The position numbers and the translations under genes were made by a program. 64,000 nucleotides of DNA, from the NCBI RefSeq assembly GCF_036711975.1, contig NC_091975.1, forward strand, positions 4,094,501 through 4,158,500, read 5' to 3'. The stretch comes from Onthophagus taurus (taxonomy: Eukaryota; Arthropoda; Insecta; Coleoptera; Scarabaeidae). Under the pieces are notes generated by a model that was given only the letters and a program-made list of their open reading frames with translations, was not told the DNA's origin and ran no database searches. Of the stretch, positions 1 through 64,000 are shown one piece after another (the stretch's first letter is position 1; the number at the start of each line of letters is the position of its first letter).

Positions 1-309
1 TATTTCGCGTGGGTTTAAAATTTCAAAAGTAAATTAAATCAATGATTAAAACTTCAATAATAATTCAATGTTGAATCATTAGATCCCTATCCTACCTTAG
101 TTGCGGAAGCGTTGGGTATTTCAGTGGAAATTCTAAAATGTTGTGGTTTTGATAAAAATTTGCGGATAAAAATTTGCGATCGGATATCCTGGTTAATATG
201 AAAATCTATAATTAATCTATAATAAAAATTTAAGGAAATCCCACATATTTCCGCTTTAGCTTTAAAACCTGCATATTAACTTATAATGCAAAACGGAAAG
301 ACTCTCTTC
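1..309. other. AT-rich sequence with no recognisable gene
   Basis: I see no coding exon here. The stretch directly precedes the LINE remnant and may be its more decayed 5' part, but no reverse transcriptase motif can be read. Confidence 0.4.
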
Positions 310-990
310 AGAGTGTCGTCATAGATATTTCTTATAGACAATTGATTTTGACATTTTTGGAACTTGATGAACAAACAACGTTATATAGCCTACATTTTAC
401 TGACGACCAAGTGGTAGTAGCCCAGGACGAGGAAGACCTTGAATATATGGCAAGAAAATTAATCGAAATATACGACCGGTTACGAATGTAGCAAAAGCAC
501 AGTATCTTAGCGTGGGCGGAGATGCAAAAGATCTGATGCTAAATGAAAAACTCCTTAATTAAAGGATGTGAAGAGTGCACTTACCTTAAAACTAAGATGA
601 ACCACAGTGGAAGATGTGAAGCAGAAATATAAAGAAGAAACTATATTGCGCTGTCTTCATCCCCGTGGTACAGATGCTGACAATTGAATTGGATTTTTGA
701 AGAAAAGCAGCTTGCAAGACTAACCTAGATCGAATGCGAAATACCGACATAGAAGAGATGATGGGGGTGCAAACAACGATAGTCGATAGCCACGTTCAAA
801 GAATGGATCCAGGAAGAATCCCGAAGAAAGCAATGCAATGGAGTCCAACAAAAAGAAGAAGTAGGGAGTGCCAAAAACGACATGAGCATCGGGGATAAAG
901 ATGTCCGAAAGAAACCTGGCACCTGGTAACTGGGAGGACCGCAAAGGCTGCAGATTTGCATTCAGAAGGTGGAAAACGCTATAAACCTAT
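310..990 (+). mobile_element. Decayed LINE reverse transcriptase, 3' end fragment
   Basis: With frameshifts and stops, the plus strand reads as the second half of a LINE reverse transcriptase. The piece FTDDQVVVAQDEEDLEYM (about 388-450) is the catalytic YADD region with Y-A changed to F-T. It is followed about 60 bases later by a KAQYLSVGGD-like piece and a KGCEECTYLKTKM piece. The C-terminal region (about 715-900) gives, across frames, ARLT, then MGVQTTIVDS, HVQRMDPGRIPKKAMQWSP and a basic K-R-R-S-R stretch. This order (YADD, GGD, KGCEEYKYLG, HVQRM..R.PKKxxxW) is that of RTE-like or related insect LINEs. The copy is inactive, with several stops and frame changes. The class is known from the family pattern; the exact family was not determined. 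Confidence 0.8.
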
Positions 991-1183
991 TTATTATATA
1001 TATTTTCTGTAACTGCTTATGGATATAGTTCAAAATTTCATATATATCATAATTTTAAATTCGTTTTAGTTTTTATATCATGATAGATTTCAATGATATA
1101 AATAAATTGTTATATTTATCGTATTAAACGATTTGTCATTGGGAACGAAAAAATAAAATATATTTCGATTCATGGATTGCACG

Positions 1184-1432
1184 TGTATGATTCCATGTCG
1201 CGCCACTTTAATGGCCAATTGTAGTGAACATCCCGGAGATCAATTAACGCCCTCAAATTATATATAAAAGCTCGAAATAAAACGCCTTCAAGAGTTTATT
1301 GAGGAAGGTTTTTTCTGGAAGGAAGTCTTTTCAACATTATTCTTTTTTCAAATAAATCAATCTTATGACGAACATCCTGCCCGTTTTTAGTTTCGTTCAA
1401 AAACCTAATAATACTCTTGTTCTTCTGTTACA
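1184..1432 (+). mobile_element. Possible solo LTR or orphan promoter
   Basis: The segment starts TGTATG and ends TTACA. It holds a strong TATATAAAAG box (about 1258-1268) and an AATAAA about 90 bases later (near 1351), which is the U3-R-U5 order of a retrotransposon LTR. No matching target-site duplication could be found at the edges chosen (CACG before, GGAG after), so the boundaries are uncertain. A real gene promoter followed by an exon at about 1433-1476, between a CAG acceptor and a GTAGGT donor, is the alternative. Confidence 0.3.
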
Positions 1433-1499
1433 GGAGCCGAAAAGTTCTCACTTCTCGGTATTAGAAGTCTCGTTGAGGTAGGTAGAAAAAAGATTTATG

Positions 1500-4400
1500 G
1501 ATTTTAAAGAGGGTGGATTTTTTTTTGAATTTCAATTCTCAATAAACTAAAATAACTTTTAGTTTTTAATGTTTACATTTGCGTGCGCGACCTTAAACAT
1601 AACTGTAAAAACACCTACCTGCATACGAACGTGGCATGATTTACGCGGCGAAATGAGAATCACCGACTACAATAAATTCTATCACCTTGTTTTGAGGGGG
1701 TTCACACTAAACTTTATTTTTATAACTACAATGGAAAAAGAATTGTATTAATTAATAAATTTTAAATTAATTTTTTTTTGAATTAAATATTTTACAACAA
1801 AGATCTTGAACGGTCTACGATTGTTTATAAAAGAAGGCAACAGCTGGTTCTAGTCGACTCGACAGGACAATAAATATGCAAATTCGCACTCACACGGTCC
1901 AACGGCAAAGTGTATTAAACTCTAACACGAGTGTTAGAGGTCCTTTCTCTTTCGTTTGTAAACGTCAGGTGAGAATAAGAAAGAAATTTTAAAGTACCAT
2001 AAATATTCATAAAATAAAAATCTTTATTTTTAATAAATCAATTTAATTTTAAACATATTAATCTTAAATACATACATTTTTAGACACATTCTTTACTTTT
2101 CTCGTTTCTTTTAATCTAATTTATTCGTAGTGGTCTGTTTTTATGAATGAACGGTTGCTCAGCGGATTGTATCAATGGGGACCGGGGTGACGCCCACGTG
2201 GTGCGGTGTACCAACCTGTCGCCCACAAACTCAACACGATTTCCTGTATTCGTTTTCGATGTTATAATAACAATTCACGTTAAAAAAGAGGAGAAAAACG
2301 CACGTAGACAGGCAGTCTGCGAAAAACAACGAGGTGAATCCTGGTGTTTTTGTAACTTTACCTGCGATGAATCACTACTTTACTGCATATTTCCGTGCAC
2401 ATCGCATTCCTCTCCCGTAGACGATAACCTAGTTTCTAGGAAGATAAAAGACTTGAATGAAATTCCGAATACGAGATAATCTGAGAAACATCTGTTATAT
2501 ATATTATGGTATTTTTTATTTTTATTTCGTTTTCTGGTGTAATTTTGTGCGTACTTAACTTTTACTGTTAATTGTTTGTTTTGCAAAGCCTTGAGGAAAA
2601 AATAACATAAAAAAAGACGAGGTATGCATCAACAGTAACATACTTGGGGTTTTTTTGTTGGCCATAACTTTGAGGTAGGTCTAAGGGGAATTACGGTAAA
2701 ATATTGTGTAATTACTAAGAGAATCAATTATATTTTGAAAAACAATTATTAATATTTCATAACTATTTTTATGAAGCGTCTAATCTCAAATATAATGACA
2801 CATCTTAGATTTTCAGTGTTGGCGATTTTTGTACATAATCACCCTGGTAATGCCAGGAACGAGGTTAAGATATATGTGGTGTGATTGAGAAAGGTAAGGA
2901 GTTAACTTAAGAGATGACAATGTTGTGGAATCCTTGAGATGATAATGAGTGTGGCGAGGTATGAGCTTGAAAAATGTTAGGCTCAATTTTGAGGGTAGTA
3001 AGGGACGTTATTGATTTATAATCTGGATGGTTAGGAGAAAGAAAATAGCTGATTGCAACAGTGCGACAGACTTAGGACGATATTCAGGGATGCTTTAGCA
3101 TGGTATGGTGATATAGATTGTGGTAACATTTCCACGAATTAATATGTGAATGTAGTATCTTCTTTGCAGTTTCTTGTCCTCATCAGATATTTACCTTGTG
3201 TACTTAAACGGAAGTTATGAGATCGTAGATGTTATTTTACCGTCATTGTGACCTGAGAAAATACTTCTGTGATGTCAGTAGCCAGCTGATGTGCATTAAC
3301 GTTAATTTAGACAAGTTACTTTGTTAACATTTCTTTTGGGGAATATACTTTTGGAAAATTTATTTTCTTCATGGCGGTTTTAATGATTAACGTCCAATTA
3401 AAATTAGATAAACGTTAAAAAAATGTACGTCAATGAATTTTTTGCGATAACACAATTTAATGTATTGAGAAAATCGATTAAGAATATTAGAAAAACCAAA
3501 TAGAAAAACCCAACATAGACCACATTTATTTTACGATAACCCTAATCTGGTTATGAACATAAATAGTAATCAAATTGCAAATTAAAAAAGATCCTTGATC
3601 AAACCAAAATTCAAAGATATATTCCTCATCAAAAAATTTTTCCACGTAACTCTCATTTCGAGCCGGTTTTACGTAATTCATCAAGAGGACAATAGCCGGT
3701 TGAGAGGTGGTGGGTCTTTTGGGGCTCCCATAAACGTCCGCACGGACTGGAGATATAAGAAATTATTACGGAACGGAGTTATCCCCCTTAGCCAACACTT
3801 TGAATCTGAACGCGGCACGTTCACGTCAGGACGGTGATGGCGTCGTCCGAGGCTGACCCCCATAAATTACGCACCTCTTGCGCCGTTAAAAACCTTGGGA
3901 AATAAATGTTTTCACGCGGCGAGATCCGACTGGATAAGCGAAAGCAGAAGAGGTCGCTCTTATTAACATGTCTCGACTGTAAGGATCTAGTTACTACCGC
4001 TCGGTAGCAGCGGCCTCTATACATTCAACCAAGAGACGTTTTGGCTAAAATTTACAACCCAGATTGGTGCAGATCGTGTTCAAACGCCTTCTTCTTCCTG
4101 TACCATTCTTTCCTTTTTTTATCTTATTTCAACCGATTAAAAAAGATAAGAGTTGTCGACCCAAACGATAAAATGTCGTTTTTAGAACTTTTTAGGGGGT
4201 GACAACGTTTCGAATCGGCCGGAAACATCAACGATACCTAAAGGCTGCAACACAAAAACCCGAAAGACATAAAAACACGTTTAAAATCACTCGATTAAGT
4301 CTTAAAGAGCTAATAATACTTTACGTCCTGTTTTATAAGGCTATTACGTTCGAGCCGGATCATCTTTATTGTTATAACAAGTGTGGTCGTCTCTTTCGGC

Positions 4401-7400
4401 TTCTGTCAAAAGGAAAATGTCCAACATCTGTCAATTTGACAAATTGTTTTTTTTCGTGTTCACCATTCACCACATTCACCTCTCATGGTTTTGTGTGCCG
4501 GTTTCATTTAAAATTCGCTTCGATCATCGAATCCGCTTCAGCGTAGATGCAATGAGGAAACGGAAACAATGCAACAATGGTAACTTAATCGGATGCTTGC
4601 TACTTTTACAGGTATTTTATTCACTACAAAAAAACACATATTTAAATCAATATACATATGTAATTTTATAATATGGTAATAACACTATATTTTGAATAGA
4701 ATATATTTTGACCATCTCATCCCACACCAATATTATGGATAGCTCCCTTTATTCTATTTTGATCCCTATTATCATGGTAAAATGACGGACTTTTATGGAA
4801 TTACCTCCAAGAAAATTGTGCAGAATTTGATACCTTGTGTGGTTAAAATTGGTTAGTCGAGATTCATATTTTCTGACATAGTTGATGTTGGTGGTCTCAA
4901 GATTAGCAAGATAGCTATTGGAGTATGTATAATTTTAGTTGCTATTAAAGCAAATGTTTATACAGGTCCAAACAAATCACTTATTTAGTATTGGGTAACA
5001 GTGTGACCACGTTGTTGAGAAGAAGCCACATTCAAAAAATCGAAAAATCATTTGGTTTGCATGTTGAATTCAAAGGATTTCTAGGAATAACTGGTTCAAA
5101 AGACTTCTTCCCTTCTGAATTTAGTCTTTCTCTTTAGCTGGTATCTTCTTAGTTTGTAGTTTTATCTGTCTTCTTCAGAGTGTTGATTGCTGGTTTCTGA
5201 GTGCCTTTCTTTGTATGTGGATTAGAATAAAAAGTACTTTTCTAACATTTTTCTAATTCATCCTCTTTATAGCTTTACATTTTTTTCTTCTTTTGAGTTA
5301 AGTTATGCACTTAGGGGCCAATGTATTATTTTATATTGTCTAATATCCGTTTATAAATTAGTCCTAACTTGTGTTGTTATTCTAATTAGTTTCAACTATG
5401 AATTCGTACAAAACTTTGATGACGCATGAATTGAAACGATTCTGAAAAGGACTAGAGACATTAATTAATTAGTCATTCGCGTCTATATAGCTGGAATTCA
5501 CGTATTTTTTTAGAATTTTTATCTTTTAATTCTGTTGTTATTAATTCTAAATGTGTTTTTATGATTTTTGATTGTGGTCAATGTACGAAATCGGATTTTA
5601 ATAGTGTCACGGGTGATGACAGGGCGGCTACGCCGCGAATTGCCGGGTTACAAGGCAATTATGGACCGCCGCAGGATCCCTTTATATCGGTCGTTAAAAA
5701 GCGCCTCGTACTGTCTATACACTCTCTTCGTCGGGTCGTAAAATTAATTTTTCATAACGACCGTGTCTCTGTTACGCTACCTTATTCTCACATCCAATCA
5801 ATCTCAAATCTCTTATTTAACAAATTTTTTTTTTTTTGAATTTTTGTTAGCCTTTTTACTAATTAGTGTATTCGGAATCTGTTAAAATTCAAAAAATGCA
5901 CTTATCCAAAACATATTTTATACATATTTTATCGTATTTTCTTGCGATAATGATTCAATTAAGACGATCCCTCTCGCGCAGGAATGTCGCCCGCTTTTTC
6001 ATCATCCTAAATTGACCGATTAAAGCCTGGGTGGCTGTTTTTATCGAAATTCATAAGCCCATCTTTGCAGAAATTAATAACGCTTAATTGAGCCTGTACG
6101 GTCGCAATCAGGACCCCGATTCATGAATTGCTCTCGTTCCAATTGTTCCTCGGCACTTTTTGAGTATTTAACAATTTGCTTTTCGGAAAAATAATTTCCT
6201 GAAAAGAAATCACAACAAAAATTTAACCTTCTAGGGGAACAACTTACAATGTTTTAATTCAGAAACATTTCAAATTCCTGTTGGAGCTGTTGTACGCACA
6301 CACTGAAACATTGTAATTTGGTAATTAATACTAACGAATCTTTTACGTTAATACTTGTTAAAATTTTTCAGTTTCAATTAAAACCGAGAACTTGTATAAA
6401 TTACATGCGTGAGTGACTAATTTGTTTGACGTCGTTGTGACGAAGTTGTAGGTGGATAGATTCTGTTAAATAACAATGGGTTTTTTTGATTGTCGTCTTA
6501 ATTTCTAAGAAAAAAACGGGAAGAAAAATATCGACATACTTTTTGAAAGGAGATTTTGACGTTCAAAATAATCTTAGAAACGTTGTTATTACGTTAGAAT
6601 TTTTTCTGAAAATTTTCTGTCTCCCAAGGAAATTTATGCTTGGCGTTATTTATATTAATCGACTGATAAAGAAAGCACTTCCTTAAAAACCGCAATACAA
6701 AACTCGTTGAGGTTTTTGTTCAGGATGTGCTCAAATATTAATTTTCAAACTAACTGGTGTTACGTACATCCTGTTGCTTATTACGCAAAGAGAAGACGAA
6801 AAATGGTTTTTGTCCGAAAAATCCTGTTAACCTACATTTAGTACCAAGAAATCGCAGATACCGAGATATGACTAAAATCAAAAGAAAATTTTAATTCCGC
6901 TTGTCCTGATGACTTGCAGAATAATCCTGGGGGCCGCCCTCCTTTACCTGTTTGGACTCGAGTGATTATACCAGAACCATTTATAACGGCGGAAAGATCT
7001 TGGGTACAAAGACACCGCCCATTTAAGAGCTGTATCGAATTCCGACGTTCTATTTCGTACGAGCGGGCGGCGCCTTTGGCCCAACAGGTGCCATTTACAT
7101 AACAATAAATCGGCCGCAAACCGGCGTTAAAAAATTAACAAAAAAAATGACAAAAAAACTCCCTGATTATTAATCTACAGAAACCCTATATCGCTTCTTC
7201 TTCAAAAGGACCCCCATCCAAACAGTAAACCACACAGTGGTTGGTTGTTTATGTATTTATGTAACCACAGTGAGTCAATACTTGCATTAGTTATGCAAAA
7301 ATAGCTTGCTTATGATTTTAATATTGAAATATTGCGTAAGTTGGATAATTTTAGGATTTAAAGATGAGATGATTAAACACCGGATGGGTAAAAAGTACGA

Positions 7401-8900
7401 ATCGATTTAAAAACATTGCAAAAAATATAAAGAAAATTGCGTTTAGTAACCACAAGAAATGACGACAAGATGCTAATTTTTATTGCAAATTTTATGGGGG
7501 GACATATATGTTTTTGAATCAAATCCTTAGAATCTACTGGAATGTAGATATTTTTATTATGTTGTAAGTTTACGAAAATTAATGAGGAACTTATGCAAAT
7601 TTAAAAATTTACTTTTGTTTATTTACATTTTTCTTTGACTCATACTTGTTTCATTTTATGTACTAAAAATAACAAAAAATTAAAAAAATGATATTGCATA
7701 AAATTATAAAATATAATTATCTTAGAGGATATCAAGAAGGCGTAATGAAAAACGATTTGAGAGATATCAACGACTACGTTGAGAGGCGCTGAAAGGAAGT
7801 TGCATATCAATAATGATAATGTTCATTAATATCTAAGAATATGTTGATGGAAACCAGGACGATTTAAATATTAAGGACGATATTGAGATATATCAAGGGA
7901 AATGTTAATATGATGAAAAAGAGTTGGCATAAAGTTGAGGTAGGTCAGGATAATGTTGAACGATGTCAGGGATAATATAAAGTTATGTTAATAGATTATG
8001 AGAAAGATATTGAAGGTAGTCAGCGACATTTTTGAGCGATTTAGTCCCAATACAAGAAGTGAGAATATCAGGGAATCAAACAGGATATTGTGATCATTCT
8101 TCAAAATCATTTTACTAATTTACTGGTCATTATGCATGTTTGGTTACCCTCTGAAATTTTCCTATCCATTTATGGAGCGATATTCTCTTTGACATTCCTA
8201 GGCATTTTTTGGAGAATGGTTATTTTGATGTATGTTGAATACAAGCTGATCCTACCGGATAGATCAGTAGTGTATCCCTGAAGCTACTCCGTATATTATT
8301 TACTGTAAAAGCTCTTATCCACAATTTTTTGAAAACTTCTTCGAAATCAGTCTTCCTCGTTGATGGTTTTCAAAGTGGTTAAGCAATCTGATGAAAATAT
8401 CCGTTGTCATAAGGCCCCTGCTCCAGGTGTTTTAAGTTACTCATTCTGGCTTCAAACGTTGATCTTTGTAGATCATCAATTTAAACTACTGCAGTGCGTT
8501 GTATGACTCCTTAGTTCCATAATAATCTTAGAATGGTAGTTTTAACATACGTAGTTTCATAGTAAAGTCCTTGGTACCACACAAAGTCGAATGCTTTCCA
8601 ACTATCACCGAATATTGTCTTAGTTTGAAATCGAAATCATCACCGACAAAGAATACGATATGGATCTATTTAGGTTGGAACCCAAATTGGTGCGATGCGA
8701 TTTTCTATAAGAGAGATTATATAAAAATTAACTAAATTATATTTTTGAATGTAATTTTATGACTAATTCTTGTTATCTTAGTGGTAAATATAATCAAACG
8801 TTATATACAATTACAGAACTGCTTAAAGCATTCTGATTCATCTTAACGTTAATTATATCCACCTGCAACAGCATGTTTATTTTAATTTTATGATATTTAT
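1500..8900. other. Intergenic, AT-rich, no supported gene
   Basis: All open frames here are short (110 codons or fewer), lack family motifs, and fall where both strands are open by chance. GC-richer patches at about 2140-2440, 3700-4030, 5580-5770 and 6930-7130 could be regulatory. At 4700-5160 there is unplaced sequence with the texture of decayed transposon coding DNA, but I could not assign it to a class. At 2850-3120 and 7730-8070 the plus strand is strongly G/A-biased and full of short near-repeats built on GATAT and TGAGG, which suggests worn minisatellites. Confidence 0.5.
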
Positions 8901-8910
8901 GGGGAAATCC
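8901..8910 (+). promoter_or_regulatory. NF-kappaB/Rel-type site GGGGAAATCC
   Basis: The ten bases match the insect Rel (Dorsal/Dif/Relish) consensus GGGRNWYYCC without mismatch. The site is about 540 bp upstream of the gene A start codon, where an immune-inducible secreted factor could be controlled. One site is weak evidence; a few matches of this quality are expected by chance in a window this size. Confidence 0.3.
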
Positions 8911-8999
8911 TAAATTAAACCTGAATGAAACGACTCAGCTATAAAATACCGATTGAAAATTGTGTCTCGATGGTGGTATGAAAGAGATATTGTATCTGG

Positions 9000-9245
9000 T
9001 TGTATCAATAGTAGGCCGTGCAATGATGACGATGACGTCGCCGGTTGACAGAGGATCTCGTGGCGGCGTCGGCCGGGACGGTGCCCACTACGATTGGATG
9101 CGGAAGAGCCGCTTCTTCGCGCCGAGACGTGCCGGCGCACTCTAGATTGGGGGAAGGGGGGCGCCCTCAACACTTCATGAATGACCAGGAGGTCGGACCA
9201 ACTTTTCCCCTCCCCCTGAGGCCTTACACGCACTCGGATATATAA
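9000..9245. promoter_or_regulatory. GC-rich island with TATA box upstream of gene A
   Basis: A CpG-rich stretch (about 9020-9230) in AT-rich surroundings ends in TATATAA at 9239-9245. A start some 25-30 bases downstream would give a 5' leader in which 9439 is the first ATG: I find none between about 9270 and 9438. A second TATA-like word, TATAAAAG, at 9426-9433 lies too close to 9439 and would instead favour the in-frame ATG at 9475. The transcription start is inferred, not seen. Confidence 0.4.
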
Positions 9246-9438
9246 TGTTGGCGAAGTCTTTCAAATGAGTAACCGCTTAGTCGCATACACGCTCTCACAT
9301 AAAAGACGACGTCCTCGTCAATCCGAGAACCTCCGGCGCCGGTTTTTTTTTGTATTCGAAATCTCAAAAACTTGTACAAACAAGATTGAAATCACCTATT
9401 GAAAATTAATATTTTTATAAATCGATATAAAAGTGAAA

Positions 9439-12400
9439 ATGTGCATCAACGGAGATTGTGACCATCCGGAAGGGATGCTGGATCGTGATCTAAGAACGAC
9501 GAAATCATCGTTAGACGAAAGAACCACGCGGATCACGTCCGTTCCGGATGCGAATAAGTGTTCCCGATTAGGATCGAGTAAATCAGTTAAAAGGACGAGA
9601 TCGTGTAGTACGTGCTCCTTCAGGAATCTGTGCCACCACTTGCGGAAGAGCTTCCACAGTAAGTCGGGCTTTTTAGCGGTGTGTGCCAAGGCGGAGCTTG
9701 CTCCGACCAATCAGCGTTCGGTTCACCACCTGTTACACGCAGCTTCCAAAGACCGTAACTTAATTAGGTTTCTCTCCGCGACGTCGATTAACGGTCATTA
9801 AGGCCCATAGAGACCAACGGTAGCGTCATAAAACAACTACCCAAGAACTTTTTTACCCGTCTTAATTTCTTCTGACTTAAATGTTCTAGTTCAAGTTGTT
9901 TTCTTTTTGTTAATCTTTTTCTTTCATTGTTGTAGAATTCAAGCAGGCCGTAACAGTCTTGCTCTGTCTATCTTACGTCGTCGGTATCCCGACGACTTCT
10001 TCCCTACCGGTCACCAGGACTTCCAGGGAAACGATGGCCGACCAAAATCCAGCTCTTAAACAACTAGAGTCCATTAAAAACACCGCCAAGCATAATGCAT
10101 ATCAGGCTAGAGAATATTTTAATAACACATTTGTAAGTAAAAATTTTAAATTTATTTCAAAAAATGTTTAAGTACTTTATTGATAATCATAAGATTATTA
10201 GATTACAAAAAAAAATTGAGATTACCTGCTTATATAACCTGTTTAAACTTGCAAATTCTTATCTAAACAGGTCTAATCTTGCTAATCATTTTATTATCTA
10301 AATAGGAAAAATATGAATTAACTGATTCTCAATAATGTATTAATGTTGCAATAATTGTAATTGATACGATCGTAAATTTTAAACAATTTAATCTAAAACG
10401 TTAAGATGCTGCAAAAATTATTTGCAATTTCTAGACGTTTCAAAATGTTTTGAAATCTAAGCGTTTGCTTTTTTTTATGTAAGCCATTTCTATCTAAAAA
10501 TAAATTTTGATTTTGGATTTTTCCGCGTGCGTAAGTTTTTCATTGAAACGCACGGGTTCATTGATGAATCGGCTCGCGGGCGACGGCGACGTCTCGATTG
10601 GTATGCACATCGCCCCGTATATTATACCGTCCGTTGATGTCTGATTACATACTATCATATTTTTCGTCTTCGTTCAACGCGAGGTTGGCGCCTAACCTCT
10701 TGCTCTCTCTCTATCGGAAACAAACGAATCGTGTCTCTGTTCAACATCCGGCAAAATACCGTCCTCCGACCAAGTGCCTTTCCGTCCGTCTTTTATTAAC
10801 GCACATTGCTAAGCGCGTTAATAAACGCGCGCCAAGAGGAAATCCATAGTCCCCACGTTATTACTATGGATAGGTGATTCTCAACCCAGCAGGATTTCGT
10901 CTAGACAGATATACCGATAACCGGCTGCGAATTACTCTCCTAATTGTTCCCTTCGCAACTTTAACAATACCTTCAACTCAAAATTAAAACCTTATTAAAA
11001 TTTCGGAATTAGATAATTATTTAAAAACAGGTTACCAACCAGGATAATTACTTTTTATTGTGCTAATATACATTAAAAATCGTTTTACTAATAACACCAA
11101 TAATTAACAAAAAATTAAAATAATAAATTAAATCAAAACATTCAAACAAAAAAAATTGAAATAAAAGTTGATTCAAAAAAATTGAAAAGATAGATCAATT
11201 TTTGTTTTAGATTTTTTATTGTTTGTGAATTGGAAAGAAAAACGCCAACTCGGTTGGTTGTTGTTATAATCGACGTCGACGGAATTAGAAACTCGAGCTG
11301 CACAGAGCAACGTTTCGAGCACTTGTGTTGTGCATCGCCTACTCGATAGAAGGCGTCGAGCTGTCTGACACACACAAGGCCAACTTGACGACGACGGCTG
11401 TTGTGTAGCGCACACGCTCTCACTCACGTTATCGCGACTCTCTCGAGACACTTGTTTACGTTACACACTCATACATTTATAACATCAAGGAAAAGATAAT
11501 TTTTACTAATCGCAAATCACAAAATTTTTGCAATTTGGTGATCAAAAAAATACAAAACAACCCTATCAAACTGTTTCTGACAGGTTCAATCTCAACTAAT
11601 ATAAGTAAATCACATGCGAGTACATTATTTGACATCAATTACCATCAATCAATTAGACACTAAATCAATTGTCCACAAACGCCGTCGGTAAAGTGAATTT
11701 TCAAATCCCTTTGAAAACAGCTTTGCTTTGTAACGATATGGTACCGGTTCCAACTCCTCGAGCAAGTTTGCCTATAGATAAGATTTCGCCTTATCTTATT
11801 TTATGATCTATAATGCAAATGAAAACTCGTTTATTCTAAAATGCTGTCAAACAATATGTTAAAAATCAAATTATATCAGTTTTGTCAAGCGACATGAAAA
11901 CTGCCCAACTTCGTATGACATCAAATCCAACGCAAGCAATATTGGCAAATTAAATTTTCATATCTCTTCCAACTGCCTCGGTTGTAAGCAATTTCGGTAA
12001 AGTGAACGGTCCTGTAATCAAACATCAATTTGATTAGAATCGTGCTAGAGAAATATCAAACATTCTTAAGAATTATGCAACTTTGTAACTTTATGATATT
12101 GATTTCACTGCTCGACCGCAACCGACCTAGGCAAAGTGAAGCGTATTTATTCCCTTTTTACCCTAAATTTCTCGATATACGGATAGTATTTTAATCAAGA
12201 ATCATTTTTCTTGGAATACTGTCAGATAAGATATCAAACATTTTTGAGAATCACTCAACTTTGTAACTTTATGGTATTGATTCCACTACCTCAGGCGTAA
12301 GCGACCTCGGCAAAGTGAGGCATAATCATTCCCTTTTACCCTAGATTCCGCGATAGACTTAGAAAGTTGTTAAAGAATTGGTTACAAGTAAACTAAGCAA

Positions 12401-13029
12401 AGTGAGATTTCAAATTCATTTCTAATGCGAAAACTGATTTTCCATATTATATTTCTTAGTATATTCGGTTGCATATTAATTTTATTTTATTTTCTTTGTT
12501 AGCTGACAACAAAATATCCGAATATTGATTTATACAACAACAACAATTACACCTTCTTTTTCGAGCATATACCAAAAGATTTCAAGTTTCCACAGACAGT
12601 AATGTTTAATTCGGCCGTTTTAAAAGGGATGACTGTAAGTTATTAATTTTTATTCCAACTTTGATCAATTAATTTGATAGTTAATTTAATTTTTTGTTTC
12701 AGGTAAATGAATTTACACAAATCTTTTATGATTGCTTCTTGCGATTTAATGCAACGATGGACATGTTAAAAGAAAAAAATGAGGTGATTAATAAGTTGAA
12801 GGTGTTATTGGAGGAGTTTGAGGAATACATTGCAATAGAAAATATAGAACCGTTGAAGATGAAGTACGATGAAAGTGATATAAAGCTGGGAAAAGATGAG
12901 AGTGATACGGGGGAAAGATGGGTGAGGGATATGATCATATATAGGGATTTCGCTAAAACGATGGAGTATGTTGACAAAGCTTACGAGTATTTTTACAATC
13001 TGGCCGTAAACGCAGAGGCGTCCCAGTAG
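9439..13029 (+). CDS. Gene A: helical secreted or type II cytokine-like protein (candidate Unpaired-type)
   Basis: Four coding exons rebuilt from splice signals: 9439-9658, 9936-10132, 12503-12634, 12703-13029 (stop TAG). All donors are GTAAGT; intron phases are 1, 0, 0; product 291 aa. Residues 1-74 are Cys- and basic-rich (C-S-T-C-S-F near 58-65). A hydrophobic segment follows (AVTVLLCLSYVVGIP, 78-92), so the protein has either a very long signal peptide or a type II signal anchor. A furin-like RTSR lies at 101-104 and QNPAL at 110-114, followed by a predicted amphipathic helix to the phase-0 intron. Exon 3 holds the motif PKDFKFPQ; exon 4 is almost all helix (about 184-228 and 254-285). 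N-glycosylation sequons: N136, N154, N199. After RTSR I see one Cys (194). The overall form is that of a four-helix cytokine, and it shares exon layout and motifs with gene B. No family signature is recognisable by eye; Unpaired is inference. The 9475 ATG is an alternative start. Confidence 0.75.
10133..12502 (+). other. Intron 2 of gene A (2.37 kb)
   Basis: GTAAGT donor at 10133 and TTTGTTAG acceptor ending at 12502. The intron contains a GC-richer block at about 10520-10860 and another at 11270-11460. The second block, read on the minus strand, has GAGA-like and TCAGAC words like a promoter or 5' leader, but no coding exon could be followed from it. A worn tandem array occupies about 11680-12410. 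Confidence 0.6.
11680..12410. repeat. Worn satellite-like tandem array in gene A intron 2
   Basis: Two clear units start with ATATCAAACAT at 12053 and 12231, giving a 178-bp period. Both run through CAACTTTGTAACTTTATG to the shared word GGCAAAGTGA. The same word, as GGTAAAGTGA or a close variant, recurs near 11686, 12000, 12133, 12312 and 12397, so earlier units are present but shortened or eroded. Confidence 0.65.
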
Positions 13030-13328
13030 CTGTCTCTTGCCGAAAAAAAGAAACAACGAAAACTCGCTTTCCAGTCAGAAGATCGTACTTACTTTAGATT
13101 TTAACCCTTGACCCCGGATTCCTATACATCCTCCGATATTTTTATATATGTAATTTACTGTCTTATTTATGACTATAATTTATGATTATTGTAAAAGATA
13201 ACGAACCGAACGATGAGGGAAACTTTATTTCTTAAAGGTGGGTCCTCAACAAGTGGATCCATCGTATTTTATTTATACACTGTGATATTTTTTCGGTCGG
13301 TGTTTTGCAGTTTCCACCGGCTTAAAAG

Positions 13329-13334
13329 AATAAA
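13329..13334 (+). terminator. Polyadenylation signal AATAAA of gene A
   Basis: AATAAA lies 300 bp after the gene A stop codon. A GT-rich stretch (TTTGTCTGTAC) about 25 bp downstream fits a cleavage and polyadenylation site. No other AATAAA was seen between the stop codon and this one. Confidence 0.6.
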
Positions 13335-13499
13335 TATTTATTATTTTAATTTTGCGTTTGTCTGTACTACCCTTTTGCCCGGTCTAGAAACGGGTCATAT
13401 CTCAGGAGATCATAAACATTCGAAGCCCACTCAGCAGTTTCAGCAATAACAAACTGTTTTATAAATACTCTCCTTACTAGACGTTTCTTGCCACTGATA

Positions 13500-15610
13500 T
13501 ACATTATACTTTTGTTATGCAATCGGTTCGTTTTATTTTTGCTCCGGCTACATTCGGAGGAGCCGCAAAAATGTTTCTCTCAAGGTGATTGCACGTTGAC
13601 CCGGCATTCTGCGAAGAACCGGCCGAGTTCTCACGAATCGACTGCCGATTCCTAAGAATCTTTCTCTCCTCGTCTAGCCGAATCTTCCTCTTGTTGGGGA
13701 TCCATCTCTACCTGATTTTCGTTTACCCGCCAAACTCGGACCCTTTACCACGCGAGAGCCGCCAATTCACACGGCCATTGTTTTTAATGTCTTTGGTAAA
13801 GATGTGATAATCAATAGTTTCAACAAGCACTGTCCACAATCTCGTTAGAAGGAAGCGATGGGAACCGATTTGTCACGAGGGTTCTAATCACTTCTGACTC
13901 TAAAGCCTAGATGGTCAAACGAACCATCCAAAAGACTTTAAAGAATTTCCGATCTTCTTACCACTCCGGATAACCTTGATCCCATTTTCGGCATTTCCTC
14001 TGAGTCAAATTTCGCCGAGTTTGGGTGGAATCCGGTAACCGAATGTGTTTGGTCTTCGTCACCAAATGTCTTTTGGTACCGTTAACACGGTGTTAATATC
14101 GAGTGGGTACCCAAACGGACGCGTTGTGTCACCGACCAGGTGAAAGTTATCGGTAAAAGATGAATCCTGCATGAGTGTCTATATAGAGCCAACGTAATGT
14201 TGCGCAAATTCTATCTTAATTTCATCGATTTTAACTACCGGAAATTCCTTTAACTTTCTGTTGTGATAAATCGTAAGTATTTCAACGAAACGAACGAGTG
14301 TTTTGAGTAGTTCAAGGGATGGTTGCCCCTCCCATATTTCGGCACCGGAGACAGAGAGATTAAGGAATGATTTGCACTTCGGGAAAAAAACAACCCCAAC
14401 CGTCATGTCATCCTCGGGTGAAATATTTGAATGGCCACCGTATTCTTTTCGTTAATCCGTGAGCTGGGAGTCGAATGACTCCATTGCGGTAAGAGGGGTT
14501 GTCAGGTTTATGTCCGGGGCGATAAGTGTCTTGACGCGAGCGAAAAATGGACGATTTATTGGGTTTCCAGACCGGGGTTGGTAATTTGTCTTGGGTGCCG
14601 CAAAGAGGTGCCGCGAAGGGCGGACTCGGAGGGTAGTGCCCTTCGGCGTCAGACCGCCCGCTGTGTGGCGCAGGGGGCGCCACACACCGCCCTCTACGTT
14701 CCCACACTCCAGCCCACCCAATTTGCAAACGAAAACATTCCTCGAAAAAAGGATCGAAAAGGAGAAGAGGCGCAGACTCCGGGTCTTTTCCTTTTTCGTT
14801 CTTCTATGACAAAGGAGGAATCCTAATTGCGGGATAAATCGACGATTTCTGGCGTGTGTTTCGCTCGTCCGAATACCGGACCATGAGAACATGGGTTTTA
14901 ACGGAAAAAAGGCCAGCGTGAGGCGTGGAATTTGTCCAGTTTAACTACGCCGGGTAGCGATGTCCACCGTTGATAACAATATCTCCCGTCCGGTCTTCTT
15001 CGCCGTGTGTCCTTTCGGCGAGAACATCGAGGATCGCATTCTGTTTTTCTGTTGTGCGCCATCGGCCTTTGGCACGAAGCGCCGAACAGGTAGGCTCTCG
15101 TTTTGCTCACTCGTTTCTTCAGCGTTGTCTTTGTCTCAAGTCGCCGAACATCAAGCCGCGTTTAAACTTCAAGGTTTTTATTCAATAAGATTACAACAAA
15201 TTTCTTTACAAGACGTTTAGAAAAAACGACGAGAAGAAAATCATTTTTACCCATCCATTACTGGTAAGTGGAAAGTTTTGAATCAAAAAATTGTTGTTGT
15301 TGGTGAAGACACAACTTTGAGATTTTTTGGTGAGCAGGATACCAGGGCCTCCCAAAAGTGTCCGAATTTGCATTTTACATCCGCGGCCGTCGTATCTCTA
15401 CACGTAATCTGGTGTCCGAACCGGCGCCCGCTTTGTCTCTCGCCGTCCATTCGCTTTCTCAATGGACGATGTGACCTATGGCCGGCCAGCGCACTACATA
15501 ACGATCCGTTTGACGGCGTCCGACGCCGGATTTCGTGCCTACCTGGTCTCCGAGGTCTTGTAAAACAATTAAAAAAGGATCGAGTCGGATAACACCAGCC
15601 CATTCACCGA
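13500..15610. promoter_or_regulatory. GC-rich island downstream of gene A, likely regulatory
   Basis: Base composition rises clearly over the flanks. Long overlapping open frames exist on both strands (for example a 146-codon minus frame at 14892-14452), but they overlap each other, have low-complexity Arg/Ser/Pro content and show no conserved motif, so I treat them as by-products of GC content. The block probably holds enhancers or a 5' exon that I cannot identify. Confidence 0.35.
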
Positions 15611-16569
15611 CACGGCTTAACGATTATTGACTCGATGTAAATTAGTCCTAAAAAGCAGAACTAAAGATTTTTTTACTCTCTTATAGAAATCTTTCTGTAT
15701 CGGTTTCCTTATTTCATCTCAAGTTTTTGCAAATCATTAGGAATAGCATAAGAATCATCAATAAGATTTTGCATCTATCTCAATAATTAGTTTGGTCTTT
15801 ATGCACTTTAATAAATATTCATCTTGTCTAATTTGTGCACTCGAATTCACAGCAATGAGAGAGTATCCTAGATTAAAGTACTAGCCCAATCTGGGGCCCA
15901 ACCCAACTGAATTCAACAGAACCCAACAATTTTTCTTAATTTGTTATAGAGAGACACTTTTCTATTCTTCTTCCTTTGGCTTATCATCTCTGGTAGAACA
16001 GAAACTTTTACATCACTTTTCACTCTCCTGATTGCGTCCATGGCCTTCCCTAAAGTCGTTCTGGTCTTCATTTTTCCTCCATTTTCTCCATGTAGATCAC
16101 AAGTCGGTCTTTAGCTTCTCAATCCGATTTTTGACGCATTCATTATATGCATACAAGAAAATTAAGTACCCAAGAGGTATGCAATACTTTTTTCCTTGTG
16201 CATAGTTTGCATCTTCATACCTTTTGGTTTGTCCCTAAATTTCTTTTCGTTATTTTTATCTGAGATTTCTTCAGATACTTTCATATAAAGAATTTCAATA
16301 AATCACTTTTTTCCAATTACCTGACCGGGTCGAGGGATTTTTCGGTTTGCAAGTTTATTTATCCGCTGTCAAAACGTTTACACGTCCATGACTTACCACT
16401 ACTCTTCTTCTCTCATTCGTATACAAAGAATCTGACCGACCCTATTGTTTCGCGGCATTTTCAGGCGCCTCCTTATCACTCAATCTCTCGCGTTCATAAA
16501 TCACACGCCCTGCGAACCCCCCGAATAAAGAAACGAAGCGACTGTGGTCCATCCAGCATTCCATCCGAA
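15611..16569. other. Intergenic, no feature seen
   Basis: AT-rich sequence without a supported exon, RNA gene or repeat. Confidence 0.4.
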
Positions 16570-16812
16570 ATGAAGTTTTTTATAAAGTTTTCTTTGGTTC
16601 TCTCGTTGCTTGGTGGGTATTACGAATTTATTCTCGCGCACACCTCCAGCTGGACGTACCCACGTGGAGTTTCGCAAACCGACGACAAGTGTCTTTCTGG
16701 ACGCGAGCATTTCCTTTCACAAAAGCGTTTCGTTCGGCTATTTTGCAATTTAATCGTCGTTGGATTCATTCTCACTTCAAATGAATTAAACATTCGAAAG
16801 TACAATATTTGA
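16570..16812 (+). CDS. Doubtful small ORF with signal-peptide-like start
   Basis: An ATG in good context (CCGAAATGA) opens 80 codons. The start MKFFIKFSLVLSLLGG, followed by YYEFILA, looks like a cleavable signal peptide. The rest has two Cys and a second hydrophobic stretch (LFCNLIVVGFIL) near the end. It could be a small secreted or membrane peptide, a first exon that splices within the GGTGGGT after codon 15, or chance. I do not recognise it and no neighbour supports it. Confidence 0.22.
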   Translation: MKFFIKFSLVLSLLGGYYEFILAHTSSWTYPRGVSQTDDKCLSGREHFLSQKRFVRLFCNLIVVGFILTSNELNIRKYNI

Positions 16813-19800
16813 AATTAAAAAAGAATCGAGCCAAAATTATTTTCTTATTTGTCTACTCCGTAATAGATGGCGTACATAATAGCAATGTTTATCAAAATTT
16901 AATTTCAACATAGAACTCGAAAATAGATGATACAAAAAGGATTTAATCTCAAGTTCTGTCAGGATGAAATCGTGAATAAGAGATTGTTGCATTGGAGCAC
17001 TTAGCGAGCCGCTAACAACGTGTATAAATCTGTGGGGAACCTTTCAACGGTCAAAAGCGTGCTGGTGAGACGAAAAGGAAATATAAAAACGATCTCCCCA
17101 TATTTATCGATACGCGCCACGCTCTTGTATGCTCGAAATTATCGGGCCGTATTTATGTTTTTATAAATTTAGACACATTTATATGCTAATTGGGGCGGTC
17201 CGCGAGAGGATCGTCGTAAATATTCGTACCGATGAAATAAAATCGGTCCATTGTAGGTGATACGTGATTTATGGGGAGACGCGAAAAGAAACACGCGAGT
17301 TAGCAAGCTATTTTTTGACTTATCAAAAATCTTTATTAATATTCAAAATTAAAAATGAAAATATTTTTGAATAAAGGTTACATGATCACATCTACGAAAA
17401 CCCTGAATCACCTATTCTTTTAAACATGATTTTGTCGAAAAAATCATTAATTAATTTGAATAAACAAAAATAATCATGTAACATGCAAATTTTTATCACA
17501 TTTTGATTTCACAAATAATCCTTGAATTATTTTAAAGAAATCCCCTGATTCTATATAATATGTGTAATTTTTTGCGGATTATTTTTTGTAAATCAACAAT
17601 GTTTAAGAATAAAATTTTTCTTTTTATGCCTTTTTGTACCTGTTTTATTCTTCACTTGCATATCTTACAATATTTTACAATCTTGCTTCGAGATTAATGT
17701 TTCAAAAGCTTTAGCTGTTTCACAACTTGTCATAACTCTGATTGACAAGCGCGTCCTCAGGATGCAATACAAATCACTTTACCTTTCAAGTTATGCCCAA
17801 GATTGCTCTATTTCAGCTTATAATTTATTGATAATTAATAATTTTTGATGTGTAATGTAAATAAATATAAGAATAAATTTATATTTTGATCAAGTTGAAA
17901 ATTTTCCGATTATTTATCGCTTGTGATGTTACTAGCTGGTAATAAAACAACAATTAAGTTTTTTTGCTTTAAGTATCCGGCGATTTATAGCAACAAAGAC
18001 GTTCAGAGCAGGTACTAGCATCCACAACCGGCAATTTAAATTCTAGCCAAGTGACTCAGGTCTTATTATATAATGTAATCGGTGATGATTTAACTTTTTC
18101 CCGTTCGGCGATGGTCGTTTTTCTTTCAGAGTTGCTTCGATTTAACCTTCTTCTCTCCAAGTCGAGCTCCGCGAACGCATATCCGATACCGTTAGCTTTC
18201 TCCTTCGTTTGTGTCGCAGCTCTAAGGTTCCCCCCGATTTAACAGTCTCGCATTATACCGAGCGTTTCTCGACGACCATAAACCTCCCGGTGACAATGGA
18301 ACGGAGCTAATGTCAGCCGACCCGTACATGCGCGGTTAATTAGTAAGTTGAACGGGACAGGGCTTTTATGGCAAAAGAATCCGAGTTATTTTTATTGTTT
18401 AATTGCTCGGATTTTTCCCCCCTTATCGCAACAAACCCAGAGAGACCGTACTTAGAACCGATTTTACTCGTTTTGTAATCGATTCCACGCGCGACAACGT
18501 TGTGTATCACTTTGTGCACCAGAATTCCGACTATTTTTTTAGAAAATGTCACATGAATATGACTCAAATTGAAACATGCTGGGCGTTTATTACTCATTAC
18601 AACCTCGTGTAAATTAGACACAATACTATTTTAGTATGTATTCGAAGTCGAGCGATCGATACCCAGGAGTACTTGTTTCCGGTCCACACGGAAATGCCAG
18701 CAATTCCTCTCCGACGCATCACCGATTGCCGGATATCCTTTAAGTTCTCGATCGTAACACGCGTAGGAGTGCGATCTGCTCGGTTCAGGTGCACAGAAAT
18801 AACGAACCGTCGTCGTCGTCGACGCCGTTTGACCTACATCCATTGAGTTGGTTGGTCGAGTGGACGGAGCTCAGGAAATGCCACTCACGCACTACTGGTG
18901 ATGGTAGGCGAGCAGGTATTGCACTGCAGGATTTGTTTGCTTATTTATCGGTTCACAGTATACCAGCACATTTTCTTAGAACTGATTCTAAAAGATCAGC
19001 ACGCGAAATCCTCTTTCTCAACTAACGACACCGAAAATAACCACCATTTATTTTACCACCACTTATTTTACCACCCATTATTAAATCACTTAAAAATTCT
19101 ACACGTTTAAATACAGAATTAAAAATTACCGCCGCGGTGTACATAAAGTTGCATACACGTTAGGAGTGAAAACAATTGAATGCGAAGAATCTTTTCGAAC
19201 AAAAACGTTGTGAACAAAAGAACAAAAACGTATTTACGAGGTCGTTCGTGTTCTGACGTGTATGCACTTGCTGTTTCCCGTTCCAGAGAGCACTTAATCA
19301 TCTGAAAATCTTAATCCCCCGTGCCAAAAACACCAAATCCCATAAGAAAACAAACGGATAAAGGCAACCCCTCCCGTTTTTCTTGCGTTTTTACGGCAAA
19401 TCATGGGCTGTCATAACATTAAAGGGCTGCATAAATACCTTAAACGCTTTAACTATCCGTTGCTGGGCTCTTAAAAGATTTCTATTCCCCCGGCCTTTAG
19501 GGAAAATGTGGCTCATGGGCCTTTAAAACGACAATAGTTCGGCCCTTTGGCGCTGTTAGTGTCGGTGATTCAGCAATAGCGGTGCGCAGAGTGGTAAATC
19601 ACCCCTCGAGACCGATGTTACACCATATCGGCAAATATTTGTTCGAGGGTCTCAAAAAGGTGGTCGGTAGGCTTTGACACCCGGATTAGGTATACACTAG
19701 TGACACCTAGATTTATGCCTCCGGGATAATGGGCCGTACCTGTGCGCGAAAACTACAGGGGTGTATTAAGAAAATCTTAAAATTCTCATCTTAAAACTAG

Positions 19801-22231
19801 TTATTAAAGGATGTGAAATTTGAATAAATCTAATCTTTATCGTTAAAGAATGAATTGTTTTGTGAAATTTGAGTTTAACCATGTTGTTTGAAGTAGTTTT
19901 AATTAAAACTAATTTGTTAACAAAGTCCTAAGCCATCTCTGTTGAATCCTAGTGCGCGGTAGGTCGCACCCTGGGTGGACAATCGACGTAGCGCCACCTA
20001 TACACCATCAATGGTTCTAACAGAGATGTCAGGAAACGGTGACATCGCACAATGGACCTAGCCCGTAGGATACCGCATTCCTGGCCCGATTGAGAACCGT
20101 CCAGTTACCGCTTCTTCGGGGTTTTTTCTTCACCACCTCCGGGGGATCAAGAAGGAACCCTCTACGTGCCGCTACCAGAACTCCGAACTGTGACGATTGT
20201 TAAACAGAAGAACGAGGGAGGTTCTGCAAATTATTGCGGCGACTCGTTAGTGACACCATATCAAATCAGTGTTTTGTCCTCAGACAGCGGGTGGGGACCT
20301 CGTTGTCCACGGTTCGTTATTTGTCTTTTTCCGGACTTGTTTGTTTGTCTTGTGTGACGAATTCCATAGATATTTCTTCTTCCTTAAGCAACTTCTTCGC
20401 CTTCTGGAACGATGCGAAGCACTGTTGAAGAAGTATGTGGAAGAAAGGGGGGGGTTGCAGTCGTCGCGGGGCCGCGATTTATTGTTATAAAGCGGGCACA
20501 TTCGCGGTCACGTACGCCGGACGGCCGAAGAAAAGCGTCTCTGGCGCGAAAAAAGGCCGCGACGGAAACGAATTGTGCCCGGCAATTACGGTTTTAGTGC
20601 GTGGCGTGCACGCGAAGAAAGACGGAGGAGAGGAGGCCTCTTCGTCCGTTCGAATCGAATTATTCGCCAATGCGCCGCGTCCGTCGTTGCGTCGACATCG
20701 CCGCATGTCACTGAATATTTATGGCCCGGGGGCCGCCTCAATGGACAGGTTTTATGGCCGTCGACCGTGGAGCGGCGCGGCCCGAGCCCCTATGATCTTC
20801 ACCTCGCGACCGCACGCTGGGTCCACGAAACAAAAAAATCTCCACTAGAAATTGTTTAACACATTTTCAACTACATATTTCTATTGATATCAAAACTGTT
20901 CTACCTACTAAATAACAGTTTTTGTTATCTGAAAAAGGGATGAGGATGTGGTTCTCGCAATGGCTATTCAATTAACCCCATTTCCACCCGCCACGTATCT
21001 TTCGGATAGGTTTATCTCTTGTTTACGTATTCGCTGGGGTAAAACATGTTTTTGCCGGGCGTCAATTAACCGGTCGGCGCGGCGGTTCGTTTGGGTCTTG
21101 GCTAATTGGGGGCCCGTCCACCGGGGCCATCCCCGAAGAAGAATCTAACGCTTTCAGAGCCTCGGATTGAGCCGTCAAAGTGCGCGCCGGCGATAAGTGA
21201 GCGGACGACGACGGCTCAAACGGCTCAACCGGACCACCCGACGACAGGCGGCGGTCTGGACGGATTTCGGATAATGAAGTGCCTCCTTCCGACCACCTCA
21301 GATCGGGTTTCGGACGAGGCGTCGCTCCCGGCGTGGCGATTAATTGAACAGCCCGATTTCAGTTAGCTAGCCGGACGAACGCAAGAAAAGAACAGATAAA
21401 TCCTGCACAGGATGACGACACGTTGTAGGCACGTTGTAGCTCCTCCTGGCGGCCACATATACAAGGCCTGAGGGCAGGGCGCGCGGGAGTCCGAACCCGG
21501 CCCCGACGGCTCATATCTCGGCAGCATCTCGGAGGACCTCGGAATGCGAGAGATCCAGCGTTAATATTTCACTCACCGCCGGCGCGATCCCCGACGCCGG
21601 AAAGTTTAAAGTCGTCCGACGACCGAACTCGACGCTCAAAGAACTTTCCAAGGATCCCCACCAACCACACACACTGTATTATAACAGCTATACCAAACCT
21701 ATAGCAAGAAATAACCCAACTAATACAATATCATTTACAACAAACTAAATTTCTTTACCAACTACTCTTAAGATATTAGGGTATACTAAAGAAGATTGAG
21801 GGGACATCCTGTTGCTTCGAAATCACGTGGGAACTTGCCGTGGCCACCCTGCATAATGATTAAGTCCGGACGTCTCCTAACGAGCGCCAGCGACTTGATT
21901 TTGGTGCGAACGCCGAGATAGCGGCCACCCGCATCTCATTGGTACTCACCGTAGTTCGATAGCTATGCCAAGATACATATGTATATGGTTCTGTAGCGAT
22001 TATTTCAACTCGAAGGTGACCATCCTTCGGTCTTTGATTCAGAATCTGTAAATTACCTTTAAGATACAAACACAAAATTGTATTTAACAAATATTAACGC
22101 TAAAACAAGAATATATAAAAAAAAAGAATTATCATCAGGTTGGGTAAAACGTTGTCACATTGATATTAAAAAAATAATAAAAATTTAAGTTTTAACATAC
22201 CTAGTGGTTGATAATTTGTAATTTATGCCAT
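16813..22231. other. Intergenic with GC-rich islands
   Basis: No convincing gene. GC-rich blocks lie at about 18050-18860 and 19900-21660. They carry several GCCATAAA words (18364-18373, 20718-20725, 20752-20758, given on either strand), which combine the Pho core GCCAT with a Caudal/Abd-B-like TTTATGG. A short TTTTACCACC repeat lies at 19050-19080. The ORFs in 20412-20859 overlap in three frames and are rejected as coding. Confidence 0.4.
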
Positions 22232-22648
22232 TACAGATTATCCAAGACCTACAACAGCGAGTGAGTTTCGACGATTTATCGGAAGGTAAGTTGGATTGGG
22301 CACAATCCAGAAAAGCTCAAAGGAAAATCTTAAATCAATCATGACTTGATAAAGCCAGTACTTACGGAATTTTCACTTTCAAAAATGTTTTGGCCCAAAC
22401 AACTGTTTTGATATACAGTTAGTGCTTTCTTGCAACAAAGAAATCTCTGCAATTGATAATAAATGCAAATTATTTCAGAACATTCGACATCCCAACGCAG
22501 TAGGAGCCAGCTGAAATTCGAGCTTTCTACTGAAATTAATTTAAACACCGTTAATACATTAACTTTCTGGAAGCTAGGACACGGATCCGCATGCTATATT
22601 GCCACTCGACAACGTTGTGGGCTACATACAAGGCATGGAATGTTCTGA
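22232..22648 (+). CDS. Possible exon pair of an unknown gene
   Basis: A 49-nt segment (22237-22285) lies between a TTACAG acceptor and a GAAG|GTAAGT donor and reads IIQDLQQRVSFDDLSE. A second acceptor, TTATTTCAG (about 22480-22488), opens a segment whose first two bases complete the split codon as Glu and stay open for about 53 codons (HSTSQRSRSQLKFELS...). Two compatible splice sites and a matching phase are more than chance usually gives, but no start, no family and no further exon were found. Confidence 0.25.
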
Positions 22649-22989
22649 AGAACTATACTGGAACCACGCATGTATCAATTCTAATGCTGAGATGCAAACA
22701 GTCGCAAACGCAGAATCCTAGGCAATCGAAATAACATAACGGAACAATTTGGCAACAGAATAAATCTATTATCGGTTATAGAAATGATGTCAAAATTTGA
22801 AACTACATAAAACTCTCGTATCAAAGAATTAATATGGTTAATAAAATTATAATTTTTAGGTTAACTAAAATTATAATATAATAAATAACCACAATAACAA
22901 ATACATTGAGTTTATCTACTATCTTGGGTAGTTATCTATTTGATAACAAGACAGTCAATTTTTTTTGTAAACTAAAAACGTGTTATGTT

Positions 22990-23437
22990 ATCGTGCTTTT
23001 TATCGATTACAACAGATTATTCCAATAATTTAGATGAAGTCCGTTGAAGAAACTGTCCAGAACGCCTTGTTTACAGAAGTGGTCAGATAGAAGTTTACCG
23101 ATTTTATGGTCGTCTTCGCCCCCAATTGCTACAATAAAAGGTGTGTTTGTTGGCAGTTACCCGATCGTCGACATATTTACTGAGTTCTTAACGTTTATTA
23201 GTGCACATAAGTCTTTCGAAACGTGCTGGATATCGCTGAAACAAATAAGCACAGGCGATCCTATAAAAAAAAATTCTTCAACATCAGTATGTATATCGGA
23301 AGAAAAACTAAGCAATACTAAAGACGTCAAAACGTATTTTCCAACGCACACGATGCATTCGACATTTGTTTTACTTCCGCTTTTGTGGTCGGGCTTCGTA
23401 AATATTTAAACGTTATTCTTTCGCAAAACGAACGAAG
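22990..23437 (-). pseudogene. Unrecognised coding-like segment with one stop
   Basis: Read on the minus strand from about 23407 to 22990, one frame is open except for a single TAA (23159-23157). It has a protein-like composition: SSDIHTDVEEFFFIGSPV, then FSDIQHVSKDLCALINV before the stop and PFIVAIGGEDDHKIGK after it. The same region is also open on the plus strand (23044-23409), which weakens both readings. It may be a processed pseudogene or a degraded mobile-element ORF. I do not recognise the family. Confidence 0.25.
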
Positions 23438-23439
23438 AA

Positions 23440-26400
23440 CACGTGTGGCGACATTGCATTGCAATTTTGCGACCGATAATTTTGTGTGATAAGAAATTAT
23501 TTCAGGTCACGTAAACCTGGGAATCACGGAATTACGAAAATAATAATACTGTAGATAGGAAGCATTATTTTATCAGTGTTTACACAACATAGAACAAGTG
23601 ATTTTGAAATTGAACCATCTTTTTTACTGAAACGTATACATTTCCTTGTCAGTTTTAGAACATAAAAAGACACCGACAATGGTTAAAAAATGTAAAAGTA
23701 CCTGTTTTTTATGGTTCGTTTTATGTTGTTGGAATTAGAATATAATCGGGTATTTCTAAGACAGTTTTATATTTGTGCAGATTTATTTTTAGGGTTGCAA
23801 ACCCTTTATGAATGACAGGTATGCGAAAATTTTTAAACAAAAAATCTACATTGTCACATAATTTCTATTTATAGCATATTTTTAGTAATTGTGTCATAAA
23901 ACTTCAAGGTTGGTGGAGAAAGAAGATGACAATAACATTGTTTAAATTGCTCCAATTTACTTGAAATTTATGGTCTTTACCTAACAACCCTATTTTACCA
24001 GGAGGAAAATTTCTTTCATCAGAGAGAAATTTTTATCGTAAAATCAGATAATAGATTTTTTTGATAGTCTTATCTAAGGAATTCCTTAAGTAATTCACCA
24101 AAAATTTGGTGAAATCATGTTATGTTGTGTCATAGTTAATTTAACGAGGAGATTCTCGAGTTGCAGATAGGTTTCTTGGCGAGAAACATTTGGGTGACAA
24201 AGAGCGCGAACGTTCCGCCTCTCGACGCGCCATAAATCGTTTGGAGAACACAATGTCGAAGGCATTCTGTTCCGTTTTTATGGCCGTCATAATACGGGAA
24301 AAGAACAAGTGAGAAAAGGAGGCGAGATCGGGGTCAAATCCCTGCGGTCCGAGTCCAAGAGAGTCCTTCTTAGCTTTCGACGCTCCGGGAAATTAATATT
24401 TATCGGCTCCTAGCCTCTTCTGGGCGCGCGGTTTTGTTAATTTTAACGGGCTTCTTTGCATGACAAAGGATCACGAAAAACGTCGAGTTCCTGATCGGTT
24501 CCCGACGCATTTCGGTAACGAAGCTCCGTTTTTATTTCGGGTGCCGGAGACCTAAAGCTCAAACGAAGATTATTTACGGTTGCGTCATAAAGATGGCCGC
24601 GGGGTCGTTTCGGGGCGCGAAAGCGTGAGGAGTCAATAAATGTCGACGATTGCTTAAGTTATACCGGAGTCGAGCAAGTGTCAATAAAACTGTTAATGCG
24701 CGTGCAGTCGCCGATACGCCGATTTTCTACTCAGGGACGATTGCAAGCTTTGAGTTCTGACCGACAACGCACAATCCGGTTTGATTTTAGTTTTACACTC
24801 AACCATATTAAAACTTTCAAAAATAGATTTCGTAACACCAAATTTTTAAATATTATTCTGCGAAGTACCATCTTACTTGTCTCAGCTAAATCAACTAAAG
24901 TAAATGATGTTATCCAAGTAAACTTGCGGCCAAGGCATTACAGTTAATACCATATCACCTCAAAATTTATATCAAACAATGCAACTAAATCAACTGTAAT
25001 GCACAAACAGGTGCTGTAACATCAGCAAATCTTTTCTCAACGATTCCAATGATTTAATAAATAAATTATAGCCATTTATTCTTTTAATTGGCAAACTGTT
25101 CAGCTGGTATGATATGGAAGCAATTGATAGATACGTTTGGTTATGACAGCTTAAGGCAAACGTATGTTTCGTTTAGATTCTAATTAACGTTGATTGAGGT
25201 TTTGTAAATTATAATGAATATGAATTTTTCTAATCAAGAAAAGCCTGATATCATTGAGTGTTACATTTTATGCTATAAAAATGCAATACTGCTGCAGATC
25301 AGTATTTTGAACAATATTTTGATCCAGCCATAGGTATCGAACGATATAACATTTTTTTCGATATATCTAGTTAGCCATGCATTTCATTCAAAAATAAAAA
25401 AGCTCATTAAATTGTGTTCATGAAACTACAATTCTTTCCCTATTTAATCGTCTCTATATCTCCGCTAGTTTTCGAGATCTCCATACTAAACATGGAAAAA
25501 CTCACCCTGTATAGTTTAGCTAACCATTGGGAGATGTACTCATTAATATTTAAGCTGTAGGTACAGTATAATAAAAAGATGATATATTGAGTTTGAATAT
25601 GGAAGGGGTTGAATTGCGATAAGATGAAGTTAGCACTGAATATGATAAATATTGTGTCAGAAATCTTATGATAATTATATATGAAATATTCATATTTTAT
25701 AAAATTTTATAGTACAATTCAAATCTTTTGTCATTTCATTTCCTATTTTGTTTACATTTCCGGTTTTCCGTTTAAGTGTGTCAAGAACATCTGTTTCTTT
25801 AATCTTTAAAACCGGAAATCTAAGAATCAATTCCGGATTAATAGAAACACAACAATAAATAAAAATATAAAAAGAAATTAGCCTAATTTCTAAAGTAAGA
25901 TTATCCTTGACTCAATTTATTTTGTATGATATATATTAGATTTTTCAAAAACTTGTTCACGTAATGAAAAACAAGAAACAATAGCCCTCTACACGCCACG
26001 GGGTGTTTACAAATATGTCCAACACAAAATATGTTTAATACTGACCAAGAAGTCCGCCCATTTTCTGTGTTGAAACCGACACCTCGCTTATAGTAGGCAG
26101 ATATGAGAACCGAAATAAACCTGAACAGCGGCGCCCTATTTATTTATACAAATCTGGCAGTTTTCGTGTTGAGAATTTCTTTCTCCTGTATCCATTATAC
26201 ACTTGATATTTTTCGGTTTCACTCTTTAAAAAGAACCAACGATAGGCAATCTACGTCTAGATCGGTGCATCGTTTACAAACAGTAAATTCTCATTGTTCA
26301 AGCCGTCCCGTAATATTGTAGGTATAAATTGAGTCAACACAAATATTTATCCAATAACACTATGGTGGAAACGAAAGCAAAACAAAAATATATGGTTTGG

Positions 26401-29400
26401 TTTAGATTTTTCGTTTCTGTGACCAAAGGTAGCTAACACGTGATTACGGGATGTAAATATTCATTTCCGAAAATAAAAATGACTTTCAGTGAGTGTGCAT
26501 GAAAATCTAGTAATAAGATGAGCCATCTTTAGAAACTCCCAAAAGAAAATTTTTTTTTTCAAGGATTAATACCAAAGAAAGTTGTCGAATATCCGGATAT
26601 TGTTTTGCGGTTAAACACGTCCTGGTATCAAAAAAAATATTTTCTAAATGACTTATACCGCAAAAACCTACGCACATACATCGTACACATGAATGAACTG
26701 AATCACCGTTTACGAATTCCAAACAATTTCCTTTTTGTCGCTTAGGGCTTCTTTGAAGGGAAACTTGTGGTAAATCTCATAACCGGCTGCGGACACGCAC
26801 AGCAACATTCAGACGAGAGGAAAAGCTTTATCTGTTAAAATTATCCCAGAGGTGATTTGCATGTCTTGTGTCGACCACGTGGGTTGCTTTACTGGGTCAG
26901 TTACTTTCAACGAAATTTAAAGACGTCACCTGAGGCTGAGTTATGCAAACGGATATCATATTAATTAGTCGAAGTTGCAAATTTTTGGTAATGACGTCAA
27001 AAATAATAGGGAAATCCGTGAAATTAAAAGTTGCTAACAGATATAAGTTTCTCTTTAGAAATGAGACATTAAGATAAAGTGAGATGTAATTAAATTTGAA
27101 GGTTGTTAAAGATACCCTAGATAAAGTCAAATTAAGTTTCTCATCAAACATTTTTTTTAGTTTAAGAATCGTTTTTATCTTCGGATACACGTTTGAGTAA
27201 AGAGTACCCTTTTTATGTAAAATATTTCAAAGAATTCGAAATTGCAATATATTATTTTAGCCAGTGGTGTAAATGTTTCAGCCATTGATGATATTCTCAA
27301 TTGTTGTGCTTTTTACTAAAAAGTCTTCCTGGTTTTTACCACACAGTGTCATAGATTTCGCGGTCTACAGATTCCTTCAATACAGAGAAATACATTAATC
27401 ATGCCTAGACATGTAACAAGACACATAACAACCATTCCAAGAAGTTAGCGAACTTGTTTCGAAGACTGAAACGAAACAACATTACTATTTGCAAAAAGAA
27501 GAATAATTACAGAGATGTTTTTTGAAAAAAATATCTGCAATCACCAGGATTACATTATTTACATATGCTAAACACATTCCTTTGCACCTATGGATTTCAT
27601 TTAAATACTGCAGTTAATGGTGGATACAAATAAAATTAATTCTATAAGGAAAAACAAATCACGTGCTAAAAAGGAAAATATGTGGCACATAAGCAGAAGA
27701 AAATATAAGTTTACATCTTCAAACGATTAACAGTAAAATGATTCATTCATGTAAAAGATGGGATTAAATGTAAGAGTGACAGTAATTTGTTCTTCGAAAC
27801 AAATATGGCAACGAACAATATCAAGATGTTATCTTGATAGCTATACATACTTTCATTAAGAATACTGAAAAAACCTACATATATAAAAATTCATACCAGT
27901 TAAATTTCGAAGAATACTGATGTGTGAATTCTTCAGGAGAATTTCCAAACATGTGACGTCAGTTATTGGTATTGCAATAAATCTTGGAATCCATATTTAA
28001 TATAATTAGAACAAAACAACTAATAGAGGAAAATCTCAAAACATGTTTTGACTTTCACTAATTAAGGTTGATGAACATTCCTGGACGAATGTACAAGATT
28101 ATGCGAGACAACTTTCGCGAAAGAAAATTGGAACAAGATACAGTTTGACAGATTGAAAGCTGAAAATGGCAGACGTAATCTCAATTGCATATGATGACAA
28201 TCTTAAGCAAACTGTTAAATTATAGCTGTTTTCCGGAAACAAGCACATGAAGTTATTGCATCTTTTGCGAGAATATGAATGGGTCTTGAAGACACTCCCA
28301 GGAGCTCCTTGGCGTCTCTAAATTGAAAGAACTAAAGGTTAAACCTTTGTAACCCCAAAGTTTGTTTACTTATAATTATCTCCACTTACAATATCTTATC
28401 GCTACAATATCTTATCACAAACTACGTATAGAAATTTTTAAATAACTACGTTTAATAAAACAAGATCTAAAATTGAACAATTGTCGTTTAGATCCATTTT
28501 TAAATCGGTTTACACAAATTTCCCAAACAATTCCACTTGACGGCTTGTTTATAACGGGTAGCCAACATTTATCTCTGCTTGAGTCTTCTTTTTGAAGGTT
28601 TCTCTTGACTCGTAACGGATTTATTAATTTTTCATTTGTAAATATTTTCATAACTGAAAATTCTCAATGGCGATCTAATTTAATATTAATAATAATCTAA
28701 TATTGTGTAATAACGTTGATAAGGTTTAAATAAAATATTTTTTTTGTACTTTCACTGGTTTGTTTTGTTATATTTTACCTTGATTACTTACTGGTAAAAT
28801 GCATTTTTTCAACTTTACTTCTTATAATAACGTTGAGGTTTACTTTTATTTACTTTTTTTATTGGCGGCATAATAATATATATATAGGAAAAACCGAATT
28901 GAATGTTATGCCATTATAATTACCGTGCGCATTTGTGACATTGCGTTGGAAAGGAATGCGGCGAACGCGCACAATCGGCATTTAACAACGTATTCTGAAA
29001 ATACTAAGCATACGAACTCGATTTCATCCATAACTAAAGAAAAAAACCTAAAGTATGTCTTGATTTGCCCAGACCTATTTTTCCAATTGCGTAGGCGTTT
29101 GGTACAAACCTATTTGCGGTATTTTAAGTTTTACGTCAATGGAAATTGGTATGTAAAAATATATTGAATAATAACTGTTTGAAAATAAGCATAGAAAATT
29201 AAAGCCCAAGAGATTAAGACTACTCATTATTAAACAAATTACAGTTAGGTTAAATGGATTTAGAACTGTGAAAAATTACTTCAGGTAAAAATATTAAGCA
29301 GGTAATTTCAATATTTGAATGACTGTGGTAAGGATGACAACAAGTATTTACGGTTCATTCAACATTCTAATCGGTTCTAATCGCCGCGTTCTACTTCCAC

Positions 29401-32400
29401 AATACAGCAAATAAATAAATAAAGAGTGAATCATATTTACACTCAACAAACAAGTAGAGAACCCGTCATGTTATCTGCAAAATTACCTGGCGATATGTCA
29501 ACATTTACGTTAAGTGGGAAGTATTTATTAGTAATTAGAGGACTAATTATTGTAAACGGATTTTGCAACAGCATCTCTCATACACACAACTCTTTAAAAT
29601 CTGATCTGTTGACAGGAAAATTCCCGACAAAGATAGGTTATAATAATGTCAGGTTACGATTTTGCATTAATTGTTTAAAGAAGGATATTCTCATTATTGC
29701 AATTAGTGTCATTAATTTGTATCCTCTTGTAAAAACAACACGTACCGCAACCGGGAGTTAATTTCTCCGTTTGCATAATAATGGCGAAACGGGGATTTAG
29801 TCATTAACTTATCAACATCGTACGCTTATGTTTGATAAATACACACATCCTTAGTATTCATTCAAAAATTTTATTCTATACACTTGGTTTCAGTAGGATC
29901 GTGGGTTATCTATATTTTCCATGAAATATCCTTGTAGTTTTCTGGACTTTAAACGTGGGTGTAAATGGGGCTGAACCTCCAGGAATAAACAGGATGGGTC
30001 AACGTGGGTTGAATCACTCCATATGTGTACGTTCCAGCGTCAAAGAGGTACTTGGAAAAAAATTAATTGAAACTGTGGGATATGGACTGCTCTCGTAATG
30101 AATATTTATGTTTCGGTGAAGTGTGGAATAATTAACTTATACACGAGATTACATCGCTCGCAAACGCACGCTTTTTATGATGACGTTAAGAATTTGTGTT
30201 ATAGGGTTGGAAAATACACCTATCTATTTATGTAATAAATAATTTTTAAACGAAAAATAAGTTTATGTATGCCCTGGGAAGTACTTTGCACGGTGGGTTT
30301 TATAACGGATTATTTTTCGAAGAATCATAAACAATATAATTATATTCAAGTTATTGTAGTTGTTTTTCTGTTTCTTTTATATAATTTTACGGTTTTTCAC
30401 TTTGCGTAAGTAAATTATATTGCGTGAAAAATCTGCCATTAAAATTATTATATTCATTTCGAAATCTTTAAATCTGGTTAGCTTCATCTCATTTGATATG
30501 AGAAAAATTGTATATTTACCAAATGGAAATTCCAAAGAGATATATTCTAAATGCCAAAATAACAAATCAAACCGTCTTCGCTTAATTGATTTAGTGTGTA
30601 ATACTAATTGACTTTATAATCTTAGCAAATAAGTCGTATTTAATTTTAATTCCGGACGTATTTTCCCAGTTGTTAGTATCGAGTTAAATACAAAAGGAGC
30701 CCTAATCCGTTTCGATACGCGGCGACCCGACGACCAATTTCAATTAGATTCAAATCATGTAGAACACATGTAATAGAAAACAACCATTAATAACGCGGGC
30801 TTAGTCCATTTATCATTTTGATATAGACGTCTCGGTTGCCAACCTTTTGTAAATTGTCCAAAGCGAGTCGTGTAACTAAACGATAAGCGTCTGTTTTCCT
30901 ATAATAAGTTATGATCATTTACCTTCCGATGAGAGTTGAAAGAGATGGAAACGCGGGAGAGTACCAGGCGTTAGTCACCAATTAGCGTGGACGAAATTAT
31001 TGGGGCAATTGCTTTCTCGGAACGGCGCTCGTGGAAGCGCGTATGTCGCATTACTATGGACCCACGATCTCCTCAGTCCATTATGTCAAATTAGGAGACG
31101 AAAATTTGAATAGTATTCGTGTAATGCGAAACCGGACGGTCTCGGCCACGTCAGGTGAAACGCGATACAATAAAGGATAAAGGACAACGGTCGATTGTGT
31201 TTCACCAACTTTTTTTAAAATTTTTTGGTTCTTGATCAAAAAAAAAAAATTACAATGACCGGTTTTGTTTCTACCGCTTTTTGTTTATCATTCCTTAATA
31301 AACCATTTCCAAAGATAAAATGTGCATTTCCGGAAAAAAGTCTGCGGTTCACAAGATGAGCAAATCCGTCGGATTGAGACAATGAGTCTTATGACGACAA
31401 TTCTATCGAGATGATGATTTCGTCTCGGCGGAACAAATCTTGTGGTTTATTAATGAGGCAATATAAGAGTGAATGTGGTTTGAGTCTACCACTACTTTAG
31501 AGATGATTAAACTTGGCTTAATTGCCAACTCATTCTTTGATGATTCTGAATCTCAATTTAAATATATTTAAGTACATCGTATTCGAAAAAAAAATAAAAG
31601 CTGATTTAAATCGTAACAAATCGGATTAAAATCTTCTGATGCATTATATTACTCATTAACAACCTGTAATTCTTTGTTGTTACTATGTATCTAGCCAAAC
31701 AAGAGGAAAATTGAAAACCAAAGAGAAAGAAGGTGACTAAGTAGGTCGATATGATAGAAAACACTTTTAGATAACTTAGCAAAACTGTAGAATGTTAATG
31801 CAATCTTTAGGGATGTTTTCCAGAAGGTTAAAAAAATTTAAAACACCATGAGATTGTTTGAAAAAGGGAGTACAAGTAAACTCAGGCTTGAACTAGTTAA
31901 GATTATGGCGTAGCTTAAGGTTATATGAAGAAGTAAAAAGTGTATCTAATAAGCTATAAAGAGATGGAACCTCTTAATAGAAGTAAACCCATGTTCAGAG
32001 TATCTTGAAAAAAAAACTTGAAAGATTTATGGAACTCTGCAAATCCCACACAAAAACAGCATCTATAAAGATTAATAATGAAACAATTAAAGCATTTGAA
32101 AATCAAAAACATATCCAAATGTGGGTAATTATAAGGGTAAATAAAATTAAATTAAAAAATCATATCTGATTTATTTATAGGAATTAAGAAATTATTTGTG
32201 TTATAAATTAACGTTTAAAAGTCTCCTTTAAACTGTATTTATTATTTTTTGTTTTGCAGTAACATTTCTCATGGGGATTTCCGTTCAAACAAACCACGCA
32301 TTTGCTTTTATATATTAACACCGGCTAAAAGTCGCCTAAACTAAAATGTTGCTTCCAATTTTTTAAAGTTTTTGTCATGTGAATTTGATTAAATAACGTT

Positions 32401-34590
32401 GTACATACTATATAATATAAGAATCGAGGTGTTTCCGTCAAAATGTACGAAATTGGAAATACCAATGTTTGGTAGAGAATAATGTGATTAAATAGCCGTG
32501 TTTCCCTCGTGCGAGTCCATCTAAATTGATTTTAATTGTATAGGAAAGTACGCAAACGTAAACCTGCCGTAAAAAATGGAGTACACGCTTCGGAACTCCG
32601 TTCGGTTTCCGCAAACATAAACAATAACAGATCGCGTTATTGCGCGGACGCCAAACGCTCTGTGGTGACGTGCAAAATGGACTAAATGTTATGGAACACA
32701 TGTTGAAAGGTCCGGGATGTGTGTTCCTTAACGTTCAAGACCTTGTTTCCGTTGAAATGACGTTCAAAAGAACGCAAGATATGATTCATTTACTGTTTAA
32801 GTTTTCATGCTTAATTTTGGAAGCGACTTTTGATTTTTTTACTTTTAATATTTACAAACTGTCAACGTGGTTAAGTTATTACTTCTGGCCACAATAACTG
32901 TTATCTAGGCATTTGAAAATATTACGCGAATACCGCAATTTAAAAAATGCTCACATAAACCAACATCGCCAGGTTTTCCTTCAATGCTAATTAGTTTGTT
33001 AATTGGAAAATTTTTTCGATGGGTGTAAAAATTGTTTTGAAATTTAGAAATTTCAATTAAACTTTTACCGTCAAGTTATTATACTTGTTAAAAACCTTGA
33101 TTGGTGTTTAAAATTGTATAAAAACTCCCTACTGCTTAATATTCACTTTTCACTAACCGCTCATTTACATAATGTTATAAGTTTATTTTAGTGCTAAATA
33201 ACAATTTTATTAGAATTTTCACTAATAGTAATCATATTCTGTATTAAATACAAAAATAGTTTGATGGATTTATTATGATAAATCGTTAGATTTTAAAAAT
33301 AGCTATAAAACGGCATGTTTACGTTTTTTATTCTCATGTGAATACCCGTCGACTAATGCGAGGTGTGTCTTGACGTCGAGACGTCGGCGTCAACGCACAT
33401 ACTTCTCAGCGTCTTGACGCAAATTTGCATCTACATATGCGAGGATCTAATTTTTCGAATATACCCCGGTTTTGTTACACAATGGATTTAACAGGTATTT
33501 TACCTGTTTAATTATTCAACATAGTTATTCATCCTAATAGCTTCGATTACACGGTAAGCGTTTAATTATGCACGTTAAACAATTCGTTTTATCTCCTTAT
33601 ACCTGGAGATCTTTGTTTTTCTTTGCGCAGTATTTAATACAAAAACGAAAGACCTTTTGTATCAAATTTAAACAATAAGAACTTTTTGGTACATTTCAGG
33701 TTTTTATAACAATAGGAATAATAATTGCACGGACCGCAAAGAATTTACTGAATTTTTGTTTTTATGCAAATTTCCCATAAAATAAATAAATATTGTCTAG
33801 ATATGTCAGTTAAGCAATAATATACAACAATAACAAGTAAATAAGCCAAAGCGACGTGACGTAAACGCAAAGTAGGGGAATTACATCGAAGTCGGTCTCT
33901 CTCCTCAGACCCGTAATGACTTAAGGTGAAATTCGCCAGCATTTCGTCGAAGCATTTTGACGAGAGACACGTATTGTGTGCGGCTTCGCACGACGATTCA
34001 TCGGAGCTCTCGTGCCTTTAGGTTATCAATTTTAAAAACTATAAAAAGCCATTCCAATCGCTACTTTCCTGACTCACCTACGATAAAAGAAAATCAAATA
34101 AGCGTGAGAAATCCTCCGTTAAAATAAATAACCAAGGTTATGAAAAATTGCGGTTTTTACAAGTTGAATAATCTATTTGAACTAAATATTTTCTAAGAAA
34201 TTTCAATCTAAAAGCAACCTATATAAAGTATGACAAATAAATGAAGTTAAAATTCGAAAACGGAACTTACATAACGTAAATCAACACTCCTCGTAGATGC
34301 GCGATTATCACATTTGATAACGACTTTTTTAGGAATAGTTGAGAATGTGTCAAGGTGAATTAAGACTTACCTCAAAACAGCAAGTTATGGATAAAAAACT
34401 ACTCTAAGATCATACTTATCCTTAGTATTGTTTAAAGAGGTGAATGTGGTGAAAACTTGATTCTGGGTACTCACAGAGGTAACATAGTAGTTACAAAATT
34501 ACACAGTTAGGACAAGACCCAAGTGATGATATTGAAGGGTTGAAAATTAAGGTTATAATCTTACACCACACTATCTAAAAAACAAGTTGA
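23440..34590. other. Long intergenic stretch, mostly AT-rich
   Basis: No supported gene. A GC-rich island at about 24150-24680 contains GCCATAAA (24229-24236) and TTTATGGCCG (24277-24286). A segment at about 25370-25515 ends in CTCACCCTGTATAG and contains TATCTCCGCTAGTTTTCGAGA; such words are common in insect MITE-like DNA repeats, so a small transposon remnant is likely. GGGGATTTCC at 32273-32282 is a Rel-type site. Open frames at 26103, 29426 and 32640 lack splice context and motifs and are left out. Confidence 0.4.
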
Positions 34591-34596
34591 CTATGG

Positions 34597-36184
34597 TGAT
34601 TCAAATTAAAAATATTTAAAGCATATTTTTCGTAACAAATTTACATATCCTGCATGTTCCAAAATAAACATAGTTTTAAAGTATTTTGAAAAATGTCGCA
34701 CCAAACATACCAATAGGTATTAGTTACTACAATTTGAAATTAACCTGTTATAAACAAACACTTTTTCACCCTGAGTCACTGAAACCTGATATAGGCCAAG
34801 CAGAACATCCATTGCTAGATTTGGCGTTGTGCTTAACGCACCAGAGATTACTAATCCAGCTACTTGTTGAATTCTTGAAAGTTTATTGATAATTGAAGTC
34901 TATCGGACTTTTCTACACCAGGCTAAACATGGTGGTAGTAGATAGGAATGAGGTGAACCCACCAATCGAGATAAGTGGCAAACGTCCCTGTCTTGACTAC
35001 ACCTAGTGGCCAGCAACATCTGCACATGTGAAGATTATCTGACTTTATTCATACTCTGACACTTTTATAGATTAATCTTGCTTGTTCCTAAGGTGAAGAT
35101 GTTCTTACTTAGAGTAGAACAACGTTTTTGGAAAATATAAAGTACCGACTGGAAATAACTTTCAAACTATCAAGGCCACTGGCTAAATCTCTAACAGGAC
35201 ATGAGCTATACTTTCTATTGAGCAATAGAACTAATCCACATTGGCCTTGCTTAGCCTTAACCGACATTCAACCAATAAATAATGATTAAACAACAACATT
35301 CAATGCTTTAATTTCAAGCTATAATGCGATACAAACTTCCAAATGTTGTAAGTGTTTATAAATGTTGTTCAAGAAAAAATTGATGCCAGAACAGATTCTC
35401 CACAATCAGATGCAATCAAGCTTGGTGTCAAGTTTCTATTCGTTCTTGAGGTAAAAATTTCTAAAATTGATGCGAATTTTTATGTAAACATTTATTCTAT
35501 CGTTTTAAAAAAATCGAATTCTTAAGATATGTTGATGAAACATTCGCGATTTATTACGCAGAAAGCCGCATTTAAAAATCTCTATTCGTTCTTGAGATAA
35601 TAATTAGTGAATTTGATCCGAATTTTTATGAGATATTATTGCCATTATTTATACTCAAGACTTTGAATATATAAATAAATAACCCCGTATCCGTTTTATT
35701 TTTCCCTCTACAAGGTATTCCACAAGTTACAAAATAATAATTACGTAAAATAATTTATACTCCACCGGTTTCATCATATTTATGGCATCTTCAGGAGTGT
35801 GTCATCACGATTAATGTATATAAAATCAATTGGATTTACATAATATATCAACTTTTAGTGTGTCAGTTTAAACAGTGATTAATTTAAACAATTATCTCGT
35901 CAAAGAATTGTTTACGACTTCTAAAGAAAATTGTTAGTAGTAATTAATTCAATTTCAATTTTTTTACAAAATTGACTATATTTTAATGAATGGACGAATT
36001 GTGATTCAAATTAAAGATATTTAAAGCATGTTTTTCATAACAAATTTACATATCCTGTATGTCCCAAAATAAACATACTTTTAAAGTATTTTGAAAAATG
36101 TCGCACCAAACATACCAATAGGTATTAGTTACTACAGTTTGAAATTAACCTGTTATAAACAAACACTTTTTCACCCTGAGTCAC
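34597..36184. repeat. Pair of 184-bp direct repeats flanking 1.2 kb
   Basis: The segment 34597-34780 is repeated almost unchanged at 36001-36184 in the same orientation, an offset of about 1405 bp with only a handful of differences. Each copy begins TGATTCAAATT and ends CCCTGAGTCA, so it has the TG...CA ends of an LTR. No primer-binding site starting TGG and no target duplication was found. The internal part (34781-36000) contains no readable retroelement motif. It may be a small non-autonomous terminal-repeat element or a plain local duplication. Confidence 0.6.
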
Positions 36185-39100
36185 ACTTTCATTTCAGACG
36201 TCAAAGAATCACGTCAATTTCTTGCAACAAATTCAGCATGCAACGATTATGTATTAGGTGAAATATACTTATAGACACACACTTTCACTTAGTCATTCTT
36301 TCACTTTAGACGAATTTAAAGTGCATCAACAAATATTCAAAAAATGCATCGGACGGAAATTCTTTTTGACTCATCATCATAAAATTTCTTTTGTATCGAT
36401 CTAATTTGGCGTCGAAGGAGTCCGAAGAAATCCGCGTCGAATACAAACATTACATCATCAAAATGTCTAGTCTATTTCGGGCACTTCTCTAAGAGGAGAT
36501 GTTAATGGACCTGGTTGCTTACATTGTCGCGTACGTCAAAGTTAATTTGCTTCCATACGAATTTTACGTCATCGATTGCAAAAAAAAAACTTTTTTTTTT
36601 TCGATTTGAGTTGGAACAGAAAATATCTCATTAACGTTGTAGCTGGCCACGACTTGTAATAACACCATTAAAATATAAGCATATTACCGGCATAACGTGT
36701 AATTAGTAAACTCCGGTGACAGAAACGTTTGCCTGTTTACAAATTTTGGGTTTTTAACCGCACGCAAGTTTTACTTTCGTAGCCTTTTCTGATTTATTGC
36801 ACTCCACGACGATTTATTGCATCAAAAAGGGAGCGAAAGTGAACCGAAAAGGCAACCCTTTTTCAATTTTTTCCTGACCTAACGGTGTTTTGATTTATTG
36901 ACCATTACAATAGTAAACTAAAAGGAAGGATTTATGAGGATGAGTTCTCAAGGATGATTATTCAAAAATCGTCTCGAGACGAAAACTTATCCGACTTCTT
37001 TTTTATCTGCCGAACCGTAAAAATAAAAACTTTTACACGGCCGTTAATGAACGGCGGTCTTCCGGAGGACGTTATCCTTTCGCCAGGACAATGGGAGGTA
37101 AACGGACTCGAAAATTCCTGTCAGAGACGGTCGCATTCCTGCTGCCCACGCGTCGTGAATCAAGCTGGGATGTAAACATCCCTGTCTTAGGGTGAAACGG
37201 TACATTTTTATTGTCAGAACAACTGTTAAATGCTTCTGCTTTAGCACGATAAAGACATTTTTGATTCTTTTAACGTTATAGCGGTTCTGTTTGTAGTATG
37301 TTTTTTGTTAACCAAAAATGTATTATTATAACTTTAGGATGTTAGAGATTTTTCTTAATTTACAGTCTTCAGTCGGTGCCCGAAAAAGTAAACACGTTTT
37401 TGAGATGTTTGCCTCGCAAACAATAGCTGCGGGGCGTGTTGAATATTTGAAATCTCTTCACTATGTTAACCCATGTCAACACAAAAAAGTACTTTTTCCT
37501 TATAATCCTTATCATGAAAAAATTTGCTTCGATTTTCATCTTAGCACATGTGCGCGATCGTCTCTAAGAAACACAAGAGGTGATTCCCGAGGAATCTAAT
37601 ACAAGAATGCCACCATCTGCATTCCAAGTCTATTTGGTTAAAAAAAAATAGTGCTTACGTCACCTGCTGTAACGTTTTGACGTCTTCATTCGTTCTAAGT
37701 AGATTACTAACGTAACAACAACCGGGTTCATCAAGAATTCGCTGTTGAATATCTTACGCACCTTAGTGTTATGAATGACATACTTAGACGTACGTGCCAT
37801 TGAACAAAAACAATTTTTTTAATTATGCTATTACCAATGACAAATCTTTATGCAATTTCTAAACAATAATATGCGAAAATGAGAATTTTTGATTGTTATA
37901 TTCTTTTTGCGACTGTCGTCGTTGTTGTTGTGGAATAAATGGTTTGGCCATAGACGGAGACTCGAAGGACTTGACATACCAGAAGAGACCGAGAGTTCCT
38001 CTGCGTCCCCTACCATCCGGAGCGGCGACGACAATTAGTGCATTTCGTAGCCGCACGGCGTTGCTTGCGTGCGAAGTTAAATTGGAATAATCGCCGGGAG
38101 TGCATGTGTAATTGTACGGTCGGAAAACGGCCCCGCGTATACACATATCGCCGGACAATCATGTCATATTAGTCCGGGCTAATGAAGCAAGTAATGGCGC
38201 TGCATGTACACGCACACGCGGAGGGTCTTCTTCTGGTCCTCCATCCTCTCTTTCTTATATTTTTTTCTACATATATATTCTATGTTTACATATATACAAA
38301 ATCAAACAGGATTCAAACCATTTCTTTTATCACAAAAAGAAAAAGTAAATCTTAGATGCTAATAATTCAGCAATGAACCTTAATCTAGAAGAGATTACTT
38401 CCTCTTCTACTACTGTCATATACGACATAAAATATTTACCAAATATGTTCAAATAGTTGATGAATAAATATTAATGTCTCAAGTGTCAGGTGTCCACAGT
38501 TATAATTTTTGACACTTTGGACCAAATACTCATAGCTTTTTTTCCATTAGACTCTGACAGGTAATGGTCTCTTGGTGAGCAAGAGGGCACTAACACCAGC
38601 AATCTTATCCAAGTGAAACTACCTCAACGATACTATTACAACTTGGCTTTCCAAGGTCTTCCTTAGAAAGAAGTTTGTTAACTATAGTCGACCACCCAAC
38701 GGGTGGATAAGATTTTTATCGACATTACACAGTTGAATGTAGATCACCTATCAACAATTTTTGGTAGCCAGAAACTAGTAAATGAACCAATTTCAGGAAC
38801 TCTATACATTCCAGTTGCCGAAAAGGTGGTGATCAAGAATTAGGAAAATACACTCATCAAACATTTGTATGGAAGAAAGCTCAGACAACTTCGCTGTTGA
38901 CCAACATATCAGATACAGGAAGTCTTATGAATAGAAAGGCCGAGCGCCGGAGTGTTCTTCTTCGAAACCATAGCAGTAGTATCACTTATTCCAATGGCTT
39001 CACCAATATGCAAGTATCAACTTAACATTCTTTCTTAATTTGTTTATCCTTTTCCATCCATTTCCTTTAAATCATTTTTTTTTCAAACTTCTACAATTAT

Positions 39101-39791
39101 TTAAATAAAAGCAATTGATTCCAGATAATTTTCTCTTTGGTTAGCAAACTTTTGAATTTTTTCTTCTCTGTCACCACAAGAAGAAGTCGATCTCGTATAC
39201 ATTCCCGTTGTCAACGGTTGGATCCTTAATCTGGAGGAGGATCGGGAACGCGCACCTACGCCCCCAGACGTCTCCGTGGTCTCCTCCTCATTATTCAGAC
39301 GTCCTCTTTTTGCCTCCGATTCTATCGGAGTCTCTTCTCCACCCGAAGAACCACCGGAGAAGACGCGTACGAGAGAAATAAGCCACGATTCATAAAACCA
39401 TAAAAATTATTCCCGTAATCGATTCATTAAGGAAAAGTGATTCATTCAAAACTGTGTTGCAACGAAAGCAAATAGTATCGACCAAATCCTAGAACTTGAC
39501 CCAGTTTCGTAACCTTGTCGTCGGTTTGCATAGGTCATTCGCTTCGCAACTTAATTCTTCGATAATTCCCTCGTTTAACGCCCTGCGTCGACGGCGTTCG
39601 TGGTAGGAACGAATATTCTTGGGTTTTGTCTGGAGTGTCTAGACGAATTAGACTTTGCCGATGAATACTACGATTAGTCAACGGGAATCCTAAAAACTGC
39701 TTCCCGTTTGGAATAGCGATTTCCCTGAAATATCCTGAAGTAGAACAAATCACAAATTCATTGCGTAATTATGTCGACTTTTTTATTTTTC
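36185..39791. other. Intergenic, no supported gene
   Basis: GC-richer patches at 36960-37180, 37930-38230 and 39190-39380 may be regulatory. The stretch 38480-39010 has the texture of decayed transposon coding DNA, but no motif could be placed in any frame. Confidence 0.35.
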
Positions 39792-41420
39792 TTGCAAATC
39801 AATGTTTTTTTATTGCACTGTTTAAAGTTTATAAATCGTATCTGATAATATCCGGTGATTCAATAATAATTGATAACAATTTACTATTTTTTCTATGATT
39901 CTTATCTGAACATCATCATCAATTAGGAGTAATAGATTGATTTTTATTTAATCGTTAAAAATTTTTTTTATTATATAATGCTTATATCGCTTAACTATGA
40001 AAGTATTGCTTTTAGATTACCACATGTGGATTTTCTGGACTAGATTGTGCGAATTTTCCAACAATTAATCAATTACCATGTAATTTGCTATTATTTTCAT
40101 CGCATAACTTAATTAAAATCATTAAGATGGAAAATTCCTGTACAAAAAAAATCTTTTACTTTTAATTTGTAAACTAGGTGTTTTAATATGTTTATTCAAC
40201 TTCAAGGATTACAAACACAATAATTTTTTTATGAAATTTCTATCAATCTACAATCAAACCAAATATGAATAATTTTTCAAGATTTCAATAACAATCAATT
40301 CAATGTAGAATTTTTTTTGTAGAATTTATTGAAAAAGTTTTTTGATTTTTATGACAAAGATCTTATTCCATTTTTTTATATTTTGAGCTATAACTAATTT
40401 TCGACTCAAACTTCGTGAATATTTGATATTTTGCGATTTCATATCAATTTACTTGGCACCAATGGTCGATGGAATAAAATTACTTACTCGAAATAATTTT
40501 TGGGTTAATTCAAACCTAGTTTGATGTAAAGCATATTTTGTCACCTTAATTATTTTTTGAGTTATAACAAATTTTCGACTCAAACTTCGTGAATATTTGA
40601 TATTTTGCGATTTCATATCAATTTACTTGGCACCAATAGTCGATGGAATAAAATTACTTACTCGAAATAATTTTTGGGTTAATTCAAACCATGTTTGATG
40701 TAAAACATATTTTGTCACCTTAATTATTTTTTGAGTTATAACAAATTTTCGACTCAAACTTCGTGAATATTTGATATTTTGCGATTTTGATCAGTTTACT
40801 TGGTACCAACGATGGGTGGAATAAAATTACTTACTCGAAATGATTTTTGAGTTAACTCAAAGCAAGTTTGATGCAGAACATATTTTTCCATCTTAATTAT
40901 TTTTTGAATTATAACCATCTTTCGTCTTAAACATTGGGAAATTTGATATTTTACGATTTTGGGTAGATTAATTTGATTACCAATGATCCGTGGTAAATGA
41001 TTTTTGATTTATTTAAGCATGATTTTTGTGCAAAACATATTCTTTGCAAATCAAAGTTTTTTAATTGTACTGTTTGAAGTTGATCAATCGTATCTGATAA
41101 TATCCGATGACTCAATAAACTAACCAAATAGGTCTTATAATAGTTTGTTATCTTAACAGTATCAATTTATTTTTAATCGCAAAAAATTTTGTTTTTGGAT
41201 TACCACAAGTGGATTTTCTGGACTAGAGTCTGCGAATTTTCCAACAATTAATCAATTAGAATGTAATTTGTTATTATTTTCATCGCATAACTTAATTAAA
41301 ATCATTAAGATGGAAAATTGAAATTAATTCAAACATCGTGTAATTTGATAATTTTCAATTTTGTATTAGCCAGTTTGGTACCTAAAAAAATCATTTACTC
41401 GAATACCCATTTCTTTCTAC
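39792..41420. repeat. Satellite-like composite array with 174-bp unit
   Basis: The word TCGACTCAAACTTCGTGAA starts at 40401, 40575 and 40749, an exact 174-bp period, and a diverged fourth unit follows near 40922. Each unit contains TTTGATATTTTGCGATTT and TTACTTACTCGAAAT. The array is flanked by a longer direct repeat: 39792-40136 recurs at 41043-41319, sharing GTATCTGATAATATCCG and TGGATTTTCTGGACTAGA. After the second flank another partial 174-bp unit follows. The order flank, units, flank, unit suggests a higher-order repeat. It ends about 430 bp before the gene B TATA box. Confidence 0.85.
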
Positions 41421-41851
41421 AAAGTATTTACAGAACAAGTAAAAATCGGTGAAATAATAAATTTAAATTGATTAAAATCAGTTATTCATTGATTAAATAG
41501 TTTCTATTTTTAAGTTTTTAAGAATGAGAGGTGTGTCTGATAAATTTTATTTATGTTTTCAAAGCTTTAGTTATCTTATTTTAAAAATTCTGATTCTCGT
41601 GTATATTTGAAGTGATTTTATTATAATCATGAGTACACCACTTATAATTTATAAATCTCCTAAAAAACAGGTAAAAACCTGCGAACGTTTATTACTCAAT
41701 TTTGCACTTGAAACTTTATTGTTTGTTTTCCGTATTTTATATGTATTAAATCTAAGTTAATTAGATCTAATACTAATCGATATTAAACTAATACTATTAA
41801 AGCCTATTGAAATATTGTTACATTCGTAAAAGAAGTATGGCCCCCTCCCCT

Positions 41852-41912
41852 TTATAATAGTATATATATTGACGTCCTAGGCGTTTTCGACTAGATACAG
41901 ATTAGTCAGAGA
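41852..41912 (+). promoter_or_regulatory. TATA-type core promoter of gene B
   Basis: TATAATAGTATATATATT at 41852-41870 is followed by initiator-like words, TACAGATT at about 41897 and TTAGTCAGA at 41902-41910. The first ATG of the following exon (42022) sits in AAAAAATGG, a good insect start context. The start site is inferred from spacing. Confidence 0.55.
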
Positions 41913-42021
41913 GACGTGACAACTACAGTGCGACTTCGTGAACGGTTCGTTCGTGTTTTCCAAAGAAAGTTTGAGTAAATTTATTTTTTGTACCAGTGAG
42001 TGTGAAGATACATAGAAAAAA

Positions 42022-43229
42022 ATGGATTTTAGACTGAAGATTGGCAGCACCACAAGCAACACTATAGGTAAGTTCGAATGAACCCTCAGAATCGCACATT
42101 TCGGTCCGAGAGCGAGGTGGGGATTTGGCTTCTTGGATTCGCTCATGACTCAACTGAGTCTAGATTAGTGAAACCCGCGTTGAGCGTGGCTCAGTTATCA
42201 GCGTGCTCGCGGCGAGTCGAGACTATCTCTCCCTGAAGACAGTTATTTTATTAATAAATTTGTGAATTAACTTAATTGTATTAAATTAAAATTAAAAAGT
42301 GAGTTTTCTGTTTTGGGTAGAATTAAGTTTTTTAGTCGACAACTTAATTAATAATAGATATTTTTCTTTCATTTGCAGTGAATTACTTCAGACTGATTTC
42401 GTTTTTGATGGTTTTATCAGTATTGATTACAACCTCGACGACAGCTCCCGCAACAAACAAAAATTTAAATAAGAACGTGTTCGAAATTATACAAAATCCA
42501 TGCCACTACAATGGTCACAAAATAAGACATCAACGATCCACTCAAGATCCTGCTTTCAATGTCCGATGGCATGTAAATACAACTCGCCGATTAACCGACG
42601 GAATACTTAAAGAATTCAGAAGAATGTACGACAAAGTAAGTACATCAATCTACAATTTTCAAAAAGACACAAATAATTAATTAATTCTTTTTTGTCTACA
42701 GTCAAAAATGAAACTTACAACTAGCAAATTTACTGTTCCCAAACAAATAAATCAACGAGTAAAATTTTACTTGAAACTTCAACTTTACGTTAAAGCCATA
42801 CGTATGTTGACCGAACGAGAATTTGAAAGTGCGGGTAAAATTGATGCGGGGAAGAGATTGTCTAATCTCACAAAACTTTACAATGAATCCACCATCCTTC
42901 TTTGCGAAATGAGCGATGACCTCCACTATCATAATCTAACGACACAGCAAGGTATCGATCATTTGGAAGTACCGCTGCCCATTTCAAATCAAAGCGATAG
43001 AACAACGATCAGTATCGAAGATCAAGGAGTTTTGAAGCATTACAAGAAGTTTTTAATAAAATTAGCGCAGTTTTATCACCCGGCCAAGAAAGGTAGGAGA
43101 AATGAAAAAGGGAACAAAAGTGGGAAAAATACAAGGCGGAAAGATGGGAAAGAAAACAAGCGAAAAGGAAAGAAAGGGTCTAAAGGGCAGAATGTAAAGA
43201 AGAACAAGAAATCATCTTCATCTTCTTAA
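42022..43229 (+). CDS. Gene B: secreted helical cytokine-like protein with basic tail (candidate Unpaired-type)
   Basis: Three coding exons: 42022-42067, 42379-42635, 42702-43229 (stop TAA); donors GTAAGT, phases 1 and 0, 276 aa. The first ATG is in exon 1; exon 2 has no ATG before the signal, so exon 1 is needed. Residues 20-39 are a signal peptide (LISFLMVLSVLITTSTTAPA, likely cut after APA). RHQR at 65-68 is furin-like, then QDPAF (71-75) begins a first helix that runs to the phase-0 intron. Further predicted helices lie at about 117-142, 151-176 and 205-228, giving a four-helix plan. Cys57 and Cys169 could pair. Sequons: N82, N156, N162, N179, N197. The last 48 residues are mostly Lys/Arg/Gly/Ser, a tail able to hold heparan sulfate or matrix, as reported for fly Upd. 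Paralogue of gene A. The family name is inference. Confidence 0.8.
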
Positions 43230-43800
43230 CGGTTATAAAGTTGTTTCTATTACAACCTATTGTGATATTTAAAAACCTAGTGATTATTTCGTGCAAAAAT
43301 AGTGTTTTTGGAATTTTTTGGGGATAAATTATAAAAAAAAATCAAAAGAGATGTTAAAAAAATTTGGATCTGTAAGATTAACATTAAGACATCATTACGA
43401 GGTGTTAAAAAACTTTTTCTTGCCGACTTAATTGTTGAATTATTATATGTTACTGTGATAATGACAACCTATAGTATTATGACGAAATGTGTATATACTC
43501 TAGACTCATTTTTTTTATGATATACATTTTGTAAATATTGTTATTTATTAAGGTACTTATTTATTAAACCTAATTTATATTTTATCGCGCATCGTCTCCA
43601 TTCCACCTAATTTATTTCACTTTCTTTGTGTCTTCAATTTTATACAAATTCGATTTATAAAATTCGAGAATCTCTTTTTCGAGAAATGTTTTAATTGTAA
43701 TAAAATTATTTAATACAATTTTTTAAACGACTTTTTTATTGTTTTCCAATCCAACTTAATCAGATTACGAATAAATATTTATTTTGTAACAAATTATCAA
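43230..43800 (+). terminator. 3' untranslated region and poly(A) candidates of gene B
   Basis: The region is AT-rich. ATTAAA occurs near 43562 and AATAAA near 43770. Either could end the transcript; the first is followed by a more GT-rich stretch. No coding sequence is seen. Confidence 0.35.
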
Positions 43801-44261
43801 ATTGTTTTTAGTTTTTTTTTACCTGTTAAATCATGCAACTTTCCTCGAACCTTATCCTATTATCTCTGATGAAACAAACGTCATCGATGATGAATTTAAT
43901 AATAACAAATAAATTAGGTAAATAAAAAAAAGTGTTTTATAAAAGTTATAATAAATCCACTTAATTAGATTATAATTGTTTCAATTAAAATATGATCACA
44001 TAATTTCATAATATTTAATAATAATTGATTGATGAGCAATACATTATTAGTGTGTCAAAATACTTCAGCGACATCGATTGTGAGAAATTGTAAGCACATA
44101 AATTTCGTGATCTTTTTTTTAAATAGTATACGTTTCAATTTGGTTAGTCGCTAAAAGAGGGCGCCACACCAATTTAGTATCTCATTAGAAAGAAAACTGT
44201 TTCATATAATTTCACAACTTACTTCTTAGGAATACAGGAGTTGAAAAAAATATTAATATAT

Positions 44262-44740
44262 ACAGAGCTGTGCAACATAATAGGTGTGACCTGAATATAG
44301 TCTTTAAATGTATTTTAGTTGTAAAGTATACATATAAAAGTAAAATTTGTATTTATAGAATGTAAACAATAATTAGTACTGTAAGTACTGTTTAAGTGTT
44401 TTTCTTTTTTTTAAGGCGTGAATAATAGTAATAAGTCTAAACAATTACTGCCACTACTGTTTCTGAGGGTCATAAAAACCACTAGAAATATCGAATATTA
44501 TACCAATTGCTCTTTTTACATCTTTCCACAGATGCTCGATTGGATTAAGGCCAGGAAATTGAGCTGGCCATTTCAACACATCGATTTTCTTTTCAGCAAA
44601 CCCACCCTGTCATCAGTGTAGGGCAACCTGGTATTTTCCAGTACATTGATTTAAAATGCCCTGTATCCAAGGCCAACTCCATACTAGGAAAAGCACCCCC
44701 AAATCATTATGCATCCTCCACCATGTTTTATTGTTTTGCT
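44262..44740 (-). mobile_element. Tc1-like transposase fragment
   Basis: The minus strand reads KHGGGCIMIWGCFS (about 44733-44690), then, after a frameshift, VLKWPAQFPGLNPIEHLWK (about 44582-44526), and on to a C-terminal end near 44450. These are the VxxWGCFS and WPAxSPDLNPIEHLW blocks of Tc1/mariner-superfamily DDE transposases; the usual SPD is FPG here, so the catalytic third Asp position is changed. ACAGAGCTGTGCAACATAATAGG near 44263 resembles a Tc1 terminal repeat. The N-terminal DNA-binding half and the other end are missing. The copy is dead. Confidence 0.85.
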
Positions 44741-44830
44741 GGTGTACCTAGCTAACGCTTTCTAGTGCACGAGCAGAGGCCCTAGCTCACAGGCGTTCTA
44801 GCGCATGCGAGAGGTAGAGTGTCACATAAA
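44741..44830. repeat. Two copies of a 33-bp near-repeat
   Basis: CTAGCTAACGCTTTCTAGTG and the following CTAGCTCACAGGCGTTCTAG start similar units ending in GAGCAGAGG and GCGAGAGG. The pair sits exactly between the Tc1 fragment and the gag fragment. Confidence 0.4.
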
Positions 44831-44949
44831 CAACAAATAAAGCAGCAAAGAAAAGCACCCCCGCTACTAGAAGTGTCAAGAAATCACATCGTTACTAACC
44901 TGGAACCGAACCTCTTCGAGAAATTCGTTGTTGCCAGAACAAAAGCTGT

Positions 44950-45500
44950 CCTTCAACATTTGATTAGAGAAATTGTCCAAGATTTCAACTTTTCAACGTC
45001 TTATTTTTCTTTGTATATAAAAGTTGACGCACAATTCGCCATTTCTAGAATATTTAATGATAAATCAAAATATAATCGATGTAATTTCCCAAATCTATGA
45101 TGTTATTAGCAACCCCCCTGAAAATGATATGCATCATTTTCTGAAACAAACATCAATTGATAGACTATCTCTAAGTGAAGAAAGGCGCATATTGTTAGGT
45201 TCTGAGATGGGGACGCAAAAACCGTCTGATTTTGTTAGAAGTATGTTAGCTACTGCTATTGGTGCAGAAATAGTAAGTGCAGAAAGTTTAGTTGTAGAAA
45301 TCATACGTTCAGCTTTCCAAGCAAAGGAAACAATTAATTTATTAATCAAAGCTAGATCGGTTCTTGAAAAAGCTCAGCTTAAAAACCCCAAAAGTGGCTT
45401 AAAGCAATCAGAATAGAATTAAAAACCGGCTTAAAAGATATTGCTTTAGCTATGTTGGTGGATGCACTTCAAAAATATCCCAATTCTAAAATTTTATGAA
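44950..45500 (+). pseudogene. Ty3/gypsy-type Gag fragment, frameshifted
   Basis: One frame gives IKVDAQFAISRIFNDKSKYN (about 45018-45077), then a second frame gives DVISQIYDVISNPPEND (about 45078-45128) and LSEERRILLGSEMGTQKPSDF (to about 45236). This is the capsid-like order VEAQFxxxxITxDxTKF, VxDIIxxPP, LxxxExGDxKPSxxLRxM of insect gypsy Gag. A single frameshift near 45078 breaks it. No zinc knuckle, protease or LTR follows, so it is a 5'-region remnant. A gag-derived host gene is less likely because of the break. Confidence 0.8.
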
Positions 45501-46022
45501 CTGAATCAATTTTTTTGGAGGCTATCATTCAATTGCTAATACAATGAGATTTTAGTCTTTGTTAAATCCCTAAATTACGGATTTAAAAGAGTTCGAAACA
45601 AACAGAGATAAAAAATGAGACGTTGATGAATGCGTTTTGAGGCACTTTCCCAAAAGTATTAAACACCGACCCCAAAATGACTAATTACATCCCGCCGGTT
45701 ATTTTTCCGGTTGTCTTTTCGTTTTCCTTCCTTTTCCTGGTTCGTTCCTCTAATTGTTATTTATAGCCACCGCGATATTGAATTAGGAAAACCATATTTC
45801 ACCTTTAAGTGGCCAAGGCTTTCTTTTCGCAGATGTCACCCCAAATTATATTTCTGAAAATTAAAATTTGTGTCCAAAACTTAATAAATATTAATCGGCC
45901 ATCTCTTTAAATGAACATTCGAAAAGATTTTTTTCGTTGAAAATATATTTAAAATAAATTATTAAAATACATGTACACAGTACATCTCAACGGTTTCTTT
46001 TTCCTTGATCAACATCATTTTT

Positions 46023-47544
46023 TTATTCGTTTTGATGATTATGAACGTGTTGATGTTTGCGAGCTCTTCTCCTTATTGATACCATATCTAAAGGATCTCG
46101 GCCGTATTTAGCAAATACTTCGTGTTTAAATACTTCAAAGCGATGTCTGTTTTGGGTGTTTTGAATTTCCCGCCAATGTGGTCGGCCGCGTTTAAATTGT
46201 AATCCCCAATGGCAAGTGAATAGAGGTGATAAAACGAAAAATTCGTAACCAGCTACATACATTTCATAAACCTAAAAAATAATTATTAGGAAAGAATTAA
46301 TTAAATGAAAATAATTAAAAAATTACTTGAGTATTTCTAGTATAGCCATATCCAACGAATCTTTCGTCGTGTGGAGGTACATCATCTGGTGCAACATAAA
46401 AAGGTTCGTATAAGAATTCGAAATTAGTTACGGTGTGGCTAACAACAACTTTATCTTCTTCTGATTTGTAGTTTTGCCATCTAAAAATAAATAAAATTAA
46501 TATATCAAGAGTTTTTATCTTTATTGTATAATTTTACTTTGAAAAATTTGTTGCGAATTGATTAAAAACAAATACTTTCTGATGAAAAGGTCTCGCTAAT
46601 CCTTTATTAGCCAGTCGAACTAATTCGCTTTTATTGGGTGGAAAAGCAACCCTATCGTCTAATTCATAAGTAGGAATAACATAAGCGCATTTCCCATCGC
46701 AATCAGTCTCTTTTAAAAACTCATTTAAAAGCTCAGCTTGTTTATTGCTTGGAATAACATCGACGTCCGTTAAAAAAACATAACCGGAACCGCAATGTTT
46801 TCTCGCTAAATTGCGCATATGGTTTTGTGGATATGGATGTTTGTTTCTCCATTTTTCGGTTGCGGATGATCTTCTTTTGAGCAATTGATTTAAAGTTATT
46901 TCTGGTTTGGTGCAGTCCATATTTGGTAGATCATTGATATCGATTTCGTTTGATGTAGGCATTCTACCTTTAGGCACGGCTAAGTGAAAAGTTACTTTAT
47001 TTTTAATATTCGCGAAGCATTGTCTTAAGTAAATAATGTAAACCAATAAAATTTTTAATTCGTCATCGCCGGCTGCAAAAACGGCCAAGGAAATCGAAGC
47101 TGCCCATTGATTGGCAACTTCCGCAATTGAGAAGAGTCTCTCAACCGTACTCTGGGTTGCCAAACAAACAGAAAATTTATCACCTAACTCAGCGAATTCC
47201 TCACCAATAAGAAGATTGTCGAAATATTTGTAATTTCGGGAATTATCCCATCTTCCTAATCGAAAGTCTAACTTTGAAAACGGTTGGGTTACCGTAAATT
47301 CACCCAAATCATTTAAACATGGCTTATTTCTTGGTGCTTCTACTTTTTGGACTTGAATTACATTTCTTGAACAATCCGATTTGTACATTAATTTTGCCGT
47401 TAATAACAAATTATATAACATTAAGACGATTAGACAAAATGTTAAAATCGACCATTTTCTTCCTCTCTAAAACAATAATATAGAAAAAAACAAGGTATCA
47501 AAACAAAACGGAAAAGTGTTTAGATTTAAACATACCTGACACAT
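46023..47544 (-). CDS. B4GAT1: Beta-1,4-glucuronyltransferase 1-like (GT49)
   Basis: Four coding exons on the minus strand: 47544-47536 (M-C-Q), 47466-46538, 46480-46327, 46271-46023; phases 0, 2, 0; 446 aa, close to the roughly 415 aa of the vertebrate enzyme. Residues 9-27 (SILTFCLIVLMLYNLLLTA) are a signal anchor, giving type II Golgi topology. The catalytic domain has VCLATQSTVERLF, the YPQNHMRNLAR block and the metal-binding DxD as TDVDVIP (D237, D239). The later exons carry FVGYGYTRNTQ and YEFFVLSPLFTCHWGLQ, typical of the GT49 C-terminal part. In vertebrates B4GAT1 adds glucuronic acid to the xylose acceptor on alpha-dystroglycan that LARGE then extends; the insect acceptor is not known from this sequence. 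No stop or missing key residue. Insects have several GT49 paralogues, so orthology is less sure than family. Confidence 0.9.
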
Positions 47545-48130
47545 TTGTGACTCCTAAAACGTTTGAACCAACATTACTTCTTAAACAGGAAAAACATGTC
47601 TTGAAATTTCATAAAAAAACACGACTTTTAGTGAAAACACATCACATCGACCAAAAGCTTTCCCAAAACCACGCGATTTCGACTCGAAATGTTTTGCGTT
47701 TGCGCAAATCTATTGATTTTCTTGATAAGGATAGCAAATAATTTATAAGTAACGAAATAGTTTTTGATACAACACTACTCACATATACTATGTTCACAAT
47801 TCGTTTACGTTATTGAGTAAAAATAGATACTTTTTAGATGAAAAATAAACGAAACATAAAAATAATCTAATCTGAAACCTACGACCTCTTTAAAACAATA
47901 AGCAATCATTTTTTATGGACCATTCAAAATGATAAGGAAATATTAAAATAACAGCATGCGGCAATTTGAGAGGAGGCGATTTTTTTGAGTAACAAAAAAA
48001 ATATGAAAGAAATGTTTATGTAGCGTCCTCTTATAGTGAATTACGGAACTAAACGTTTATGATTTCGATTAGAGAAATCTGCTTTAACATGTTAAAACGT
48101 TGTTAATAGGGAAGTATGATCTTCAAGGTT
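47545..48130. other. Upstream region of the GT49 gene
   Basis: This is the 5' side of the minus-strand gene. The 64-codon plus-strand ORF at 47547-47741 overlaps the presumed 5' leader and has no motif. No clear TATA or TCAGT initiator could be fixed. Confidence 0.3.
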
Positions 48131-48149
48131 CAGTGTTACTTGTAATGTT

Positions 48150-48385
48150 AGTGTTGGTTCTAGTTTTAGTTATTATTTAGTGTTCGATTGTTGTATACTA
48201 AAACTACTAGAACCAACACTAGGCCTAGAACTAGAAAGTTTCGGGGTTAGCCGTGCGTCTTCAGACTTCCTAGTTCTAGGTCTAGTTTTAATTGTCATTC
48301 AGCACTAGATTGTTGTATATTTTTATTCAACTAAAAGTAGAACTAACACTAAAAGTAAACTAAAACAATAATAACTAAATAATGT
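48150..48385. repeat. Fold-back repeat built on TAGTTCTAGTGTTAG-like words
   Basis: AGTGTTGGTTCTAGTTTTAG (48150-48169) pairs with 48198-48220, its reverse complement with one 3-nt bulge, around a 28-nt loop. A second, smaller pair is GCCTAGAACTAG (48223-48234) with CTAGTTCTAGGT (48270-48281). Further decayed arms follow to about 48385. It fits a fold-back transposon remnant or a hairpin RNA locus. Confidence 0.65.
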
Positions 48386-51300
48386 TATGATTTTTTGAAT
48401 CCCTTTAAATATATCTTTGATGATTTTAGAAGATTTGTCGACAATTTCAGCATAACAACACATTTAGTAATTTTTTTAATTCCACTATCTTTTACATTCC
48501 TTATTTGTTTCCTGCACCGCAGCTACAATTTTATTACCGATAATAAACCATTATAAGCTCATAATTGAATATTTTATGTGTTTGTACGAAGAAGGTACAA
48601 ACAAGTGTATCAGTCTTGGCCAAGGTGTCTAAGACTTGGGGTTGTTATCTATTTGAGAATCGATTGCAATATTTGAGGCATTGGCTCTCGAAGATAGTTG
48701 CTTCATGATTTTAGCACCGTTTAATATTTTGTGGAAAATGTACCCATTTTTAATGGAATTAAGAAGTAAAAATAAGTGTTAAGTGTTAATTAATAGACTT
48801 TTATTGATGCTTCACACTCTTGCGCAACGTATCATTAATTATGTAAGCGTTTAATTAATTTAATTGCTGCTGAATAAATCATTTTATTATTGTAGAGTTC
48901 ATCTATAAGGAATGATATCAATAACACAAATTGGTACGATGTTGATATTGCAACTCAAAAGGATTTTTGAACTATTCTTTGCATGATTCAACATCCACTT
49001 GGTATAAATTTCAACATTTCAATGTTAGTAATCTTATCAATTCCATGATCAAACTTGATTTAATTATTATTTTAGGATTGTAAAGGAACATATGTTTGGC
49101 TAAATTCATTACTGAAAGTGGTAAATCATTAATACTGTTATTGTTTACAATATAAATGTTTTAAAGATATTATCAAAAGATCACATTAAATGTTTCAAAG
49201 TTTTTTTTTTAATTCAATTTGTTTTATTTGTTTCAAGGCATTTTAATTTCGTAATTTTGCGGGTTAATTCGCGTAATTTCGATTTAAACCGAAACAAGAA
49301 TAAAAAGATTGGGATTCCGCAAACAATTATTTTATTTCCAAACGAATAATTTGCATAAAACTGAAATAAATTCCGTATGTAAATAAAAGGTACGTTTGCT
49401 TGTCAGCGCGATAAAACATACACGTTCAAAATAATTACATTTTATATAACTCCGGCGTCGTTCTGGTTTTATTTATATCTACTTTCATATTGCGCTGCGG
49501 TTTCATAAATTTAATCGGGGATCGGCTTGCGTATGACATCATCTGGTAGATAAATTAATTTTAAAAATTCGTATCTCCGAAAAAATAATTTCAACATTCA
49601 AAAAAAAATTAATCATAAATAAATTCACCAAAAATGTTTTAATGTTTATCGTTTCGTACTAAAATATTATCCTTTATAGTTTTACAACATAACGCAAATG
49701 TTTCATGTCAACGAAGAATTTATCGATTCGGTCCCTGGAAAGCGGATATACGCATTCCATCGCGATTAAATAACACAACGTTGTTTACTCGAACCGCTGA
49801 ATCAACCAAATTCTACCGCAATCCGCGGAAAACACCTTTGATCACTGCCGTAATTATAAAGCAATTAGCGTTGCAGTGTTGGCACTGGCCAGAAAGAAAT
49901 CTCGTTAGCCCAACGTACGTTGTAATTAGTATGGTACGTTAAAAAATAACAGGTACACCATTAAATTGTCCCTTTTCTTTCTTTTTACTTTTTTTATGGG
50001 AACAGAATTTTTTTTATTTCTTCAAATAATTTTAAATCGACCTTTTTAATTAATGGAACGATCGTTTAAAATAACATTAAGAAATATTTATGGTTGTTTA
50101 GGTTTTAGTTTAAACTGGCACCTCCACCATTTTTAAAACTCACTTTTCTAGCACTAAACACCCAATTCAGACTTATGGTGTTTTTCGATTTTACAACTAA
50201 ACTTTATCATCAAACATATTACTTATTACACACAGACTTGAAGATCCAAGTTTAAGCTTTAATTTAACTTGAAAGTCGTTTCTTAGTTCCTATAAATAAA
50301 GTTGGTATGATTTTTTAAAATTTAACAAATATTTTCGTTTATACAAACTAAATCATGATTATAGTTGTTTGGAAGTTTTCGTTAATGTACCACTCCAACT
50401 AGTTCGAACTTGACGGGGAAGCGATTGACGATAGTCACACGTCAATTCGTCGAAGCGTTTGTGAAAGATTGCAACGGGGCCCGTTTGGACAGGTCTGATC
50501 CTGCTTCATCGCATGGCATAATCTGGTAACATCGCGTAAAACGCTGGCATCGCAGCTTCATGAAATCACGTAATCTGGTTTGCTGTTTTTTTTACGGTTT
50601 TGTGATAAATGAACCTGTTATGGTATAATATCCAGATACAACAGAATTTTACATTGTCCAAAAAATTTATTTATATCACTGCAAAGTAAAAAGTCGAATT
50701 GGATTGTTTGGTTAATTTGGTTAATGTGTGAATTTCCCACAAAATCATTTTATAAATGCTGCTTTCGGAACAATACTTTCCAAATAAACAAAGCTAATTG
50801 TAACATTTTGTGACGATCGTTTTAAAAAGGGCCATTAATGTAAACAATGTATTAACTTCGATGTTGGCAAATAAATGATTTCGGGTTCCCCTATTTTATC
50901 CCGATGCAACTGGCTACGAGGGATTTTACAAAAATATTTCTGTCGAAATTTCCAATTAACCGTTGTTATGCGGTTCACATTATTGCATTTACCAAATATT
51001 CGAATTTCGGGTAATTATTGCGGCAAAATTCTATCCTAAACCGCCAATATAAATATTAAAAAAGAATCCAGTTTTACGATGGAGCGTATAATTTTTCTCT
51101 GGGGAAATTAAATTTTATTTCCCGCGGGTAGTCAAAATTGCGTGTCAGTGTATAAATCTGAGAGTAATCGCGCATCAGATTACCGTAGATCGGATGGCTT
51201 AACAAAGAATTATGCTTGAAGAAGAAAGGAATTAACGGCGACTCGACGAAAACCTCTTTCTGACACCTGTCTCTGATTCCTCGTAATTTTATCGGACATA

Positions 51301-54300
51301 AAAACTTTGATATTGGGAACAAGTCGAAGACATCTACCAACTTTACTTTTTATTGTTCGAGGGATATTCAGTTCAAATTAATTTCTTTCACCCGTTTCAT
51401 ATAATCTGCTATCTAACGATAAAAATAAATTGATAAAATGCGAAAAATAGTTAAAATTAAATAAAATTGTTGCAATTCAACGAATTGAAACCTCGCGGGG
51501 AATTTGGGTTTCTGGTTGAGCGATAGGTGGAAAATTTTAACAACGGGAACACCGACAAATTGTTTAATTTAATTCAATATAACAGTCAATTAATTTTATT
51601 TGGATGCTTTGTATCGAAATTTCCGTTTATAAGTAAAAATATTCAGCGAGGTTTAATCCAATTTTGAAACGTTATTGCAATTTCAGATTCGAAATTAATC
51701 TGTTTTTATATTTTTTAAATAGCTCATCCCTAATCGGAAATTCCTCATACTCTAACACTATTACAAATTTACATAGTTAACCTAAACAAACAAAACGTGA
51801 TATACTAAAATCCCTTTTCTTAATCCCAACACTATTAATTTGTTAAAATAATTCATCGCAACGTTTACATCACCATAATAAACATTATCTTATCTTATAT
51901 CACTTTTACGTGAATTTGATTCAAATTTCAAGTGGATATACAATATCTTTTTGATAGTCGCCGTCATAAAATCGTTTAGTTTAGTCACAAGTTCCGGGTT
52001 CAATCTCTACTCGGTACTCAATACCGATTTTTCCGGTACATTGAGCGACGTGTGGGGCAGTCACGCAGTTTACCACAGTCGCACCAACGACGACGCCGAG
52101 ATCCTACATATATTTCAGCCCATTTGGCGACAAACGAGCGCTGAAATCGCACCGTCCTGAAACCGTTGTATCGTTATGTTCACTAAATTGTTTTACGACC
52201 AGTTTTAGTTAAATTTTATGATAAATAATGCAAATATTTCGATATCAATACAAATATGTTATAGATTTTTTTGGAAAAGGTAATTTTCTCCCTAAATTGA
52301 TCGCACATCTAAATCCGTATCAGAGGTTTAGCATATTTTAGGAAAACGACATTTTAATGGGCGTTCGAAATACAAGGGAGAAGGCCTTCTGAAGTTTCAG
52401 GGTGCGGAGATCTCGCGCGATAACGTCATGAAATATTTATACCTGACCTGTCGATGCGGAAGTTACGATATTTCGGGACAACCCTTATAATTCATAAATG
52501 GGTTTGGAAGTTTTTGTTTAGTACCTTGTTAAATAAATTACTATCAAAGGTACTATGTCAATTTTTTTAAAATAACTCTTTCCTATAAAGTTAAAATTGG
52601 ACGCAATTACAACATAACATACTATTAGAACACTAGATACTACAGATACATAGATAATAAATAGATAAAGATTTAATCGTAATTTTAAACGAAAATAACA
52701 TTATTTATTATTTGTGTTTGGAATATTAATTTAAATGTATAATTGATATTAGGTGTCGTATTACCCCGTATTATAGTAAATATATGCCGTGGTGATAAAC
52801 AGAGAATAAATACGCAAATTGCAGCACACAGAGAAATAAATATCGATAGAGTTGTCCGGGCGGGAATATAATTAGCCCGTTGATAAAATAAAATTGAAAC
52901 GGATAACCTGGGTTTTGAAATCATTATTTTGGCAATCGCCTATAATTATGAAAGGACATTAAAATAATAATACACAAAAATAGATGAATTAAATTAAAAT
53001 TATTTATTAACATTTTCATCTTTTTTAATTTCTATATAATTTAGTAAATTAAAGATGTATTTGGTTAAGCACAAGTATTTAATTTAATATCCTTCGGCAA
53101 ACGATATTCCATTTGAATATTAGAACCGTTCGCCTCCGCCAGAATGATGTATGTAAGTACTTAATGCGAGACGAGCCGGCGATTCGGTTTGGCTAATGAA
53201 ATGCAAACACAATAACTCCTAAGAGTGAGTTGCCTAATTAAATTCCGCACTCCCAAACTAGAAGAGAAGAGGACACCGCCCGAGAATAGTACCCCTAATG
53301 AATTCCGACTTATTAAATTTCATAAGCTCTCCATGTAATGAACAAAAACCGGGGGTACGACGAAAGTCCTTTTCACCTATGTGCCATAGCATCAAAATCA
53401 ATTGGATTAGAGGTCGATTTTTCATTCGAAGCTTTGGAAAAAGCTTTGTGGTTCATAACGAGATTCACAATGCAGACACGATCGAAAAAAAGAGAAAACA
53501 GTGGAAATATCCTTTGATGTAACGGAACTTTAATTTGACGTATACGTGGGCGCCAACGCCGTGATTAAAGAATCCGACGGCGTTTCGTCCTTCCGTCGCA
53601 ACCTTCCTCAGGCGCCACCGTTGGTTGCATCCCGACGCATCATCTCCAAGCTTGGTGTAAACAAGGTCTCGGGTGAAATAAATTACTTTTCGAATCGGAG
53701 AGGTTTTTAAATTGTTCGGGGGTGTGCTACGATAACCCTCTGACAGTCTGTCTTCGAAATTGAATTAGGTGCTCGTTGTTTTCGAGTGGAAAGATGTGCT
53801 CGAAGGTTTCGGACGTGGGAGTGTTTTTAAAACGACAAATATCCACTTTTCATGTTATTCAAAATGATTTGGAATTAAAACGCATGTATTTTTCAATCGT
53901 TTTTTGTTGTTTGACATCGTGATTTGGAAAGTTCATCGTTGGGACAAATGATCCGGTAAACCGTTTCCAGTTGGTCTTTACCCAAACGGTCAGCTGACCG
54001 TGTCATATTGTTAAACATTACTCGGGCAGCTAGGGTCGTACCGCAAATAGTCCGACCTCCGATTGCGGGTTGGTTCGGTTTGAATGGTGTAAACAAGGCT
54101 TGTCAATTACCTGTGTGGTGTCGGGTTTCCAGTTATTTATATTGACTATTTTGCTTCTAAATAAAATTTTATCGTTTCATTAATCAAAATCATCACTATA
54201 TTAACCCAACCCATAATAAGTCTTCGAAATCTTTAATAACTTTTGTTGCTATCTGTACATCGTATATTACAAATACTTAATAACGTAAAAATAATAATGA

Positions 54301-55594
54301 AATAATATCATGAGAATGTCCTGCTGAATACATTTTAATATGCTTGACAGCTTCAATTTTAATAATTAAATTTGTTCGTATATCGTACAATATGGTCGTT
54401 GAGATCTCGCCGTTAAATAGCTTAGAGTGCGCATGATATTAACGAGAAAGGGTAGAAAGGGTTGAAGCGCTCCGGGGAACGCATCTCCGTATTCGAAGCT
54501 TTGTCGACCGTATAGCAATTTTGCCCGGAAGCTGTTGGTTCTTTTGCAGAATAGAATACCACTCCACCATTTTGGCTTATCGTCTGCTTTGAAAACCTTG
54601 TATATGCAAATCGTATTAGAAAAGTGAAAAATCACCAAAAAAATTATATTTGTAATAAAATTAAAGTACTGCTCAGACCTTTTTGCTAATTTTATTATAG
54701 TTGTGCTAGATTGTGGTTTTGATAATTCAATAAATACCCGTACAGAGTAGAAAGTTAATTAAACTTCGTGTAACTAAAATTCATTAACGCTCGTTTACGA
54801 GGCTGTTTATTGAAAACTAGACGAAAGCTGCTCTAAACTAAAATCAAAATCGCAAAAGCCGCCTGCCTCGATTTCATGCGTTATTAGCTCACCGGACGCA
54901 AAAAGCAATCAAATCTACATTAAACATTATACGCGACCTGGTTCCAGTTATTCCCGTACACGAGGATGGCCTGGATAAAATTTAATCCGGATAAACGGGC
55001 CGACGATCGGTTGAAGGGCTTTTGTTTTTGTTGTACTGTTGTTTATTGGGGCTAGCGTAGGTAATCTGTTCGATAGATACGTTTAAAAAACTTTTCAACA
55101 CAAAAAAAACGCTCACCTGGGAACCGTTCGAATCAAAAATTTAATGTGATCTCAAAGTTATTTTATGCCTTGTTTACTTCGGGAAAGTTTTTAGTTTTAT
55201 TCCGAATGAACGTGTGCAAACAAACAGAAATTCGTAAGCTTTTACAACTACCGGAGTACCAATTTTTACTAGAACCCTCTTCCGGTTTTACGATAGAAAT
55301 TAAATGCAAACGAGTAGAAACTAGCTCAATGAAAATTAAAGTTTAGTTTTTGTATTTAAAAAAAAATCTTTATTCCAATATCACAGATTTTCGTCAATGT
55401 TTTGAACAAAATTTAATATATTCAATGAAATTTTAACGAGCTACTAAAGTTTTATATGATTTTATAAATTATGTATTTAAACACAAAATCCAATTTTAAT
55501 TATTTGATATTTTTTTCGGAAAAACACAAAAAACAATGTTCTATAAATATCTATCTAAATAGGTTTTCTGATTATTTAATTACGTTCAACACGA
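48386..55594. other. Intergenic, no supported gene
   Basis: AT-rich with GC-richer patches at about 49690-49930, 50400-50580, 51960-52160, 53100-53840 and 54400-54620. None gives an exon with start, splice sites or motif. GGTTCAATCTC at about 52000 resembles a tRNA B box, but no cloverleaf can be drawn. The 201-base ORF at 55146 is unsupported. Confidence 0.4.
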
Positions 55595-56160
55595 TCATCT
55601 TCTATCTTTCTCACAAGACACTTTCTTCTTTAGGGTTCTCATAAACAGTCTCCTTACTGCCTTCGAACAATGTATATTTCTAATTGTCAACATTATCAAA
55701 CTTTCGTTTCTAAATGCTTCATGGTCATTACAAATTGCCCATCTCTTGGGCGGTCGTCCTTGTGATCTTTTTCCTTTCAGTCGTCCATACATGCATATTC
55801 TGGCCAATCTCCTCTCATCCATTCTTTCCACATGCTCCTTCCACTTTTTCTTTCGTACTTTTGTCTATTTTACTACATCCGGTATGTTACACCTTTTTCT
55901 GATAGAGGTGTTGGTCTGCCTATCTCGCAGTGTCACATTCAACATAAATCACAAGACTTTTATCTTCATCACCTTCATATTCTGTTATGTAACATGCATA
56001 ACTTGTTCTATTACAGAGTCTTCAACTTGTAGTTTGCAGCGTCTTGGTTCTTTGGATATTACCATACATTTTGTTATCTCCGTTGATATTTTCATATTGT
56101 ACTGCTTAGCTGCAAACTATGTTAATATTTTGCATCCCTATCTTGTATCCTATCATAGTA
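55595..56160 (-). mobile_element. LINE reverse transcriptase, 3' part (minus strand)
   Basis: The minus strand reads QYNMKISTEITKCMVISKEP (about 56109-56050) and RRCKLQVEDSVIEQVM, skips to QTNTSIRKRCNIPDVV, then EHVERMDERRLARICM and KGKRSQGRPPKRW (about 55780-55740). This is the post-catalytic and C-terminal order of insect RTE/CR1-type LINE proteins. Compared with the family, the segment between EQVM and QTNT is shortened, and there are stops. The element's 3' end is to the left. Confidence 0.85.
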
Positions 56161-56169
56161 CCAAGGCTG

Positions 56170-56340
56170 GAAAATAAACTTGAGTTCTACCAGCCAACAG
56201 AACAAGATAGGATTACACCAGAGCAGTAATTCTTCTATTTGTAGAGTTCCATAAGGCTTTCGACACGATTTTAAAAGCCACAAATCTTATTTAACTACTC
56301 GGCCAAAACATCTTTTGGATGAAATTCTTAAACGTTATCA
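56170..56340 (+). mobile_element. Inverted 5' part of the adjacent LINE
   Basis: The plus strand reads LEFYQPTEQDRITPEQ (about 56180-56226), followed by VEFHKAFDTILKATNLI (about 56244-56294). These are the EYYQPTEQAGFR and DYEKAFDT blocks that stand N-terminal to the KIST block of the neighbouring minus-strand piece. The two parts of one reverse transcriptase thus lie head to head with the upstream part flipped. Confidence 0.8.
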
Positions 56341-57627
56341 TGTTTGTAACACATGTTAGTAAACCTCTACGAAATTTCGTGTTTGTTATCTTACTTTTTG
56401 AGGGTGATGAGAACAGTAATAATATGCAAGAAAGTACTTTGTTAATTCATTTAATTAATAACAAATTTTATTACTTTATAAGTTAATTTTTAAAATTCAT
56501 GATAGTTTAATGCAAGCCAAGCGAATTAATCCATTTTAAATTCCATAGAGTTTCGGTGAAATGTTGCAGGCGTTCTGACGAACAGCTTTCGGTGAGTTTT
56601 TGTGTGCAGTGCTGGTCAACCCCAATTTGTTGAAAACCACTGAAAAACCAGGTCAATTGTCGAAAACTATTGACATTTTGCTAGTTTATTCAACAAATTT
56701 GGATTATTTGGAAATTTGTAACGATCATGGATTATTTTTCTTTATTTATACAATGATAATTAAAAAATTTCGTTGTATAATTTAATAATTTGATAATACA
56801 ATGAAAATGAAACATCACATATTGTTTTTACGATTTACAAAAATTCTAAACCTGATTTCCCCCAATTTTATAAATTGTTATTGTTCTTTCACGACTGACG
56901 ATAACGAGTTTTTGAACGTGATTTTTTGTAATTATGCCCTTTCCGACACAATTTCAAGAGTCGTTTTTCATTTTTTACATCTGGCAATTAGGATCCTTGA
57001 ATTTACGAACCATTTCGCTGTTTTCATGATTTTTTCTGGCGATTCATTTTGATTTGCAATATTTCATCGAAATTGGAAGTTATTCGTGAAATATAATTTC
57101 AAATTACTTGAAATGTTTGGTTCTTTTCGTTGGATTCAATATATTATTGTTGATAAGTAAAAGGATGGGTATTATATACATTTTCCACTTATAATAAATC
57201 ATTTGCGTTAGCTATCGTTGCACTTTAGGAGGTCTGCCAGCGCCACCCGTCGAAAGCTTGGAAATTTACGAGCGTTTTAAGCGCGAAAATATGTAAATAC
57301 GAACGAAAATTATGCTAATTCACTCTAGTAGTCTGTGATTACTACATACGAACTGAATATAATCATATTTTTGTAAAATCTATTTCAATTTCTTTTCTTT
57401 TTATTCAACTTTTTTTATCTTAACCTTTTTTTCCGTGTAATTTTCTTATTCAACACGCTACAGAATCGCGATTCGCAGCAAAACGGCGCCAAAAGTAGGT
57501 CCTCGGTGTTATCCTTTATGACCCAGAAGGGCGCGTAGTTTGGCAGCAACCCGCTCGGAGGCGCCCGACGCGCTCACAGCCGCAACAACGTTCACCAGCA
57601 GTCGATAGCGTGACCTGAAGAGCTTTA
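56341..57627. other. Intergenic, no supported gene
   Basis: AT-rich. The open frames at 56600 and 56801 are short and lack motifs. GC content rises from about 57440 toward the promoter at 57636. Confidence 0.4.
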
Positions 57628-57632
57628 CAGCT

Positions 57633-57668
57633 TTCAGTCAACGCGCGTTCGTTGTCGGGTTCAGACGT
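57633..57668 (+). promoter_or_regulatory. Inr plus DPE core promoter
   Basis: The initiator TTCAGTC (A+1 at 57636) is followed by AGACGT at 57663-57668. That is exactly +28 to +33 and matches the arthropod downstream promoter element RGWYVT at every base. No TATA box lies upstream, as expected for an Inr/DPE promoter. The surrounding 57480-57720 is GC-rich. Confidence 0.7.
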
Positions 57669-57818
57669 AGGTACTTCGTGATACATTTCCGTTCTTGTAA
57701 ACGTTCGGATACGCGACAAATACTCTTATGAGTATTCCTTATCTAAAAGGGATACTCGGTTTTTGACAAGTTCTTATTGCGAGTTAAAAAGTGACTTCAA
57801 CGATGTTTCTTCGAAAAT
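57636..57818 (+). CDS. First exon of an incomplete gene (5' leader plus M-F-L-R-K)
   Basis: Starting from the Inr/DPE promoter, a roughly 167-nt leader leads to ATG at 57803. The exon gives only ATG TTT CTT CGA AAA T before GTAAGT at 57819, so it ends in phase 1. No acceptor inside the window opens a convincing second exon in that phase: candidates at about 57904 and 62933 give an immediate stop, others soon after. The rest of the gene is probably beyond 64000. The phase-1 first exon is the same arrangement as in genes A and B. There is another, out-of-frame ATG upstream (57739). Confidence 0.5.
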
Positions 57819-59480
57819 GTAAGTTTTGAAAAAACTTTTTTTAACTTTTTATTTGAAAGATGTTGGATTGAAGAGAAGAATGTTTACATTTTTCTTAGAA
57901 GAATTTAATCTTGTTATCCCAGTAAAACATTGCCTCGGACAATCGATCTTCGACTAATCTCGTTGACTCCCCGGACGTTCCGTATCAATTATGGACGATG
58001 GATCGAATGGAATCCTCGCGGATGCAGTTTGAAGCGTAATTCTATTTGTGAAAACCCTACCGGGGGTCCGAGCGAAGGGAGGCCAAATCTCTAGAGATAC
58101 TCATACCTCGTGTGCTTCCCTTTTCCCCACCCATTTAAGTGCACACTATTTCTTTCTAGTAGAATCCACCACGAAACCGTAATCGAGAAAAACGCTGTTC
58201 TGTAATTTTACACCGCGTTTCTAACGCTAGTTCTTTAATTCTTCTTTGTGCAGCTCATTTCAACCTGCATTGTCCTCTCTTTTCTAACGAATTCTATTGT
58301 GTTTTTTCTCTATCTATTTCATTTTATTTGCAATTTTCTTATCTTATTCGTATTATTTTTTCGTATCATCTCCTTGTATTGTTTGAATGTGGAAGTTTCG
58401 TATTTTCTAATTTCCGACTCCGAGGGTGCTGACGTCGCTATAATCCCACTGGATCACAATGGCATTCTCGAAATGGGATGCCACTGTCATTAGTGTAGCG
58501 AGACGTCAGTGTCGTTGGACAGATAAAAACGCTACAAATGCCACTAATGTCCCCGTAGTAGAAGGGGAGGATTCGTAAGGATGGCACCGAGATCGTTTAG
58601 CTGCAGGATGATACGGAGTGATAAGTAGATTAGGGTGGTCGAAATCGGGTTAGTAAAGAAGGGAAATGAAAGAAACGAGATAAAAAAAAAGAAAAAATAG
58701 TTACATGAAAAGAATGGTTTTAAATGGTGTGGTTTTAATGGGGCGATTCTCGAATTGAATTAAGAGGAGGTGATGTGCGAAAATATGCTTTTCAGGGGGA
58801 ATAAGTAGTATCGCAAACATCGCGGAGAGGGTGTGATAAAGCGATGATGCATGGCCGTGTCGGTGAAGAGGTCCTCTTAAGCCCTCGCTTAATATTCAAA
58901 AGGCGCGCGGGGACAGAGCAGCCTTTTCAGTTGGTGGTAGGGCGGAAGTCGAGCTCCCAAAAGGTAAAAAGCCAAAGAAGCTTGTTGCCAGTCTCTCCCT
59001 TTAAAAGAGAAAAAGAACTTTTCAAGAACATTTAAAAACAAAAAAAAAATTTTCGATTATTGTGTTTAAAACATGAAAGTAATACACTTTTCGACTGTCA
59101 CAGTAAGAAGTAAAACTGGTAAAACAGACCATATCCCTACCAAAACCCGACTCCAATTTGTATACAATGCGCATTCAGCAGTAAAGTAAACGAGTGACGA
59201 GGACAGCTTTCAGATGCTGTCCCCGCACTACACCATTGTGTAGTCTAGCATTATTCATCATTTTCGAAGCGGCAACAATGCCGATTGTTGCATTTGGACC
59301 GTTTAGGTCTATTATATCCACGTCTCTGTTTATAGAAGCGTAATTTACGTTAGCTAATTACCCAAAACTATATGCATCTAGGACTAGGTGTAAACTTTGG
59401 GTATTAAAAAGATATTTATTTAAACGTCAACTTATCTTTAAAAAAAATTGTTATAATTTTACTGCGATTCCAACAATACT
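57819..59480. other. Probable intron or intergenic sequence
   Basis: If the exon ending at 57818 is real, this is its intron. A T-rich frame at 58248-58493 looks hydrophobic, but its acceptor phase does not fit the first exon. A purine-rich stretch lies at 58560-58850. Confidence 0.35.
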
Positions 59481-59489
59481 AGAACACTA

Positions 59490-59780
59490 GAGAGGAAAAT
59501 CTTGGACCAACTATATGAGAAACCTCGAGTTTCAGAACATATAAAGCTCAAACGAGGCAGAAGAGGACGGTCTAGAGGCAGGCAACTGATTGGGAAGCTC
59601 AGAATGCGATGGGACAATGAAATGTGGAAAGATGCTAGATACATGTTAGGAGCTGCAAACTAGAAAAAAGCATCAAAAGACAGAGATGGACGAAAGCTCG
59701 AAGTTGAACGTCATTGGATGGATACTCAACAACTTTGTCAAACTACACCTCTATGGTCTAGTTGTATGGGTGAGTAGTAT
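59490..59780 (+). mobile_element. LINE 3' end fragment (plus strand)
   Basis: One frame reads VSEHIKLKRGRRGRSRGRQ, then LRMRWDNEMWKDARYMLGAAN, a stop where Trp is expected, and KKASKDRDGRK (about 59530-59710). This matches the GRRxxGRPxxRW..D...DAR.LG..NWR..A.DRDxW tail of insect LINE proteins. The upstream reverse transcriptase is absent: a typical 5'-truncated insertion. Confidence 0.75.
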
Positions 59781-61710
59781 GTTGTCTAAAATGGTCGGTT
59801 CGCCAGAATCTCGTCTATAAAAAAGGCGTAATTTAAATAGATGAGTTTGAATTGAATATGAGAGGCAGTATACTGCTCTTATCTTGGTACTTGATATATA
59901 AAATTGAGTTTATTGTAATATTTATTTGATTTAAAACACAATTTTATGATTTGATATTAGGTATCTGAGTAAGTATTTTTAATTAAAACCAATAACTGTC
60001 ATCAATAACATAATTTCATTTGGTTCTCCTTAATACAAGAATGCACATAACGTGTAAAGGCAATCAATACGTCAGTCCCAACATATCATCTAGTAATCAC
60101 GCGATGAGCTTTCGCGTTTACCATGAAGACAGCATGACGCCACATCGCCATCGAATCAAGTTTAATGGTTACACAAACAGTGATTCCGTGTTTACAGTAT
60201 TGCACCATACATGTTTATAGAGAGTTAAAATATATTTATGTTAAATAGTTACTTAAATATACTTTGTCAATATGTTTCATTAATCAATACAATGACGACT
60301 AAAATAGTTTTAATATTTAATAATTTATTAATTTGAACGTTCTTTTCCAAGTTATTTTTATAATTTTTTTCTTTTTTACAACCCAATTTTACTGGGTTTC
60401 ATTAAGAATCCTTGCAGAGTCCTTATTAAATCAATCCAACCTTAACGAGCGTAACGGTCGCGAAATATGCAGCGCAGAGAAAAGGGCTCGAGCACAAAGG
60501 TGCTTTAATTAGAAGGTAACCGGTCTCAAGCGCTGCAATATCCAACGTCTTTTAATAAAATCGAGCGTAAAACGCGGGTTAAACGCGCTAGGGTCGGGAC
60601 TTATTACATCCGACAAGTAATTAGTGCTTATTATTACCGTTCAAGTTTTTTTTTGGCCCATAAAAACATCAAAACATTTTTGAATAAAAGGTTATTTTTT
60701 GTCATCCGCAATATTGACTTGAAATTAAATCAGTGTTTGGAAACGACCAACGCAACGTAACCATTCCCATGAGAGGTTCCTTGTTTGCCAGAGTCGAAAG
60801 AACACACAAACACACCATGTATATCCGGCGGCGCACGTAAACGAGGTAGATACGCGACCGTTGCGGACCGGCTAGCGCACGTTCGAGCGTCGCGACGCCG
60901 TGTTTAAGTTGCATGTTTATGCGGGAGTGCGCTGCAACCCCTCGCAAAAAGAAACGAACACATACCCGGAACTACACGACGTCCCTTGGTGCCGCCGAAG
61001 TTTGTTTTACCGTAACAGACCAAACAGACGCAAAAGATGAGATTGTTAATTGTGAGGCGCGTACGCATCTTGTTTGCATATTTCAAGCTGCTTTTTCCAT
61101 CTGTTTGGATGTTGAACGTACATCAAAGTAAAACTCTCGTCGGTGATTAAAGGAAGGCGACGGATTTTATCGACGTGGTGTTAGATTGTAACACACTGTT
61201 AAGTCGAGTTACATAATTACTTCGTTTGGAACTGGTACCTCCTTTTCTTTTAAACCGAGATAATTTTAGGGATAATGATAAGGGGGAATTGGAACTCCTC
61301 TTTTTATGTAGATATAAAACCTTCTTCATTTAGATGGAATATTAAATAAATTTGCAACGTATGTAAAGAGAGATTTGCTATAAACTATATTCATTTAATC
61401 CTGCTGCAGAATATTTTACATATAATTAAGCATTAATTAAAGAGACACCTGCATAATTCAATATGATATCCAGAAACGAGTGATTCGCCGCATCTAATGC
61501 TTTTAAATTAGAAAATTATACAAACAGTATTAGCATCGAAAACATGCAATGTCATGTATAATATGAGTAAATGAAACTTCATTTCGAAACACTGCTATAA
61601 TACAAGTATCGAAGATATAAATATTACGTCGTATAGCTCCAAACAATTCCATGTGGTACAATTTTAGTTGTCGGTGTTACATATAATTAATAGAAGGCTA
61701 GGTTTTGCTT
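59781..61710. other. Intergenic or intronic, no supported gene
   Basis: A GC-rich block at about 60780-61130 has overlapping frames on both strands and no motif; it may be regulatory. The rest is AT-rich. Confidence 0.4.
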
Positions 61711-61713
61711 GAA

Positions 61714-62085
61714 GAAGAGTAGATACAGCTGGCAGAAGTCTAAATACTGCGAACTTAATAATTCTGTAGACTGTACTGCCGGCAGAAAACTAGATACTGC
61801 TTATCAAAAATTCGGTACAGCATTCAGAAAATTGGATGCTGCTACTAGAAGACTTCGTATTGCTCATAGAAGACTAATTGCTGCTAGCAGACGACTAAAT
61901 ATTGAGAATAGGAAATATAATACTGCTAGCAGAAGATTAGATACTATTAATGGAAAATTTAATACTTGTAAAGGACTCAATATTGTTAGGTTAGGTTGGG
62001 TTGGGTTAGTCCGCGTCCAGAAAACTGAACAGTGCTAATGGCAGACTTTAATACCATGATATAAACATTCTGGATACTACTAACA
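61714..62085 (+). repeat. 21-bp minisatellite with open reading frame
   Basis: About 14 units of AGAAGACTAGATACTGCTAGC and variants follow one another. Because 21 is a multiple of three, one frame (61709-62038) stays open and encodes the heptad R-[KR]-L-D-T-A-[ST]. The ORF is a result of the repeat and is not taken as a gene. Near the end, 61986-62009 reads TTAGGTTAGG then TTGGGTTGGGTTAG, a short run of telomere-like words. Confidence 0.75.
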
Positions 62086-64000
62086 CTGCATATTATCTAA
62101 TGCATTTGAAATAAAAGGTGCAAGTTTTTTTTTATAGCACGATTTAAGTTGGGGTGGTTATTTTTTGGATTTGTAAAACAAACAACACACATAAGTGAAG
62201 TTTATTAGATAATAAAGGTATAGATATAAATACATACATGGTTTCGCACTTTTCTATACACGAAATGATGAAAACGACGAAATTGACGAATACACACTGC
62301 ATTTTACATTACATTCATTTTATGGATGACGTGGTTTTCTAATAATAGTCTTGAATTTAGGCCAAATGTTTATATAGGTTATTATTATAGATTTTCTATT
62401 CTAGATTTTACAAACAATTTACGATCATTACCACTAAGTGTATCAAGCACTTAATATATTATTTTTTAACATTTGAGGGCAATTTCTAAAACTATTTCCA
62501 ATAGTGACAAGGTAAAGTAAATAATGGATGTAAATATCAAAATTTCGTTTATATTCATTACCTAGTGGGAATTGTTTAGGTTTAGCGAATGTTTTTTGTG
62601 TGTTTTTACACACTCCGCATAGTTTCAAATAAATACATGATACCAATCCCAGTGATTGTTGTTTATGGTTTAAAAAATAAATAAATCTTTTTGTCACGTC
62701 AGGCTAGTGGAGAGTTGTACTTCGGTAAATACATTGAAATATTTTCATTTGGTACAATTTGAACAATACGATTTGAATGAGATTTCCACTTGAATATCAT
62801 AGTGATTGATGAAATGATTTCTGTTTAACAAACGCTGGTTTAAACTCTGACGATTTAAAACTACAGTCGTATATTTCTGTTACTTTGTTGATTAAAACTT
62901 TGATCAATTTTTTGGTGAACTAATTCAATTTTAGAGGATGACTGAAAAGTTTCGTAACTCTGTAAATATCAAATTTTCTAGTAAGTTTTATCTGAGTATT
63001 TCCAAGAATGATGAGATCCTTTTGATGATGGGTATCGAAGGGTGTAAGAAACTGGGTCGAAATTGAAATATAACTGTTTTACGATTACGACCGCAGATGT
63101 GAAATAAAGGATTCTTTACGAGTTTCGTCCGGTAATTGAGAAATTTCGGGTGTTGTGCTTTGCTTTCACGATCTCCTAGTATGATAAAATCACCTTCGTT
63201 GTTTACTGAGGGGACAGCTGACGCGCTGCAAGGACACCAAAAGAGGGGTGGTTTTCCTTCAGGGTACCGTCGTAAAACCGGAGTTATATGACAAGATAAT
63301 TAAGAAACGAGACTTACACGCATTTTTTTTTTTCGAATAGAAATCAGGAAGAATTACGTACGCAACGTCGGTTGGTATTTAAATGCTTGAAAACGAAAAA
63401 GAGGGTGAAATGAAATCCCTTTTCCTGATAGCCCAACCGTGAAATTAGGTACATATTCGTCCCTTTCAATAAAAGAAAGCCTGGCGGTGAAAAAAAATCG
63501 AGTTCCGAATAAAGGGGAATTCATTCTCTAAGTGCTCTCCGATGGAAAATATTCTTATAACCTAATCTAAGAATCGAGGGGGCTTAATTTTCCCACCGAG
63601 CCTTGGGGGGGCTGCGGTATGAAAGTTTTAAGCCCTCCGAGGGAGCTTTTCCGCAAGTAAGTCTCTATAAAGATGTAAAAAGCTAATTTAAGTTAATGCC
63701 GGAAAAACATTTTCTCGCCACAACTAGGATCTACCCTAGGGCTGAACTCACCACCCGACAACTTCTAAGAAACAGTATTCCTGGGGTATTATTTTCTATT
63801 TTTCGGCGTAAATAAGTTTTTTTTAAATTAACTTCAAAATTAACCACAATTCTATTTACATTTTGAGTACAATTTTTTAGGTTTCACCTACAATTAATAG
63901 CACCACTCTGGAAGGTCAGTGCAAGTTTAATTTAGCCTTCGCTGCTAGTCCTTTAAGCACATTAAAGGTGCCGGTAAGCTTTTTAACCCTCCCATTTGAG
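62086..64000. other. Intergenic or intronic, no supported gene
   Basis: AT-rich up to about 63100, then slightly GC-richer. No exon with start, splice sites or motif was found. It may be intron of the gene that begins at 57636. Confidence 0.35.

Follow-up and report, generated by a model that had tools for sequence, protein, structure and literature searches.

Two genes, A and B, lie 28,992 bases apart on the same strand of a 64,000-nucleotide stretch of Onthophagus taurus DNA, the whole of which is referred to here as the window. The question raised by this locus is whether the two genes are diverged duplicates that encode cytokine-like ligands, as a preliminary description had proposed. The spliced model of gene A has four coding exons on the + strand, with intron phases 1-0-0, and encodes 291 residues; that of gene B has three coding exons on the + strand, with phases 1-0, and encodes 276 residues. 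The parts of both genes and the elements beside them are as follows.

9239..9245, + strand: TATA-like element upstream of gene A, read from the sequence
9439..9658, + strand: gene A exon 1, 73 codons plus 1 base, with a phase-1 donor (ACA followed by GTAAGT)
9936..10132, + strand: gene A exon 2, with the three elements below, putative helix A and a phase-0 donor
9947-9988, + strand: hydrophobic segment in gene A exon 2
10016-10027, + strand: RTSR in gene A exon 2
10043-10057, + strand: QNPAL in gene A exon 2
11673..12420, + strand: diverged repeats in gene A intron 2, spaced about 178 bases apart, with GG[TC]AAAGTGA copies
12503..12634, + strand: gene A exon 3, with KDFKFPQ in the putative A-B loop and a phase-0 donor
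12703..13029, + strand: gene A exon 4, predicted helices, then the stop
41861..41868, + strand: TATA-like element upstream of gene B, read from the sequence
42022..42067, + strand: gene B exon 1, 15 codons plus 1 base, with a phase-1 donor
42379..42635, + strand: gene B exon 2, with the three elements below, putative helix A and a phase-0 donor
42393-42428, + strand: hydrophobic signal core in gene B exon 2
42525-42536, + strand: RHQR in gene B exon 2
42543-42557, + strand: QDPAF in gene B exon 2
42702..43229, + strand: gene B exon 3, with SKFTVPK, predicted helices, a strongly basic C-terminal tail and the stop
43541..43565, + strand: two TTATTTATT words, AU-rich-element-like, downstream of gene B

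The repeats in intron 2 of gene A have no known tie to gene function. The word TTATTTATT occurs 16 times in the whole window, compared to 6.08 expected, with two of the 16 after gene B and none listed after gene A; the copies 3' of gene B weakly suggest an AU-rich-like element.

The gene plan that had been described as conserved was recovered in both genes. Each lies on the + strand and carries a phase-1 intron, intron 1, a few codons upstream of its hydrophobic signal, which is followed by an RxxR site (RTSR in A and RHQR in B) and by the Q-[DN]-P-A-[FL] motif (QNPAL in A and QDPAF in B). A phase-0 donor lies 30 residues after the Q of this motif in A and 31 residues after it in B. The conservation of the plan extends to the first two intron phases (1-0), whereas the third intron, an additional phase-0 intron at 12635-12702, was found in A alone. 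Phase-1 introns near signal peptides are frequent in secreted proteins. The tandem arrangement was likewise confirmed, as A and B are about 29 kb apart and the open frames listed for the interval, two of which were put to Pfam, included no further gene that was recognised. Tandem order alone is common. The flanking genes recognised encode a rhodopsin-type GPCR, a P5CS-like protein, Glyco_transf_49, astacin and Nramp. Telomere words were uninformative about the insect order, with five-fold TCAGG found nowhere and five-fold TTAGG at one place on contig C3, and a PDB comparison of an N-acetyltransferase from this neighbourhood did not point to an order either.

The rarity of the shared exon was assessed with a relaxed signature, consisting of an acceptor, a phase-1 frame, a hydrophobic segment, [QEKH][DNES]P[ASG][FLIMVYW] and a phase-0 donor 22-45 residues on. 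Across both strands of 264 kb the signature matched A and B only, and none of 60 dinucleotide-shuffled versions of this sequence produced a match; because it was derived from A and B themselves, this result demonstrates rarity and is no independent proof of homology. At the nucleotide level, CARRAYCCNGC occurs twice in the window, in A and in B, compared to 0.32 expected, and at least two copies were present in 5 of 100 shuffles.

Comparison of the two proteins gave a similarity restricted to exon 2. The anchored 5-mer (p = 0.0195) and the anchored exon-2 tail (p = 0.036) were more alike in A and B than expected, whereas global (p = 0.136) and local (p = 0.27) similarity did not rise above chance, and blastp of A against B gave a best E-value of 0.33. 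The weak echoes noted further downstream, KDFKFPQ and SKFTVPK, are both present, yet similarity past exon 2 was not above chance. The alignment that MAFFT produced from the mature chains seemed promising over helices C and D. Compared to 300 shuffles, it gave p = 0.13 by gap penalty, 0.51 by identities and 0.73 by plain score, and copies of B that had been rotated scored as high or higher in 9 of 28, 17 of 28 and 26 of 28 cases, respectively. The alignment was therefore no better than shuffles or rotations and was dropped as evidence. Since similarity past exon 2 is at chance level, the case for paralogy rests on the gene plan, the adjacency and the five-residue motif (p ~0.02), a p value subject to some look-elsewhere effect because the short motif was picked by inspection. 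From these sequence features we infer that A and B are paralogues.

Helix-like windows were detected at the exon-2 ends of both proteins and, relative to shuffles, were commoner in A (p = 0.01) and not clearly so in B (p = 0.08). AlphaFold was run on a single sequence and one exon for each gene (A exon 4 and B exon 3), with helix A outside both models. In the A exon 4 model (mean pLDDT 58.8), helices were predicted at exon residues 3-24, 26-46 and 69-106, with a short one at 49-54. In the B exon 3 model (mean pLDDT 47.0), they were predicted at exon residues 14-42, 47-80 and 108-125, and blocks within residues 21-70 reached pLDDT 60-67. Both low-confidence models consist of a helix, a short turn, a helix, a loop of 22-27 residues and a helix, and they weakly indicate that A and B are helical. 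Foldseek searches of the PDB with the two models gave no significant match (best E-values 0.24 and 1.1), with no cytokine among the best 50 of 277 and the best 50 of 167 matches. The matches to the A model were mainly axonemal proteins and PI3K coiled coils, those to the B model were mainly ribosomal, Mediator, designed or Rop helical bundles, and both sets were rejected as uninformative.

It is possible, if somewhat doubtful, that A and B arose independently and encode secreted helical proteins with another function (matrix, binding or antimicrobial), and that their proximity, motif and intron phases coincide by chance. Such an origin would fit the lack of significant similarity outside exon 2, the shortness of a motif found by inspection and the lack of a cytokine among the best 50 fold matches of each model, but it has to accommodate a joint signature that only A and B carry within 264 kb and that shuffling did not reproduce, two genes on one strand 29 kb apart with identical first two intron phases, and a predicted helix layout that is alike in both. 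We consider the chances about evenly balanced that A and B are instead neighbouring products of an ancient gene duplication, encoding small secreted ligands of the cytokine type with a helical-bundle fold, and plausibly JAK/STAT ligands. As duplicated ligand genes, they would each use the hydrophobic segment encoded right after the phase-1 intron to send the chain into the secretory route, where it may be trimmed at the RxxR site, which ends 3 (B) or 6 (A) residues upstream of the Q that opens Q[DN]PA. The fold would then run from helix A, at the end of exon 2, through a crossover loop to helices B and C, separated by a short turn, and on through a long loop to helix D. The basic tail of B could tether it to matrix glycans.

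Fly Unpaired genes are tandem and fast-evolving, and A and B resemble Upd1-3 (PF15972) in being tandem, strongly diverged and putatively secreted. The preliminary description had accordingly looked to this family, and its picture of a same-strand, diverged, apparently secreted and helix-rich pair with a common plan was upheld; the proposed kinship with Unpaired was not, as PF15972 matched neither A nor B. Across the genome, PF15972 gave no match at E 0.001 and, up to E 10, one match on another contig (16.1 bits, below the cut-off of 27). Pfam searches returned no family for protein A up to E 10 and only NEMP (E 0.12) for protein B; NCBIfam gave chance hits only, far under the cut-offs, and the PDB gave no match by sequence to either protein. 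A search for further copies in the genome, with an A query lacking exon 1 and a B query lacking the end of the tail, returned only A and B themselves. The lack of copies, of Pfam and PDB relatives and of NCBIfam matches over the cut-offs is expected of fast-evolving ligands. In viral contigs, 18 and 8 stretches fitted a pattern and none was confirmed. A STAT gene was found in the genome. Enrichment of the STAT-site word TTCNNNGAA was rejected, with 38 copies in the window compared to 31.8 expected and as many in 15 of 100 shuffles.

We regard it as unlikely that A and B are true orthologues of fly Unpaired, descended from the same ancestral tandem locus, given that PF15972 has no match to either and none of significance genome-wide. 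The tandem pair, the putative secretion signals, the helical content and the divergence do agree with such descent; circular dichroism shows Upd3 to be largely alpha-helical (PMC7378365). Excerpts on Tribolium (PMC2375007; PMC3541394) likewise describe a beetle in which an upd orthologue was not found and Domeless, Hopscotch and STAT are present, so that the ligand is the missing part. Among the matches listed from open-licence literature on Unpaired in beetles and insects, excerpts included, no report of a beetle Unpaired was found.

The intron plan was also compared to those of vertebrate cytokines. Intron phases run 1-0-0-0 in the class I genes GH, IL6 and CSF3, where introns interrupt the signal peptide, follow helix A and lie close to the point at which helix B begins; in LIF the phases are 1-0. 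Relative to this plan, A (1-0-0) and B (1-0) share a phase-1 intron in the signal region followed by phase 0, an intron that follows putative helix A and, in A, a further one where putative helix B begins; mature A, at about 190 residues, is also similar. The last intron of IL-6 and GH has no counterpart in A, and A and B differ from class I cytokines, which are four-helix up-up-down-down bundles, in having no PDB sequence match and no cytokine among the best 50 fold matches of each. Class II cytokines (interferons and the IL-10 family) are helical secreted ligands, as proposed for A and B. Excerpts of two papers describe their genes as usually having five coding exons and phase-0 introns (PMC8863823) and IFNL2/3 as having an extra first exon that ends one base into a codon, i.e. 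in phase 1 (PMC2654155). Class II identity was rejected because of the intron phases of A and B, which have four and three coding exons and a first intron in phase 1. We tentatively suggest, as a possibility short of a probability, that A and B supply the JAK/STAT ligands missing from this insect lineage and have kept the vertebrate class I intron plan (phase 1 in the signal region, phase 0 after helix A and again before helix B), in which case the IL-6-type gene architecture would be older than the insect-vertebrate split.

Errors in the models themselves were also considered. Exon 1 of gene A is the least certain exon: its start is the first ATG of its open frame, and it provides a long N-terminal stretch such that 77 residues of the conceptual translation precede the hydrophobic segment. 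An N-terminus of this length is unusual in a simple secreted ligand. In the translation of B, by comparison, the putative N-terminal signal is classical-looking. Codon usage, trained on 2214 codons from eight neighbouring open frames, placed the proposed frame first among forward frames in three of seven exons; A exon 4 and B exon 3 reached the 95th percentile of 254 open non-gene segments, and the frame of A exon 1, the weakest, received no support. Codon usage did not single out the proposed frame and was left out as evidence on the gene models. It would be compatible with a wrong model or a pseudogene at A or B, and especially with a noncoding A exon 1, but each of the five introns has canonical splice sites, with a GTAAGT donor and a pyrimidine-rich run at the acceptor, and the joined exons of each gene stay open from ATG to stop, which makes such an error distinctly unlikely. 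If the two genes are duplicated ligands, the long N-terminus of A could mean that this protein is first made in a membrane-anchored form.

The likeliest target of such ligands would be a class I cytokine receptor that acts through JAK and STAT, either Domeless or the orphan CRLF3. That one or both bind CRLF3 and not Domeless is very unlikely, for although Tribolium and locust express CRLF3, a receptor that Epo activates and whose own ligand is unknown (PMC8063046), the sequence contains no specific pointer to it.

The exact exon coordinates for A and B make the question of how the JAK/STAT pathway is switched on in insects without a known upd testable by RNAi and reporter assays. The exon-plan signature provides a search method that is independent of overall sequence similarity. 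If the ligand reading is true, IL-6-type gene architecture could reveal Unpaired-like ligands where sequence searches fail.

The models of genes A and B, two same-strand genes suspected to be diverged paralogues, were rebuilt from the window sequence. A and B are a real gene pair and are well described, with the following parts:

9439-9658, 9936-10132, 12503-12634, 12703-13029, plus strand: exons of gene A (291 residues; intron phases 1, 0, 0)
10016-10027, plus strand: RTSR of gene A
10043-10057, plus strand: QNPAL of gene A
42022-42067, 42379-42635, 42702-43229, plus strand: exons of gene B (276 residues; intron phases 1, 0)
42525-42536, plus strand: RHQR of gene B
42543-42557, plus strand: QDPAF of gene B

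All five introns carry the donor GTAAGT, each of the five acceptors has a pyrimidine-rich run followed by the terminal AG, and the joined frames of both genes are uninterrupted from ATG to stop. In each gene the phase-1 intron precedes the hydrophobic segment by a few residues, and the Q of QNPAL or QDPAF lies 30 (A) or 31 (B) residues from the phase-0 donor. The rebuilt models agree with the gene layout of the preliminary description (strand, phases, hydrophobic segment, RxxR, Q[DN]PA[FL] and donor spacing); the introns that it listed were also recovered, and the third intron of A was missing from its list. Gene A has 77 residues ahead of the hydrophobic segment, and B carries a basic tail. 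Diverged repeats about 178 bases apart (a 57-nt piece at 88% and a 42-nt piece at 83%) lie at 11673-12420 in intron 2 of A, which also holds a 25-nt family of four copies with GG[TC]AAAGTGA in each.

The motif CARRAYCCNGC occurs twice in the window, once per gene, with 0.32 expected (at least two in 5 of 100 shuffles). When the same exon plan with a much looser motif was scanned on both strands of 264 kb (the window plus 100 kb each side), A and B alone matched, and none of 60 dinucleotide shuffles of this sequence contained a match; since the plan was learnt from this pair, its uniqueness measures the rarity of the signature and not homology. With anchoring, comparison of A with B gave p = 0.0195 (5-mer) and p = 0.036 (exon-2 end), but p = 0.136 (global) and p = 0.27 (local) for the mature chains, and MAFFT alignments were not above shuffles or rotations. 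Thus, the exon-2 part of the proposed likeness is above chance, whereas the downstream echoes KDFKFPQ (A) and SKFTVPK (B), 3' of exon 2, are not. A and B are probably paralogues.

Neighbours were read from open frames 130 residues or longer that lie no more than 100 kb to either side:

rhodopsin-type GPCR
P5CS-like gene (AA_kinase and Aldedh)
46534-47466, minus strand, opposite to B and ~3 kb downstream of it: Glyco_transf_49 (Pfam E 4.9e-55), presumably B4GAT1-like
TPR gene
N-acetyltransferase
Nramp
L022:1342-1794, plus strand: astacin-like frame (Pfam Astacin E 1.6e-40)
149602-150024 in window coordinates, past the window's end, minus strand: second astacin-like frame, from the open-frame list

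The two astacin-like frames are on opposite strands, ~34 kb apart. By eye, two more conserved-looking exons lie by the Glyco_transf_49 gene, between ~46030 and 46490. A and B are separated by 28,992 bases, in which no gene was recognised from open-frame lists and Pfam on two frames. Within this interval, an open frame at ~16560-16809 (plus strand) has an internal Met and then a signal-like stretch (MKFFIKFSLVLSLLGG...); it matched no Pfam family and is possibly the first exon of another secreted protein. A Gag-like open frame (45021-45413; weak DUF7041 match below its cut-off) lies beside what appears by eye to be a Tc1-type transposon fragment (44500-44750). The hydrophobic-rich 201-residue frame at 55572-56174 (plus strand), which is without a Pfam family, we take to resemble a transposable-element tail, and a 722-residue open frame with DUF7869 (L019:181-2346, minus strand) is perhaps of transposon origin.

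The pair had been likened to the Unpaired genes of Drosophila. Neither A nor B matches the Unpaired profile (PF15972), and they are therefore not filed as Unpaired; the profile may lean too far towards flies to detect them. In the 290.8-Mb assembly (33 contigs) the profile gave no match at E 0.001 and one 16-bit match (E 0.77) on a different contig, and no second copy of A or B was found. The A protein matched no Pfam family up to E 10 and the B protein NEMP alone (E 0.12); neither scored above the cut-off of any NCBIfam model, and each had 0 matches to PDB sequences up to E 10.

Amphipathic helix-like windows accounted for 21% of the windows in mature A (7.6% in shuffles, p = 0.01) and 20% of those in mature B (10.9% in shuffles, p = 0.08), some of the latter within the basic tail. 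AlphaFold, given single exons without relatives, placed helices at residues 3-24, 26-46 and 69-106, with a short one at 49-54, in A exon 4 (mean pLDDT 58.8, pTM 0.36), and at 14-42, 47-80 and 108-125 in B exon 3 (mean pLDDT 47.0, pTM 0.31). In both models a very short turn joins the first two main helices, and 22 (A) or 27 (B) residues separate the second from the third. Adding a putative helix at the exon-2 end to the three modelled ones would give four with a long loop before the last, at a confidence too low for topology. In long-chain cytokines a long loop likewise leads into the last of the four helices. Foldseek searches of the PDB with both models gave no match at E <=0.001, and no cytokine was among the best 50 of 277 and the best 50 of 167 matches (up to E 10).

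In GH, IL6 and CSF3 the intron phases are 1-0-0-0, and in LIF 1-0; the introns fall in the signal region, behind helix A and ahead of helix B. A (1-0-0) and B (1-0) fit this plan in phases and, given their putative helices, in intron places. Since many genes for secreted proteins have a phase-1 intron near the signal peptide, the match to the vertebrate plan is a weaker lead. Class II cytokines, as described in PMC8863823, usually have five coding exons and phase-0 introns, in contrast to the phase-1 first intron of A and B, and exon number and intron phase disfavour that class. IFNL2/3 are described with an extra first exon and a phase-1 intron (PMC2654155). On balance, we lean towards A and B working like secreted helical cytokines.

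The most likely mechanism is that of a cytokine, each step past the gene plan being conjectural. The chains would be secreted and could be trimmed at RxxR, a minimal furin-type site, would fold as a helix bundle, and would bind a class I receptor, leading to JAK/STAT activation. For B, the basic tail points to binding of matrix; for A, the 77-residue lead points to either a protein with a long leader or a precursor that is anchored in the membrane and shed at RTSR. The genome contains a STAT gene, and the JAK/STAT set described for Tribolium includes domeless, STAT92E and hopscotch (PMC3541394). Unpaired is described as 'not conserved outside of Drosophila' (PMC3130749), and no report of a beetle Unpaired was among the papers listed by searches of the open-licence literature. 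According to PMC7378365, circular dichroism shows Upd3 to be helical, and as of 2020 no structural study of Dome or of Upd3 had been made. CRLF3, an orphan class I cytokine receptor and a possible alternative target to Domeless, is described as having no known endogenous ligand (PMC8063046). A and B are reasonable but unproven candidates for the missing JAK/STAT ligands.
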